Source of the DNA: Pseudidiomarina sp.
GTDB lineage: Bacteria > Pseudomonadota > Gammaproteobacteria > Enterobacterales > Alteromonadaceae
Assembly: GCA_023260975.1 (NCBI GenBank)
Contig: JALQTK010000010.1
Span: 1-53,769 of the forward strand
Length of the DNA: 53,769 nt
Direction of reading: 5' to 3'
Position numbers and translations under genes: made by a program. The notes beneath the pieces were generated by a model. That model did not search any database, was not told where the DNA came from, and saw nothing but the letters and a program-made list of their open reading frames with translations. The first letter of the stretch is position 1, and each line of letters begins with the position of its first letter. This document shows positions 1 to 53,769 of the stretch, one piece after another.

Positions 1-2
1 TA

Positions 3-998
3 CCCGATGCAGCCTATGTGGCGGCGGGTGCGCAATTAGCCGCTGATAGTCATGCCGCTCTAAGCAGCGCTGATATTGTGCTTAAAGTCGCGGCGCCAAA
101 TGCTGATGAAGTGGCACTCATGAAGTCAGGTGCGGCTGTTGTGGCTATGTTTTCACCCCATCAAAATGAGTTGCTCGATACCTATGCGGGAAAAAGTTTA
201 ACCTGCGTCGCTATGGAGTTAATTCCGCGTATCACCCGCGCACAAAGCTCAGATGTGCTGTCTTCGCAGGCAAACTTGGCTGGCTATAAAGCGGTGTTGT
301 TAGCAGCGAATGAATATGCCGGGCTATTTCCAATGATGATGACGGCAGCGGGCACCATTAAGCCGGCTCGAGTTCTGGTGCTTGGTGTGGGTGTTGCTGG
401 GTTGCAAGCGATTGCCACGGCGAAACGTCTAGGCGCTGTGGTTGAAGCTTCCGATTTACGCCCGGCCGCTAAAGAGCAAGTGGAATCACTCGGTGGTCGC
501 TGGCTCGATGTGCCGATGTCAGATGAAGAAAAAAGCAAAGCGTTGGGAACGGGTGGATATGCTTGGCAGCCATCGCCTGAGTATGTTCGTGAGCAGAGTA
601 TTGCGGTCGATAAAGCAGTCTCGAATGCCAATATTGTCATCACGACAGCGCAAATTCCTGGCCGTAAAGCGCCTGTTTTGATTAAAACCGATACGGTAGC
701 GAAAATGCAAGCGGGCTCGGTAGTGATTGATATGGCGGTTAGCTCGGGTGGCAACGTTGAAGGCTCTCAGCCTGAGCAAACAGTGGTTACCGAGAATGGT
801 GTACGGATTATCGGTATCAGTAATATCCCGGCATTAGTTGCGACCGAAGCATCAGCATTGTACGCCCGTAACCTATTTAATTTTTTAGCTCCAATGATTG
901 ACAAAGACACTGCTCAGCTTGCGCTCAAGCGCGACGACGAAATGGTTAAACCGACCTTAATTGTGGATAACGGCACTGTGCTTTATGTAAAGCCATGA
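3..998 (+). CDS. pntAA: NAD(P) transhydrogenase subunit alpha part 1 (5' truncated by window)
   Basis: This is the NAD(H)-binding domain I of the proton-translocating transhydrogenase, which passes hydride between NAD(H) and NADP(H) using the proton gradient. The reading frame is open to the left edge, so the start codon lies outside; about 331 residues are present and roughly 40 N-terminal residues are missing. A Rossmann motif GVGVAGLQA followed by a strand ending EASDLR marks the nucleotide fold. The protein stops after this soluble domain, so the membrane part of alpha is encoded by the next gene. That gives the three-subunit form rather than the two-subunit E. coli PntAB form. The next start is 12 bases after this stop, so it is co-transcribed with pntAB and pntB. 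Confidence 0.95.
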   Translation, partial: PDAAYVAAGAQLAADSHAALSSADIVLKVAAPNADEVALMKSGAAVVAMFSPHQNELLDTYAGKSLTCVAMELIPRITRAQSSDVLSSQANLAGYKAVLLAANEYAGLFPMMMTAAGTIKPARVLVLGVGVAGLQAIATAKRLGAVVEASDLRPAAKEQVESLGGRWLDVPMSDEEKSKALGTGGYAWQPSPEYVREQSIAVDKAVSNANIVITTAQIPGRKAPVLIKTDTVAKMQAGSVVIDMAVSSGGNVEGSQPEQTVVTENGVRIIGISNIPALVATEASALYARNLFNFLAPMIDKDTAQLALKRDDEMVKPTLIVDNGTVLYVKP

Positions 999-1010
999 TG
1001 GAGATTTTCA

Positions 1011-1334
1011 ATGAATGAATTAGCTCAAACTGTCGAACAAGTCGTTGGTATTCCTTTTGTCGCAGTATTTACTATTTTTGTGTTAGCAATTTTCGTTGGC
1101 TACTACGTGGTTTGGAGTGTTACCCCGGCATTACATACGCCACTGATGGCGGTCACCAATGCGGTGTCGTCAATTATTATTGTTGGTGCCATGCTGCAAA
1201 CAATCACCTTTGATGGCGAAATTACCCTCACCACAATTCTTGGTGCGATCGCCGTGCTGTTGGCAAGTATCAACATTTTTGGTGGGTTTGCTGTGACCGA
1301 CCGCATGTTGGACATGTTTAAGAAAAAGAAATAA
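1011..1334 (+). CDS. pntAB: NAD(P) transhydrogenase subunit alpha part 2 (membrane)
   Basis: A 107-residue membrane protein corresponding to the C-terminal helices of the fused E. coli PntA. Three hydrophobic segments can be seen (about residues 13-33, 44-64 and 73-95). A short basic tail, MLDMFKKKK, lies on the cytoplasmic side. It forms domain II, the proton channel, with PntB. A GGAG-like ribosome site precedes the ATG. It sits between pntAA and pntB with 12-base gaps on both sides, the usual order of the three-gene form. Confidence 0.93.
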
Positions 1335-1346
1335 GGACCGCTACTG

Positions 1347-2738
1347 ATGGATAACTTTGCTGACTATGCTGATTGGATCTATTTGTTAGGTGCGGTTCTG
1401 TTTGTTCTGACTTTACGTGGCTTGTCGTCGCCGAAGACTGCTGTTGCGGGTAATCGTTATGGCATGTTTGGCATGGCGTTAGCGGTTATTGCGACATTTT
1501 TTGTCGCGCCCAGCCCTGCCTTAGCGTTGATTTTCGCCGCCATGGTGATCGGTGCCGGTATCGGCATTTATCGAGCACGCACTGTGCCGATGACGCAGAT
1601 GCCGGAAACTGTAGCTATGATGCATTCCTTGGTGGGTATGGCGGCAGTTTTGATAGCAGTAGCGGCGGTATTAAATCCGAACCAAAACTTTACTGCGGTA
1701 TTTCGCTTTGAGTTGTTTATTGGCTGTTTTGTTGGCGCTATTACCTTTACCGCGTCGGTTATTGCCTGGGGTAAGTTATCAGCAAAACTAGCGGCTAAAC
1801 CACTTAAAGGCGCTTGGGTGAAACCAACTCAAGCGATTCTATTTCTTGCCATGCTCGGTTTTGGTGCTGATTACTTCATTACCGATTCGCTGCAGTCGTT
1901 TTTAATTATGACCGCAATTGCACTGATTTTTGGCTACTTTTGGATTGCGCCTATTGGTGGTGGTGATATGCCAGTGGTGGTTTCGCTGCTTAATTCATTA
2001 TCCGGTTGGGCCGCCGCGGGCATTGGTTTTACGCTTAGCAACTCGATGCTAATTATTGCCGGCGCCCTGGTTGGTTCGTCCGGTGCGATTTTGTCGTACA
2101 TCATGTGCAAAGCCATGAACCGATCATTACTTAATGTATTATTTGGCGGCTTTGGTAGCAGTTCAGATACTGGCAGCACTAGCGATGAACACATCGAAAA
2201 GAACTATCGCTCAGGCTCTGCCGAAGATGCAGCCTTTATGATGAGCAATGCCAGCTCAGTAGTTATTGTGCCTGGTTATGGATTGGCACAAGCGCGGGCT
2301 CAAAACGCCGTGAAAGAATTGACCACCGCGTTAAAAGCGCAAGGTGTTTCGGTGCGCTATGCAATTCATCCGGTGGCCGGGCGTATGCCAGGTCATATGA
2401 ACGTATTATTGGCTGAGGCGGATGTACCCTACGACGATGTGTGCGAAATGGATGAGATTAATTCTGATTTTGGCGCAACCGATGTGGTGTTAGTGATTGG
2501 CGCCAATGATGTGGTGAACCCCGCTGCTAAGGATGATCCGTCTTCGCCGATTTACGGCATGCCGATTTTAGAAGCTAACCGTGCGCGAACCATTATGGTG
2601 ATTAAGCGCTCTATGTCGCCAGGTTATGCTGGTTTAGATAATTCGTTGTTCTACATGGATAAGACCATGATGATATTTGGCGATGCCAAAAAGGTTCTTG
2701 AAGATATGCTCAAAGCAGTATCTGGCAGCGGTCATTAA
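1347..2738 (+). CDS. pntB: NAD(P) transhydrogenase subunit beta
   Basis: A 463-residue inner membrane protein, normal for PntB. The first 270 residues hold eight or nine hydrophobic helices. The last 180 form the cytoplasmic NADP(H)-binding domain III, with the signatures GYGLAQARAQ, HPVAGRMPGHMNVLLAEA, VIGANDVVNPAA and KRSMSPGYAG. It completes the transhydrogenase that supplies NADPH from NADH and the proton motive force. It is the last gene of the pnt operon; a strong inverted repeat spans its stop codon. Confidence 0.95.
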   Translation: MDNFADYADWIYLLGAVLFVLTLRGLSSPKTAVAGNRYGMFGMALAVIATFFVAPSPALALIFAAMVIGAGIGIYRARTVPMTQMPETVAMMHSLVGMAAVLIAVAAVLNPNQNFTAVFRFELFIGCFVGAITFTASVIAWGKLSAKLAAKPLKGAWVKPTQAILFLAMLGFGADYFITDSLQSFLIMTAIALIFGYFWIAPIGGGDMPVVVSLLNSLSGWAAAGIGFTLSNSMLIIAGALVGSSGAILSYIMCKAMNRSLLNVLFGGFGSSSDTGSTSDEHIEKNYRSGSAEDAAFMMSNASSVVIVPGYGLAQARAQNAVKELTTALKAQGVSVRYAIHPVAGRMPGHMNVLLAEADVPYDDVCEMDEINSDFGATDVVLVIGANDVVNPAAKDDPSSPIYGMPILEANRARTIMVIKRSMSPGYAGLDNSLFYMDKTMMIFGDAKKVLEDMLKAVSGSGH

Positions 2739-2752
2739 AGAGCGCTGCCAGA
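2721..2752. terminator. Hairpin at the convergent ends of pntB and the LD-carboxypeptidase gene
   Basis: TCTGGCAGCG (2721-2730) pairs perfectly with CGCTGCCAGA (2743-2752), leaving a 12-base loop that contains the pntB stop codon. No long T tract follows on either strand, so this is a stem-loop that could terminate or protect the pnt mRNA 3' end rather than a textbook intrinsic terminator. Confidence 0.5.
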
Positions 2753-2765
2753 ATACCTCGTTGAG

Positions 2766-3818
2766 TTAGCGAACTGCTGGCATCATCAGTGTTACGGTTG
2801 CCGCGTCGGCATCGAGCTCGACCGGAAGCCCCATTGGTAAAATATGATTTTTGCGAATATGACCAAATTGCGCACCGGTGTAGGTCGGTACGCCCAACGG
2901 TTTGAAATAATGCTCAAATACTTCATGCAAGGTAAAGCTGCCGAAGCCTTCACCCGGGTCGCAGTCGGTACAATGACCAAATACTACTCCAGCGACACCA
3001 TCTAAATGCCCAGCCAATTGCAGTTGTGATAAGAAGCGGTCGATGCGATAGATATCCTCGCCAACATCTTCAAGCGCCAAAATTTTTCCGCGTAAATCTG
3101 GGAAAAATGGCGTGCCGACTAAGCTTGCGAATACGGTGAGATTGCCACCCATCAATATGCCGCGGGCTTTTCCCGAGGTAATGGTCGTGGTGCGATTGGT
3201 CATCATGGTGAGGGTTTTTTCTTGCTCTTTATAGTTCCGCATGGTGGTCATTTTACCATCCATCAGCACATCACGTACTTGCTGCGCTTGAAATTCCTCC
3301 CAATGCGAATAACCATTCGGCCCATGAAAGGACACTAGGCCAGTTTTTATATAGAGCGCATTAATCAATGCAGTGATATCGCTATAACCCATAAATACCT
3401 TGTGGTTGCGGCGAATCATGTCGAAGTCAAGCAGGTTAAGAATGCGATTACAGCCCCAGCCGCCGCGAACCGCTACGACAGCGTCAACACCTGGATCAGC
3501 AAAGGCATTATTAACATCATCAGCGCGCTGTTGGTCGGTGCCCGACAAATAACCAAAACGGCCGAATACATGCTGACCAAGTTGGACCTTGAAACCCATG
3601 GCTTCAAACGATTCTTTGGCAATAAAGACGTATTGGCGGTCAGGTAGCGCACTGGCTGGCGCTACTAAACGAATGGTATCACCGGGCTTTAGCGCTTTTG
3701 CCAATAATACCGGTTGCTCTGGCGCTGACATCTGAAATGGCGAAGCGAGCAGCTGTGTTGGTAATGCGCTTACCACAGCGCCGGCGGTCAATGCCTTGAT
3801 AAATCCGCGTCGATTCAT
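2766..3818 (-). CDS. Exported LD-carboxypeptidase, peptidase family S66 (LdcA-like)
   Basis: A 350-residue S66-family protein; the family removes the terminal D-Ala from murein tetrapeptides. The N-terminus NRRGFIK followed by a hydrophobic stretch and LLASPF looks like a twin-arginine signal, so it probably acts in the periplasm, unlike cytoplasmic E. coli LdcA. The nucleophile-elbow region reads RGGWGCNR, with Cys123 where a Ser is expected. The expected Glu (LALED, E250) and His (QFGH, H320) are present. An AGGAGA site precedes the ATG. It is transcribed away from the M14 peptidase gene, sharing a 107-base control region, and is the first gene of the peptidoglycan locus. Activity with Cys at this position is an open question. 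Confidence 0.85.
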   Translation of the reverse strand: MNRRGFIKALTAGAVVSALPTQLLASPFQMSAPEQPVLLAKALKPGDTIRLVAPASALPDRQYVFIAKESFEAMGFKVQLGQHVFGRFGYLSGTDQQRADDVNNAFADPGVDAVVAVRGGWGCNRILNLLDFDMIRRNHKVFMGYSDITALINALYIKTGLVSFHGPNGYSHWEEFQAQQVRDVLMDGKMTTMRNYKEQEKTLTMMTNRTTTITSGKARGILMGGNLTVFASLVGTPFFPDLRGKILALEDVGEDIYRIDRFLSQLQLAGHLDGVAGVVFGHCTDCDPGEGFGSFTLHEVFEHYFKPLGVPTYTGAQFGHIRKNHILPMGLPVELDADAATVTLMMPAVR

Positions 3819-3925
3819 GGCGGTTCAGTCTCCTGTTGTTGACTTTCAAGTACTACAACCTTTAGTCTGCATCGTAGATGGTAATTCAATTAAATTAAAG
3901 TGCTCTGCTCAGTCGGGACGCATTT
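3819..3925. promoter_or_regulatory. Divergent control region of the S66 and M14 peptidase genes, with a candidate operator
   Basis: The 107 bases separate two outward-facing genes. At 3864-3880 the sequence AGTCTGCATCGTAGATG matches 11 of 17 positions of the perfect palindrome found before the TonB receptor at 16055-16071, keeping TCTGCA on the left and AGAT on the right. The M14 gene has only a weak ribosome site. No confident -35/-10 pair was identified. Confidence 0.35.
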
Positions 3926-5338
3926 ATGCTAAAGCGTTTGCTCACCTATACAATTATGCCCACTCTAGCGCTCATTGCTAGTATTGCGCAGGCTCAACCT
4001 ATGCTTGAAAAATCGTTCAGTGCCGGCCCAGCCGACCAATTTGTGGTGCCCCAATTAGCAAAGCGCCAGCTGCGCCTTGCCGATATTCAGGGGTTGTTAG
4101 ATAGCTTAGCGACCAGTAAGTGGGTCAAACGGCAAGTGATTGGCCAGTCCTTTGAGGGGCTCCCAGTATATCGTTTGAGCGTTGGTAGTGGCGATACGGT
4201 GGTGTTGATGTGGTCGCAGATGCATGGCGATGAATCAACTGCCACCGCTGCGCTATTCGATTTATTGTTGCGAGTAGAGCAAGATGATGCCTGGCGATCC
4301 GCTTGGATCGATCAGCTCACGGTACATATTATTCCGATGGTTAACCCCGATGGGGCCGAGCGCGCACAGCGAGAAAATGCGCAGGGCATCGACGTTAACC
4401 GCGATGCGCAAGCGCTACAAAGCCCAGAAGCACGGCTGCTGCGGCAACAAGCCGAACTATTAAAACCTGATTTTGCCTTCAATTTGCATGACCAGAATGA
4501 TTATTATGCGGTCGGCAGATCCGCGTATCCGGCGACTATTTCGGTGCTCGCGCCAGCGTTCGATGTGACTAAATCGGTAAATGCCAGTCGGCAACGGGCT
4601 ATGCAAGTGATTGCTCAGTTGATGACGATCATGGATACCTATCTGCCTGAGCATACCGGCCGTTATAACGATAGCTATGAATGGCGAGCTTTTGGTGATT
4701 TATTCTCAGCCTTTGGTATCAGTACAATTTTGCTCGAGTCAGGAGCTTATTTTAATGATCCCGAGCGCCAGGTGGCACGAGCTTTGAACCGCGCTTTGCT
4801 TGGTCAAGCGTTGCTGGATCTTGCCAGTCGCGCCTATGAAAACGCTGATGTGGAGCGTTATTGGCAGATTCCGTTGAATCGCAACAATGGTTTTCACGAC
4901 TTACTTGTTGATGGCGTTACAGTATCGGATAACAGCCAATCTTATCAGCTCGATATTGCTATTCGACGCTCGAAAGACCGTCATCGCGGTATGATTGAAA
5001 GTGTTGGTGACCAATCTACCGTTAACGCTTTTCAGCGCTTCAATGCAGCTGGTTTCGATTATCGTATGGGCCGGGCTTATGCGATTCCAGCAACAGGGTT
5101 ATCGTTGCAACATGCTGATTATCAGCAGTTGCTGCAGCAAGGCTACAGCCATTTTATCGGCGCTGCTGAGCAGCTGCAGATAAACACCAGTTGGCCGGTT
5201 GTGATCAACCCCAAATACCCTCCGGGCGCGCGGCCGCAAGCTGACCAGAATGCCAGTTTTTTGCTGGCAAAGGGCTCAGCCATTACCCATGCGGTGTTAC
5301 AAGGGCAGTTATTTACGCTGACTGAGGCCAGTCGGTGA
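3926..5338 (+). CDS. Periplasmic zinc carboxypeptidase, M14 family
   Basis: A 470-residue protein with a signal peptide ending near AQAQ (residue 24). The zinc-binding HxxE is H100-G-D-E103 (MHGDES), the third ligand is H188 in FNLHDQ, NPDG and DVNRD supply substrate contacts, and the catalytic Glu is E271 in LLESGAYF. The family cleaves C-terminal residues from peptides, and some members act on murein peptides such as gamma-D-Glu-mDAP. It heads a five-gene plus-strand run of peptidases and amino-acid racemases, so a role in trimming stem peptides is inferred. The precise bond cut is unknown. About 170 residues beyond the catalytic Glu have no recognised motif. Confidence 0.85.
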   Translation: MLKRLLTYTIMPTLALIASIAQAQPMLEKSFSAGPADQFVVPQLAKRQLRLADIQGLLDSLATSKWVKRQVIGQSFEGLPVYRLSVGSGDTVVLMWSQMHGDESTATAALFDLLLRVEQDDAWRSAWIDQLTVHIIPMVNPDGAERAQRENAQGIDVNRDAQALQSPEARLLRQQAELLKPDFAFNLHDQNDYYAVGRSAYPATISVLAPAFDVTKSVNASRQRAMQVIAQLMTIMDTYLPEHTGRYNDSYEWRAFGDLFSAFGISTILLESGAYFNDPERQVARALNRALLGQALLDLASRAYENADVERYWQIPLNRNNGFHDLLVDGVTVSDNSQSYQLDIAIRRSKDRHRGMIESVGDQSTVNAFQRFNAAGFDYRMGRAYAIPATGLSLQHADYQQLLQQGYSHFIGAAEQLQINTSWPVVINPKYPPGARPQADQNASFLLAKGSAITHAVLQGQLFTLTEASR

Positions 5339-5359
5339 ACATTATTTTCGTGGAGTAGT

Positions 5360-6946
5360 ATGACTATGAATAAACGCACTCTTACCCACTTACTGACTGC
5401 CTTGAGCCTGCTGTTATGCAGCGCACAAAGCCATGCCAGCAGCCCCGACCCTGAGCAGTTAGCGCAACGTATTGACCAAACTGTCGCTGAGGTGATGGCA
5501 AGCTATGCGGTGCCGGGCGTTGCTATTGCGGTCGTCGAGGGGCAACAGGTGGTGTTTGCCAACACCTATGGGGTGCAAGAGTATGGAAAAGCCGCTCCGG
5601 TCACAGCCGATTCGTTGTTTAAAATTGCTTCGGTCAGTAAAAACTTCACCACGGCTGCCCTGGCATTGTTAATCGATGAGGGCAAATTGAGCTGGGATGA
5701 TAGGGTGATTGACCATCTACCGGAGTTTCGTACGTCAGATCCGTGGATTACTGCAGAATTCCGGGTGCGTGACTTATTAATTCACAGCAGTGGACTTAAC
5801 TTAGGTGCAGGCGATTTAATGTTCTGGCCTACCCCCAATGATTTTACTCGCACTGATATTCTTAAAGGGCTGAAATACTTGCCCATGGACCGCGGCTTTC
5901 GCTCACGTTATGCCTACGACAATATTCTCTATGTGTTAGCCGGCGAGTTGACCGAACGGGTCGCTGGTATGGCGTGGGAAGATTTTGTTGAGCAACGCTT
6001 GTTGCAGCCGCTGGGTATGCAGGCATGTTTTGCGGGTATCGTGCCAGAGCAGCAACGCGCGCTGTTAGCCCAGCCGCATGGCGATATTGATGGGGTGCCG
6101 ACCGTGGTTCGCCGCGATTTTGCCGATCAGCGTATTCCTTCGGTGGCAGCTGGGGGCATGCGTTGCAGCCAAAGCGCCATGATTGAATGGATGAAGATGC
6201 AGTTGGCGCGGGGCCGTTATAGCGATGCTGATGGCAACCAGCAGACGCTTATCAGTAGCAAAAACCATGCAGAAATGTGGAAGCCACAAACGCTGACCGG
6301 GGTTGGTTCGCAAATGCAACAATGGAATAACACCTTATTTGGTGCGTACGGCTATGGCTGGCGCATTAATGATGTCGATGGTCAATTACTGATTCATCAT
6401 ACCGGTACTTTACATGGTATGAATGCCTACCTCGGTTTTTTACCGCAACGTAATGTCGGCTTTTTAGTGCTGATGAATAAATCCAATGGTGATGCTCGTA
6501 CCACACTCATTCAGACCCTGATCAAGAGTTACACCAGCACTGAGCACCACGATTGGCTAGCGATGACTAAAGCGTGGCGCGCACAGCAGACTATTCGCCG
6601 TGCGGCACGCTTTATCGAGCCGACCACACAAGCGGTTGACCCTGCCTCAATTCCACCACTGCTGGGTGTTTATCGTGACCCGTGGTTTGGTGATATTAGC
6701 ATTGAACAGCAGCAGCAAAGCCTGCGCTTGCGCTCGCATCGCTCAAGCCGCATTGCCGGGGAGTTATTTCATGTGAGTGGCACCACCTATGTGGTGCGTT
6801 GGGATGACCGCACGCATGAGGCCGATGCCTATGTGCGCTTTACCACCACCATGAGTGGCGCCATTGATGGGATGTTAATCGAAAAAATCGACCCAGCGGC
6901 GGATTTTAGCTTCAACTTTGAAGATTTGCGGTTACGGAAACTGTAA
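5360..6946 (+). CDS. Periplasmic class C beta-lactamase-family serine hydrolase
   Basis: A 528-residue protein with a Sec signal ending about residue 26 (SHAS). The serine hydrolase triad motifs are SVSK (S91-K94), YDN (Y186-N188) and HTG (H347-G349). A C-terminal domain of about 130 residues resembles the DUF3471-type beta barrel found on D-aminopeptidases and esterases of this clan. Family members act as DD-peptidases, D-aminopeptidases or esterases. Because it lies between an M14 peptidase and alanine racemase, D-amino-acid release from murein peptides is a reasonable inference. Two ATGs (5360, 5366) can use the GGAG at 5352-5355. Its stop is directly followed by the alr ATG. Confidence 0.85.
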   Translation: MTMNKRTLTHLLTALSLLLCSAQSHASSPDPEQLAQRIDQTVAEVMASYAVPGVAIAVVEGQQVVFANTYGVQEYGKAAPVTADSLFKIASVSKNFTTAALALLIDEGKLSWDDRVIDHLPEFRTSDPWITAEFRVRDLLIHSSGLNLGAGDLMFWPTPNDFTRTDILKGLKYLPMDRGFRSRYAYDNILYVLAGELTERVAGMAWEDFVEQRLLQPLGMQACFAGIVPEQQRALLAQPHGDIDGVPTVVRRDFADQRIPSVAAGGMRCSQSAMIEWMKMQLARGRYSDADGNQQTLISSKNHAEMWKPQTLTGVGSQMQQWNNTLFGAYGYGWRINDVDGQLLIHHTGTLHGMNAYLGFLPQRNVGFLVLMNKSNGDARTTLIQTLIKSYTSTEHHDWLAMTKAWRAQQTIRRAARFIEPTTQAVDPASIPPLLGVYRDPWFGDISIEQQQQSLRLRSHRSSRIAGELFHVSGTTYVVRWDDRTHEADAYVRFTTTMSGAIDGMLIEKIDPAADFSFNFEDLRLRKL

Positions 6947-8050
6947 ATGAGCAACCATGTGCGTCATTATCGCCCTACCCGCGCGGAAATTAGCCTCTCC
7001 GCACTGCGTCATAATGCAAAGCTGGCGCGTGAATTAGCCGCTGGGCAGTCATTATTAGCGGTCATCAAAGCCAATGCCTATGGTCATGGCAGTAGCGCGG
7101 TTGCAGCCGCTCTTGAGCCTTACGTTGATGCGTTTGCGGTGGCCTTTATAGATGAAGCGTTGCAGCTGCGCGAAAGTGGCTGCCAGTTACCTATTGTGTT
7201 GTTAGAGGGTTGTTTTAGCGCTGCTGAGCTAACTTTGTGCGAGGCCTACAATTTACAGCCGGTCATTCATCATCATCGCCAGCTAGAGCAAGTACTCACC
7301 AGCAACATAGAAACGCCGTTGCGGGTATGGTTGAAAGTGGACTCAGGGATGCATCGGCTGGGTTTTGCCAGTAACGACATCGCCGCAGTAAGCGAGCGTT
7401 TGAGGGCGGCAAGTCAGGTGGCTGACGTGGTCTTGATGAGTCATTTTGCCAATGCCGAACAAGCAGAGCACCCACTCAATAGTCGTCAACTGGCCGAATT
7501 TGAGCCATTAGTAGGTTTAGCAAGCCAGCTCAGTTTGGCCAATAGCGCGGCTTTATTGCAACCCTTTGACAGTTTACTGCAAGCTGATGAGCGCCGCTGG
7601 TGTCGCGCTGGCATCATGCTTTATGGCATTGATCCAGGGCTGCCATACGCTACTGCTGCATTGCAGCCGGCGATGCGATTGGTAGCACCGGTGATTGGAC
7701 TGCGTTCGGTAAAAGCGGGTGATACTGTTGGTTACGGATCGCGCTGGCAGGCCAGCCGTGATAGTGTAATCGCCACGCTAGCGATTGGCTATGCTGATGG
7801 TTATCCGCGCCATGCATCAACCGGCACAGCAGTTTTAGCCCGCGGTCAACGACTGCCGTTAGTCGGCACGGTATCGATGGATATGATCACCATTGACGCC
7901 ACGGATTGTCCGCAGTTGTGCCTTGAGGATGAGGTTGAGTTGTGGGGGCCGGCGTTGCCGGTCAATGAGGTGGCGCAGCAAATCGGTACTATTGGCTATG
8001 AATTAGTCACGCGCGTGGGCCAGCGGGTGCCGCGCATTTACGTTGATTAG
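6947..8050 (+). CDS. alr: Alanine racemase
   Basis: A 367-residue PLP enzyme that interconverts L- and D-alanine. The PLP lysine is K41 in AVIKANAYGHG, the second catalytic base is Y263 in VGYGSRW, and the VDSGMHRLG and SMDM motifs are intact. It has no signal peptide, so it works in the cytoplasm. The ATG follows the previous stop with no gap. In this setting it more likely converts D-Ala released from murein peptides to L-Ala for catabolism than serves wall synthesis, but a housekeeping role cannot be excluded without the rest of the genome. Confidence 0.95.
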   Translation: MSNHVRHYRPTRAEISLSALRHNAKLARELAAGQSLLAVIKANAYGHGSSAVAAALEPYVDAFAVAFIDEALQLRESGCQLPIVLLEGCFSAAELTLCEAYNLQPVIHHHRQLEQVLTSNIETPLRVWLKVDSGMHRLGFASNDIAAVSERLRAASQVADVVLMSHFANAEQAEHPLNSRQLAEFEPLVGLASQLSLANSAALLQPFDSLLQADERRWCRAGIMLYGIDPGLPYATAALQPAMRLVAPVIGLRSVKAGDTVGYGSRWQASRDSVIATLAIGYADGYPRHASTGTAVLARGQRLPLVGTVSMDMITIDATDCPQLCLEDEVELWGPALPVNEVAQQIGTIGYELVTRVGQRVPRIYVD

Positions 8051-8082
8051 CAAATCGGTCATGAGATAAAGGGCAATTCGAT

Positions 8083-9471
8083 ATGCGTCGTGTTTTGGGT
8101 TTGTTGTTATTGTTTTTGCTAGGTTGCCAGCCAGCGCCGGTCATAGTCAGCGTTGAGCCGGCGCCGCAGCATGATGTGTTGGGTGTTACGGAAGCTCAGT
8201 TGCAGCTTGATTACTGGTTGGCGCAACGCCCTGATGCTGACGCGTTGATCAAAGATGCCGCGGCTATTGTCGCTTTCAATCAGCAAACTTATGCACTGCA
8301 GCCAGAAATGGTTGAATTATCAAGTTTACCGCAGAGCTGGTCAGCCGAGCAGCTGCAACAAGCTATCAACAGTATTAGCCGCCTACCGAAGTATCCGCGA
8401 TTTTATGCAAATGGCCAGCAAGCCAGCGAGGCGCAGTTGGCTGGTTATCGCACTGCGGCTAATTTAGCTGGGGTGCAGCAGAATAATCCAATTCGCTTTG
8501 GCTTGGCGTTGCAGCGCGCGGCTATGCGCACTTTCCCAACCAACGATAAGCTGTATAGCGCCGTTGATGATTTAGATATTGACCGTTTTCAAGAAACTGC
8601 AGTATTCCCTGGTTGGCCATTAGCGATTGTCCATACCAGCGTTGACGGGCAGTGGTATTTAGCGCAGTCATACCATTATCTGGCCTGGATAGAAGCACGT
8701 TATGTGGTGCTGGGTGAGCGCCAGACGGTTTTAGCCTATGCGCAACGTCAACCGTTTTTGCAGGTTACCGCTGCTAAGGCGTGGACCAACTATAATCCGC
8801 TGCAGCCAGCGAGTTCCGAGCTACAACTCGATATGAGTACACGCTTACCTTTATTAACTGCGGCAGAAGTAGGAACCGCAGTGCATGGACAAAATCCGTA
8901 TGCCAGCCATGCGGTACTGCTGCCGCAGCGTGATGCTGAAGGGCAATTAGCCTTTACCCCGGCCTTGATAGCACGTCATCACGCCACCACAACCGGCTAT
9001 TTACCTTTTACCGAAGCGAATATTCTGCGCCAAGCGTTTAATTTCTTGGGTGAGCGTTACGGCTGGGGGCACGATTATAATGCCCGCGATTGCACTGGTT
9101 TCGTCTCGGAAGTTTACCGTACAATGGGTATTGAAATGCCCCGCAATAGTGGCCAGCAGGGGTATGGTGAATTCGGTCGGACGATTCGTTTCGACGCTGA
9201 TACACCGCTGGCAGAAAAGCTTCCGCATCTAGCTAACCTCCAGGTGGGTGACCTACTCTACCTACCGGGTCATGTGGTGATGTATATCGGCCATGTTGGC
9301 GATGAGCCTTTTGTTATTCATGATGTGCATGGGCTGCGCTATCGCGATGCCGATGATAATCCGTATAAGGGTATTCTCAACGGCGTATCGGTAACACCAT
9401 TGACTACCTTGTATGTGAATGAGAAAGAGAGCTATCTAGACCGTATTTATGCGATTAAATCGCTTCGTTAA
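8083..9471 (+). CDS. NlpC/P60 lipoprotein peptidase with SH3-like domains (murein endopeptidase)
   Basis: A 462-residue protein with a lipobox LLGC (Cys15). The catalytic NlpC/P60 domain is at the C-terminus: Cys337 in RDCTGFV, His397 in PGHVVMY, and a third polar residue H413 in IHDVHG. Residues about 140-270 look like the bacterial SH3b1/SH3b2 domains that accompany this class, and residues 40-130 resemble the N_NLPC_P60 stabilising domain. Such enzymes cut gamma-D-Glu-mDAP in free stem peptides. It is the expected source of L-Ala-D-Glu for the epimerase encoded 11 bases downstream, and its lipid anchor places it in the periplasm. Confidence 0.88.
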   Translation: MRRVLGLLLLFLLGCQPAPVIVSVEPAPQHDVLGVTEAQLQLDYWLAQRPDADALIKDAAAIVAFNQQTYALQPEMVELSSLPQSWSAEQLQQAINSISRLPKYPRFYANGQQASEAQLAGYRTAANLAGVQQNNPIRFGLALQRAAMRTFPTNDKLYSAVDDLDIDRFQETAVFPGWPLAIVHTSVDGQWYLAQSYHYLAWIEARYVVLGERQTVLAYAQRQPFLQVTAAKAWTNYNPLQPASSELQLDMSTRLPLLTAAEVGTAVHGQNPYASHAVLLPQRDAEGQLAFTPALIARHHATTTGYLPFTEANILRQAFNFLGERYGWGHDYNARDCTGFVSEVYRTMGIEMPRNSGQQGYGEFGRTIRFDADTPLAEKLPHLANLQVGDLLYLPGHVVMYIGHVGDEPFVIHDVHGLRYRDADDNPYKGILNGVSVTPLTTLYVNEKESYLDRIYAIKSLR

Positions 9472-9482
9472 CGCAGGTTGCT

Positions 9483-10580
9483 ATGAATATCACCAAGATT
9501 GAATTACGGCGCTTACAAGTACCACTTATCACGCCATTTAAGACGGCTCTGCGCACGGTTGATAGCGTTCATGACATTATTGTCTTGATTCATACCGATA
9601 GCGGGCATATTGGCTACGGCGGTGCCGCCGCTACGGTGGTGATCACCGGCGATAGTCATGGAGCGATTAGTGCGGCGATTGAGTCGGTGTTAGCGCCACA
9701 GCTGATCGGGCAGTCGATTTATTCCTTCAATCACTTATTACACCGTGTTCACGCTAGCTTAGTGCACAACACCAGTGCTAAAGCAGCGGTAGAAATTGCG
9801 CTTTATGACCTTTGGGCACAGGCTCATCAGCAACCGCTGTATCGTATGCTCGGCGGCGGCGCGCATAATGGGCAGTTAGAGACCGATGTGACCATTAGTG
9901 TTGATAGTATTGATAAAATGCTGGCTGACACTGAGCAGGCGTTAGCGCGTGGCTATCACACTTTAAAAATAAAGATTGGCACTAATTTGCAGGATGATAT
10001 TGAGCGGGTAAAAGCCATTGCCAAGCAGGTGGCTGAACGAGCAAGTTTGCGCTTGGATGTGAATCAGGGTTGGACCGCTAAGCAAACCGTTCATGCGTTG
10101 CAGCAGCTGGAGCGCAATGGCGTGCAATTGGAACTGGTTGAGCAGCCTGTGCCAGCGCATGATATCGCTGGTATGAAATTTATTACTGAGCGGGTGCTGA
10201 CGCCAGTTATGGCTGACGAAAGTGCGTTTGGTCCACGTGAGGTATTAACTCTGCTGCAACAAGGCGCTGCCGATATCATTAATATTAAGTTGATGAAAAC
10301 CGGTGGTCTATCAAAAGCGCTGTGGATTGCCGATTTATGCGAGCTTTATGGGGTTGAATGCATGATCGGCTGTATGCTCGAAAGCAGTGTTAGTGTTGCC
10401 GCTGCGGCGCATTTAGCGGCAGCGAAAAGCTCGGTGATTCGAAAAATTGATCTGGATAGCCCAAGCTTGGCTCGTAGTCAGCCAGTGCAAGGTGGTTGTC
10501 TATTCGAGGCCGCTAGCATTCAGCTCAATCAAACACCTGGTTTGGGTATTAGCGCTATTCCATCGCTACAGCCGTTATAA
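9483..10580 (+). CDS. L-Ala-D/L-Glu (dipeptide) epimerase
   Basis: A 365-residue enolase-superfamily protein of the YcjG/YkfB type, which turns L-Ala-D-Glu from murein into L-Ala-L-Glu so that ordinary peptidases can use it. The KxK catalytic lysine pair is K162/K164 (LKIKIG). Metal ligands are D192 (LDVNQGW), E220 (VEQPV) and D245 (MADES), and the opposite lysine is K269 (INIKLMKTGG). There is no signal peptide, so it is cytoplasmic and the dipeptide must be imported by a transporter not seen here. It ends the M14-Bla-alr-NlpC-epimerase run. Confidence 0.92.
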   Translation: MNITKIELRRLQVPLITPFKTALRTVDSVHDIIVLIHTDSGHIGYGGAAATVVITGDSHGAISAAIESVLAPQLIGQSIYSFNHLLHRVHASLVHNTSAKAAVEIALYDLWAQAHQQPLYRMLGGGAHNGQLETDVTISVDSIDKMLADTEQALARGYHTLKIKIGTNLQDDIERVKAIAKQVAERASLRLDVNQGWTAKQTVHALQQLERNGVQLELVEQPVPAHDIAGMKFITERVLTPVMADESAFGPREVLTLLQQGAADIINIKLMKTGGLSKALWIADLCELYGVECMIGCMLESSVSVAAAAHLAAAKSSVIRKIDLDSPSLARSQPVQGGCLFEAASIQLNQTPGLGISAIPSLQPL

Positions 10581-10591
10581 CTCAACGGCTG
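10569..10591. terminator. Hairpin at the convergent ends of the epimerase and amidase-fusion genes
   Basis: CAGCCGTT (10569-10576) and AACGGCTG (10584-10591) form a perfect 8-bp stem with a 7-base loop holding both stop codons. No T tract follows on either strand, so bidirectional termination is only possible. Confidence 0.35.
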
Positions 10592-13056
10592 CTAGGGTGA
10601 TGCAGTACGGCTTCATAAATAGCGCTGATAACACTGCCGTAATTGCCGGTTTCTAGGGTTTTTCCAAGGAACTGATAGCCATCACTATCGGCTTCATCAA
10701 CGATTGGGCTGTGCCGGGCATTGGTCAGTAAGATAATGCCAAGGTCAAGCGCCGGATCGATCACCGTTGCGGTGCCAGTCCAACCAGTATGACCATAGGC
10801 ACTGGCGCTGGCATAGGGGCCAAAATGCCAACGCAATTGGCCATCGGCGGCACGGCGCCAGGCTAAACCGAAGCTGTGGTCGCGTTCATGGGGCTTACTA
10901 AAGGTTTCGACAATACTGCGCTGAAATAACTGCACATCGCCATAGCCACCACCATTCAATAAGCTCTGTATCAGTACCGCGAGATCGGCTGCAGTGGTAA
11001 ATAAACCGGCATGCCCAGCCACCCCTTGAAATGCGTGAAAGGCTTTTTCATCGTGTACCTCGCCTTGCAGCGTATAGTTGCGCATATTGGGGAAGCTTAT
11101 CCGCCCACCACGACTATTACCGGCCAATTCGGTCGCCGCTATTTGTGCTGGTTTATAGCCTTTGTCTAACGGCTTAAATAGGCTATTGCTTAGCCCTAAA
11201 GGGTGGTAAATCTGTTGTTCAACATAGCGGTCCAGTGGCATGCCGCTAATGCGCTCTACCAACAATCCGAGCAACATAAAATTGGTATCGCTGTAACGTG
11301 CCTGCATGCCGTTGCCATGCCGAAATGGCACCTTGTTGAGCAATAACTGCTCGGTACGCGGCTTGTACTGGGAGAAGAGCGCGCGCCCGAAACCATTATC
11401 CGGGTCATGAAAACGCACCTGTGCGTCATAGCCCGATTGATGAGTGAGCAAATCACGCACTAAGCGAGCCTCACGGCCGTCGCCACGATATTCTGGCAAA
11501 TAGTGATACAGTGGCTGATTAAGATCTAACAGACCGCGGTCGACCAACTGCATAACGGCGAAACCGGTGGCAAATGGCTTGGTGTTGGAAGCCACATCAA
11601 ATAAGCTATCAAGCTGCATTGGTAGCGGTGTTGCTAGGGCCTGGCCTTGCTGATCATAGCGCTTAGCATAGCCATAAGCGGTGTGTTTGATGATAGCGCC
11701 ATCTTTAATGACCAGCAGCACAGCACCTGGAAAACCCTTGTCGATATCCGCCTTAATCAGCGCATCAACCTGTTTAAACGCCTTGCTATAGTCGGCAGTA
11801 CGATCGATTAATTGCGGATAGGGCACGGTCACCTGAACCTCTGCATCGGCTGGCTCAATAGCCGCCACATGCAGGGTGTTAATGCCGTTTTGGGTACGCC
11901 GCCACAGACTATAGTTATAGTCTTCGCCAGCTTTTAGCGGGGTTGCCAGCGATAGCTCTTGGCCATTCACTAAAATACTGACCTTAGCATCGAGATTGCT
12001 TTTTAACTGAATACTGCCGCGGCCTTTATAGGCTTTGAAAGGCAGGCGGTCATTAACTAGACCTCGATCAGAGCGCTCACTTTCGGCTTCTGGAAAGCTG
12101 CGGTCAATTTGCCCATTACGCACCGGTGTTGGTGCTGGTGCCACAGCAACTAATTCGAGTTCATGTTGATAACGCTGCCACAGCGGTTGTAGTTTTTCGG
12201 GAAAATAACGCTCGAGCAGAGCAAACGCGGCCGCAGCGGTGTAGCTATCTGCTTGCCCATCGACTTGCCAAGGTAAAAAATGCATTTGAAATGCATTCAA
12301 AGTGGCTTCGGTCAGCGCGTCGTACCGGCCCGTTTCAGTGATGCCATAACCATAGGCGTTCAGCGCCGCCTGCAGTAAGCCGAGGCTCGGTTGTTGTTGA
12401 TTAAACTGCAGCCAGTAATGGCTTAAACGCGGTTGTTGGTACCACGCACCAATACCATGCTGATAGAGCTGATACCACGGAAAGCGTGGACCTGGGTCGC
12501 TCTTGCGCAGCGGTGCAATATCGGCGTGGCCGACCACTGCAGTGGGGTGAATATCAGGATTGCGCGCCATAATATCTTTGGCTAAATCAATCAGTAACTC
12601 AATTTGCATTGGATCATAGTCAGGATAGCTACAGAGCCGATGTGGCGCATGTTCGCTGCGCGTTGCGCTAACGCTATGGTCCCATTCGCAGTGCGGCACA
12701 TTCACTATTTCAATACCAATTGAGGTGTCATTTAGTTGATTACGGCCTTGCCAATAACTATCGCCAGCGTGCCATGCGCGATCCTGCTCGGCGACTAATT
12801 GCATCACCTTGAGTTGCTGCTCTGAATAACTGGGATCGAGTCGTTGTGGTATCAGGTAGTGTGAACTCAGCCCTGGATTTGGTACTAAGGCTTGTACACT
12901 GTCGGCGTAATCAATTGCGGTGTAATGCAAGACCAAGCTTTTAATACGCCGGTCGTAATTTTCTGAAGGGAGTTGAGAATAACTAGCACAGGCAGTTAAC
13001 CAGATCATGCTAGCAAACAACATACTTGAGCGTTTTAACGTGCGGGTCAGTTGCAT
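10582..13056 (-). CDS. Lipoprotein fusion: AmiD-type zinc amidase + PG-binding domain + PBP4B/AmiE-type serine hydrolase
   Basis: An 824-residue protein, about the sum of two enzymes. Lipobox LTAC gives Cys23. Residues 35-200 are an N-acetylmuramoyl-L-alanine amidase (amidase_2, AmpD/AmiD): H44 (VLHYTA), E116 (IGIEI), H177 (VGHAD) and D187 (SDPGPR) are the zinc and catalytic residues. Residues about 220-285 look like a PG_binding_1 domain. Residues 340-415 appear Ig-like. Residues 425-824 are a beta-lactamase-family domain with SNTK (S490-K493), YSD (Y587) and HTG (H755-G757, GHTGWTG), as in E. coli PBP4B and B. subtilis AmiE/YbbE. AmiE itself cleaves MurNAc from the peptide, so both halves may attack the same bond or act in sequence. 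It lies downstream of the TonB receptor, behind a terminator. Confidence 0.88.
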   Translation of the reverse strand: MQLTRTLKRSSMLFASMIWLTACASYSQLPSENYDRRIKSLVLHYTAIDYADSVQALVPNPGLSSHYLIPQRLDPSYSEQQLKVMQLVAEQDRAWHAGDSYWQGRNQLNDTSIGIEIVNVPHCEWDHSVSATRSEHAPHRLCSYPDYDPMQIELLIDLAKDIMARNPDIHPTAVVGHADIAPLRKSDPGPRFPWYQLYQHGIGAWYQQPRLSHYWLQFNQQQPSLGLLQAALNAYGYGITETGRYDALTEATLNAFQMHFLPWQVDGQADSYTAAAAFALLERYFPEKLQPLWQRYQHELELVAVAPAPTPVRNGQIDRSFPEAESERSDRGLVNDRLPFKAYKGRGSIQLKSNLDAKVSILVNGQELSLATPLKAGEDYNYSLWRRTQNGINTLHVAAIEPADAEVQVTVPYPQLIDRTADYSKAFKQVDALIKADIDKGFPGAVLLVIKDGAIIKHTAYGYAKRYDQQGQALATPLPMQLDSLFDVASNTKPFATGFAVMQLVDRGLLDLNQPLYHYLPEYRGDGREARLVRDLLTHQSGYDAQVRFHDPDNGFGRALFSQYKPRTEQLLLNKVPFRHGNGMQARYSDTNFMLLGLLVERISGMPLDRYVEQQIYHPLGLSNSLFKPLDKGYKPAQIAATELAGNSRGGRISFPNMRNYTLQGEVHDEKAFHAFQGVAGHAGLFTTAADLAVLIQSLLNGGGYGDVQLFQRSIVETFSKPHERDHSFGLAWRRAADGQLRWHFGPYASASAYGHTGWTGTATVIDPALDLGIILLTNARHSPIVDEADSDGYQFLGKTLETGNYGSVISAIYEAVLHHPSSR

Positions 13057-13100
13057 TAGCTTGTTCCGTTATTGGTTTGCGTAGGCATAGTGCGAAAACA

Positions 13101-13128
13101 AATGCGGCCAGCCGAGGCTGACCGCATT
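13101..13128 (-). terminator. Intrinsic terminator after the TonB-dependent receptor gene
   Basis: AATGCGGCCAGCC (13101-13113) faces GGCTGACCGCATT (13116-13128), a 13-bp stem with a single G-U pair. Reading the minus strand, the stem is followed by TTTGTTTTCGC. It ends receptor transcription before the amidase fusion, possibly with read-through. Confidence 0.7.
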
Positions 13129-13148
13129 GAATACCTAACCAATGTTGC

Positions 13149-15998
13149 TTAGAACTTGTAGTTAACCTGCAAGGTATAAGCACGGCCACGTGGGTCGGCA
13201 ACCCGCGGTTCCCAGCCGGCACCAGCAGAGAAATCGTTCTGGTGTGCTGTGAATGGCGGATCACGGTCTAACAAGTTTTTGATACCGAAGATGATACCAA
13301 AGTCGTCAAAGCCGTTGTAACCCAAGCTGTAGTTGTAGGTAATGTAGTTGCCTACTTTACGGTTCCACTCAGCGGGGATAAAGCTGCCATTACGAACACT
13401 TACTGGTAGCTCGTCGTTATAACCGCTGCGGTAGAGCTGGCTAAAGGTATGGGTGAAATCACCTTTGCTATAACCAAGAGTGAAGGTGTGCTTCCATTTC
13501 AACGGTAAGTTGAAGAAGCGCACGTGATCACCAACTAGGTTATCGCTGTACGGCAGGGTGTCAAGACCGCGGGTTTTGAAGCTTAAGATATGGCTACCGT
13601 TGAATTTAGCAGTCCAACGACCACCATCGTATTCACCAGTAAGATTCATATCTAACTCGATACCTTGCGTTTTGCTACCACCTGAGTTGACAAAGCGGCG
13701 GTCAATAGCAGTTACACGACCATTGGCATCACGGATCCAGTTATCTTCAAACTGACTGTAGTTGCTGATCAAGATATCACGAGGTGCACTACGAATCGTG
13801 TTACGACGCTCGATTTCCCACCAGTCAACGGCGATATTGAAGTCATTGGTCGCTGCATAAACAAAACCGAAGCTGCTTTGTTTGGCTTTTTCTGGTTGTA
13901 ATGTCTCTTTACCACCGAAAATTTCATTCGGTTGAATTAGAGCACAGCCAGGAATGTTTTCGTTTGCTACACCACTTGGACAGGTCGCTGGGTCAGCCAG
14001 GTCAAGGCCAGTATAAGCAAGTTCCTGCACACCATTAAATAACTGGTTGAACGATGGTACTTTAAAGCCTGAGCTGAAAGCACCGCGGAACATCAAGTCT
14101 TCGGTTGGGCGATAGTTGAACGACACTTTCGGGTTGGTGGTACCACCGAAACCGCTGTAATGGTCATAACGGCTTGCCAAGGTCACCGCAAGATTATCGG
14201 TAAATGGCAAATACGCTTCAACAAATACCGCTTTAATATCGCGTGATACGTTATCGAGGGCATTGGCATTATCAAATGGCGCTAAGAAAATTGAACGCAT
14301 TTCTGCACGCTCATCACCATTAAACTCAAATTCCTCACGACGTAAATCGGCACCAGCGGCAACTTGAACTAAACCGCCACCAAGCTCCATTGAATCGACA
14401 TCGCCAGAAATAACCGCATCAATTTGCGTAGTACTGCTCACGCCACCATACAGTTTCACACCACGCGCTGAAGCGGCGGCAAGATCTTGCATGGCTGCTG
14501 TGGTTTGTGATTGCCCTGGTAACAGGAACGGGTTGAGGTTACCGCCACCGAGTGCTGCTACAAAGTCACTGGTGAAATAGTAACCGCCACCAAGGAGCGA
14601 CTCAGATTCGTTTTCTGAATAGCCAAAACCAACGGCATAATCCCAGGTACCAACCATACCTTCGGCACCAAATTGCAGGCGATACGAATCGGTCGTCGTT
14701 TCGATTTCACGGTTACCACACGGGATACAGCGCCAGCGATAAGCAATTGGCTGGCCGTAGTTCAGCTGAGCAGGATCAAAGAACTCAGCAAGGGCATCAT
14801 AAACGAGGTCATATGAGGCACCAGTGCTTGGGTACCATGATGATGGGCCAAAGGTTGAACCTGGTGATATCTGATAGTTCTCAAATGATTTGGCTACATC
14901 GACGCGTGAACCGACTAACTCAACGAATACTTCGTGATTATCGGCAACGGCAAAGGTCGCGCGTGAGACAAAATCAATACTCTCTTGTGGCTGCAAGATA
15001 CTTTGTGCTTGCGGGTAATCCCAAGCACAGGCGTATTTTGAGCCAGCAACACCCCATAACCGGTAGCCATATGGCCCCATCATATCGCCACCGCTTTCAC
15101 AGCCGGCCGCGCCAGGTAAGTTAAGAATGTTGATGGCTGTCATGGTGCCGCCACCTGCTGGGTCAGTCAAACCGGTACCGATCAGATTTGGTTGGCTTGA
15201 TCCACGGTTAAAGACGGTAGCGAACGGAGTACCACGAGTATCGGGTGATAAACCACGCTCTGGCTGGAAGGTGTTGGCGAAATCACGATCGATACCACGT
15301 AAAATGGTATTTTTCTTGTACGAGACGGTAGCAAACACGTTGTAACCATCTTGTAGCAAATCACCAGCACCAAATAATGCGCTGGTACGGTAGATATTAC
15401 CGCCGCCGGCTTCAGTCACATCAACAAAGGCTGATACATCAGCGCCTTGGTAATCGCGTTTGGTGATGAAGTTAATTACGCCACCGATAGCGTCCGTACC
15501 ATACACCGCTGAGGCACCGTCACGCAGCACTTCAACCCGCTCAAGAGCGGCAAATGGGATGGAGTTCAGGTCAACTGCGCGACCTTTTAAGCCGTGGGTA
15601 GCAACCCGGCGACCGTTCAATAATACTAAGGTTGCATCGGCACCTTGACCACGTAAGTTGGCACCAGATACACCGTTGTTACCGCGTTGCTCGGCAGAAA
15701 CAATACCGTTGTTACTGGCTAAGTTATCAGGCCCGTTACCCGCGATGTTGAGCTGTTGCATCAACTGTTCGGCCGAGGTAATACCTTGTGCATCAATGTC
15801 TGCACGGGTAAATACCGTTAACGGTAAATCACCTTCAATTGCAGTTCGTTTAATGCTCGAACCCGTCACACGAATGCGTTCGACTTTTTCACTTTCTTGA
15901 TTTTCTGCGTTGTCGCCTTGGTTTACATCTTGGGCTAGTACTGGGCCACAAACCAGTGACGTTAAACTCAGCATGAGTGCTATTTTATTGAGTTTCAC
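13149..15998 (-). CDS. TonB-dependent outer membrane receptor of the peptidoglycan locus
   Basis: A 949-residue receptor with a signal peptide ending VLAQ (about residue 23). It has a plug domain at about 40-170 (ERIRVTGSSIKR, LRGQGADATLVLLNGRR, VEVLRDGASAVYGTDAIGGVIN) and a large beta barrel ending in the aromatic strand TLQVNYKF. Such receptors import large solutes using TonB energy. Its flanks (amidase fusion downstream; GH3 glucosaminidase divergent) suggest muropeptides or chitosaccharides as substrate, but the sequence alone does not prove it. The start is GTG with a GGAGA site at 16007-16011; the next in-frame ATG would cut the signal peptide. A perfect palindrome lies 57 bases upstream. 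Confidence 0.9.
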   Translation of the reverse strand: MKLNKIALMLSLTSLVCGPVLAQDVNQGDNAENQESEKVERIRVTGSSIKRTAIEGDLPLTVFTRADIDAQGITSAEQLMQQLNIAGNGPDNLASNNGIVSAEQRGNNGVSGANLRGQGADATLVLLNGRRVATHGLKGRAVDLNSIPFAALERVEVLRDGASAVYGTDAIGGVINFITKRDYQGADVSAFVDVTEAGGGNIYRTSALFGAGDLLQDGYNVFATVSYKKNTILRGIDRDFANTFQPERGLSPDTRGTPFATVFNRGSSQPNLIGTGLTDPAGGGTMTAINILNLPGAAGCESGGDMMGPYGYRLWGVAGSKYACAWDYPQAQSILQPQESIDFVSRATFAVADNHEVFVELVGSRVDVAKSFENYQISPGSTFGPSSWYPSTGASYDLVYDALAEFFDPAQLNYGQPIAYRWRCIPCGNREIETTTDSYRLQFGAEGMVGTWDYAVGFGYSENESESLLGGGYYFTSDFVAALGGGNLNPFLLPGQSQTTAAMQDLAAASARGVKLYGGVSSTTQIDAVISGDVDSMELGGGLVQVAAGADLRREEFEFNGDERAEMRSIFLAPFDNANALDNVSRDIKAVFVEAYLPFTDNLAVTLASRYDHYSGFGGTTNPKVSFNYRPTEDLMFRGAFSSGFKVPSFNQLFNGVQELAYTGLDLADPATCPSGVANENIPGCALIQPNEIFGGKETLQPEKAKQSSFGFVYAATNDFNIAVDWWEIERRNTIRSAPRDILISNYSQFEDNWIRDANGRVTAIDRRFVNSGGSKTQGIELDMNLTGEYDGGRWTAKFNGSHILSFKTRGLDTLPYSDNLVGDHVRFFNLPLKWKHTFTLGYSKGDFTHTFSQLYRSGYNDELPVSVRNGSFIPAEWNRKVGNYITYNYSLGYNGFDDFGIIFGIKNLLDRDPPFTAHQNDFSAGAGWEPRVADPRGRAYTLQVNYKF

Positions 15999-16290
15999 GG
16001 GCTGTTCTCCACTTGATTGTCTGTTGATTTAAGTTAGTTATTATTAGGTGATGCTATCTGCAGTGCAGATAACCCAAGTCAGTCTTGCGCAAGGGCTCTC
16101 CCATAGCATACCCATTGGGAATTTTTTTACTCTGCTGTTAGGTATAAGCTAAAAAATAAATTATTCAAGCTTTTTAACTCTATCCACTCTAGACCGACGT
16201 GTCAAAAAAATCCACTATAGGGCATCGAGTACTGTCATGAGCACTAGCCTACCGGGTTAAATAAACAATTCTTAATAAGTTGAGCAGACG
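15999..16290. promoter_or_regulatory. Intergenic control region between TonB receptor and GH3 gene
   Basis: This 292-base gap separates two outward-facing genes. It holds the palindrome at 16055-16071 and an AT-rich stretch (about 16120-16210) of promoter character. I found no small ORF or RNA gene in it and no -35/-10 pair strong enough to name. Confidence 0.4.
16055..16071. promoter_or_regulatory. Perfect 17-bp palindrome, candidate operator
   Basis: TATCTGCA and TGCAGATA are exact reverse complements around one central G. The position in the upstream region of the TonB receptor fits an operator. The half-site TATCTGCAG recurs at 26879-26887 just before the sugar-kinase gene, and a degenerate copy sits at 3864-3880. 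The cognate regulator is unknown. Confidence 0.5.
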
Positions 16291-18159
16291 ATGATAATTT
16301 GGAATATTTTATTTAAACGAGTCGCATCATTACGTTTATATGCTGGCTTACTAGTGCTTACTGCAGGCGCTTGCAGTTACCCGGCCAGCCGCATTGATAC
16401 AGCCAGCCTTGAGTATCTGGTGGGGCAAAAGCTGATGCTCGACCTACGCTATTTTTGCCCACAACAACCGCCTGAGCAAGTATGTCGTGAACCATTACTG
16501 CAGTTGCCTGATGCACTTGCCGAGGTATTGCGCCGTGGCCACATCGGCGGGGTGATTTTGTTTGCCGATAATATCCAGACCAGCGGCCAAACCATGACCT
16601 TGATTGATGCTATGCAACAGGTAATGCGCCATGCCGGGCTGCCGCCGTTATTAATTGCCATCGATCAAGAAGGTGGGCGGGTAGCGCGCTTACCGGCCGA
16701 TATGCTGGTGCGTTTTAGTGGCAATATGGCGCTCGGTGCCAGCTACATGAAATACGATACCGCCTTAGCAACCCAAGTGGCGGAGTTACAGGCGCAGCGA
16801 TTACGGCAGTTGGGTTTTAATGTCAATTTTGCGCCAACTGTCGATGTTAATATCAATCCGTTGAACCCAGTCATCAATGTGCGCAGTTATGGTGAGTCAC
16901 CGCAGTTGGTCGCACAGCTCGGTCAAGCTTCTGTAGCCGCGCTACAACAGCATGGTGTAGCAAGCGCACTAAAACACTTTCCCGGACATGGTGATACCCT
17001 GGTTGATAGCCATGTCGGTTTGCCGCGGGTTGATCACCCACGCAGCGTGATTGATGCCGTTGATTTGTTGCCATTTCGGCAGATTATTGACAGTGCGTCG
17101 CCACCAGCACTATTAATGACCGCGCATATTCAATATCCGCAACTCGATAGCACCACCTTTACGACCGATGACGGTCGCGAAATTATTGTGCCAGCGACCA
17201 TGTCACGAACCATCATCACCGATTTACTTCGCGGCGATATGGGCTATCAAGGGGTAGTTATTAGCGATGCCCTTGATATGGCTGGGGTGGCGCAGTACTA
17301 CTCGCCATTGCAAGCAACATTGGCAACCTTTGCAGCCGGTGTCGATATTGCGCTGATGCCATTTAAACTGCGCAATCAGAGCGATATTGAACAATTTTGG
17401 CTGTTCCAACAACAGCTGGTGAGTGCGCTCGAGCAGCAGTCACGGCCGGAGTTAGAGCAGTCGCTGGCGCGTATTGCTGCGCTCAAACAAAATTTCCCGC
17501 CACGCGTTGATGACAGCCACTCGTTAACTGCGCGTATTGAGGCATTTAAGGCGCGTGATCGTGCGCTTGAACTGAGCCTCGAAAATACCCTTGCAGAAGC
17601 CGCAACCACCTTGATATATGACCGTGGTGCGCTGCCATTGAAGCAGCACCATTGGCATTGGCTGATGCCCGATTCATTGCGTTGTCAGGCGGCCCTCAAT
17701 GCGCTTGCTAAAGCGAGCCCGCAGACCAGCGCTGATTGCATCAGTCTGGCGCATTTGCCGAGCCAGCCAAGTGCATCATATTGGCGTGATGATGCCGTGA
17801 TTATTGTGGGCGATATTACCCCTCAGCATAGCTTGGTTGAATTAGGTGGCATGGACGATATTCACGCGGCTCGCCCGCGTGCCTCTGTGCAGGCGCGTCA
17901 GCACTGGTTGTTGCAAGCACTAGCAGATCGTGAGCAGGTGGTGGTTTATGCCACTTTACGTAGCCCTTATAGTGCGACGGAATTTAGCAATTATGCGCAC
18001 GTTGCTACCGCGAGTTTTGATTATTCGACCGAAGTTGACGCTGACGGTGTTGCTCGCAGCCCTGCGTTGGATGCATTGGTGCAGGCATTACTGAGCAATC
18101 AATGGTCCGGAACATTACCGGTAACGGTGAGCTTACCGGCTGAGCTGCTCCAACAGTAG
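16291..18159 (+). CDS. Exported GH3 beta-N-acetylglucosaminidase (two-domain NagZ-like)
   Basis: A 622-residue GH3 enzyme that removes GlcNAc from GlcNAc-MurNAc chains. The signature KHFPGHG is at 228-234, followed by the Asp-His acid/base pair D239-S-H241 (VDSHVGLP), and the nucleophile is D326 in VVISDALDM. Residues 400-622 form a second domain, as in B. subtilis NagZ and unlike the single-domain cytoplasmic E. coli enzyme (about 340 residues). The N-terminus has a hydrophobic segment ending TAGAC (Cys28), an imperfect lipobox, so it is exported and perhaps lipid-anchored. Its last 27 bases overlap tail-to-tail with the dehydrogenase gene on the other strand. Confidence 0.9.
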   Translation: MIIWNILFKRVASLRLYAGLLVLTAGACSYPASRIDTASLEYLVGQKLMLDLRYFCPQQPPEQVCREPLLQLPDALAEVLRRGHIGGVILFADNIQTSGQTMTLIDAMQQVMRHAGLPPLLIAIDQEGGRVARLPADMLVRFSGNMALGASYMKYDTALATQVAELQAQRLRQLGFNVNFAPTVDVNINPLNPVINVRSYGESPQLVAQLGQASVAALQQHGVASALKHFPGHGDTLVDSHVGLPRVDHPRSVIDAVDLLPFRQIIDSASPPALLMTAHIQYPQLDSTTFTTDDGREIIVPATMSRTIITDLLRGDMGYQGVVISDALDMAGVAQYYSPLQATLATFAAGVDIALMPFKLRNQSDIEQFWLFQQQLVSALEQQSRPELEQSLARIAALKQNFPPRVDDSHSLTARIEAFKARDRALELSLENTLAEAATTLIYDRGALPLKQHHWHWLMPDSLRCQAALNALAKASPQTSADCISLAHLPSQPSASYWRDDAVIIVGDITPQHSLVELGGMDDIHAARPRASVQARQHWLLQALADREQVVVYATLRSPYSATEFSNYAHVATASFDYSTEVDADGVARSPALDALVQALLSNQWSGTLPVTVSLPAELLQQ

Positions 18160-20868
18160 CGCAATGTGCTGATAGTTGACGCCGCTGTGATGACTAAGAC
18201 CAATTTCACAGCTACGGTTATTACTGACCGCATAACGGCAATCGGTTGGCACTTGTGCGGCCAGTGGAGCGAGTGCAGCGGCATTTAGTTGTGGTTCAGT
18301 GAAGCCTTTATCACCAGCAAAACCGCAGCAATAAATACCGCTCGGCTCAACCACCTGGTTACTGCACTGATGCGCCAATGTGCGCAGCGCTTGGCCTTGA
18401 TCGAGATGACGGCTACTACAGGTGACATGCAGTAATAGCGGCTCCTGAAGCGGTTTCATGGTTAATTTATCGACCACCTGTTGTGCTAAAAATTGACTGA
18501 GTTCAAACACCTTTATGCCAGCTAACTCATCTAGTTGCAGAGCACAGGCGCTGGCGTCAACCAGCACTGGCCAGCGCCCTTGTTCGGTCAGCTGCCATAA
18601 TTGTTGATAACTGGCATGCCGGCGCTCGGCAGCAATTTCAGGATGACCCTTGCTCAGCCACGGCTGGCCGCAGCAGTGTTCAGCTTGATTACTTAGCATG
18701 CGTACACCGATACCGGCACGTTGGCATAACTGCTGTACTGCCGCCGGTAAACTTAACTCAGCAGAACTAGCAAACAGCCGGTTGGCACAGCCAGCCCAAT
18801 AGACTACCTGCTCAGCAAATTGCTCGTTAGCGTTGCTGGGGGGGTTAGGCGCTGGCGCCGGTAAGGCCGGTTTAGTGGCCGAGTTAAATAGCCGTTGCAA
18901 GGGCCCTAGCCCAGTCAACGCAAAGCGCGCGATAGCGAAGCTACTACCCAGATGTGCCGCAGTCCAACGTGCTAGTGGTGGTACTGGTGGTTGTTGCGCA
19001 CGCAATTGCTGAATCCATTGGCCGGTATTAATGCCGACCGGACAGCTGGTTTGGCATAATCCGGTTGCCGCGCAGGAGTCAATACCGAGATGTTGAAACG
19101 CGTGTTCGACTTGTTCTTGCTCGGCTGGCTGCAACTGCTGCTGGCGGCGCCGCAGAGCAATGCGCTGGCGCGGTGATAAGGTGTAATGCAGCGATGGACA
19201 GTGCGGCTCGCAAAAGCCACACTCAATGCAGCTATCGACGACTGGATCGATACTTGGTAATTGTTTTAAATCACGAATATGCGCATCAGCAGCGTCATTA
19301 AGTATCACGCCAGGGTTAAGAATCTGCTGTGGGTCGATCAATTGTTTTAACCGTTGCATGACCCGTAACCCTTCACCACCCCATTGTGCGTAAAGATAAG
19401 GCGCCATATTACGACCGGTGCCATGCTCGCCCTTTAAGGTACCATGATAACGTTCGAGAACCAGCTGTTGTAAGGCATCCATAAATTGTCGGTAACGCTC
19501 TATATCAGCCGCTTCATTGAAGCTTTGGGTAAACACAAAGTGCAGGTTGCCGTCGAGTGCATGACCGAAAATGATCGCTTCATCATAGCCATAGTGATGG
19601 AGCAATTGTTGCAGATCGAGCAAGGCCTGATCGAGTACGTCTATATCGAAGGCGACATCTTCGATAATAACGGTGGTACCGCTTGCACGCACCGCACCAA
19701 CGGCTGGGAATAGGCCTTTGCGAATTCGCCACAGGTCATTACAAACTGTGCTATCGCTGGTAAATGGCGCAAGCATGGTTAGGCTTGGGCAGCCGCTCAG
19801 TAGCTGCTGTTCGATACTTTTAATCGCCTGCTGCAAAGCGTGCTCGTCTGGCCGGCCAATTTCAATCAGTAAGGCGGCCATACCGGCAGCAAAAGGTTGC
19901 TGATGATAAGGTTCGAGCATACTTGCAACGGCCCGTAGAGCGCGGTCATCGAATAACTCGACGGCGGCTACCTGCAATGATTTCAGTAATGGAATAAGTT
20001 GGCAGGCAGCGGTTATAGTTGGGAATAATAACAACCCAGTCGCGCGGGCTTGATCAATTGCCACAGTTTGGTAGGTGATGTTATCAATAAAGCCAAGGGT
20101 GCCTTCCGAGCCAATAAATAAATGGCTAAGTATGGCGACTGGGTCGGAATAATCGAGCAGCGCATTGAGACCATAACCCATGGTATTTTTGAAACGGTAT
20201 TGCTGACGAATTTTAGCGCTGAAGATAGGGTCTGCTTGCACTGTTTTCGCAAGTTGCTGAAGCTCCTCTAACAACTCCGAGTGGCTGGTTCGAAAGGCTT
20301 CGACACTGGCCGCATCGGCAGTATCAACATGGGTGCCATCAGCAAGAATAAAGCTCAATGCCGCCATGGTATGATAGCTATTATGCTGCACCCCACAGCA
20401 CATGCCAGAGGCGTTATTGGCGGCGATGCCACCGATATGGCAGCTATTAATTGAGGCTGGATCGGGGCCGATTTTATAACCATAGGGCGCCAGCTGACGA
20501 TTGACCTCAGCACCAATCACGCCAGGCTGCACGTTGACTTTGCGGCCATGGTCGAGAATCTTTAGCGCTTGCCAATCTCGGGTTAGCATGACTAACACCG
20601 AATCGGTAATGGCTTGGCCAGATAAACTGGTGCCAGCAGCCCGAAAAGTAAGACTAATAGCATGACCATTGGCTAACCGCAGGAGTTGCTGCATTTCCTC
20701 GCGTGAAGCGACGTAAACCGCTAATTTCGGTAGTTTATGATAAAAACTAGCATCACCACTGACGGCCAAACGGCGGCTCAGATCGCTGACAATGCGTTCA
20801 GCAGGCAGGTAGTGCCGCAGTTGTTGGCAAAATAACTCCCAATGATCGACGGTGGTTTGGTTGTGCAC
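18133..20868 (-). CDS. FAD/Fe-S D-lactate dehydrogenase-like oxidoreductase
   Basis: A 911-residue respiratory-type dehydrogenase. Residues 45-265 form the FAD_binding_4 domain (FRAAGTSLSGQA, GPDPAS, IGGIAANNASGM), and 275-520 the FAD-oxidase C domain (HALDGNLHF, LKGEHGTGRN). Two ferredoxin-like clusters follow: C547/C550/C553/C557, and a second from C599. Two CCG-type motifs, CCGQPW and CCGFAG, are at the C-terminus. The family oxidises D-2-hydroxy acids, chiefly D-lactate. MurQ, encoded nearby, releases D-lactate from MurNAc-6-phosphate, so D-lactate to pyruvate is the inferred reaction. The start is GTG, since an in-frame TGA lies 9 bases upstream; the ribosome site is weak. It is divergent from the RpiR regulator. 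Confidence 0.85.
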   Translation of the reverse strand: MHNQTTVDHWELFCQQLRHYLPAERIVSDLSRRLAVSGDASFYHKLPKLAVYVASREEMQQLLRLANGHAISLTFRAAGTSLSGQAITDSVLVMLTRDWQALKILDHGRKVNVQPGVIGAEVNRQLAPYGYKIGPDPASINSCHIGGIAANNASGMCCGVQHNSYHTMAALSFILADGTHVDTADAASVEAFRTSHSELLEELQQLAKTVQADPIFSAKIRQQYRFKNTMGYGLNALLDYSDPVAILSHLFIGSEGTLGFIDNITYQTVAIDQARATGLLLFPTITAACQLIPLLKSLQVAAVELFDDRALRAVASMLEPYHQQPFAAGMAALLIEIGRPDEHALQQAIKSIEQQLLSGCPSLTMLAPFTSDSTVCNDLWRIRKGLFPAVGAVRASGTTVIIEDVAFDIDVLDQALLDLQQLLHHYGYDEAIIFGHALDGNLHFVFTQSFNEAADIERYRQFMDALQQLVLERYHGTLKGEHGTGRNMAPYLYAQWGGEGLRVMQRLKQLIDPQQILNPGVILNDAADAHIRDLKQLPSIDPVVDSCIECGFCEPHCPSLHYTLSPRQRIALRRRQQQLQPAEQEQVEHAFQHLGIDSCAATGLCQTSCPVGINTGQWIQQLRAQQPPVPPLARWTAAHLGSSFAIARFALTGLGPLQRLFNSATKPALPAPAPNPPSNANEQFAEQVVYWAGCANRLFASSAELSLPAAVQQLCQRAGIGVRMLSNQAEHCCGQPWLSKGHPEIAAERRHASYQQLWQLTEQGRWPVLVDASACALQLDELAGIKVFELSQFLAQQVVDKLTMKPLQEPLLLHVTCSSRHLDQGQALRTLAHQCSNQVVEPSGIYCCGFAGDKGFTEPQLNAAALAPLAAQVPTDCRYAVSNNRSCEIGLSHHSGVNYQHIALLLEQLSR

Positions 20869-20901
20869 AGCAATTGCTCAGTTAAGTTCATGGCAAATCG
20901 A

Positions 20902-20918
20902 TAGTAATAGTTTATAGT
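20902..20918. promoter_or_regulatory. Candidate RpiR/MurR operator between the dehydrogenase and regulator genes
   Basis: TAGTAATAGTTTATAGT lies in the 78-base gap between two divergent genes. A near copy, TTGTAATACTTTATTCT, occurs on the minus strand at 26830-26846 in the other divergent promoter of the locus. The shared core is GTAATA[C/G]TTTAT. The link to the RpiR protein is inferred from position only. Confidence 0.4.
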
Positions 20919-20946
20919 CAAAAAAACTGTTTGAGGATAGAGCATT

Positions 20947-21795
20947 ATGTCAGCATTGACGAAAATAAGGGCATTGCAGTCAAGCTTGACCATCAATGAG
21001 GCTAAATTAGCCACTTTTACCTTAGCGTCGCCGCGCGCGTTGCGCGAACTGTCATCGTCGCAACTGGCAAAGCAGGTTGGGGTAAGCCAATCGAGTGTGG
21101 TCAAGTTTGCGCAAAAGTTAGGCTATAAAGGCTACCCAGCATTTAAGTTGGCACTGCTTGATGCGCTAAATAAAAATCACTATGCAGCGGAGCGTTTGCA
21201 TGGCGAAATCACCCTCGATGACCCGTTGCCGACCATGGCCGATAAATTACTCGCCGGTAAAATAAAGGTTCTACAGGAAACCCGTTCGTTAAATGAACAA
21301 AGCCAGATCGAAAAGGCTGTGCAGGCATTATTGCAGGCCAAACGCATTCTTATTACCGGAGTCGGTGGGTCGTCGATAGTGTGCGCTGATTTTTGCTACA
21401 AACTACGCAAACTCGGTCTGCATGCTCAGCATGACTCCGATAGTCACGTACAATTAGCGGTTGCCGCTACCTTAACTGAGCATGACTTAGTTTTTGCCAT
21501 TAGCGAATCGGGCGCCACCAAAGAGGTCATACGCGTAGTTAAAGAAGCTCGCCGTCATAGTAGCCAAGTACTTGCCTTAACCCACTACGGCAAAACACCA
21601 ATCAGCCAATTCGCTGATTTGGTGCTCTATTCGATTGCCGAGGCCGATTCAATGCGACTCGCCTCAATTCATGCGCGCACGGCTCAGAATTGGGTCATCG
21701 ATTTATTATTTATTGCGCTGATTCAAGTATCTGAGCCGGGTCGTTCAATTTTAGCCTTGACCAATAAAGCATTTGCCCGTATGCGCCAGAATTAG
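20947..21795 (+). CDS. RpiR-family transcriptional regulator (MurR-like)
   Basis: A 282-residue regulator. Residues 1-75 are the HTH_6 DNA-binding domain (ELSSSQLAKQVGVSQSSVVKFAQKLG). Residues 120-260 are a SIS sugar-phosphate-binding domain (ITGVGGSSIVCADFCYKL, FAISESGATKEV). E. coli MurR, of the same family, represses murQP and senses MurNAc-6-phosphate. Here the gene lies between the D-lactate dehydrogenase and the namZ-murQ operon, so it is the natural candidate to control the locus. GAGGA at 20933-20937 is a good ribosome site. It converges on the NamZ-like gene with a 13-base gap. Confidence 0.88.
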   Translation: MSALTKIRALQSSLTINEAKLATFTLASPRALRELSSSQLAKQVGVSQSSVVKFAQKLGYKGYPAFKLALLDALNKNHYAAERLHGEITLDDPLPTMADKLLAGKIKVLQETRSLNEQSQIEKAVQALLQAKRILITGVGGSSIVCADFCYKLRKLGLHAQHDSDSHVQLAVAATLTEHDLVFAISESGATKEVIRVVKEARRHSSQVLALTHYGKTPISQFADLVLYSIAEADSMRLASIHARTAQNWVIDLLFIALIQVSEPGRSILALTNKAFARMRQN

Positions 21796-21808
21796 GCGCC
21801 TTTGTAGG

Positions 21809-22972
21809 CTAATCCGGATACAGTAAATAGCGCTGACGGAGGTGCTTGAACTCATCGAGTTGTGGTTGCCACTGAGCCCGAATTTGCTCCACCGAAAGCC
21901 CCGCCTCAATGGCCAATCTGAGTTTATTGGTGCCACTTAATTTGTCCATAAAATCAGGGCTGGTAAAAAAATTTAGGTTAGCTGCTTTAAACGCAGCATG
22001 AGCGCTAATTAGTAAGGATAAATCAAAGCCGGCGATAGCACTGTTACGCAGGTCAATACCATGCAGCAGCTGATCTTGCAGTTTCGGCGTTGGTGCGCTA
22101 GTCGGCAGGCTTCTCGGGGTAAAGCTAAAATCGCCGAGATGAACTTGATGGTGGCCAAGCACTTGAAATGGGAATTCAGTACCGCGGCCAATACTCATCG
22201 CCGTCGCTTCAAACAGACATAACGATGGATACAATTGCACCGCCTGAGCATTAGGTAAGTTAGGGCTTGGCGGAATTGGCAGACTATAGCGTTGCTGGCG
22301 CTGATAATCGCGCATATTAATGACCTGCACATCAGCATGTTCCGCTGCATTGACCCACCCTTCACCGACAATCATTAAGGCGAGTTCGCCCAGGGTCATA
22401 CCATGCAACAGCGGAATTTCATGCATGCCAACAAACGAGCGAAATTCTGGCTCTAACACCGGGCCATCAATAAACCCGCCGTTGGGATTCGGCCGATCCA
22501 GCACCAATAGCGGTATACGCTGCTCAGCAGCAGCCTCTATGGCATAGTGTAAGGTGCTCAAATAAGTGTAAAAGCGGGTACCAACATCTTGTAAATCAAC
22601 AATCACATAATCGATGTCGGCGAGCATGGCTGGAGTGGGTTTTTTATGGGCGCCATACAGTGACATGATCGGTATACCAGTGCGGCTATCCACGCTATCG
22701 TCAATGCGTTCGCCAGCACCGACATTGCCACGAAATCCATGTTCAGGAGCCAGTACACGGACAATCTCGTGACCTTCGCTGAGCAAATAATCAACGAGGT
22801 GCTGATCACCAACTCGTGAACTTTGGTTAACGATTAGCGCCAGTCGCTTACCGGTCAATAAAGCTTGATATTCGGCGCTTTGTTCGGCGCCAACAATGAC
22901 TGCTTGACTGGGCGCAGTGAGTATCACCATAACCATCAAGCAACGCGCCGCTAGCAGCCATAATTTAGTCAT
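21809..22972 (-). CDS. namZ: Exo-beta-N-acetylmuramidase NamZ-like protein (DUF1343, GH171)
   Basis: A 387-residue DUF1343 protein; the founding member, B. subtilis NamZ/YbbC, removes single MurNAc residues from the non-reducing ends of glycan chains. Conserved blocks visible are APEHGFRG (75-82), DLQDVGTRFYTY (126-137), LDRPNPNGG (158-166), GMHEIPLLHGMTLGELA (182-198) and FEATAMSIGRGTEFPF (254-269). A Sec signal ends about residue 24 (SQAV). It would pair with the exported GH3 enzyme to dismantle disaccharides in the periplasm. Its start overlaps the end of murQ by 8 bases, so it is translated from the same operon. Confidence 0.9.
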   Translation of the reverse strand: MTKLWLLAARCLMVMVILTAPSQAVIVGAEQSAEYQALLTGKRLALIVNQSSRVGDQHLVDYLLSEGHEIVRVLAPEHGFRGNVGAGERIDDSVDSRTGIPIMSLYGAHKKPTPAMLADIDYVIVDLQDVGTRFYTYLSTLHYAIEAAAEQRIPLLVLDRPNPNGGFIDGPVLEPEFRSFVGMHEIPLLHGMTLGELALMIVGEGWVNAAEHADVQVINMRDYQRQQRYSLPIPPSPNLPNAQAVQLYPSLCLFEATAMSIGRGTEFPFQVLGHHQVHLGDFSFTPRSLPTSAPTPKLQDQLLHGIDLRNSAIAGFDLSLLISAHAAFKAANLNFFTSPDFMDKLSGTNKLRLAIEAGLSVEQIRAQWQPQLDEFKHLRQRYLLYPD

Positions 22973-23918
22973 GTTGCGATCCTGTTTGTTGTGCTACTGC
23001 AGCGCGCAAAAAGCCATTATTTTGCTTTAATAGCTGGCGTGCCTGGTCGACGTCCATACCGGTTAATACCATCATGATCGCTAGCTTGGCATTGTGCCCC
23101 GCTAATTGCAGGTGATGTTCTGCAATAGCTGCTGAGCAGCCGGTGGCTTGAGTGACAATACGAATTGCCCGAGCATATAATTTTTCATTGCTAGCATGCA
23201 CATCAACCATTAGATTTTGATAGCTTTTGCCGAGTCTTATCATGGCTGTGGTGCTGAGCATGTTGAGTACCATTTTCTGTGCAGTACCAGATTTCATGCG
23301 CGTTGAACCGGTCAATACTTCAGGTCCGACAATTGGGCAAATACCAAACTGTGCCAGCTTTAGCACCTCGGTATCGGGGTTGCAGGTGATAGCAATGGTG
23401 GCACTACCGCAGTCATTAGCATAACCCAAAGCTGCTGTGACATAAGGCGTGCGGCCACTGGCCGAAAGCCCAACCAGCACATCCTTTGCGTTTAATTGGC
23501 GTTGCTGTAAATCGGCTATGGCGGCGTTACGATCATCTTCGGCGCCTTCAACCGCATGTTGGATAGCGGTTTCGCCGCCGGCGATAATACCTTGCACCAT
23601 CGATTCGTCGACACTAAAAGTAGGCTTGCATTCAACCGCATCAAGAATACCAAGACGGCCGCTGGTACCGGCGCCGATATAAATTAAGCGGCCTCCAGCT
23701 GTGAGGCGATCGACAATACAATCAACCGCTGCCGCAATGGTGTCTAATTGTTGCTCTATGGCATCAGCGATCCCGGCATCTTCGTGGTTGATGCGCTGTA
23801 GAATAGCAAAACTATCCAGCGTATCGATATCCATGGTGCGCGGATTACGCTCCTCAGAAATAAAGTGGTCAAGTTGTTGTAATAACGAGTCAGAGGGCAT
23901 TTGAGCTAATTGTTTCAT
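22965..23918 (-). CDS. murQ: N-acetylmuramic acid 6-phosphate etherase
   Basis: A 317-residue SIS-fold lyase that splits the D-lactyl ether of MurNAc-6-phosphate, giving GlcNAc-6-phosphate and D-lactate. The diagnostic IGAGTSGRLGILDAVEC motif and the acidic EGAEDD block are both present, and the length is typical. It acts in the cytoplasm. It overlaps the symporter gene by 4 bases (ATGA) and namZ by 8 bases. Because no PTS gene is present, its phosphorylated substrate must come from a kinase, presumably the one encoded across the divergent promoter. Confidence 0.96.
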   Translation of the reverse strand: MKQLAQMPSDSLLQQLDHFISEERNPRTMDIDTLDSFAILQRINHEDAGIADAIEQQLDTIAAAVDCIVDRLTAGGRLIYIGAGTSGRLGILDAVECKPTFSVDESMVQGIIAGGETAIQHAVEGAEDDRNAAIADLQQRQLNAKDVLVGLSASGRTPYVTAALGYANDCGSATIAITCNPDTEVLKLAQFGICPIVGPEVLTGSTRMKSGTAQKMVLNMLSTTAMIRLGKSYQNLMVDVHASNEKLYARAIRIVTQATGCSAAIAEHHLQLAGHNAKLAIMMVLTGMDVDQARQLLKQNNGFLRAAVAQQTGSQHD

Positions 23919-25486
23919 ACCGACATTTCAGGGTTAGGGTCAGCTTTACCAAGCCAACAGATAAACGTTGAGACACTGGTTCCGATAACAAGTTGCCACG
24001 TAAAACCAATATCAGTTACCCATGCAGCAGGCCATAATAAATCCATCATATAGGGTTGTAAGCTTAATGGTATGAGAAAGCCAATAATAAGTGCTGCAGT
24101 GATTGAGCGGCGGTTACCGCGTTGGCTAAACAAAGTAACAAAGTACACGCCGAGTAAGCCGCTGTAGGAGAACACCATCACTCCCAGTGCAAATGCAAGC
24201 AACGGGGTATCGCTATATTGTTGCCAATAATAGCAAAGCATTGCCATAGCGCCGAGCACTAGCGCTACGATCGCCATGGCCCACTGCCCCGCGCGCACAA
24301 AATGAAGTGCTGGTGTTTTAGCTTGGCGCGCTAGGCGCCATGGTTGATAGAGATCTTGAATTAATACGCTGGCCATTGAGTTGAGCCCAGAATTCAGTGT
24401 TGAGAGCGCTGCCGCAATAATACCGATGGTGACTAAACCGCGCACCCCGGCTGGAATTTCGGTCAACACGTAATACATAAAAATGGTCACTGGTTCACCA
24501 TCAAATACTGGAATCGGTGCACCATTGGCGGCGCTCGCCATCACATCAGGGCGTTGATAAAACACGTATAATAGTAAGCCAATACAGATAAATAGCAGCA
24601 TAACGGGTATCACCATAACCACTGATAACAGCATAGCGCGACCGCCTTGCTCGGGGGTTTTACAGGTGAGTGCGCGCTGAGTGACATCTTGGTCTAAGCC
24701 AAATGCAGCGATGTGTAGCAATACAAAGCCAGTTAAAATGGAGGGTAAGGAGAACACCCCAGCACTGGTAAAATCCCAGTCGGTATTCCACAGTCGCAGC
24801 TTTGATGGCGTTTGCTCGGTAGACTGCTGCAATATCGACACCAGCTCACTGAAATTCAGTGGTATCGCCTGTACGAGGATAATAAGCACAGCGACTGCGG
24901 CGCTGACATAAACCATGGCCTGAATGAAGTCTGAATAAATAATGCTACGGATACCGCCGACCACGGTATACAGCAAGCCCACCACCACAATGAGCGCAAT
25001 CGCAATGGCGACACTGGCAGGCGCTATATTACCGAAGACGATCATGGCAACTGCAATTGCTGCCATATAAAGTCGGGCACCACTGGCAAAAACACGACCA
25101 AATAAATACAAAATACCTGCTTGTTGTTTGGCGCCGCTGCCGAAACGTTGTTGTAGCAATTCATAAACAGTGAATACTCGCTGTTCATAGAAGCGCGGTA
25201 GTAGCCACTTAGCAACGAAAAAAACCGCAATAAATGCGGCTAAGTTGCTGGCCAAATAGGTTAAGTCGCCGCGATAGCCTTGATCAGGACCGCCAAGAAA
25301 GGTTGCCGCGGATTGTGAGGTGGCTAGCACCGATATGGCAACCGCCCAAGTTGGCATGGTATTGCCGGCAAGAAAGTAATCTTGACTGGTGGCATTACGA
25401 CGGTTGAGTAACCAGCCACTGCCGAGCAGCAGCGCAACATAGCCAACAAATACCCAGAGGTCGGGCCAACTATAATGATTGAGCAT
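23915..25486 (-). CDS. Sodium:solute symporter, probable MurNAc transporter
   Basis: A 523-residue SSS-family permease with about 13 hydrophobic segments. Family-typical stretches include TMPTWAVAISVLATSQSAATFLGGPDQGYRGDL near residues 43-75 and SDFIQAMVYV near 180. In Tannerella and relatives, MurNAc enters by a dedicated inner-membrane transporter rather than a PTS; here this gene is translationally coupled to murQ, so uptake of unphosphorylated MurNAc (or an amino sugar) is inferred. The 17-base overlap with the upstream hydrolase gene indicates one mRNA. Sialic acid or other sugar specificity cannot be ruled out by reading. Confidence 0.85.
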   Translation of the reverse strand: MLNHYSWPDLWVFVGYVALLLGSGWLLNRRNATSQDYFLAGNTMPTWAVAISVLATSQSAATFLGGPDQGYRGDLTYLASNLAAFIAVFFVAKWLLPRFYEQRVFTVYELLQQRFGSGAKQQAGILYLFGRVFASGARLYMAAIAVAMIVFGNIAPASVAIAIALIVVVGLLYTVVGGIRSIIYSDFIQAMVYVSAAVAVLIILVQAIPLNFSELVSILQQSTEQTPSKLRLWNTDWDFTSAGVFSLPSILTGFVLLHIAAFGLDQDVTQRALTCKTPEQGGRAMLLSVVMVIPVMLLFICIGLLLYVFYQRPDVMASAANGAPIPVFDGEPVTIFMYYVLTEIPAGVRGLVTIGIIAAALSTLNSGLNSMASVLIQDLYQPWRLARQAKTPALHFVRAGQWAMAIVALVLGAMAMLCYYWQQYSDTPLLAFALGVMVFSYSGLLGVYFVTLFSQRGNRRSITAALIIGFLIPLSLQPYMMDLLWPAAWVTDIGFTWQLVIGTSVSTFICWLGKADPNPEMSV

Positions 25487-26801
25487 GGGTCGCGTTAACC
25501 TTATCAGCGTTGACTTTCAGTGGCGGCTGGCGCAGCAGCTGCAAGGTGGCTTGGCGAATCAGCTGCTCGACTTTTAAGCCGGCCTCACCAACGCCGGTAT
25601 AATCTTGTTGGTCGCTACTGGCTTGCACTGCCATGGTGAATTCGCGGCTACCATCGGGAAGTGGTAGACACACATGCATCAGCGCTACAACCTCACCGCT
25701 ATTGCGTGTTTCACTGGGGCCTGCGCCCAATTTATGCAGAATCCGCCAATTGCCGTTACTGGCTTGGTCTAAGGTAGCCTGTACCGATAACCCACGTAGC
25801 ACTGGATAATGCTCTTGCAAGGCTGCTGCGATAGCACGGTGCGGGGTCAAACTCGCCCCTGCCATCATACCGCCAGCAGCAATCTCATGGAGGCTGTGAC
25901 CAACACCGAAAAACAATAGATCGATAGCCGGCTGCGACAGACCATCAAGACGCGTAAGGGGATCGCGCTGGTAGCTTGCCAAACGTTTTAGGAATTCGGC
26001 CAGCACCAAGGTGGTCATTGGTTTATTGCCGGTTAAGCCGCACTCATCGCAGCGATAGCCGAGCATCCCGGGGTCGCTGCTTGGCGGGTTAAGCAGTAGC
26101 TGCTGATTGCGACTTGCAGTGAGCCAACGCGGCGGCTCAGGGGCGTAGGCGGCTGGTCCATAAGCGCCGCGAAATTTAACCTGTGGCTGGCCACTATTGA
26201 GCCACGCATGATGTAACAGTGCGGTAAGGTAGTCGCGCCCAGCAAGGTTAGCAAAGTAGTAGGCATAGGCATTGGAATCGCCATTGGCACCACCAATAGC
26301 CTGATAACTATGAATACTAGTAATGATATCGGCGACGCGTAGCTGGCCAACTAAGGTATCAGGCTGGGCAAAATCTGCGCTCAGTTTGCTCATGGCACCA
26401 ATAAAGGCCATTATTTTAGAACTACTCCACGGCTCGAATAGTTCGGTATGGGTTGCTTCGTTAGCCAAATAGCGATAGCTCAGCTGTTGGTTTTTATAGG
26501 CAAAATCAATCGCCAACACCTTCCCTTCGGTCGCACTACTAGGGAAGTAATACCAATCATGAGCGCTTTTTTCGAGCCACCCCAGCTCAGTTCCCATTGC
26601 TGCCGATGTTTGATAATTGGGGTCATCTGCAGCCACGGTTGTTGCGCAATCAAAGCCCCCAGGCTGATAATTCTGCGGCAGCAAAGGTAATGCGCTGATA
26701 ACCTGTTGATAATAATCTTCAGCAGGAATCGTTTCGATCGATGGCGAATGATAGTTACCTTGCCCAAGTGCCAAGACACTGAACAACAGCTGCTTTATCA
26801 T
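25470..26801 (-). CDS. Class A beta-lactamase-like serine hydrolase, function unknown
   Basis: A 443-residue protein, first gene of the hydrolase-symporter-murQ-namZ operon. It carries SSSK near residue 128 (EPWSSSKIMAF), an SN-containing segment (GDSNAYAYYFA) where class A enzymes have SDN, and KLG near residue 363 (LHKLGAGPSETRNSGEV) in place of KTG. The residues after it resemble the class A end. There is an unusual cysteine pair, RCDECG, in the middle. The N-terminus is a short hydrophobic stretch, so export is likely but unsure. It may be a murein peptidase or esterase; resistance activity is not implied. GAGGG at 26811-26815 is the ribosome site. Confidence 0.65.
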   Translation of the reverse strand: MIKQLLFSVLALGQGNYHSPSIETIPAEDYYQQVISALPLLPQNYQPGGFDCATTVAADDPNYQTSAAMGTELGWLEKSAHDWYYFPSSATEGKVLAIDFAYKNQQLSYRYLANEATHTELFEPWSSSKIMAFIGAMSKLSADFAQPDTLVGQLRVADIITSIHSYQAIGGANGDSNAYAYYFANLAGRDYLTALLHHAWLNSGQPQVKFRGAYGPAAYAPEPPRWLTASRNQQLLLNPPSSDPGMLGYRCDECGLTGNKPMTTLVLAEFLKRLASYQRDPLTRLDGLSQPAIDLLFFGVGHSLHEIAAGGMMAGASLTPHRAIAAALQEHYPVLRGLSVQATLDQASNGNWRILHKLGAGPSETRNSGEVVALMHVCLPLPDGSREFTMAVQASSDQQDYTGVGEAGLKVEQLIRQATLQLLRQPPLKVNADKVNATHAQSL

Positions 26802-26901
26802 AAATTAATCCCTCAAATATAATTCTTTGAGAATAAAGTATTACAAGCCATTGTGCAAAATGTGGCACTATCATAGGGTATCTGCAGCAAGCGAAGGTTC
26901 C
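26802..26901. promoter_or_regulatory. Divergent control region for the murQ operon and the kinase-nag operon
   Basis: This 100-base gap must hold promoters for both operons. It contains a palindrome ATTCT-TTG-AGAAT (26822-26834), the GTAATACTTTAT motif on the minus strand (26830-26846) shared with the RpiR upstream region, and the half-site TATCTGCAG (26879-26887) shared with the TonB-receptor palindrome. No strong consensus promoter is visible, which fits regulated transcription. Confidence 0.45.
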
Positions 26902-27795
26902 ATGACAATGAGCACAATTCAGTACTATGCAGGTGTTGATGGCGGTGGCACAAAATGCAGTGTCCATTTATATGACCAAAAAGGCGCACTGCTCGCCAGC
27001 GCTGTGGGTGGGCCGGCCAATATTGCGCAGCAGCCACTGCAAGCGCAAAACTCCATTTTAGACGCCTGTGCCGCAGCCTTTGAGCAAGCTGGTATAAGTA
27101 GTGATGCATTCGCGACAACCTCGTTATGTGCTGGGTTGGCCGGCGCCAATGTTGCTGCAGCAAAAGCCGCTTGGCAGCAGTGGTCACACCCGTTTGCGCA
27201 GCTGCAGGTAATTTCTGATTTACATGCTGCAGTTTATGGCGCCCATAGCGGCCAGCCTGGCGCTGTGATGATTATTGGTACCGGCTCTTGCGCTGCTGGC
27301 TGGTCCGGACAACAGCTGCAGCAATGGGGCGGGCATGGTTTTTTACTCGGTGATAAAGGCAGCGGAGCTTGGCTTGGCTTGCGTGCAGTGCAGCATACTC
27401 TTGAGATGATCGACGACGTGCAAGCACCGAGCGAATTAGCCCAGCGGGTATTGCAGCAACTGCAGTTAGCCAGCAGCCATGATGTAGTGACCGCTTTACA
27501 TCAAGCTGCGGCGGCTCGTTTTGCTAGTTTAGCCCCATTAGTGATTGAATTAGCTGACGCTGAAGAGCCGGTGGCGCTGGCCTTAGTGAGCCGTGCCGCA
27601 GGGTATTTGGAGGCGATTGGTAATCAAGCGCTAGCGTATACCGGTGGCCGTTTAGTTTTAGTTGGCGGCTTAGCAGAGCGGCTGAGTCATTATTTGAGCC
27701 CAAGTTTGCAAAAACACTTAGGAGCAGCTCAACATGGTCCTGAATGGGGCGCCATTGCTTGGTTTCATCGAGGTGTTTTATGCCCAGCCGACTAG
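26902..27795 (+). CDS. BadF/BcrA-family amino-sugar kinase (GlcNAc/MurNAc kinase, MurK- or NagK-like)
   Basis: A 297-residue ASKHA-fold ATPase. The phosphate-binding motif GVDGGGTK is at residues 11-18 and a second phosphate loop IGTGSCAAGW is mid-protein. GlcNAc kinases and the Clostridium MurK, which phosphorylates both GlcNAc and MurNAc, belong to this family. As the locus has a symporter and MurQ but no PTS, this kinase is the candidate for making MurNAc-6-phosphate. Two ATGs (26902, 26908) follow GAAGG at 26893-26897; either could be used. The gene overlaps the next by 16 bases. Confidence 0.85.
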   Translation: MTMSTIQYYAGVDGGGTKCSVHLYDQKGALLASAVGGPANIAQQPLQAQNSILDACAAAFEQAGISSDAFATTSLCAGLAGANVAAAKAAWQQWSHPFAQLQVISDLHAAVYGAHSGQPGAVMIIGTGSCAAGWSGQQLQQWGGHGFLLGDKGSGAWLGLRAVQHTLEMIDDVQAPSELAQRVLQQLQLASSHDVVTALHQAAAARFASLAPLVIELADAEEPVALALVSRAAGYLEAIGNQALAYTGGRLVLVGGLAERLSHYLSPSLQKHLGAAQHGPEWGAIAWFHRGVLCPAD

Positions 27796-28772
27796 CACTT
27801 GAAATCGCCGAAACTGCGCAGGTTATCCGCCAGCAAATTAGTGCAAACGAGGTGGTTGTTAGACAATTAGCAGCGCAATTGCAGGCACAACCACCGCACC
27901 TGATTATGATGATCGGCCGCGGCACATCGGACCATGCTGGGGTGTTTGCTAAGTATTTATTTGAAGTGGCGTGTGGTGTTCCAGTCGCTGCTGCAGCGCC
28001 GTCGGTGGCGAGTTTATATCAGCGCCAATTGCGCTTGACCGGTGCTTTGGTGATTGTGATTTCGCAATCCGGTCGTAGCCCAGATATTGTTGAGCAAGCG
28101 GCACAAGCAAAGCGCGGCGGCGCTATGGTAGTGGCTATTGTAAACGCCACCGATAGTCCGCTGTGTCAGCACGCCGACTGGGTGGTTGCCATGCACGCTG
28201 GCGCCGAGCACGCGGTGGCGGCCAGCAAAAGTTACTTAGCTAGTTTAAGCGCATTACTGCATATTGCTGCACAATGGCAACACGATGTCGCATTATTGAC
28301 TGCGTTAGGGCAATTTCCGCAGCAGCTTGAAGCGCTTGCACAGCAACCCTTGTTGATGCAACCAAGTGCCTTGCAGGGCCTGCAGCATTGTATTGTGTTA
28401 GGCCGCGGTTTTGGTTACGCGATTGCGCGTGAGGTGGCACTGAAATTAAAAGAAGTGTTGGGTTTGCATGCCGAGGCTTTCAGTAGTGCAGAATTTTTAC
28501 ACGGCCCAGTGACTTTGACTCGGCACCCGTTAACTATTATTGAAATCGCCATCAATGATGAAAGTAGCAGCGCCCATCAACAGCATCTAAGCGCTATTGC
28601 GGCGGGTGCTGGGCACACCATTCATTGGCTTGCTGACGCTACCCTGCATCCGCGACTGCAGCCGCTGGCGCTGATGTGGCGTTTTTATCAGGCCTTGGAA
28701 CATACTGCTCGTAGCCGCGGTCTCGACCCCGACGCCCCACCGGGTTTAAACAAAATAACGGAGACTTACTAG
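27780..28772 (+). CDS. Glucosamine-6-phosphate deaminase, SIS type (NagB-II)
   Basis: A 330-residue double-SIS protein. Motifs are GRGTSDHAG, SQSGRSPD, GAEHAVAASKSYLASL, LGRGFGYAIAREVALKLKE and SSAEFLHGP. This is the NagB-II form described in Shewanella, which converts GlcN-6-phosphate to fructose-6-phosphate and ammonia, distinct from the E. coli NagB fold. It lacks the glutaminase domain of GlmS. The ATG at 27780 lies inside the kinase reading frame and has GAGG at 27770-27773. It is followed by nagA with a one-base overlap. Confidence 0.88.
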   Translation: MPSRLALEIAETAQVIRQQISANEVVVRQLAAQLQAQPPHLIMMIGRGTSDHAGVFAKYLFEVACGVPVAAAAPSVASLYQRQLRLTGALVIVISQSGRSPDIVEQAAQAKRGGAMVVAIVNATDSPLCQHADWVVAMHAGAEHAVAASKSYLASLSALLHIAAQWQHDVALLTALGQFPQQLEALAQQPLLMQPSALQGLQHCIVLGRGFGYAIAREVALKLKEVLGLHAEAFSSAEFLHGPVTLTRHPLTIIEIAINDESSSAHQQHLSAIAAGAGHTIHWLADATLHPRLQPLALMWRFYQALEHTARSRGLDPDAPPGLNKITETY

Positions 28773-29902
28773 TGTTTGTGTGTGAACGCGTACTGACTCG
28801 TGATGGTTGGCTATACCAGCAACAAATAACCTTGCAAGGTAATCACATTCTGAGCATTGATGCGGCGCCAAGCTCACATCACCTGCCCTGCTATAAAGGC
28901 AGTTTAGTGCCGGGTTTTATTGATGTGCAAGTGAATGGCGGTGGCGGTGTGCTATTCAACCATGATTGCAGTGTTGGCGCTCTTGAACAGATGATGAAGG
29001 CGCATCTTCAGTATGGTAGCACCGCCATGTTACCAACTCTCATCACCGATGATTTTGCCGCCATGGCCAGGGCTGCCGAGGCGGTGATTGCGGCACGGCG
29101 CCAAGGTATTGCCGGCATTATTGGTGTGCATTTTGAGGGGCCGTGGCTCTATGCTGGGCGCAAAGGCGTGCATCGCGCTGACTATATGCGTGCGCCAACT
29201 GCCGCTGAGCTGGCTTTATTAAAGAATCCAGAACTTGGTGTGGTCATGGTCACGTTAGCCCCGGAAATGGTTACTACTGAGATCATCAGCCAATTAGCTG
29301 ATGCGGGTATACGGGTCATGCTTGGCCATACCGATGCGAGCGCAGAGTTGGCCAACCAAGCATTTGCTGCTGGCGCGGTCGGCTGCACGCATTTATTCAA
29401 TGCGATGTCGCAGTTGCAGGGGCGCTCGCCTGGGGTTGTTGGCGCCTGTTTAGCCAATGATAGTTACGCCGGGATCATTATTGATGGTCACCACGTGGCA
29501 CCAGAAGCATGTCGGCTTGCCTACAAAGCCAAGGGTGTTGAGCGCTTGATGTTGGTGACTGATGCCATGGCATTCGCGGCGACTGATGCCGACCAGTGTG
29601 ATTTATTCGGCGTCACTATTCGCCGCGAAGACGATCGCTTAACCACCGCCGATGGCACCTTAGCCGGATCATGTTTAACCATGATTGCTGCGCTACAAAA
29701 CGCTATACGTCTATGCGGCATGCCTTTGGCTGATGCCGCCTGTATGGCAAGTACGACACCAGCTACGTTATTGGGCATAGAACAGCGCCAAGGCCATCTT
29801 GCTGCGGGTATGCTGGCTGATATGGTGTTGCTGAACGATGCGCTGCAAGTACAACAGGTATGGCAGCATGGACAACCGCTGTACACGGAGATAAAACAAT
29901 GA
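28772..29902 (+). CDS. nagA: N-acetylglucosamine-6-phosphate deacetylase
   Basis: A 376-residue amidohydrolase that removes acetate from GlcNAc-6-phosphate, the product of MurQ and of the kinase. Motifs are PGFIDVQVNGGGG, HFEGPWL (metal Glu), LGHTDAS and GCTHLFNAMSQ (metal His residues), DGHHV and LVTDAMAF (catalytic Asp). It starts with GTG overlapping the TAG stop of nagB-II (TAGTG), with GGAG at 28760-28763. It feeds GlcN-6-phosphate to NagB-II. Confidence 0.95.
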   Translation: MFVCERVLTRDGWLYQQQITLQGNHILSIDAAPSSHHLPCYKGSLVPGFIDVQVNGGGGVLFNHDCSVGALEQMMKAHLQYGSTAMLPTLITDDFAAMARAAEAVIAARRQGIAGIIGVHFEGPWLYAGRKGVHRADYMRAPTAAELALLKNPELGVVMVTLAPEMVTTEIISQLADAGIRVMLGHTDASAELANQAFAAGAVGCTHLFNAMSQLQGRSPGVVGACLANDSYAGIIIDGHHVAPEACRLAYKAKGVERLMLVTDAMAFAATDADQCDLFGVTIRREDDRLTTADGTLAGSCLTMIAALQNAIRLCGMPLADAACMASTTPATLLGIEQRQGHLAAGMLADMVLLNDALQVQQVWQHGQPLYTEIKQ

Positions 29903-31170
29903 AAACTTGGCTGCCAATGGTTACCCTCGGGGTATTATTCTTTATCTTCGGCTTTGTTACCTGGCTTAACGGTGCGCTGATTCCTTTTCTACAAATCATT
30001 TCTGATTTGAGCGAATTTCAAGCGCTGCTGATTGCCTTTAGTTTCTACATTGCTTACGTAGTGATGGCGCTGCCGATGTCCTGGTTATTAGATAAAAGCG
30101 GCTATCAAAAAGGCATGGTCATTGGCTTGGCATTGATTGCGATGGGCCTATTATTATTTGTACCTGCCGCGCAAACACAATGGTTTGGAATATTTTTGAC
30201 GGCGCAGTTTGTGGTCGGCTCTGGCCTGACGATTTTACAAACCGCGTCGAATCCCTACATTACTCGACTTGGCCCGGAACAGTCAGCAGCCGCGCGAATT
30301 GCGGTGATGGGCATACTCAACAAATGTGCTGGGGTACTCGCGCCGTTATTTTTTACTTGGTTAGTACTGGCTGATTTACCGCAGATTTCGCAGAGTATGT
30401 TGGCCAGTTTACCTGCACTAGAGCGCGCTCAGCAGGTCGAGCAGATGGCTAACCAGCTGATTGCACCTTATATCGGTATGGCATTGTTCTTGCTGTTGGT
30501 TGCAGCAGTGTTTGCAGCCATTAAATTGCCCCCCATCGAAGAGCAAGCACCAGCACATGATGCCCAGAGTATTTGGCAGTTCCCGCAGCTTGTTTTAGGC
30601 GCAATAGCACTGTTTTTTTACGTTGGCGTCGAGGTTATTGCCGGCGATACCATTGGCATGTACGGCGCGCAGCTAGGCTTGTCGCATTACAGCGTGCTGA
30701 CTTCGTATGTCATGGTCGCCATGGTGCTCGGTTATCTGCTCGGGTTGTTGCTGATCCCGCGCTGGCTAAGCCAAGTGGCTGCATTGCGTTGGTCGGCCGC
30801 GCTCGGTTTATTATTGACCACACTGCTGCTAGTGAGCTCTGCCACGGATCACTGGATTGCCGAATTAGCCTGGGGCTGGTCAGGTATTCCAACCACGCCG
30901 AATAGCGTGACATTTTTGGCTCTGTTAGGGTTTGCTAACGCCATGGTATGGCCGACTATCTGGCCATTAGCCTTGGCAGGGCTGGGGTCGTTCACCGCTC
31001 GCGGTTCAGCAATTCTGATTATGGGCATAGCGGGCGGCGCGCTATTACCGCTGTTGTACGGTTGGCTTGCGCAGCAGTCGAGTATGCAAAACGCGTATGC
31101 GCTGTTGTTGATTGGCTATGCGGTGATTGGTAGTTATGCATGGCGTGGCTATCGGTTGCGGCATTGGTGA
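29899..31170 (+). CDS. nagP: MFS sugar permease (FucP/NagP-like)
   Basis: A 423-residue membrane protein with 12 predicted helices of the fucose-glucose-H+ symporter group. Visible features are FVTWLNGALIPFLQI in helix 1 and QTASNPYITRLGP after helix 4. NagP of Shewanella-type N-acetylglucosamine loci belongs here, so GlcNAc uptake is the inferred role. ATG at 29899 overlaps the nagA stop (ATGA), preceded by GGAG. With the SSS symporter the locus has two inner-membrane sugar carriers, fitting separate GlcNAc and MurNAc entry. Confidence 0.85.
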   Translation: MKTWLPMVTLGVLFFIFGFVTWLNGALIPFLQIISDLSEFQALLIAFSFYIAYVVMALPMSWLLDKSGYQKGMVIGLALIAMGLLLFVPAAQTQWFGIFLTAQFVVGSGLTILQTASNPYITRLGPEQSAAARIAVMGILNKCAGVLAPLFFTWLVLADLPQISQSMLASLPALERAQQVEQMANQLIAPYIGMALFLLLVAAVFAAIKLPPIEEQAPAHDAQSIWQFPQLVLGAIALFFYVGVEVIAGDTIGMYGAQLGLSHYSVLTSYVMVAMVLGYLLGLLLIPRWLSQVAALRWSAALGLLLTTLLLVSSATDHWIAELAWGWSGIPTTPNSVTFLALLGFANAMVWPTIWPLALAGLGSFTARGSAILIMGIAGGALLPLLYGWLAQQSSMQNAYALLLIGYAVIGSYAWRGYRLRHW

Positions 31171-31174
31171 GTCA

Positions 31175-31693
31175 ATGCCAGCTATAGTCAGCACCGAACG
31201 CTTGATCATCCGGCCATTTAGACTGGACGATGCTGCGTTTATTGTGAACTTACTTAACCAACCAAGTTTTATAGCGAACATTGCCGATAAACAGGTGCGG
31301 AGCTTAGTTGATGCCGAGAATTACTTGTTAAACGGCCCGTTGAAAAGCTATCAGCAGCATGGTTTTGGGCTCTGGTTAGTTGCGTTAAAACAGACTGAAG
31401 CACCGATCGGTATGTGCGGTATTTTGCAGCGGGCAGAATTGGAGCATGCTGATATTGGCTATGCACTGCTGCCTGAATTTTGTCGGCAAGGTTATGCATT
31501 TGAGGCCGCGCAAGCAGTGCTGCATTACGCGGTTCAACAACTTGAATTAGCAACCATACTGGCCATTACCAAGCCCACGAATACCAGCTCAAATAAGCTG
31601 CTGGTTAAACTTGGCTTAGAGTTACAAGGCCAGTTGCAAATCTACGGTAGCGCAAACAACTTGTACCAATATCAGCCAGCAAATCTCAGCTGA
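31175..31693 (+). CDS. GNAT-family N-acetyltransferase (RimJ/RimL type)
   Basis: A 172-residue acetyltransferase. The N-terminus STERLIIRPFRLDDAAFI and the acetyl-CoA loop PEFCRQGYAFEAAQAVLHYA are typical of the ribosomal-protein-acetylating branch. The start at 31175 follows the nagP stop by 4 bases, so it may ride on the nag operon mRNA. The substrate is unknown; nothing ties it to amino-sugar metabolism except position. It overlaps the opposite gene by 8 bases at the stop. Confidence 0.85.
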   Translation: MPAIVSTERLIIRPFRLDDAAFIVNLLNQPSFIANIADKQVRSLVDAENYLLNGPLKSYQQHGFGLWLVALKQTEAPIGMCGILQRAELEHADIGYALLPEFCRQGYAFEAAQAVLHYAVQQLELATILAITKPTNTSSNKLLVKLGLELQGQLQIYGSANNLYQYQPANLS

Positions 31694-33059
31694 AGCTGAA
31701 TAACGGCGGTAGCACTATCACCACAACCAAAGCCCACACCACATAGACTGGAATCATCGCCGTTTGCCATTGTTCCAGCGCATTAAAGCCCTGTTTGCGG
31801 CGCAAGAAATGCCAGTAATGCCAGGCATAGCCGCTTAGGCTAAATAACAGAATAAGGTTTTCACCTAGCGCCGCGACCCGGTTGGCACTGAAGCCAAATT
31901 CGAAGAGTCGCCCGGAAATTGCCATCAGGGCGATCAAATCAAGTAGTAATGCGGCGCTGACTAAAAGCCACTGCAGGGCATCAAAGAGCCCTGGAGCTCG
32001 GTGTGGGTCGCGCGATGAAACACCGTAGAGCAGCAGCCCAAGCACCACCACGAGTAAAATATCTAAGCCAATTAAGACCTCGCGCTCTAGCGCAAAACTT
32101 TGACCGGTTAACAACATAGTTATTATCAAGGTCACCAACACGATGACAAACAATGGCGTAAAGACTCGGGTTAATACCGGGGCCATACTTTCTAATAACG
32201 ATTGCTTTGCTTCGACCAGATAGGCAGCTATTACTAGCGCTCCCATAGCGCCGCAGGGCAAGATCCATGTCGCCACCAGAACATCAATATCGAAGCCGAT
32301 AAAGCTAAACAAGCCAATGGTAACAGCTGTGAGCACGCCGCCACCTAAGGCGATCAGTACATAGTAAATGGCGAACTCACCCGAGAAACGAATGAAATCC
32401 ATACGGCGACTCTGACTTTGCCAAAAGTTGCCGGTATAGCACATGCCAATCACAAACCACAGTGCAATCGGAACATGGATAGCGCTGAGCATCAAGGTAT
32501 CGGCGTAGTCGACAAACGGATAAGCGTTCACCGCTAGCGACAAAAGTAACGATGCGCCACTTAATAGCAGCCAGCCGTGCAGACCGAGCTGGCGCTTGAT
32601 AACAAAGTAGGCGCCAATAAAAGGTAAGCCAAATAAGGCTAAGTTCTGCGGATAAAATAAGTCAGCATAGTTATCGTTATAGGGTACCCAGCCGGTTAAA
32701 TCTGGCAGCTTAATGGCTATCGCGGCGGCTATGGCCAGCACCAATACGACGAATAATTCCCGATACCACCCGTGACCTTGTTCAGGTTGACTGTAGACTA
32801 AATGCTGCCACAATCGGCGCGAATGCACCTCGGCGTATTCACGCGCTACGCTATCCAGTTTACCGAGTCGTTTGCTAGCAATAAGAAACGCCTCATCGGC
32901 GCTCAAACCGCCTTGTTGCAAGCGTTCCATATCAGCGCGAAGGTGATCCTCGAGCTCGTCGGCATCGACTGCGGTAATGGCACGATGTTGTTCCAGATAC
33001 TGGCGCCATGCCGCTATTTGGGCATCGCTGTTAAAGGGCTTTTCAGGCGAAGTGGCCAT
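31686..33059 (-). CDS. Multi-pass membrane protein with N-terminal HAAS-like domain
   Basis: A 457-residue protein. Residues 20-75 (VDADELEDHLRADMERL, GLSADEAFLIASKRLG) look like the HAAS / permease-prefix domain commonly paired with PadR regulators. The remainder has about ten hydrophobic helices with no recognised catalytic motif. It overlaps the padR-like gene by 17 bases, so the pair is co-translated. A role in sensing or transport is possible; function is not known. Confidence 0.7.
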   Translation of the reverse strand: MATSPEKPFNSDAQIAAWRQYLEQHRAITAVDADELEDHLRADMERLQQGGLSADEAFLIASKRLGKLDSVAREYAEVHSRRLWQHLVYSQPEQGHGWYRELFVVLVLAIAAAIAIKLPDLTGWVPYNDNYADLFYPQNLALFGLPFIGAYFVIKRQLGLHGWLLLSGASLLLSLAVNAYPFVDYADTLMLSAIHVPIALWFVIGMCYTGNFWQSQSRRMDFIRFSGEFAIYYVLIALGGGVLTAVTIGLFSFIGFDIDVLVATWILPCGAMGALVIAAYLVEAKQSLLESMAPVLTRVFTPLFVIVLVTLIITMLLTGQSFALEREVLIGLDILLVVVLGLLLYGVSSRDPHRAPGLFDALQWLLVSAALLLDLIALMAISGRLFEFGFSANRVAALGENLILLFSLSGYAWHYWHFLRRKQGFNALEQWQTAMIPVYVVWALVVVIVLPPLFSFS

Positions 33060-33411
33060 CGCGCAAGGCTCCTGCTGGTTGCTGAGTATTGTTCCAAATA
33101 CGGCTGAGAGTTTGGGTAATTAGTTGCCATTGCTGCTGTTGCTCGCGCAGGCTGCGTTTGCCTAAATCTGTTAACGCGTAATATTTGCGTTTACGACCGC
33201 TTTCAGCCACGCGCCAGCGTGCCTCCAGAAAGCCTTGTTGTTCAAGCCGATGTAGTAACGGGTATAGCATGCCATCGGTCCAGTTCAGTGCACCGCCCGA
33301 TAGCTGTTCTACCTTTTTGGCAATATCATAACCGTAGCTTTCACCGTCAGCTAAAATGCCGAGTACCAGCGGGGTGGATGAGGCGGCCATTAAATCTTTT
33401 GAAAGGTTCAT
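33043..33411 (-). CDS. PadR-family transcriptional regulator
   Basis: A 122-residue winged-helix protein. The core SYGYDIAKKVEQLSGGALNWTDGMLYPLLHRLEQQG, with GRKRKYYALTDLGK in the wing, is diagnostic of PadR. Such regulators usually repress their own operon in response to small molecules or membrane stress. An 8-bp-arm palindrome is found 36 bases upstream of its start, fitting autoregulation of the padR-membrane protein pair. Confidence 0.9.
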   Translation of the reverse strand: MNLSKDLMAASSTPLVLGILADGESYGYDIAKKVEQLSGGALNWTDGMLYPLLHRLEQQGFLEARWRVAESGRKRKYYALTDLGKRSLREQQQQWQLITQTLSRIWNNTQQPAGALRDGHFA

Positions 33412-33446
33412 GCGTTATACCTAGAAGCACAATGTATTAAAATTGT

Positions 33447-33467
33447 ATACCTAGAAGAACTAGGTAT
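33447..33467. promoter_or_regulatory. Palindromic operator candidate upstream of the PadR gene
   Basis: ATACCTAG (33447-33454) and CTAGGTAT (33460-33467) are perfect inverted repeats with a 5-base spacer. A second copy of the left arm with its flank (ATACCTAGAAG) is at 33417-33427, 30 bases away, immediately before the padR start. Two sites about three helical turns apart suggest cooperative binding by the PadR dimer. Confidence 0.6.
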
Positions 33468-33539
33468 GCAATAGTTTCTGCATTGATTTATATTGATATT
33501 GGGTGCGCCGAGCGCCTATGTCACTGTCGAGGAAGCAAC

Positions 33540-34001
33540 ATGTTACGTCTTATCGGTAATGTTTTATGGTTTATTCTGGGCGGTGTTATTATGGGCTTAG
33601 GCTGGTGGTTAGCGGGCTTGGTGGCTGCTGTCAGCATCATAGGTATTCCATGGGCTAAATCCTGTTTCGTCATGGGTGCGTTCTGTTTCTTTCCTTTCGG
33701 CAAAGATGCTATTGGTCGTGATGAGCTCTATGGTCGCGAAGATATTGGTACTGGCGGCCTAGGCTTGCTGGGTAATATCATTTGGTTTTTAGCAGCGGGT
33801 TGGTGGCTGGCGCTAGGTCACGTGCTCTCAGCGCTAATTAATTTCATTACCATTATTGGTATTCCATTTGGTATTCAGCACCTAAAATTAGCCGGCATTG
33901 CGCTGGCACCAGTCGGTAAAACCGTGGTTAGTAATGAAGAAGTGCAGGCGGCGCGTATGGTTAACGCAACCGCCAGCGTGATGCGTAAGCGCGGGATCTA
34001 G
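33540..34001 (+). CDS. yccF: YccF-family inner membrane protein (DUF307)
   Basis: A 153-residue protein with two similar YccF repeats, each a hydrophobic segment followed by IIGIPWAKSCFVMGAFCFFPFGK or IIGIPFGIQHLKLAGIALAPVGK. Function is unknown in the family. GAGGA at 33529-33533 supports the ATG at 33540. Its stop overlaps that of the ATP-grasp gene by 4 bases. Confidence 0.88.
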   Translation: MLRLIGNVLWFILGGVIMGLGWWLAGLVAAVSIIGIPWAKSCFVMGAFCFFPFGKDAIGRDELYGREDIGTGGLGLLGNIIWFLAAGWWLALGHVLSALINFITIIGIPFGIQHLKLAGIALAPVGKTVVSNEEVQAARMVNATASVMRKRGI

Positions 34002-34939
34002 CCTGCTAAACCAATCAAGTAATCGGCGATAGCACCCATGCCAGTGCGTTCGCCGCCAGCGCGTTGTTCAGCGCCACTATTGTAGTTGGTGTTAGTATTC
34101 ACGTCATAGACGAACAGTTGACCTTGTTGATCTTCAATAAACTCAATACCGGCCACATCGACCCCCGCTTGTGCCAAGAATTGCTCCAATTGGGCAATGA
34201 TCGGATGGTTATTCCAGCGATTGGTCAGCGTAAATTTGTGCTCGTTGGCAAGCGGTTGCTCAACCGTTGGACAAAACGCATCACCGATATCGCACACGTC
34301 AGCGGGGCATAGTTCAAAACCCTGTTCAGTATTCACTTGCACGGTATAAAGAAATTTACCGCCGATAAATTCAGCACGGGTGATATAAGGCTCAGCGGGT
34401 TGAATATAGGCCTGCAATAGCCAAATACCGTCAAGTGGGTCGGCGTACTGGTCACTATCAATGAATTGCGTTAGTGCGGCTAAATTATCAAAACGGCTTA
34501 CACCGAGCCCTTTACCACCGCGGTTAGGCTTCAAAATCAGGGGCCAGTGGGCAAAGTTTTCGGCAGCAGCAAGCAATTCAGCACGCCCGACTACAGCTCG
34601 GGTAGCCGGCACTGCCAGTCCGACCTGTTGTAGCGCCGCATATTGTGACAATTTACAAACTTCGAGGGCTAGTGCACGAGTGCCATTGACTACGGTGCGT
34701 TGTTGACTCTCTAGCCAGGTCAGCGCCATTCGGGTTAATTCAGGGGCAAAACGATGGCCGCGAGTATGCGACGAAGCACTCATGCGATTGTAGTAGACTG
34801 CATCATCAGCTGGCTGATCAAAGGCAACGATACCGACATCTAAGAACCATTCCTGCACCATCACACCGCGTTCAGCAAAAGCCGCACGTAATGGCACCAC
34901 CCACTCCTCGTTTTCGTGCATAATGACGATATTGCGCAT
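33998..34939 (-). CDS. ATP-grasp ligase, RimK/glutathione synthase-like
   Basis: A 313-residue ATP-grasp protein. The ATP-binding lysine and glycine loop are in LILKPNRGGKGLGVSRF (about residues 135-151), and the metal-binding region is IEFIEDQQGQLFVYDVNTNTNYN near the C-terminus. These enzymes join a carboxylate to an amine through an acyl phosphate, for example alpha-L-glutamate ligation. The substrate is not predictable. GAAGG precedes the ATG. It stands alone, divergent from the saccharopine dehydrogenase-like gene. Confidence 0.8.
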   Translation of the reverse strand: MRNIVIMHENEEWVVPLRAAFAERGVMVQEWFLDVGIVAFDQPADDAVYYNRMSASSHTRGHRFAPELTRMALTWLESQQRTVVNGTRALALEVCKLSQYAALQQVGLAVPATRAVVGRAELLAAAENFAHWPLILKPNRGGKGLGVSRFDNLAALTQFIDSDQYADPLDGIWLLQAYIQPAEPYITRAEFIGGKFLYTVQVNTEQGFELCPADVCDIGDAFCPTVEQPLANEHKFTLTNRWNNHPIIAQLEQFLAQAGVDVAGIEFIEDQQGQLFVYDVNTNTNYNSGAEQRAGGERTGMGAIADYLIGLAG

Positions 34940-35051
34940 AACACCTTCTCATGATTAACCGCAGTTTGCCGGTATTCTAACTCAAACCAGCATAGTTATT
35001 TTGATAATCGCGTTATACCATAGAGTAATTAAACAGTAGGAGCGCCACCTC

Positions 35052-36083
35052 ATGCAATGGATGATATACGGAGCCAATGGGTACACTGGTGAATTAATAG
35101 CCAACTATGCCAAGAGTTTAGGTCATCAGCCAATTCTGGCTGGCCGCTCGGAAAACAAAATAGTTGCGCTAGCCAAGCAGCTCGAGTTGCCTTATCGCGT
35201 AGTCGATTTAGCCGATAGTCAAGCACTCCGGCAAGCCTTGGGTGATGTTCAACTGGTGGTGCATTGCGCTGGTCCATTTGAATTGACGGCGGCGCCAATG
35301 ATTGATGCCTGTATCGCGACAGCGACGCATTATCTCGATATTACCGGTGAGTTAACGGTCTTTGAATATGCTCATCAGCGCGATGCTGAGGCCCGTGCTG
35401 CCGGTATCGTGCTGTGTCCTGGGGTTGGTTTCGATGTGATCCCAACGGATTGCGTTGCCGCCCAATTAAAAGCACTACTACCTGACGCTACCGAACTGAC
35501 CTTAGGTTTCGATTCGTCATCGCGCATGAGCCGCGGTACGGCCAAGACCAGTGTACGCCGTTTAGGTGAAGGTGGAGCAGTGCGGCGCAATGGCGTGATC
35601 ACCCCAGTGCCACTCGCATACCGGACTCGTCGCATTGATTTTGGCGGCGGTGAAAAATTGGCTATGACGATTCCATGGGGTGATGTCTCAACCGCTTATT
35701 ACAGCACTGGCATTGGCTCTATTGAGGTCTATATTCCGGCCTCACCGGGCCTGGTTAAACGACTGAAGCGCTTGAATTATTTGCGCTGGTTATTGCGTTT
35801 TGAATGGGTGAAAAATGTGCTCGCGAAAAAAATTGATCAGCAACCAGCTGGGCCCAGTGAGAAACAGCTAGAGCAGGCTATCACCTATGTTTGGGGCGAG
35901 GCACGAAATGCCGCTGGTGAGCAGCAACAACTGCGCTTAAAGGTAATGAACGGCTATCGCTTAACCAGTTATGGTGCTGTTGATATTGCCTTACATGTAC
36001 TCGCCAACGCACCGAGTGGAGGTTTTTATACGCCATCGCTGTTGTGCGGCAAAGACTGGGTTAAACGCTATGAGGTTGATTAA
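35052..36083 (+). CDS. Saccharopine dehydrogenase-family NAD(P)-binding protein
   Basis: A 343-residue protein with an N-terminal Rossmann motif YGANGYTGELIANYAKSLGH and VHCAGPFELTAAPMIDAC, as in the saccharopine dehydrogenase-like / trans-acting enoyl reductase group. The later GVGFDVIPTDCVAAQLK block is typical of the same group. Substrate unknown; lipid or polyketide reduction is a possibility by family. TAGGAG precedes the ATG. The stop overlaps pldA by 14 bases, so the two are coupled. Confidence 0.82.
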   Translation: MQWMIYGANGYTGELIANYAKSLGHQPILAGRSENKIVALAKQLELPYRVVDLADSQALRQALGDVQLVVHCAGPFELTAAPMIDACIATATHYLDITGELTVFEYAHQRDAEARAAGIVLCPGVGFDVIPTDCVAAQLKALLPDATELTLGFDSSSRMSRGTAKTSVRRLGEGGAVRRNGVITPVPLAYRTRRIDFGGGEKLAMTIPWGDVSTAYYSTGIGSIEVYIPASPGLVKRLKRLNYLRWLLRFEWVKNVLAKKIDQQPAGPSEKQLEQAITYVWGEARNAAGEQQQLRLKVMNGYRLTSYGAVDIALHVLANAPSGGFYTPSLLCGKDWVKRYEVD

Positions 36084-37014
36084 AGAAATACAGCTTTTGT
36101 GCTGTTTTTTTACTTGCGCGGTGATCAGCCTGCCAAGCTTCGCTCAAGCCACTGAGCAACTTGATGAACAGGTCGAGTTGATTGATGATTTTGACCTTAT
36201 TGGTACCTTTTGGGAGTTATCCGAGGAGCAAAAACGCGGCACCTTTCATTTGCGCACCTATGAACCCAATTTTATTTTGGCAGCGCACCACACATCGAAT
36301 ATCAATAAGCAGCCAAACTCGCCAAGCCGCGGTCCCTCTGAGCCGATCGACTCGTATAAACCGAACGAAGTAAAACTGCAGATATCGCTACGCACTAAAA
36401 TCATGGAAGATCTTTTGCTGCCAAATGCCGACTTATGGGTATCGTATACCCAGACTTCATTATGGCAGATGTGGAACCCAAGTGATTCGGCGCCGTTTCG
36501 CAGCACGGATTACAACCCGGATATATTTTATATCGTACCGGTGACTCAAGAGTGGGACTTTTTGCCGGGCGATGCTCGTGTGCGCTTCGCAAAAGTCGGT
36601 TTTGCCCATGAATCGAATGGGAATCGCCGACCTGATTCGCGTAGTTGGAACTATTTACATTTTGGTGGCGCAGCTCAGTTGGGCGATTTTATTTGGGATA
36701 GCACCTTTAAGCAGCGTATTAATGAAGTAGGTGATGATGATGATAATCCCGATCTTGTTCGTTATCGGGGAACTTTTGAAAATCGTCTAGCTTGGATTAA
36801 TGACACTCACACCTATAGCTTAACCCGCGTATCACGCGATTTATCTGTTCATCGCGGCTCTTGGCAGTTTGATTTCACTATGCCGTTTAATAGCAACCAG
36901 CCCGACGGTTTGCGATTTTATGTGCAGATATTCTCCGGCTATGGTGAAACGTTATTGGATTACAATCATCGCCAAAATCGTATTGGCGTCGGTGTTTTAC
37001 TGTTGAATTTTTAA
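36070..37014 (+). CDS. pldA: Outer membrane phospholipase A
   Basis: A 314-residue OMPLA homologue that hydrolyses phospholipids accumulated in the outer leaflet. A signal peptide ends SFAQ (residue 25). The catalytic site reads HESNG with H180 and S182, and N194 in RSWN completes the His-Ser-Asn triad with the same spacing as E. coli OMPLA (H142, S144, N156). The rest is a beta barrel ending GVGVLLLNF. The ATG at 36070 lies within the upstream gene. Confidence 0.92.
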   Translation: MRLIKEIQLLCCFFTCAVISLPSFAQATEQLDEQVELIDDFDLIGTFWELSEEQKRGTFHLRTYEPNFILAAHHTSNINKQPNSPSRGPSEPIDSYKPNEVKLQISLRTKIMEDLLLPNADLWVSYTQTSLWQMWNPSDSAPFRSTDYNPDIFYIVPVTQEWDFLPGDARVRFAKVGFAHESNGNRRPDSRSWNYLHFGGAAQLGDFIWDSTFKQRINEVGDDDDNPDLVRYRGTFENRLAWINDTHTYSLTRVSRDLSVHRGSWQFDFTMPFNSNQPDGLRFYVQIFSGYGETLLDYNHRQNRIGVGVLLLNF

Positions 37015-37037
37015 TAGCTAAGATTGGACCACATAGA

Positions 37038-37517
37038 ATGAGTAGCAATTACTTACTAGCAATGTATCACAAGGTGCTGAAGTGGCCGTTTGGCCGGCAA
37101 ATCTTTGCCCGTATATTTGCCAATAAAGCGCCCTACTTTAAAACCATTAAACCTTTGATAACCGAATTACGGCCGAATTATTGCGAGCTGACCTTTGCTA
37201 AGCGCAAAGCAGTGCAGAATCATATTGGCACGGTGCACGCTATTGCCTTATGCAATGGTTTAGAAATGGCTATGGGCGCCCTAGCAGAAGCTTCAATTCC
37301 GGGCCATTTACGTTGGATCCCCAAGGGTATGACGGTGCGTTATACTGCCAAGGCGGATAGCGATATTCGGATTGTTGCGCAAACTCCAGACGATATCTGG
37401 CAGGAAGGTGATGTTGATGTCGCAGTTGCCGGTTATCGAGCCGATGGCACAGCGGTGATCGAAGGCCACATCACTATTTATGTATCGAAAAAACCACAGC
37501 GAAATAATCATGACTGA
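37038..37517 (+). CDS. Hotdog-fold DUF4442 protein, possible thioesterase
   Basis: A 159-residue protein. The block [20 protein letters not shown] with the following long helix is characteristic of PaaI-like hotdog proteins of the DUF4442 group. The substrate is unknown, perhaps an acyl-CoA. It follows pldA by 23 bases and overlaps the next gene by 8 bases, suggesting a pldA-DUF4442-zinc ribbon mRNA with a lipid theme. Confidence 0.78.
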
Positions 37518-37854
37518 CAGCCAACAGCAATGCCCACAATGCCAATCCACCTTTGCCTATTTTGACGGTACTATTTGGGCTTGCCCTGAGTGCGGTCATG
37601 AATGGTCGGCACAAGAGCTTGCTGCCGGCGCTGCTACGAAGGTCTATCGCGATGCCAATGGCAACGAGTTAAACGATGGCGATAGCGTTACCGTGATTAA
37701 AGACCTAAAGGTCAAAGGATCATCACTGGTGGTGAAAGTCGGCACCAAAGTGAAGAATATTCGTTTGACCGACGAGGGTGACCACGATATCGATTGCAAA
37801 ATTGACGGTATTGGCCCAATGAAGCTAAAAACTGAGTTTGTCAAAAAGGCCTAA
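37510..37854 (+). CDS. yjdM: Zinc-ribbon PhnA/YjdM-family protein
   Basis: A 114-residue protein. Two CxxC pairs (CPQC near residue 8 and CPEC near 26) make a zinc ribbon. The C-terminal half [17 protein letters not shown] through VKNIRL is the conserved PhnA/YjdM domain. Despite the old PhnA name the family is not needed for phosphonate use in E. coli, and its role is unclear. The start is inside the hotdog gene (ATGACTGA overlap). Confidence 0.9.
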
Positions 37855-37862
37855 GCCGTTAC

Positions 37863-38936
37863 CTACTGGCGCGGCAAACGTGCTATTCCAGCGGCTGATA
37901 GACTGGAAATATACCAATAATCAGCTGTTTCGAGCACTCCAGTGGTTTGCGGATAAGAGCCATTGGGGTCTTGTAGATTCTGCAATACCGTACCTGCAGC
38001 ATTAATTTTCACCACGTGGCCGTAGTTACGGGCTTTTGGTCGCATACCGCTCGGTAAGCGCTGCACTAGTTTGCGTAGCCATGGATAAGGCGCTAAAGCA
38101 TCTAAGTTCGCGTCACGCGGCGACACCAAACCAAGCCAAAAATCATCGCCGTCGAGGGCGCGATTAATGTTATCGGGAAAGCCCGGCAAATTATCGATCG
38201 CCACCTCAACCACACCCTCTCGAGCGCCATCAACGTAAACTCGTAACACTCTATACAGTGCGGTCTCGACCACTAATACCGACTGTTGATCAGCGCTGAT
38301 GGCAACACCATTGGCAAATTCTAATCCAGCTAACACCACCTCAGTGTGACCAGTGCGAGGGTCATAACGCAGCAAGCGCCCATGCCCACCATGCTCCATA
38401 ATGTCCAGTAGGCTCGCGGCATAGGTCCCACCATTAGCAGCCGCCGCAAATTTACTCGAGGCGTCGGAAAAATAGATACGGCCGTCAGCGGCGATATCAA
38501 CATCGTCGGCATAGCCAATAATTTCGCCATTAACGCTATCGGTCAATACCGTTATCGAGCCGTCGGGAGTAATACTAAGCAAGCCTTTGTATGCATCTGC
38601 GACAATCAGCTCACCGCTCGCAGAGAATTCCATACCAAGCGGACGCCCGCCAGTATCGGCAAAGGTTTCGACCTCTGCATGCCAATCAGAGAGACGTAAA
38701 ATGCGACCGTCATGGTTTGATAAATACAGCCTTCCTGCTGTATCAATGACCATATCCTCGGCGCCATGTATGCTATCGTAGTGATTCACTTCAACAGTTG
38801 CCAATCGTTGGTTCACTATAAAGTCACCGACATAGCCATTATTAATAGGGGCTTGCCAGGCAACCGGTGTCACTGCAACCGGCCAAAATAGTAAGTATCC
38901 CAACACAGCCATAATAATTAGAATTGTAGTTCGCAT
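37863..38936 (-). CDS. Membrane-anchored SMP-30/strictosidine synthase-like beta-propeller
   Basis: A 357-residue protein with one N-terminal hydrophobic anchor (about residues 3-22) and six-bladed propeller sequence: AEDMVIDTAGRLYLSNHDGRI, LEFANGVAISADQQSVLVVETALYRV and NLPGFPDNINRALDGDDFWLG. The group includes lactonases and esterases. It is the third gene behind a PQQ sugar dehydrogenase and a PQQ-type receptor, so hydrolysing the sugar lactone made by the dehydrogenase is an attractive inference. AGGAG precedes the ATG. Confidence 0.82.
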   Translation of the reverse strand: MRTTILIIMAVLGYLLFWPVAVTPVAWQAPINNGYVGDFIVNQRLATVEVNHYDSIHGAEDMVIDTAGRLYLSNHDGRILRLSDWHAEVETFADTGGRPLGMEFSASGELIVADAYKGLLSITPDGSITVLTDSVNGEIIGYADDVDIAADGRIYFSDASSKFAAAANGGTYAASLLDIMEHGGHGRLLRYDPRTGHTEVVLAGLEFANGVAISADQQSVLVVETALYRVLRVYVDGAREGVVEVAIDNLPGFPDNINRALDGDDFWLGLVSPRDANLDALAPYPWLRKLVQRLPSGMRPKARNYGHVVKINAAGTVLQNLQDPNGSYPQTTGVLETADYWYISSLSAAGIARLPRQ

Positions 38937-38974
38937 AACACCACTCCTATTAGTCTGGATCTATGATTGCTGGA

Positions 38975-41029
38975 TTACCATCGTTGAGTTATCGCCACGC
39001 CTAGCTGTAGTTCGCGACCGACGCCCGGTTCAAAGGAACGGCCATTGCTTTGATTGACCACTACCGAGCCAACGTAGTCTTGATCGGTGGCATTATGAAG
39101 TTTTAGCCAGGGCTGAATTTCGCTATCACCCCATTGCCAATTCTGGCTTATCGATAGATGCCATAATAAGTGGCTGGGAGCGATAACCGTATTGCTATCA
39201 TTTGCTGCGATCGTGCTACGATAATCACTAATTAGGCTAACAACAGTCGGTATATTTAAATTCGCTGGCTGCCAATTAAGTTGACTATAAGCAAGCTTCC
39301 GTGCAACTCCGGGTAAGCGCTGCTGATTACTATAGCGTGCATCAATATAGTTAGCGGAAAAACGCCAATCGAACTGCGCATGCAATTGCCACTGCTGTTC
39401 AAATTCAACCCCGCGGCGTGCGGTGTTTGCCGCATTGATATAAATGGTTCGGCCATCACGGTTTTCATCCACTACAATCTCATCGCTGCTATCAATACGG
39501 TAGAAATTTAACTGGGCTCGCCATAGCTCATAATTCCATTTGAGCCCCGCCTCCCACTGTTGATTATAGGCTGGACCAAGCTGCTGGTTAAGACCAGCAC
39601 CCTCTGCACTATAAGCTAGCTCAGTTAAGGTGGGGGTTTCAAAGCCACGGCCGCGGGCCACGAATGCATGGGTGTGTTGGTTGAGCTGATAATTAACGCC
39701 AACATTCCAGCTCCACGCTGCATTGTTGCGACTGCCACTGTCGTTTGGACTGGTGCTGGTGATGTAATAGTCGGTCACGTTAAACCGCAGCTGGCTGTAG
39801 CGCATACCAGCGATCAGCTGCCAGGCTTTGGCTGGCTGCCATTGCCACAAGCTATAGGCAGCTTGATTAGTCACTTCGCCTTGTTCATCGCGACGCAATT
39901 CGTCGCGTTCACCAAAGTTATTAACGTAACCGTAGCGCCGATCCTGCTGCTCTGATCGTGTTAATCCGAATGTTACTTTTAACGGTTTTACTCGATTTAC
40001 TGCGGTGTTTAAGGCAGCGTCAAAACCGCGGAAATCACGTTGCAGGTCGATCACCCCACCAGAACTGTTGGCGGCGACGCCGGTAAAGGGTAGGTATTGT
40101 GTAACCGCGCGGCTGCCTTGCCATAAACTAATATGCCAGGGTTGTTGCGGGTTGGTGTTGCGCAAGGTCAGCGAACCCTGTTTGTGGTGAATTTGCTTGC
40201 GGGTATTAAAGGTACTGGCGCCAGCAAAGGTCTGCTCAGGATTTTCAGCCCACGCGGCGGGGCTTAAGCTGCCTGGGTCTTGCAACAATGGCGCGTTATT
40301 GTCGTCCAGCCGCACTATGAGTTCATGCTCAGCGCCAAGTGTACGATACCAGCGCAATGCTACTTGGTCGCGCTCGGCACTATTGTGCGGTCGTGGGCCA
40401 TCCGTTCTGAGCCGTGCAGCCATGACTCGCAGCGCTTGCTGATCGCTAACCCAGTCACCCTGAAGTACACCACGAGCGGTATTATTGGCGCCACCGAATA
40501 ATTGTAGTTGCAGCATTGATTGGTCTGGATTGCGGCTACGCCAATCAATCACGCCGCCAGCAGCGTTACCGTAAAGGCTTGCCAGCGGGCCACGAATGAC
40601 CTGTACGTTATCGGCTTCATCAAGGAAAATCGACGAGGTTTGTGCTTGCCCATCGGGCATACTGAGCGGAATACCGTCCAGCAACAGCAACACGCCGCGC
40701 ACTCCAAATGCTGATCGGGCACCGAAACCACGCATCACAATACGGCTATCTTGCGCATAGTTAGCGCGACTGTCGGCTTGTACCCCCGCTAAGCCACTGA
40801 GTAATTCAGCGGCATCAATACGTAACCCAGGTAGTTGCTGTCGTTGTGACAACTGGCTCACCGCAGCAGGTGCACTGCGAGCTAGGCCTTGGGTTGAGGC
40901 GGTGACTTGCAAGCGTTCATCGACCAACAAGTCAAGCTCTTGATAGGCGTGTACCGAACCACTCAACATAGCGGCTAAGGCGCATGTTAGCCCTCGGTAC
41001 CGCAATACTTTAGAGCACTGCAGCGGCAT
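38975..41029 (-). CDS. pqqU: TonB-dependent receptor of the PqqU/YncD type (PQQ uptake)
   Basis: A 684-residue receptor with a signal peptide ending SVHAY. The plug reads NYAQDSRIVMRGFGARSAFG (90-109), DGIPLSMPDGQ (118-128) and VIRGPLASLYGNAAGGVI. These are close matches to remembered E. coli YncD/PqqU sequence (RGFGARSTFGVRG, DGIPATMPDGQ). The end, DYVGSVVVNQSNGRSFEPG, matches the YncD end (EYVGSVIVNESNGRYYEPA). PqqU imports pyrroloquinoline quinone. Its ATG is one base after the stop of a PQQ-dependent dehydrogenase gene, with a poor ribosome site of its own, which supports both the identity and translational coupling. Confidence 0.85.
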   Translation of the reverse strand: MPLQCSKVLRYRGLTCALAAMLSGSVHAYQELDLLVDERLQVTASTQGLARSAPAAVSQLSQRQQLPGLRIDAAELLSGLAGVQADSRANYAQDSRIVMRGFGARSAFGVRGVLLLLDGIPLSMPDGQAQTSSIFLDEADNVQVIRGPLASLYGNAAGGVIDWRSRNPDQSMLQLQLFGGANNTARGVLQGDWVSDQQALRVMAARLRTDGPRPHNSAERDQVALRWYRTLGAEHELIVRLDDNNAPLLQDPGSLSPAAWAENPEQTFAGASTFNTRKQIHHKQGSLTLRNTNPQQPWHISLWQGSRAVTQYLPFTGVAANSSGGVIDLQRDFRGFDAALNTAVNRVKPLKVTFGLTRSEQQDRRYGYVNNFGERDELRRDEQGEVTNQAAYSLWQWQPAKAWQLIAGMRYSQLRFNVTDYYITSTSPNDSGSRNNAAWSWNVGVNYQLNQHTHAFVARGRGFETPTLTELAYSAEGAGLNQQLGPAYNQQWEAGLKWNYELWRAQLNFYRIDSSDEIVVDENRDGRTIYINAANTARRGVEFEQQWQLHAQFDWRFSANYIDARYSNQQRLPGVARKLAYSQLNWQPANLNIPTVVSLISDYRSTIAANDSNTVIAPSHLLWHLSISQNWQWGDSEIQPWLKLHNATDQDYVGSVVVNQSNGRSFEPGVGRELQLGVAITQRW

Positions 41030-41030
41030 A

Positions 41031-42173
41031 TTAGTTAGCCGGTTTCACTTGAATCAATTTACCGTTGCGTTCATCAGTAAGCAGATACAAATGGCCGTCA
41101 GGGCCCTGCTCAATATCACGCAAACGGGCGTTAAGTTCGCCGAAAATGCGCTCTTCGTGCATGATCCGTTCACCATCTAGATCAAGCCGAGCCACTACTG
41201 AACCACGCAATGCGGTGACCAGTAAGTCGCCTTGCCAGGCCGGAAAAGCATCACCGCTATAGAACAGCATATTGGATACCGCAATCGATGGCAGCCAATA
41301 GTAATGCGGTTGCTCAGTTCGTGGCGCCGCGGTAAGTGGGCTAATTATGCTGTTGTCATAGTTAATGCCGAAGGTTGCAATCGGCCAGCCGTAATTGGCG
41401 CCCGCGCGAGCGATGTTAATTTCATCGCCACCTTTCGGACCGTGTTCGTTGGTCCATAATTCACCGGTGTCAGGATGCAGTGCTGCGCCTTGCACATTGC
41501 GGTGACCCCACGACCAGATCTCTTTGGCAGCGCCCGGTTGATTTACAAATGGATTATCAATCGGCACCCGGCCGTCTTTGTGAATCCGCAGCACTTTACC
41601 GTTATGATTATCGAGTGCTTGCGCATCGTCGCGGCGATTACCGCGGTCACCGAGGGTGATAAAAAGATAGTCACCGTCGGCTGAAAACACTAACCGTGAA
41701 CCAAAATGATGATTACTAGCCCATTTCGGACTGGCGCTAAAGAGTACTTTCACATCGCTTAATTGGTTACCGTCGAATTTAGCTCGAGCTACTGCGGTGC
41801 TGGACCCGTTGGCACCGGCTGGCGCTGGTTCAGCATAGCTCAGATAAATAAATTGATTGTTGGCGTAGTCAGGGTCGAGTACCACATCAAGCAAGCCGCC
41901 TTGACCTTGTGCGACGACTTTAGGAACTCCCGCTATAGGCGCTGAAATATCACCGTTTAGGGTCAATTGGCGTAAATTACCAGCGCGTTCAGTGACTAAT
42001 AGTGAGCCATCAGGCAAAAATGCCATACCCCATGGAAATTCAAGCCCTTCAGCAATGGTGTTTAACTGCACCTGATGGCGCTCGGTTTCTACCACTGTGG
42101 CAGCGGCGCTGTGATTGATAAATAAATTGAGTAAACCGGCTATGGCGGTAGCGATGACTCGTTTAGTACGCAT
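41031..42173 (-). CDS. yliI: PQQ-dependent aldose sugar dehydrogenase (YliI/Asd-like)
   Basis: A 380-residue periplasmic beta-propeller of the glucose/sorbosone dehydrogenase family. A signal peptide ends about residue 25 (SAAA). Motifs are LEFPWGMAFLPDGSLLVTER, NHHFGSRLVFSADGDYLFIT (with the catalytic-type His), WSWGHRNVQG and NEHGPKGGDEIN. It oxidises aldoses to lactones with PQQ bound non-covalently. AAAGGAG precedes the ATG. No PQQ synthesis gene is in the window, but a PQQ receptor gene follows directly. Confidence 0.92.
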   Translation of the reverse strand: MRTKRVIATAIAGLLNLFINHSAAATVVETERHQVQLNTIAEGLEFPWGMAFLPDGSLLVTERAGNLRQLTLNGDISAPIAGVPKVVAQGQGGLLDVVLDPDYANNQFIYLSYAEPAPAGANGSSTAVARAKFDGNQLSDVKVLFSASPKWASNHHFGSRLVFSADGDYLFITLGDRGNRRDDAQALDNHNGKVLRIHKDGRVPIDNPFVNQPGAAKEIWSWGHRNVQGAALHPDTGELWTNEHGPKGGDEINIARAGANYGWPIATFGINYDNSIISPLTAAPRTEQPHYYWLPSIAVSNMLFYSGDAFPAWQGDLLVTALRGSVVARLDLDGERIMHEERIFGELNARLRDIEQGPDGHLYLLTDERNGKLIQVKPAN

Positions 42174-42209
42174 AATATCAGCTCCTTTAGGGCGTGATGA
42201 TCACATCAC

Positions 42210-43124
42210 TCAACGTAATGTTGGCTCGGGTAATAATGTTGAGATCGCTTCGGCAACTTTGCGAAAGGTCTGTCGACGGGTTGTTGTGGCCCGATACACT
42301 AAGCCAATTTCGCGCGATGCTTGGCGTCCTGACGGGCGCAATGCCACCAGCTCAGTTCCGCTCAGAATGCCACGGTCAATAGCTAACTGCGGTAAAAAGG
42401 TTGCACCAGCACGCGCATCAGCCATTTGTACCAAACTGTGTAAGCTGGTTGCGGTAAAGGCATTAATTTTTACTGAATCAGCAAGTTCACAGGCATTCAC
42501 CGCATGACCACTCAAGCAATGTTCGCGTTCCAATAAAAATATTGAATGGTCCGGTAGCAAGCCATAGTTAACCGGTTCTTTTAATGCCGCTGCTTGGCTT
42601 TTATGAACCACCAACTTGAATGGGTCATGGCCTAGCACGTAAACCTGATTGCCCTGCAAATCAACCGGTAATGCTAACAACACCACATCGAGTTCGCCAT
42701 TGCGCAATTGACTCATCAAGGTGGTGGTGGTGTCCTCACACAAGTGTAGTTGTAATTTCGGATATTCGCGTTGCATCAGCCTAGATAATTCACCGAGCAG
42801 AAACGGCGCGATGGTTGGGATACAACCGAGCCGCAGCGGTCCCTCCATTTGCTTACCCTGGCTCATTGAAAAATTCACCAGTTCTTCTGCTGAGGTCAAG
42901 ATACTGCGGGCTTGTTCAACAACTTCTTCACCCATAGCGGTAAATAAAAACGATTTATGATCGCGCTCGATCAATTGACAACCCAGTTGTTCTTCGAGAT
43001 TCTGGATACCGCTACTGAGTGTTGACTGGCTGACATGGCAGGCTTGAGCAGCGCGATTAAAATGCTGATGTTGATGCAGTGCCAGCAAGTAACTGAGGTT
43101 TTTTAAACTAGGTAGCTTGGTCAT
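42210..43124 (-). CDS. oxyR: Hydrogen peroxide-sensing LysR-type regulator
   Basis: A 304-residue LysR protein. The HTH is in HFNRAAQACHVSQSTLSSGI (21-40). The redox cysteines C203 and C212 lie in EHCLSGHAVNAC, the same nine-residue spacing as C199/C208 of E. coli OxyR. It activates peroxide defence genes when the disulfide forms. An OxyR-like site precedes it, fitting autoregulation. The PQQ dehydrogenase gene begins 36 bases downstream on the same strand with no terminator visible, so read-through is possible. Confidence 0.95.
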   Translation of the reverse strand: MTKLPSLKNLSYLLALHQHQHFNRAAQACHVSQSTLSSGIQNLEEQLGCQLIERDHKSFLFTAMGEEVVEQARSILTSAEELVNFSMSQGKQMEGPLRLGCIPTIAPFLLGELSRLMQREYPKLQLHLCEDTTTTLMSQLRNGELDVVLLALPVDLQGNQVYVLGHDPFKLVVHKSQAAALKEPVNYGLLPDHSIFLLEREHCLSGHAVNACELADSVKINAFTATSLHSLVQMADARAGATFLPQLAIDRGILSGTELVALRPSGRQASREIGLVYRATTTRRQTFRKVAEAISTLLPEPTLR

Positions 43125-43157
43125 TAGTGACTCTCATAACGACATACTTGATGCAAC

Positions 43158-43174
43158 GATAGTGTATAGATATT
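43158..43174. promoter_or_regulatory. OxyR binding-site candidate
   Basis: GATAGTGTATAGATATT matches 14 of 17 positions of the OxyR motif GATAGBYHWDRVCTATC. It sits 34 bases from the oxyR start on the far side of its leader, where E. coli OxyR binds its own divergent promoter. The second half of the tetramer site is weak. Confidence 0.5.
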
Positions 43175-43189
43175 TTCGATTATCATAGC

Positions 43190-43328
43190 CGCTTTTATTC
43201 GGTTGAACAAATAAACTCAGCTGTCATCATAGCGTCATACGAGCCAGCTAATATTGGCTCATCTCCCTGAGATCTGGTTGTTATGTATCTTTGCACCCGA
43301 GCTGTTTTTCAGTCTCGGGTGTTTTTTT
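43190..43328 (+). ncRNA. Candidate small RNA divergent from oxyR (OxyS-like position)
   Basis: A plus-strand intrinsic terminator stands in an intergenic region with no plus-strand gene before it, because the upstream gene, oxyR, points away. A transcript of about 100-140 bases is therefore implied, with a hairpin GAGCCA/TGGCTC at 43241-43260 and a 3' end in seven U, typical of Hfq-dependent RNAs. E. coli OxyS is encoded in exactly this divergent position. The 5' end is uncertain: TATCAT at 43181-43186 would start it near 43193. Primary-sequence similarity to OxyS was not evident. Confidence 0.5.
43294..43328 (+). terminator. Rho-independent terminator
   Basis: CACCCGAG (43294-43301) pairs with CTCGGGTG (43314-43321); an inner CTG/CAG extends the stem around a TTTTT loop, and seven T follow (43322-43328). 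The T tract occurs only on the plus strand, which sets the direction. Confidence 0.9.
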
Positions 43329-43381
43329 AGCAAAGCCATGATCAAACGCAGCTTTCTGCCCGCGTAATTAAACATTTCCCT

Positions 43382-43409
43382 GAAATTTGTTAGTAAATTT
43401 CGCTATACT
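43382..43409 (+). promoter_or_regulatory. ccoG promoter region with palindrome
   Basis: GAAATTT (43382-43388) and AAATTTC (43395-43401) are inverted repeats with a 6-base spacer, directly before a -10-like TATACT (43404-43409). The palindrome covers the -35 zone, so it could be an activator or repressor site for ccoG. It is not an FNR box. Confidence 0.4.
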
Positions 43410-43471
43410 TAGCACAGACCTTTTGGTGCATTATTGGTGCCGTCTAGGGTGAGCAATGGTGGGGTAAAACG

Positions 43472-44896
43472 ATGGAACAAAAAATTAAGGTGTTAGCGGC
43501 TAATCAAGTGAAGATTGAACGGCCTGACCCAAACCAAGGCAACAATGCTTACCCGCCCCGTAATCGTATCTACGTGCGTGATGTTAAAGGGTCATTAGAA
43601 TGGTTCCGGCGTAGTTTTGGCTTCATTTTATTGTTCGTTTTCGCACTCATTCCATTTTTGCAATACAACGGCGAACAAGCCGTGCTGCTCGATATTATGG
43701 CGCAACGCTTCCGTATTTTTGGGCTGACATTATGGCCACAAGATCTGACTATTTTAGCTTGGGTTACTATTGTCGCGGCGTTTTCATTGTTTTTTGTGAC
43801 CACCCTTTATGGTCGGGTTTGGTGCGGTTTTATGTGCCCACAAACTACCTGGACCTTTATCTTTATGTGGTTTGAAAAAAAGATTGAAGGTACCCGCAAC
43901 CAGCGTATGTCGCTTGATCGGCGCAGCTGGGATTTCGATAAGCTTTGGCGAAAAGTAGCCAAACATGTTTCATGGCTGGCAGTGGCGTTATTAACCGCGT
44001 TAGTCTTTGTCGGCTACTTCACCGATATTCGTACGCTATTTGTCGAATTTTTCACCTGGCAAGCGAGTTTTTGGGCAATTTTTGCGGTGCTTTTCTTCAC
44101 CTTCGCAACCTACGGTAACGCGGGTTGGATGCGGGAAATTATGTGTACCCATATTTGCCCTTATGCGCGCTTTCAATCAGCCATGTTTGATCCCGATACA
44201 GTGACTGTATCTTACGACGCTAAACGTGGTGAACCCCGTGGCGGACGCTCACGTAAAATGCCGCATGAGCAACTAGCTGAGAATAATTTAGGCGATTGTG
44301 TTGACTGCAACTTGTGTGTGCAGGTTTGCCCAACCGGTATTGATATTCGTAACGGCCTGCAATACGAGTGTATTAACTGCGGTGCCTGTGTCGATGCCTG
44401 TAATGAAACGATGGATAAAATGAATTACCCGCGTGGCTTGATTCGCTTTACCACTGAGCGCAATTTACAAGGCGGCGTGACCCGTAAAGTGCGTTTCAAA
44501 AGTGTTGGCTATGCCGTTGCAGTGGTGGTGATGAGTGGCTTGTTGGTATGGGATATCGTGACCCGTGAGCCACTGAAAGTAGACATTATACGCGACCGCA
44601 ATCAGCTCTATTCTATTAACATGGATAGCTGGGTAGAAAACGTTTTTACTTTGAAAATTCTAAATAAGTCGCAGTTACCCGAGAACTATAGCATTCGCAT
44701 TGAAGGGTTCAGTGATTTTACCCTAACCGGGCAAGTCAGCTTGACCGTTGCTGGCGGTGAAGTCGCTACCGTACCGCTCACCTTAGCAGTGAATCCTGAC
44801 GAAGTACTGCAACGGGTACAAGACGTGACCTTTGTGGTGCAGAACGCCGCTGGTGATGTACAGCAAAAACAAGTAACGACCTTTATTTATGAGTAA
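43472..44896 (+). CDS. ccoG: Cytochrome c oxidase accessory protein CcoG (FixG/RdxA)
   Basis: A 474-residue membrane ferredoxin needed for copper delivery to cbb3-type oxidase. There are several transmembrane helices (about 50-68, 97-113, 165-182, 200-216, 335-353). CGFMCPQ and CTHICP motifs are present. Two 4Fe-4S motifs are C276/C279/C282/C286 and C300/C303/C306/C310. A C-terminal immunoglobulin-like domain follows, as usual. No ccoNOP genes are nearby. The stop overlaps the srkA start by 8 bases. Confidence 0.95.
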   Translation: MEQKIKVLAANQVKIERPDPNQGNNAYPPRNRIYVRDVKGSLEWFRRSFGFILLFVFALIPFLQYNGEQAVLLDIMAQRFRIFGLTLWPQDLTILAWVTIVAAFSLFFVTTLYGRVWCGFMCPQTTWTFIFMWFEKKIEGTRNQRMSLDRRSWDFDKLWRKVAKHVSWLAVALLTALVFVGYFTDIRTLFVEFFTWQASFWAIFAVLFFTFATYGNAGWMREIMCTHICPYARFQSAMFDPDTVTVSYDAKRGEPRGGRSRKMPHEQLAENNLGDCVDCNLCVQVCPTGIDIRNGLQYECINCGACVDACNETMDKMNYPRGLIRFTTERNLQGGVTRKVRFKSVGYAVAVVVMSGLLVWDIVTREPLKVDIIRDRNQLYSINMDSWVENVFTLKILNKSQLPENYSIRIEGFSDFTLTGQVSLTVAGGEVATVPLTLAVNPDEVLQRVQDVTFVVQNAAGDVQQKQVTTFIYE

Positions 44897-45893
44897 ACCA
44901 GCGGCGGCCGACGATTTTAGTTTCAGTGCGCTCACCCCTGATCTGATTGCTAACGCGCTCGCCAGCGTAGGGGTTGATCCGCAGTCAGGTTTGTTGGCGC
45001 TAAACAGCTATGAAAACCGCGTGTATCAATTCCTCGCCGACGATAATCGTCGTTATGTCACTAAATTTTATCGACCTGCGCGTTGGAGCAATGCGCAAAT
45101 TCTCGAAGAACATGCTTTTACCCGCGAGCTGGCGCAACAGGAAGTGCCCGCCGTTGCACCTCTTGAGCTCAATGGCAACACCTTACACAGCTACCAAGAT
45201 TACCGTTTTGCGGTATTCCCAAGCGTTGGTGGGCGAGCAGTTGAGCCAGGTGATCTCGATCAGCTCGAACGTATAGGTCGGCAAATTGGACGCTTGCATG
45301 CAGTTGCACAGCAGGGCTCATTTATCTATCGACCAGGGTTAAGTTACCAAGAATTTATTACCGATGCCTTGCTTACCCTGCGCCAATCACCGCTGTTACC
45401 CGACAACCTACAAAGTGCATTTTGGGCTATTGCCGAGCCGATTGCTGAGTTATTGCGTGACGTTGATTTTCAGCGCTTCGAAAAACAACGTTTGCATGGT
45501 GACTGCCATGTTGGCAATATGCTGCTGCGCGATGAGCAACTCACTTTTGTTGATTTCGACGATGCTCGCAGCGGTCCAGCTATTCAAGATCTGTGGATGA
45601 TGGTGGCTGGTGATGATCGCCGTAGTCGCTGGCAGCAGTTTGATGCGTTAATTAGCGGCTATGAAGATTTTTGTGAATTCGATACTGATCAAGGCGTATT
45701 GATTGAACCCTTGCGTACTTTTCGTATCATACACTATATGGCTTGGTTAGCCCGCCGTTGGGACGATGCCGCATTTCGTCGTGCTTTCCCCTGGTTTGCA
45801 GAACAACGCTACTGGGAGCAACAGGTGCTGACTTTAAAAGAACAATTTGCTCTATTACACGATGATCCACTTGAATTAAGGATATATCCATGA
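44889..45893 (+). CDS. srkA: Stress response serine/threonine kinase SrkA (YihE)
   Basis: A 334-residue kinase of the APH/choline-kinase fold. K59 (YVTKFYRP) is the ATP lysine, HGDCHVGN (203-210) is the catalytic loop with D205, and VDFDDARSGP (221-230) is the metal-binding loop. E. coli SrkA counteracts programmed death under stress and is co-transcribed with dsbA. The same order is kept here, with an ATGA overlap to dsbA. Confidence 0.93.
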   Translation: MSKPAAADDFSFSALTPDLIANALASVGVDPQSGLLALNSYENRVYQFLADDNRRYVTKFYRPARWSNAQILEEHAFTRELAQQEVPAVAPLELNGNTLHSYQDYRFAVFPSVGGRAVEPGDLDQLERIGRQIGRLHAVAQQGSFIYRPGLSYQEFITDALLTLRQSPLLPDNLQSAFWAIAEPIAELLRDVDFQRFEKQRLHGDCHVGNMLLRDEQLTFVDFDDARSGPAIQDLWMMVAGDDRRSRWQQFDALISGYEDFCEFDTDQGVLIEPLRTFRIIHYMAWLARRWDDAAFRRAFPWFAEQRYWEQQVLTLKEQFALLHDDPLELRIYP

Positions 45894-46495
45894 AGAAGTT
45901 ATTGTTTGCTGTGATGGCATTAATTATGTGGCCAGCCGCCGCGCAAGATTTTAAAGAAGGCGTGCATTATGAAGTGATTGCAGAAACCGCCACGGCAAAA
46001 CCAGAAGCGATTGAATTCTTCTCATTCTATTGTGGCGCTTGTTTTCGCTATGAACCGATTGCTGCAGCATTAAAAGCAGCCTACCCAAGCGCCTTCAGAA
46101 AATCGCATGTGCCGGTTGGTAATGATGAGTTTGCCAAGAGCATTTTACGCGCCACGGTTGTTGCCGAGCGTATGAAGGTTGCTGAAGGCTTCAGTGCCAT
46201 GTACTTCCGTCGTCAGCATGTAGAACAAAAACCAGTTATGAAAGTACAAGATTTACATGACATGTTGCGGGCGCAAGGCCTTACTGATGATCAAGTAGAA
46301 AAAGCTATGGCTAGCTTTATGGTCAAAGTTGCTGCCGATCGAATCGAAAAAGAAGCCCAGAAGTATAGTGTGCGGGTTACCCCAACATTCATCGTTAATG
46401 GTAAATATCGTATTAATCCACAAGGCTTAGCCGACAGTGAAGAATTTACTACCGAGATGGTTAAACTAGTGGGCTATCTGCTCGATAAGAAATAA
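45890..46495 (+). CDS. dsbA: Periplasmic disulfide oxidoreductase DsbA
   Basis: A 201-residue thioredoxin-fold protein with a signal peptide ending PAAAQ (residue 19). It introduces disulfides into exported proteins. The active site is C48-G-A-C51 (FYCGACFRYE), unlike the CPHC of E. coli; the cis-proline loop VTPTFIVNG is intact. The middle dipeptide tunes redox potential, so this variant may be less oxidising. It follows srkA as in E. coli, and a terminator hairpin follows it. Confidence 0.94.
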   Translation: MKKLLFAVMALIMWPAAAQDFKEGVHYEVIAETATAKPEAIEFFSFYCGACFRYEPIAAALKAAYPSAFRKSHVPVGNDEFAKSILRATVVAERMKVAEGFSAMYFRRQHVEQKPVMKVQDLHDMLRAQGLTDDQVEKAMASFMVKVAADRIEKEAQKYSVRVTPTFIVNGKYRINPQGLADSEEFTTEMVKLVGYLLDKK

Positions 46496-46499
46496 CCGA

Positions 46500-47408
46500 T
46501 TACTGACGAGCTGCTGCCCGCTGTAGCAGCTCGTTGTAAGTTTTATCCTTAGCTACCCAACGCGTATTCAGCCAGCTTTGAAAGTGCTGTTTAAACCCGT
46601 CGTCATGCAAATAATCACCGATTAAATCGCTCGTTATCGGCAGCGTTTCTACCTTCACATAGACCTCTCGCAATTGTCCACTAAGTAGTTGCCAAACCAC
46701 TGTGCGTGGCCCTGGTGGGTAGACAATGGTGATATTCAAAATAGCATCAAACTGCTGCCCCATAGTTTGTAAGGTAAACGCTGTTCCACCGGCTTTTGGC
46801 ATCAGCAAATGCTTAAAGGTATTGCCCTTTTTAGCGTGTTTCTGGCGGGTAAAACGGGTGCCTTCACAGAAGTTAATGACGGTGGTGGGAATGTGGCGAA
46901 ACTTCTCACATTTTTTCTGTGTGGTAATGATGTCTTTGCCTTGCAAGTGTGGGTTTTTCGCTAAAAACTCACGCGAATAACGTTTCATAAACGGCATGTC
47001 TAAAGTCCAGCAGCCAAGCCCAATCAGTGGTAGCCAGATCAATTCTTGTTTCAGAAAAAATCGTGGCATCGGCATATAGCGGCAAGCCAAATGCATGAGC
47101 ACTGGAATATCCACCCAACTGCGATGATTAACAATAATCATGTACCAGCGGTCACGATGCAGTTGGTGGTCGCCTTCAATGTGCCAGCGCATCGGCTGGG
47201 TCAAGCGAAACAACATCGACATAGCGTAACCCCATAGCCTAAACACGCTATTGGCTAGGCTAGAAAACCACCGTTGTACTGGAGCAAAGGGCAGTAGCAA
47301 TTTGGGCAAGCCAATGATGATGATCATCAATGCGATTAAGCCGGTGGTCAGTGCCGCAAAACTAAAGTTTAGGATCAGCCGAAACGGTATCAACAAGGTG
47401 GTCAGCAT
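46500..47408 (-). CDS. yihG: 1-acyl-sn-glycerol-3-phosphate acyltransferase-family protein (YihG-like)
   Basis: A 302-residue PlsC-like protein with an N-terminal membrane helix (about residues 10-35). The acyltransferase HX4D motif is NHRSWVD, and the second motif FCEGTRFT is present. YihG of E. coli influences polyunsaturated and vaccenoyl acyl content. The srkA-dsbA-yihG neighbourhood matches E. coli with yihF missing. It is divergent from imuA. Confidence 0.88.
   Translation of the reverse strand: MLTTLLIPFRLILNFSFAALTTGLIALMIIIIGLPKLLLPFAPVQRWFSSLANSVFRLWGYAMSMLFRLTQPMRWHIEGDHQLHRDRWYMIIVNHRSWVDIPVLMHLACRYMPMPRFFLKQELIWLPLIGLGCWTLDMPFMKRYSREFLAKNPHLQGKDIITTQKKCEKFRHIPTTVINFCEGTRFTRQKHAKKGNTFKHLLMPKAGGTAFTLQTMGQQFDAILNITIVYPPGPRTVVWQLLSGQLREVYVKVETLPITSDLIGDYLHDDGFKQHFQSWLNTRWVAKDKTYNELLQRAAARQ
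46506..46534 (+). terminator. Hairpin terminator of the srkA-dsbA transcript
   Basis: ACGAGCTGCT (46506-46515) pairs perfectly with AGCAGCTCGT (46525-46534), leaving a 9-base loop, and TGTAAGTTTT follows on the plus strand. It lies inside the end of the yihG coding sequence on the other strand, just after the dsbA stop. Confidence 0.6.
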
Positions 47409-47478
47409 TAGTACTCCCTCATGGTTATCAATTGCTTATGATACGCAATTGCGAAACACTTGCCAGCATCGAAAAATA

Positions 47479-47498
47479 TACTGTATATTTATACAGTA
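47479..47498. promoter_or_regulatory. LexA (SOS) box of the imuA-imuB-dnaE2 operon
   Basis: TACTGTATATTTATACAGTA matches 19 of 20 bases of the E. coli LexA consensus and lies 29 bases before the imuA start. LexA cleavage after DNA damage should derepress the cassette. It may also affect the divergent yihG promoter. Confidence 0.95.
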
Positions 47499-47526
47499 TT
47501 TATAAGGTGTATTGGTGAGGTTAGGT

Positions 47527-48159
47527 ATGCAGTTACAGCAACTATTACAGCAAGGTTTGGTCTGGCAAGGGCAACAACAACAGCGCCATGATCAACAGCA
47601 ATTTGTCGATAGCGGCTGGGTTGAGCTCAACCAAAATTTAGGTGGTGGTTGGTTACGTGGCAGTGTGAACGAGCTGCAAGTGGCACAACCATTCAGTGGC
47701 GAATTAGCGTTATTAGTGCCGTTGTTGCGGCAATTGCAACGTCCGATTTTATGGATCAATCCACCCGCCCAGCCCTATTTACCCGGTTTATTACACCAAC
47801 AGATCGAGCACTCACCGTTGTTAGTTCGTACGCACTCCCAGCAGCATGCGTTATGGGCGCTCGAACAAGCCATACAGTCGCGGCAGTTTGGCGTGTTGTT
47901 GGCTTGGTTGCCAGAGTTATCAGCGGCTTGGGTGCGCCGTTTACAGCAAGCTGCCGAGCAACATCAGCAATTGGTGTTTATTATTACCGCTTGGCAGCAC
48001 ACCGATGAAGCGCGTGCCTATGTCACTCGTCTACAATTACAGCGCGGTGCTGACAGCTTCCAGGTTGGCATCAAAAAACGCCGCTTTGGTTGGCCATTAG
48101 CGCCCTTTGTTTGCCCTATTGATCAGCTGTTACCTACCCGCCGTCGCTTAGTATCATGA
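47527..48159 (+). CDS. imuA: SOS mutagenesis protein ImuA (SulA/RecA-like)
   Basis: A 210-residue protein distantly like RecA, partner of ImuB and DnaE2 in damage-induced mutagenesis. A glutamine-rich N-terminus precedes WVELNQNLGGGWLRGSVNELQ and PILWINPPAQPYLPGL. GAGG at 47517-47520 supports the ATG at 47527. In-frame TTG (47512) and GTG (47515) codons are less likely starts. The stop overlaps imuB (ATGA). Confidence 0.9.
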   Translation: MQLQQLLQQGLVWQGQQQQRHDQQQFVDSGWVELNQNLGGGWLRGSVNELQVAQPFSGELALLVPLLRQLQRPILWINPPAQPYLPGLLHQQIEHSPLLVRTHSQQHALWALEQAIQSRQFGVLLAWLPELSAAWVRRLQQAAEQHQQLVFIITAWQHTDEARAYVTRLQLQRGADSFQVGIKKRRFGWPLAPFVCPIDQLLPTRRRLVS

Positions 48160-49592
48160 ATACTTGGTTATACCTGCATGCACCGCAATTGCTACTTGAT
48201 ACTCAGTTGGCATTGCAAACTCCGGCGCAACAGCAACAACCCCAAGTACTGCTCGCGGGCAGTCGTGTTGGTGCGCGCCAGGTGGTGCAGTACAACCAAG
48301 CGGCAGCGGCAGCCGGTATTGCGCTGCACATGGCTGAAGTCACTGCGACCACTTTAGTCGCAGAGCTGCAGTTGCGACCATACCAAGTGGCCCATGAACA
48401 ATCTATTCTCGAGCAATTAGCGCAACTTTGGTATCAAGATATTGCGCATATCGCTTTGTATCCGCCGCAAGGTTTGCTCTTTGAGGTCGCCAGTGTGTTG
48501 CGCTTGTATGGTGGTTTTCAAGGGTTATTGCAACAACTACAACAGCGTTTACAAGAGTGGCCGATTCGCTATGTGGTCGCCAGTGGTGATACCCCTTTGC
48601 GCGCCCGCTTACTAGCACAAGCCGGTCAGAGTTTGCTCAGTAACGATGCTGACAGCGTACAACAGGCAGTGGCACAGTTGCCTATTAGTGCTAGTGGTTT
48701 AGAGCCAGTTCATATCACCCGCTTGCAGCAGGTCGGTATTACCACCATTGGGGCATTACAACAGCGTCATCGCAGCGCTTTAGGTAAACGCTTTGGCCGC
48801 ACTATGACGGAGTATTTGGCCCGCTTAAATGGCGAGTTACCGATGCCACAGCAGTATTACCAACCGCCAGCCCAGTTTTCCCAACAGCTTGATTTACTTG
48901 CTGAGGTAGCCAGTTGGCAGCAATTATTATTTCCGCTACGGCGGTTATTACAGCAGCTCGAGGCCTTTTTGCAGGTGCGGCAACTGAGCGTGCGCGCCTT
49001 GTTATTGCAGGTCAAGCATCGTGACGGCCAGCACACCGAACAAGTCATTCGTTTTGCTCACCCAGTGTGGCAACTGAAAGATATGTTGGGCTTAACGCAA
49101 TTACAGTTAGAGCGTCAGCAACTCGATCAGCCAGCTTTAGAATTAGCTCTGCAAGCCCAGCGCTTAGAGCCGCGACAGCCTCACCATGGTGATTTGGTGC
49201 AAGCCAGTAGTGAACTCGCCGCACCAACGCAATCACTCGGTGAATTAGTCAGTCGTTTGCAGGCACGCTTAGGTGAGCAGGCGGTACAGATCGCCCAGCC
49301 GCAGCGTGACTGGCGGCCACAGCAAGTGCAGCAGTGGCAGTTATGGCAAGCAGCTACGGCCACAGCAATGGCGATGCCACAATTACCCCGGCCACTGTGG
49401 CTGCTTACTACCGAACAAGCAATTGAGCTTCAGCAGTGGCAGCTGCAATGGGGGCCAGAACGCTTAGCGAGCGGTTGGTGGGATGATACACCGTGCCAAC
49501 GTGATTATTACATTGCGGTTGATCAGCAGCAGCGGCAAGGCTGGATCTTTCATTCCGAACAAGGTTGGTTTGTGCATGGCTGGTTCACCTGA
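48156..49592 (+). CDS. imuB: Y-family polymerase-like mutagenesis protein ImuB
   Basis: A 478-residue Y-family homologue with the fold but not the catalytic acidic residues: the N-terminus LYLHAPQLLLDTQ lacks the usual DxDxF metal motif. Known ImuB proteins are inactive scaffolds that bind the sliding clamp, ImuA and DnaE2. The helix-hairpin region around LEPVHITRLQQVGITTIGAL is visible. Expressed from the LexA-controlled operon; it overlaps dnaE2 by 17 bases. Confidence 0.92.
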   Translation: MNTWLYLHAPQLLLDTQLALQTPAQQQQPQVLLAGSRVGARQVVQYNQAAAAAGIALHMAEVTATTLVAELQLRPYQVAHEQSILEQLAQLWYQDIAHIALYPPQGLLFEVASVLRLYGGFQGLLQQLQQRLQEWPIRYVVASGDTPLRARLLAQAGQSLLSNDADSVQQAVAQLPISASGLEPVHITRLQQVGITTIGALQQRHRSALGKRFGRTMTEYLARLNGELPMPQQYYQPPAQFSQQLDLLAEVASWQQLLFPLRRLLQQLEAFLQVRQLSVRALLLQVKHRDGQHTEQVIRFAHPVWQLKDMLGLTQLQLERQQLDQPALELALQAQRLEPRQPHHGDLVQASSELAAPTQSLGELVSRLQARLGEQAVQIAQPQRDWRPQQVQQWQLWQAATATAMAMPQLPRPLWLLTTEQAIELQQWQLQWGPERLASGWWDDTPCQRDYYIAVDQQQRQGWIFHSEQGWFVHGWFT

Positions 49593-52500
49593 ATGGGCCC
49601 CGGTAGCGCTGCATTGTCGCAGCAGCTATAGCTTTATGCGGGCCGCATCGCAACCTAAAGAGCTGGTGCAGCGAGCCATTGAGCTGGGCTATCAGGCCTT
49701 AGCTATTACCGATGAATGCTCCTTAGCTGGTGCGGTAAAAGCCTATGTAGCCGCTCGTAATAGTCCACTGAAATTAATCATTGGTAGTGAATTTCAGTTC
49801 GCTGATCTGGGTTGCTTGGTCGTGTTGGTGCAACAGCACCAGGGTTATGCACAATTGTGCACACTGATCACCGAGGCTCGGCGCCGAGCAGCAAAAGGTA
49901 GTTATCAGTTAAGTAGCCAACAATTACTCGCCGCAAGTGCTCAATTAAGTGATTGCTTACTATTGTGGCGGCCATTGTCTGACAAGGCTTTTGCGGACTA
50001 TTACCAAGCTTTGCAAGAGGCTTTTCCAGAGCGCTTATGGTTAGCTTATAGCCGCCATTATCAAGCCAACGACGCGCTTCAGTATCGGCGTTATCGAGAG
50101 TATCAGCAGCAATCGGGAATTCCTGTATTAGCAGCTTGTCAGGTGTATTACCATCAGCCTGAGCGGCAACCATTATACGATATCATGACAGCTATTCGGC
50201 TCGGCCAAGCGGTCACTGAGGTGGTTGATCAGCTATTACCGAATCACCAGTTTTGCCTTCGTAGTAGCACTGAATTACAGCACTGTTACCCCATGGCCTG
50301 GTTGACCGAGGCAAGCACTTTGAGTCAACGCTGCCAGTTCAGCATGAGTGAACTGAGTTATCAGTACCCAGCCGAATTGGTCCCCGTTGGGCGTAGTGCT
50401 GATGACTATTTACGGGAACTCACCTATGCCGGAGTCACGCAGCGCTTTCCTACTGGCATTCGCCGCGATGTACAGGAAAAACTGGAAAAAGAACTGAATT
50501 TGATTGCACAGTTAGGCTACGCCTATTTTTTCCTCACCATTCATGACCTAGTGCAGTTTGCTCAGCAGCGTGGCATTTTGTATCAAGGGCGTGGCTCAGC
50601 GGCTAATTCAGTGGTGTGCTATTGCTTACAAATTACTGCAGTGAATCCAGATCAAATCGACGTGTTATTTGAGCGCTTTATTTCGGTTGAGCGTGACGAA
50701 CCACCTGATATTGATGTTGATTTTGAGCATCATCGGCGCGAAGAAATCATTCAATATATCTATCAAAAATATAGCCGTGAACGAGCGGCGTTGGCGGCGA
50801 CGGTTATTTGCTATCGACTACGCAGTGCTTTTCGCGATGTCGGCAAAGCGTTAGGTTTTAGTGAAGCCGAGCTGAGCTATTATATGCGCCATATTGATCG
50901 CCGTGATCAGCAGCTCGATTGGCAGCAACAGCTACAGCAACAGCTACCACAGTTAGCGCAAACCACACGTGGGCGCTGGTTACTCCAGTTGACTGAGCAG
51001 TTGCGTGGTATGCCACGGCATTTGTCGCAGCATGTCGGCGGCTTTGTGATTGCTGCGACTAGCTTGACACAGTTGGTACCAGTCGAGAATGCGAGTATGC
51101 CAGAGCGCACGGTTATTCAGTGGGATAAAGACGATATTGAAACACTGAAACTGATCAAGGTCGATGTGTTAGCACTTGGTATGCTCACGGCGCTGGGTAA
51201 AATGTTCAAGTTAGTGGCGCAGTTTCACCACCGTCAGCTTGATTTAGCCAGCCTGCCTAGCGACGATCCAGCGGTCTATGAAATGCTGCAAAAAGCTGAT
51301 TCTATCGGTGTGTTTCAGGTCGAATCGCGGGCGCAAATGAATATGCTGCCGCGGCTTAAGCCGGAGCGGTTTTATGATTTGGTGGTGCAAATAGCCATTG
51401 TCCGTCCTGGTCCTATTCAGGGTGACATGGTACACCCCTATCTGCGTCGCCGCGCCGGGCTCGAGCCGGTTACTTACCCGAGTACTGAGGTGCAAAACGT
51501 ACTGGAGCGCACCTTAGGCGTACCGATTTTTCAAGAACAAGTGATTAAATTAGCTATGGTCGCCGCTGGCTTTAGTGGTGGCGAGGCTGACCAGTTGCGG
51601 CGCGCTATGGCGAATTGGAAAAGTAGTGGTGAACTGCGGCAATTTGAGCAGCGCCTACTCGAGGGCATGTTGGCGCGTGGTTATAGCGCTGATTACAGTC
51701 AACGTATTTATCAGCAAATCTGTGGTTTTGGCGAGTATGGCTTCCCCGAGTCGCATTCGGCGAGTTTTGCCAACTTAGCCTATGCTTCAGCGTGGATGAA
51801 GTGTCACTACCCAGCGGCCTTCTATTGTGCTTTGCTGAATAGCTTACCGATGGGTTTTTATTCTGCCGGCCAACTTATCGCCGATGCTAATCGTCATCAT
51901 ATCGCGGTGCTGCCAGCTGATATTCAAAGCAGTGATTGGCATCATCAATTAATACCATTGCAGGCGCAATTGGCGATTCGTTTGGGCTTATGCATTATTA
52001 AAGGGCTCAACGGCGAGCGCTGTCGGGGGTTATTAGCACATCGTCCGAAGGGTGGTTATCAGTACTTAGCGCAATTGCGAGAACTCGGCTGGAGCGCTAG
52101 CGAACTACAGCAATTAGCTGCTGCCGATGCGTTGAGTAAACTCAGTGGTCACCGTTATCAAAGTCAGTGGCAAAGTATGGCGCTAACCCATCAGCAACTG
52201 CCGCTATTAGCTCAGCTCAGTGATGCAGAAACAGATGATATGCCACTAGCGAGACCGCTGGAGTATCAGGATGTTGCTGGTGACTACGCTACCACCGGCT
52301 TGTCCTTGCGGCGGCATCCATTAGCACTATTACGTGAGCAAGGGCGACTAAAAGGCTGTCGTAGCGCGGCTGAATTGCCGTTATTACGTCACCAACAAGT
52401 GCTTGAAGTAGCCGGCATTGTGACCTGTAGACAACGCCCTGGTACCGCGGGCGGGGTTGCCTTTATTACCTTGGAAGATGAAACTGGATTGATCAACATT

Positions 52501-52683
52501 GTGGTTTGGCAGACCACCGCTCGCCAATTTAAGCAGGCTTACCTAACAGCGCGGCTACTGCGCGTACGAGGTATTCTAGAGCGCCACGGCGAGGTCATTC
52601 ATATTATTGCTGGGCGCCTTAGTGATGCCAGTAGCGAACTTGATCAGCCGCTACTGACCAAGCGCTCACGTGATTTTCATTAA
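49576..52683 (+). CDS. dnaE2: Error-prone DNA polymerase DnaE2 (ImuC)
   Basis: A 1035-residue C-family polymerase that copies past lesions during SOS. The N-terminal PHP domain begins LHCRSSYSF (12-20), GRGSAANS is at 338-345, the catalytic aspartates lie in PDIDVDF (377-383), and an OB domain is near 950-1020 (GIVTCRQRPG, FITLEDETGLINIVVW). The ATG at 49576 (MAGSPEW) fits known N-termini; an upstream in-frame start would add residues without homology. Confidence 0.95.
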   Translation: MAGSPEWAPVALHCRSSYSFMRAASQPKELVQRAIELGYQALAITDECSLAGAVKAYVAARNSPLKLIIGSEFQFADLGCLVVLVQQHQGYAQLCTLITEARRRAAKGSYQLSSQQLLAASAQLSDCLLLWRPLSDKAFADYYQALQEAFPERLWLAYSRHYQANDALQYRRYREYQQQSGIPVLAACQVYYHQPERQPLYDIMTAIRLGQAVTEVVDQLLPNHQFCLRSSTELQHCYPMAWLTEASTLSQRCQFSMSELSYQYPAELVPVGRSADDYLRELTYAGVTQRFPTGIRRDVQEKLEKELNLIAQLGYAYFFLTIHDLVQFAQQRGILYQGRGSAANSVVCYCLQITAVNPDQIDVLFERFISVERDEPPDIDVDFEHHRREEIIQYIYQKYSRERAALAATVICYRLRSAFRDVGKALGFSEAELSYYMRHIDRRDQQLDWQQQLQQQLPQLAQTTRGRWLLQLTEQLRGMPRHLSQHVGGFVIAATSLTQLVPVENASMPERTVIQWDKDDIETLKLIKVDVLALGMLTALGKMFKLVAQFHHRQLDLASLPSDDPAVYEMLQKADSIGVFQVESRAQMNMLPRLKPERFYDLVVQIAIVRPGPIQGDMVHPYLRRRAGLEPVTYPSTEVQNVLERTLGVPIFQEQVIKLAMVAAGFSGGEADQLRRAMANWKSSGELRQFEQRLLEGMLARGYSADYSQRIYQQICGFGEYGFPESHSASFANLAYASAWMKCHYPAAFYCALLNSLPMGFYSAGQLIADANRHHIAVLPADIQSSDWHHQLIPLQAQLAIRLGLCIIKGLNGERCRGLLAHRPKGGYQYLAQLRELGWSASELQQLAAADALSKLSGHRYQSQWQSMALTHQQLPLLAQLSDAETDDMPLARPLEYQDVAGDYATTGLSLRRHPLALLREQGRLKGCRSAAELPLLRHQQVLEVAGIVTCRQRPGTAGGVAFITLEDETGLINIVVWQTTARQFKQAYLTARLLRVRGILERHGEVIHIIAGRLSDASSELDQPLLTKRSRDFH

Positions 52684-52689
52684 GCACGA

Positions 52690-53238
52690 TTAAATAGGCG
52701 TTACATTGAGTTTATAGTCGTCTTTCAATAACACATAGTTAGCGGCAGACTGCGGCAGAAAATCAAGTTCATGTTTATGTAACCGACGTTGTTGTTGAAC
52801 CGGGCTGCCAACATATAAATAGCCACTTGCTAACACTTTGCCTGGTGGCACTAGGCTGCCTGCGCCAATAATTACATCGTCTTCTATTACGGCGCCATCC
52901 ATCACAATGGCTGACATGCCAATCAATACTCGATTGCCAATACGGCAACCATGCAACATAACATGGTGGCCAACGGTGACGTCATCACCAATGATTAGTG
53001 GTTCACCCTCAGGTTTAGCGGTGCTAGCGCGGCTAACGTGCAGTACACAGTTATCTTGAATGTTGGTACGTGCACCAATATCGATAAAGTTGACATCGCC
53101 GCGTGCCGATACCAGCGGCCAAATACTACTATGTTCGCCCACCCGTACATCACCAATGACGACAGCGCTGGGGTCTATATAAACATGTTCACCGAGCTGT
53201 GGTTCAATACCACGATAGCTACGAATATCTCCACTCAT
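52690..53238 (-). CDS. yrdA: Gamma-carbonic anhydrase-family hexapeptide protein YrdA
   Basis: A 182-residue left-handed beta-helix protein with hexapeptide repeats. Zinc-type histidines are H67 (VLHVSR) and H91/H96 (VGHHVMLHG). The activity of YrdA is not established. A GGTGA-type ribosome site precedes the ATG. In E. coli, yrdA is also immediately upstream of an rRNA operon (rrnD), so this junction is conserved. Confidence 0.92.
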   Translation of the reverse strand: MSGDIRSYRGIEPQLGEHVYIDPSAVVIGDVRVGEHSSIWPLVSARGDVNFIDIGARTNIQDNCVLHVSRASTAKPEGEPLIIGDDVTVGHHVMLHGCRIGNRVLIGMSAIVMDGAVIEDDVIIGAGSLVPPGKVLASGYLYVGSPVQQQRRLHKHELDFLPQSAANYVLLKDDYKLNVTPI

Positions 53239-53406
53239 GGCGATTCACCTTTAAACTGTTGTGTTTTTACTCATTTAAGCGAATACAAAAATACTAGCAG
53301 AAAGCCGTAATGCTGGCGAATTAAAACAACTTTGTACAATTTTTAGATGCTTTGTATAGAAACTCAGCAGTTGGTAAAAAAACAGCTAAAAAGCATAAAA
53401 TGGGTC

Positions 53407-53434
53407 TTGACGGTTGTAGTTAAATCTCTAAAAT
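53407..53434 (+). promoter_or_regulatory. rRNA operon promoter P1
   Basis: TTGACG (-35) and TAAAAT (-10) are 16 bases apart, with a GC-rich discriminator GCGGCCC after the -10. An A-rich UP-like element (about 53377-53400) lies just upstream. This is the layout of a growth-rate and ppGpp-controlled rrn promoter. Confidence 0.8.
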
Positions 53435-53509
53435 GCGGCCCACACTTGAGGCAGGCGATGAAGTTGCCAAAAGTAGCGGTTTTACGGCATAAATATTTTT
53501 CGTAAAGTC

Positions 53510-53537
53510 TTGACTCAACCGCTTAAGGCTGTAGAAT
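53510..53537 (+). promoter_or_regulatory. rRNA operon promoter P2
   Basis: TTGACT (-35) and TAGAAT (-10) are 16 bases apart, with GCGC directly after the -10 as discriminator. It lies 103 bases after P1, like the tandem rrn promoters of E. coli. Confidence 0.85.
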
Positions 53538-53545
53538 GCGCAGCC

Positions 53546-53560
53546 TGCTCACTGCGAGCA
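53546..53560 (+). promoter_or_regulatory. boxB hairpin of the rrn antitermination site
   Basis: TGCTC and GAGCA form a 5-bp stem around ACTGC, two bases before boxA. Confidence 0.75.
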
Positions 53561-53562
53561 AC

Positions 53563-53574
53563 GCTCTTTAACAA
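53563..53574 (+). promoter_or_regulatory. boxA antitermination element
   Basis: GCTCTTTAACAA matches the E. coli rrn boxA core, where NusB/NusE bind and prevent Rho termination. Confidence 0.9.
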
Positions 53575-53593
53575 TATACCAAGCCAAGCAAAC

Positions 53594-53605
53594 TGTGTGG
53601 GCACT
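53594..53605 (+). promoter_or_regulatory. boxC element of the rrn leader
   Basis: TGTGTGGGCACT is identical to the E. coli boxC core and is correctly spaced after boxA. Confidence 0.85.
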
Positions 53606-53739
53606 TACCGGATTCAGGCAGAGAAACGCATCTTCGGATGCAACAAAGGTTCTTAAATGAACCACCTGACTGATTGGAAAAGTGCTTAACAAATTAGATT
53701 TTATTAAGTCATTGATTCAATGGGTCGATTAAACACTTT

Positions 53740-53769
53740 AAATTGAAGAGTTTGATCATGGCTCAGATT
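53740..53769 (+). rRNA. rrs: 16S ribosomal RNA, first 30 bases
   Basis: AAATTGAAGAGTTTGATCAT followed by GGCTCAG is the conserved 5' end of gammaproteobacterial 16S rRNA, including the 27F primer site. The gene continues beyond the window. Confidence 0.97.

Follow-up and report, generated by a model that had tools for sequence, protein, structure and literature searches.

A Putative PTS-Free Locus for Peptidoglycan Utilization in Pseudidiomarina and Its Conserved Sugar Half

A block of 19 uninterrupted open reading frames (282-949 aa) at positions 2766-31170 of the window, the whole 53,769-nucleotide stretch of Pseudidiomarina DNA analyzed here, is, judging from its sequence, quite likely an accessory, PTS-free locus for feeding on peptidoglycan fragments from outside the cell. 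The gene block itself is real: reading of the ORFs placed it exactly where an earlier note had it, the families expected there were recovered as Pfam matches above cut-off in 18 of the 19 ORFs, and an RpiR-type regulator does lie inside (Table 1). That note had also called the block a complete non-PTS peptidoglycan utilization locus, not described as a system. A non-PTS role in peptidoglycan or MurNAc use is well supported for what we term the sugar half (SSS symporter, MurQ, NamZ, MurR, two-domain NagZ, D-LDH-like enzyme, nagPAB-kinase, TonB receptor, and amidase-PBP4B fusion) by linkage, co-occurrence, a common predicted operator, and PTS EIIC (PF02378) in 0/26 genus genomes, so that a PTS MurP permease of the Bacillus and E. 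coli type was not found; "complete" and "not described" were too strong. By sequence comparison the sugar half is a conserved catabolic module. Most parts of the locus are already familiar from other bacteria, and what is new here is perhaps a PBP-fold SxxK serine hydrolase family without a name, a predicted MurR regulon, and one kinase that might serve both amino sugars.

Gene content of the locus

Curated NCBIfam cut-offs are exceeded by MurQ, alanine racemase, NagA, NagB-II, and the PBP4B domain (454 bits vs 385); NagP (473 vs 625), the kinase (270 vs 370), and MurR (199 vs 408 bits) fall below those of their named equivalogs. The GH3 protein scores 285 bits against 3bmx, compared with at most 169 bits for PDB entries of 340-352 aa. 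The amidase fusion reported earlier is genuine, and its full make-up, overlooked at the time, is Amidase_2, PG_binding_1, and PBP4B, an arrangement kept in both Pseudidiomarina and Pseudoalteromonas. Also overlooked were the AmpH-like beta-lactamase-fold protein with DUF3471 (5360-6946) and the predicted PBP/beta-lactamase-fold serine hydrolase (25470-26801).

The only Pfam match of the latter protein lies below its cut-off. Across 20 aligned sequences, S126xxK129, S176-N177, and K357xG359 are invariant, the middle motif being S176-N177 with no clear SxN. Foldseek searches with its AF2 model (pLDDT 86.9, pTM 0.88) returned beta-lactamases and PBPs with a best E of 3.3e-7 and target-normalized TM scores of just 0.25-0.62. 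All 23 carriers in the 147 genomes searched also have NamZ and MurQ. We predict that this protein represents a PBP/beta-lactamase-fold serine hydrolase family that has no name.

Table 1. Genes and predicted operators of the locus, in window coordinates
Feature	Position	Strand	Basis
S66 LD-carboxypeptidase, Tat-like N-terminus	2766..3818	-	Pfam S66 + S66C E 1e-38 / 1.2e-36; RR motif by eye
M14 zinc carboxypeptidase-like, Sec-type signal by eye	3926..5338	+	Pfam M14 6e-14, part of model covered
AmpH-like beta-lactamase-fold protein + DUF3471	5360..6946	+	Pfam 1e-64, 4e-16
Alanine racemase	6947..8050	+	TIGR00492 329 bits, cut-off 168
SH3_6 + NlpC/P60 gamma-D-Glu-diamino acid endopeptidase-like (YkfC-like), lipoprotein-like N-terminus	8083..9471	+	Pfam; PDB 3m1u 1e-20, 3h41 1.5e-5
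L-Ala-D/L-Glu dipeptide epimerase (YkfB-like)	9483..10580	+	PDB 1jpm 338 bits; Pfam
Lipoprotein-like Amidase_2 - PG_binding_1 - PBP4B fusion	10582..13056	-	NF002968 454 bits, cut-off 385; PDB AmpDh3 203 bits
TonB-dependent receptor (TBDR)	13149..15998	-	Pfam barrel + plug
Predicted operator, TBDR/GH3 divergent promoter	16153..16167	.	11/14 positions; conserved block, 8 aligned species
GH3 beta-N-acetylglucosaminidase, two-domain, lipoprotein-like, resembles Bacillus YbbD/NagZ	16291..18159	+	PDB 3bmx 285 bits over 579 residues
FAD/Fe-S D-2-hydroxyacid (D-lactate) dehydrogenase-like	18133..20868	-	FAD-oxidase_C 5e-54 + Fer4 + CCG; D-lactate specificity inferred
RpiR/MurR-family regulator	20947..21795	+	HTH_6 + SIS; NF012026 MurR 199 bits, below cut-off 408
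NamZ exo-beta-N-acetylmuramidase, exported judging by N-terminus	21809..22972	-	PF07075 3e-75, PF20732 5e-29; PDB 4jja 360 bits
MurQ MurNAc-6-phosphate etherase	22965..23918	-	TIGR00274 405 bits, cut-off 302
SSS-family symporter, predicted MurNAc permease	23915..25486	-	PF00474 1e-30; nearest PDB 5nv9 (putative sodium:solute symporter)
SxxK serine hydrolase, predicted PBP/beta-lactamase fold, unannotated	25470..26801	-	Motifs, AF2, Foldseek
Predicted operator, serine hydrolase/kinase divergent promoter	26830..26844	.	11/14; conserved-block alignment + scan
BadF-type kinase, putative GlcNAc/MurNAc	26827..27795	+	PF01869 5e-27; PDB 1zc6, 8zo3; start probably internal ATG near 26902
NagB-II glucosamine-6-phosphate deaminase	27744..28772	+	NF046059 448 bits, cut-off 430
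NagA deacetylase	28772..29902	+	TIGR00221 305 bits, cut-off 226
NagP-like GlcNAc MFS permease	29860..31170	+	NF046060 473 bits, below cut-off 625

Conservation and predicted control of the sugar half

Among 147 family genomes, 66 carry NamZ, 70 carry MurQ above cut-off, and 62 carry both (Fisher p 2.8e-27, a value that ignores the relatedness of the genomes). The two genes lie at most 5 kb apart in 61 of the 66 NamZ-bearing genomes and in 61 of the 62 with both, and MurQ adjoins NamZ in 29/29 gammaproteobacterial loci among the 80 matches listed for NamZ. Within the genus, MurQ, the sole BadF kinase, and the TBDR ortholog all share one distribution, 12 of 26 genomes, the receptor (identity at least 58%) in 12/12 MurQ-bearing genomes and 0/14 others. 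We also compared 20-kb stretches from 20 genomes of 19 other genera, picked for having NamZ and MurQ, with 20 control stretches of 20 kb, 19 from genomes of the test stretches and 1 from another genome. The test neighborhoods hold GH3 (19), SSS (15), MurR (13), D-LDH (8), amidase-PBP4B (7), NlpC (6), epimerase (4), and a separate kinase (8) or kinase-MurQ fusion (4 more); a kinase of either form was not recognized in 4 of the 15 with SSS. Each of these families scored 0 in the controls, where the queries matched nothing but a single partial AmpH-like ORF, so the gene block is not a matter of chance. The possibility that these genes rarely co-occur in relatives, which would have counted against the earlier note, is thus contradicted for the sugar half. 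TBDR-type genes appear in only 4/20 neighborhoods outside the genus. Three of those four are of a type whose barrel went unmatched by Pfam in the one scanned.

A palindrome seen in Pseudidiomarina promoters, GGAATAA-N-TTATTCC, recurs in promoters of other genera ahead of SSS (10/12), MurR (6/12), GH3 (5/16), amidase (3/6), and D-LDH (2/4), compared with 5/141 controls; some promoters are common to divergent genes (SSS/GH3, MurR/D-LDH), so these counts overlap, and the threshold of 11 was chosen after the window scan result was known. Inside the operon in other genera it was found at neither NamZ (0/4) nor MurQ (0/7). The 16/24 observed for SSS and MurR promoters together was equaled by 0/104 permuted palindromes (best 7). 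In the window alone the sites match just 11/14 positions and are near chance, with 4 seen vs about 2 expected. In both the window and P. mangrovi, the MurR/D-LDH promoter lacks a site kept in the other six of 8 aligned species. A MurR regulon operating through this shared palindrome is predicted, motif enrichment being the basis for proposing that MurR binds it.

The kinase is the only BadF match in its own genome, and each of the 12 MurQ-bearing genus genomes has one. That it acts on both amino sugars in Pseudidiomarina is doubtful, because 10/10 Pseudidiomarina kinases have His where 30 other aligned kinases have Trp, at what we count as the MurK L135 position, and the MurK paper, in excerpt, lists Glu or His there as marking homologs other than MurNAc kinases (PMC10465942).

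Proposed pathway and alternative readings

In the pathway we envisage, fragments would cross the outer membrane via the TonB receptor and meet exported enzymes in the periplasm. There the amidase-PBP4B lipoprotein and the SxxK hydrolase would cleave cross-links and stem peptides, two-domain NagZ and NamZ would release GlcNAc and MurNAc from the glycan, and NlpC/P60, S66, and M14 would trim the peptides. The SSS symporter may then import MurNAc and NagP GlcNAc, with one BadF kinase phosphorylating both. MurQ would convert MurNAc-6-P to GlcNAc-6-P and D-lactate, the former passing through NagA and NagB-II to fructose-6-P and the latter being oxidized by the FAD/Fe-S dehydrogenase, while the epimerase and racemase would convert L-Ala-D-Glu and D-Ala. 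MurR would repress the block through the palindrome until MurNAc-6-P appears. What the sequences show is gene content, linkage kept across species, co-occurrence, enrichment of the motif, and a predicted fold for the hydrolase; substrates, enzyme locations, transport directions, the kinase's dual role, and MurR binding are inferred.

Whether the locus instead chiefly recovers the cell's own shed wall deserves consideration, as Bacillus employs a similar set for its own turnover according to excerpts of PMC5061867, the genome carries both AnmK and AmpG, and the product of AnmK can also feed MurQ. We consider recycling unlikely. Recycling genes are separate and general, since AmpG is in 26/26 genus and AnmK in 146/147 family genomes, yet MurQ is in 12/26; moreover, the TonB receptor tracks MurQ exactly within the genus, and an outer-membrane importer is unnecessary for recycling. 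Chitin or oxidized chitin as the true substrate, with MurQ and NamZ incidental, is very improbable. The nagPAB-kinase genes do form a GlcNAc pathway and the ong cluster for oxidized chitin has the same TBDR, SSS, and RpiR layout (PMC9537276, in excerpt), but chitin use is not known to involve NamZ, MurQ, amidase, PBP4B, NlpC/P60, or dipeptide epimerase, the 40 window proteins scanned include no match to chitinase (GH18) or GH20, and the ong symporter OngIT is dispensable on MurNAc in published mutants. The species with published transport mutants carries a homologous locus.

A division into two neighbors, an amino-sugar block under MurR (10582-31170) and a murein-peptide operon apart from it, is quite possible, if somewhat short of an even chance. 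The peptide half, six genes at 2766-10580, is collinear only in P. mangrovi among the 10 Pseudidiomarina relatives compared; in the 9 other species, the epimerase lies about 7-9 kb beyond the amidase in 5 and was not seen within the fetched stretch in 4. The 3819-3925 promoter of this half has no operator match of at least 11/14 in the motif scan, and no peptide importer, Dpp-type transporters included, is found among the 40 window proteins scanned. It is on these grounds that "complete" is unproven. Against a division, NlpC and epimerase directly precede SSS, MurQ, and NamZ in 13/13 Pseudoalteromonas loci, with one lipoprotein gene between, and both recur in neighborhoods of other genera (6/20 and 4/20) vs 0/20 controls; in either case both blocks would target the same polymer. 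Returning to peptidoglycan utilization, we tentatively propose, at slightly below even odds for the proposal as a whole, that Alteromonadales have a dedicated MurR-controlled locus combining TonB uptake of outside fragments, full periplasmic breakdown (as Bacillus does extracellularly), sodium-symporter import of free MurNAc, the unnamed SxxK family as a murein amidase/peptidase, and, in Pseudidiomarina, a single kinase shared by the two amino sugars.

Relation to known systems

It has been suggested that peptidoglycan is an important food of deep-sea microbes (PMC11044484), and a Pseudoalteromonas was shown to grow with it as the only source of carbon and nitrogen (PMC6962226); the excerpted literature on such marine bacteria names no locus for their MurNAc use. 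The analysis supplies a defined set of genes, an operator prediction, and a marker family with which the proposal can be tested in cultured Pseudidiomarina and Pseudoalteromonas and looked for in metagenomes, and it predicts a function for an unannotated serine hydrolase family.

Published systems are compared here as far as their excerpted descriptions go. We take the ybbC of Tannerella to be NamZ and the AmiE of Bacillus to be a beta-lactamase-fold hydrolase. The Bacillus subtilis murQ-murR-murP-amiE-nagZ-ybbC(namZ) cluster likewise joins MurQ, an RpiR regulator, NagZ (extracellular in Bacillus), and NamZ (PMC5061867), with a beta-lactamase-fold hydrolase alongside; unlike it, the present locus has SSS and a kinase instead of PTS MurP, adds an outer-membrane receptor, and has apparently replaced AmiE by other PBP-fold proteins. 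E. coli shares MurQ and a PBP4B gene in murQ-murP-yfeW(PBP4B) under divergent MurR (PMC5061867), but imports by PTS, whereas here PBP4B is fused to an AmpD-type amidase and NamZ and others are added. As in Bacillus ykfABC, S66, SH3b-NlpC/P60, and dipeptide epimerase occur together, though among the species compared P. mangrovi alone has the whole set collinear as in the window; unlike there, no Dpp-type transporter was found among the 40 window proteins scanned, and the NlpC/P60 looks exported, as proposed in the literature for B. cereus and not B. subtilis. The ong cluster of Pseudoalteromonas prydzensis, from the same bacterial order, has a similar TBDR, SSS, and MurR/RpiR architecture, but it effects deacetylation and deamination without phosphorylation on another substrate (PMC9537276). 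A Bacteroidota-type PUL would have a SusC/SusD pair; here a TBDR is present, and none of the 40 window proteins scanned matched the SusD family.

To call the locus undescribed as a system goes too far, because a PTS-free operon is published for Tannerella forsythia, Tanf_08345-08385 with ybbC, ampG, murT, murK, and murQ (PMC5388701, PMC5790795, PMC7670621); Bacillus and E. coli are PTS cousins holding much of the remainder. The Tannerella operon and the present locus are both PTS-free Gram-negative modules of NamZ, sodium symporter, BadF kinase, and MurQ, on one transcript in Tannerella, and in the present locus the SSS permease adjoins MurQ (PF00474, a family-level match). In Tannerella, AmpG is in the operon and the two-component system GppX is in control; here the AmpG match is on another contig and MurR lies inside. 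Relative to Tannerella, the present locus adds the TBDR, two-domain NagZ, amidase-PBP4B fusion, D-LDH-like enzyme, nagPAB, epimerase, and NlpC/P60.

Gene content and conservation of the locus

All 19 genes of the peptidoglycan locus are intact, and the family assignments that the earlier note had read from motifs were borne out by Pfam and NCBIfam. In addition to those families, an AmpH-like protein with a DUF3471 domain was recognized, and the amidase fusion was found to be composed of Amidase_2, PG_binding_1, and PBP4B. The window is contig C11 of an assembly of 1.90 Mb with 86.6% completeness. By NamZ, Idiomarina sp. UBA6142 (87%) comes closest among named relatives, followed by Pseudidiomarina mangrovi (82%). 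On its left, the locus is flanked by pntAB, and none of the right-hand genes scanned has an evident link to it. Elsewhere on the contig, a second TonB receptor lies beside a GSDH-type sugar dehydrogenase and a LysR regulator, all on one strand, and an IMS-family Y-polymerase-like gene precedes a DnaE-type polymerase of 1066 aa, which we take to resemble an imuB-dnaE2 mutagenesis cassette.

Coordinates of the locus, its parts, and neighboring or related features (L-handles are stretches of other genomes)
Feature	Stretch	Coordinates
Whole locus	window	2766-31170
Peptide half (S66 to epimerase)	window	2766-10580
Sugar half (amidase-PBP4B fusion to nagP)	window	10582-31170
AmpH-like protein	window	5360-6946
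Inverted repeat	window	13102-13127
TonB-dependent receptor (TBDR)	window	13149-15998
Serine hydrolase	window	25470-26801
BadF-type kinase	window	26827-27795
Discarded palindrome site, inside M14 gene	window	4321
Discarded palindrome site, inside GH3 coding start	window	16301
Second TonB receptor group, outside locus	window	38975-43124
Polymerase pair	window	48156-52683
SSS gene in two ORFs	L002	2330-3675
YkuD-like lipoprotein	L095	5424-6185
Relative of YkuD-like lipoprotein	L098	1573-3699
Flavin-dependent gene	L126	12380-13903

A NamZ search of genome contigs gave 92 confirmed loci, of which 80 were kept and 29 (L002-L029, L038) are gammaproteobacterial by title. MurQ adjoins NamZ in all 29. 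The remaining 51 belong to Bacteroidota or come from unplaced records; in these, at E 1e-10, the window queries match NamZ alone, bar a 21% SSS symporter match in two; the cores of these loci are too diverged for the test, so an absence of MurQ is not implied. Eight Pseudidiomarina loci (L003-L010) keep the order nagP-nagA-nagB-kinase // hydrolase-SSS-MurQ-NamZ // MurR / D-LDH // GH3 / TBDR, with L008 being without NagB. The SSS gene of a sister MAG is present as two ORFs, perhaps through an assembly error. In each of the 13 Pseudoalteromonas loci, NlpC-epimerase-(lipoprotein)-SSS precedes MurQ-NamZ. The serine hydrolase was recognized in 10/13 and a kinase in 12/13; MurR was likewise recognized in 12/13, as was the amidase-PBP4B fusion (the L017 stretch is incomplete). 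The lipoprotein between epimerase and SSS shows weak similarity to YkuD (L,D-transpeptidase) in L095 and likewise in Pseudoalteromonas, and its relative in L098 has an additional transglutaminase-like domain.

Linkage was also followed in 20 neighborhoods of 20 kb, one from each of 20 genomes in 19 genera other than our own (one genus twice). These were picked from NamZ-bearing genomes with MurQ, with five NamZ-bearing genera besides our own left out, so that the 20/20 for MurQ reflects this choice, 61/66 being the figure with less bias. GH3 was found in 19 (the match in L088 runs off the stretch end), SSS in 15, MurR in 13, D-LDH and kinase in 8 each, amidase-PBP4B in 7, NlpC and racemase in 6 each, epimerase, hydrolase, and TBDR types in 4 each, AmpH-like in 3, and M14 in 1. 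Neighborhood L090 and locus L014 of the NamZ search apparently come from one organism, so the two sets overlap. Twenty control stretches gave 0 for every query except AmpH-like (1), control L106 having been drawn from a different genome than the test genome represented. A membrane protein follows GH3 in five neighborhoods (L084, L089, L091, L092, L100); we assume it to be NagX-like, and in L089, the one scanned, it has no Pfam match. Four (L084, L089, L090, L102) also hold a gene that is presumably of the LamB/YcsF 5-oxoprolinase-like type.

Among 147 family genomes, 66 have NamZ and 70 have MurQ over the cut-off: both are present in 62, NamZ only in 4, MurQ only in 8, and neither in 73 (Fisher p 2.8e-27, kinship ignored). 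The two genes lie within 5 kb of each other in 61 of the 62 genomes with both and on separate contigs in G042. AnmK is found in 146/147 family genomes and AmpG in all 26 genus genomes. MurQ over the cut-off and a BadF kinase, one apiece, occur in an identical 12/26 genus genomes, and these same 12 have a TBDR ortholog of at least 58% identity, a count that omits 30-31% matches in two MurQ-free genomes. In G163, the TBDR is spread over two matches on a contig separate from MurQ. From this pattern, the locus looks like an accessory, all-or-none package on top of a general recycling pathway. A chance gathering of genes is ruled out by the nearly empty control stretches (n = 20), and an overlooked PTS permease is ruled out by the finding of PTS EIIC in 0/26 genus genomes. 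The locus is real and conserved, and it very likely serves the utilization of peptidoglycan fragments, the reading proposed in the earlier note.

Export signals, the peptide half, and a shared promoter palindrome

The N-termini of the window proteins were read by eye. S66 has a Tat-like signal, GH3, the amidase fusion, and NlpC/P60 have lipoprotein-like signals, and M14, the AmpH-like protein, and NamZ have Sec-type signals; the serine hydrolase has a short hydrophobic stretch only, and no signal was seen for the racemase and epimerase. In relatives, a rough scan picked up a hydrophobic stretch at the N-terminus of NamZ (47/49), GH3 (30/33), amidase fusion (20/20), serine hydrolase (22/24), NlpC/P60 (20/20), and AmpH-like (3/3) proteins, with 0/7 for the racemase, 1/18 for the epimerase, and, in contrast to the window protein, 0/8 for M14. 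A lipobox pattern was present in 19/20 amidase fusions, 29/49 NamZ, 21/33 GH3, 15/24 serine hydrolase, and just 3/20 NlpC/P60 relatives.

The peptide half is collinear (S66-M14-AmpH-Alr-NlpC-epimerase) in P. mangrovi (L123); the contig from UBA6142, which is closer by NamZ, is too short to judge. The amidase, TBDR, and GH3 genes remain together in nine other species (L124-L132), where the epimerase lies ~7-9 kb past the amidase in 5/9, the fetched stretches hold NlpC in 3 and a racemase in 1, and none of these three was seen in the fetched stretch of 4/9. One of these species, L126, has a flavin-dependent gene between TBDR and amidase fusion that is absent from the window and, by its N-terminus, is presumably Trp-halogenase-like.

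In an alignment of the divergent promoters from eight Pseudidiomarina (the window and L003-L009), there are conserved blocks with a fit to GGAATAA-N-TTATTCC. This palindrome is present in the TBDR/GH3 and hydrolase/kinase promoters of 8/8 and in the MurR/D-LDH promoter of 6/8, being missing there from the window and P. mangrovi. A scan confined to the window did not rise above chance, and the sites scored inside two coding sequences were discarded as chance. For other genera, a site was counted at ≥11/14 positions, a threshold picked in the course of the analysis after the window scan, within 250 nt upstream in promoters of ≥60 non-coding bases. Sites were found in 10/12 SSS, 6/12 MurR, 5/16 GH3, 3/6 amidase fusion, and 2/4 D-LDH promoters, with none before the operon-internal genes NamZ (0/4) and MurQ (0/7) and 5/141 in control promoters; A+T was 0.61 in controls, 0.62 for SSS, and 0.67 for MurR. 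Fisher's test for SSS gives 1.3e-10, and the 16/24 observed for SSS and MurR together was reached by 0/104 permuted palindromes, the best giving 7. Since SSS and GH3 are often divergent with a common promoter, their counts are not independent. No significant excess was detected upstream of NlpC, epimerase, racemase, or hydrolase (p 0.13, 0.21, 0.28, and 0.26). As a putative binder of the palindrome, the RpiR/MurR protein inside the locus is the evident candidate. The peptide half plausibly serves the same use of peptidoglycan fragments, whether or not it shares the palindrome switch. Between TBDR and amidase fusion, there is an imperfect inverted repeat, possibly a terminator or attenuator.

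The serine hydrolase and the kinase

The serine hydrolase has no Pfam match over the cut-off and is predicted to have a PBP/beta-lactamase fold. S126xxK129, S176-N177, and K357xG359 are common to 20 homologs, and AlphaFold2 gives a good model (pLDDT 86.9, pTM 0.88). All 50 Foldseek matches listed are to beta-lactamases or PBPs, except that two titles name DARPin constructs, which we take to be beta-lactamase fusions; identities are 10-16%, the best E is 3.3e-7, and TM by target is 0.25-0.62. A PDB sequence search returned one unrelated match (E 0.34), leaving the fold search alone informative. NamZ and MurQ are present in all 23 family genomes that carry the gene (hypergeometric p 1.3e-10, kinship ignored), and in 12 of the 23 the gene is on a separate contig from NamZ or >50 kb away. 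The enzyme probably acts as a murein amidase or peptidase.

Each MurQ-bearing Pseudidiomarina has a single BadF kinase, located in the nag operon wherever loci were read. A second BadF kinase was not found in the window's own genome; with that assembly 86.6% complete, the genus-wide result weighs more. In the 20 other-genus neighborhoods, the kinase is beside MurQ in 7, elsewhere in the stretch in 1 (L100), fused to MurQ in 4, and not recognized in 8. The fusions (L089, L096, L098, L101) are single chains of 615-642 aa with an N-terminal BadF-like kinase domain, assigned by Pfam for L089 and from N-terminal sequence for the others. The window kinase, queried from 26893 (in frame, not a start codon), scores 111 bits with a GlcNAc kinase (1zc6) and 61 bits with a MurNAc/GlcNAc kinase (8zo3), above Tannerella MurK (8oqw, 38 bits). 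Where the Pseudidiomarina kinases have GGH (10/10), the other 30 in the alignment show GGW or SGW. Under the MurK rule for MurNAc binding by kinase homologs (PMC10465942), GGH may speak against MurNAc binding, with the positions matched by our own count. A kinase of another family is a possible source of the activity. One kinase that would serve both sugars is the likeliest reading, though on sequence alone its MurNAc specificity could go either way.

Comparison with known systems

Among the loci retrieved, L025 (DSM 14232) is presumably from the same type strain as P. prydzensis ACAM 620. For ACAM 620, transport mutants are reported to equal the wild type on MurNAc, growth on MurNAc itself being inferred (PMC9537276). 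Other sources describe peptidoglycan as the sole carbon and nitrogen source for Pseudoalteromonas CF6-2 (PMC6962226), propose it as deep-sea food (PMC11044484), predict MurNAc use by mat bacteria from MurQ and a GlcNAc pathway (PMC5507952), and report Caulobacter recycling without MurQ (PMC13046382); a review on the subject is also available (PMC13204101). Stenotrophomonas NagF is described as a MurT-like permease for GlcNAc (PMC13055268), which calls for caution because SSS-type relatives of MurT may transport GlcNAc. No title among the matches listed, mostly open literature, names such a locus in Alteromonadales.

In terms of solved structures, the best PDB match of GH3 is the Bacillus two-domain NagZ (3bmx, ybbD; 285 bits over 579 residues), with at most 169 bits to entries of single-domain length (1tr9: 99). 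The closest solved relative of the SSS symporter is 5nv9, which we take to be a bacterial sialic acid transporter. NamZ matches 4jja (360 bits), the dipeptide epimerase 1jpm (338 bits), and the amidase part of the fusion AmpDh3 (203 bits). Through such matches, the locus resembles two Bacillus sets, murQRP-amiE-nagZ-ybbC (PMC5061867) and ykfABC (PMC2954226). A PTS-free operon from Tannerella, ybbC(NamZ)-ampG-murT-murK-murQ, has also been published (PMC5388701, PMC5790795). The locus is of a known type in a new form, with an enzyme family that has no name yet and a predicted regulon that can be tested, and it differs from the Bacillus sets in that a sodium symporter and a kinase stand in for the PTS permease.
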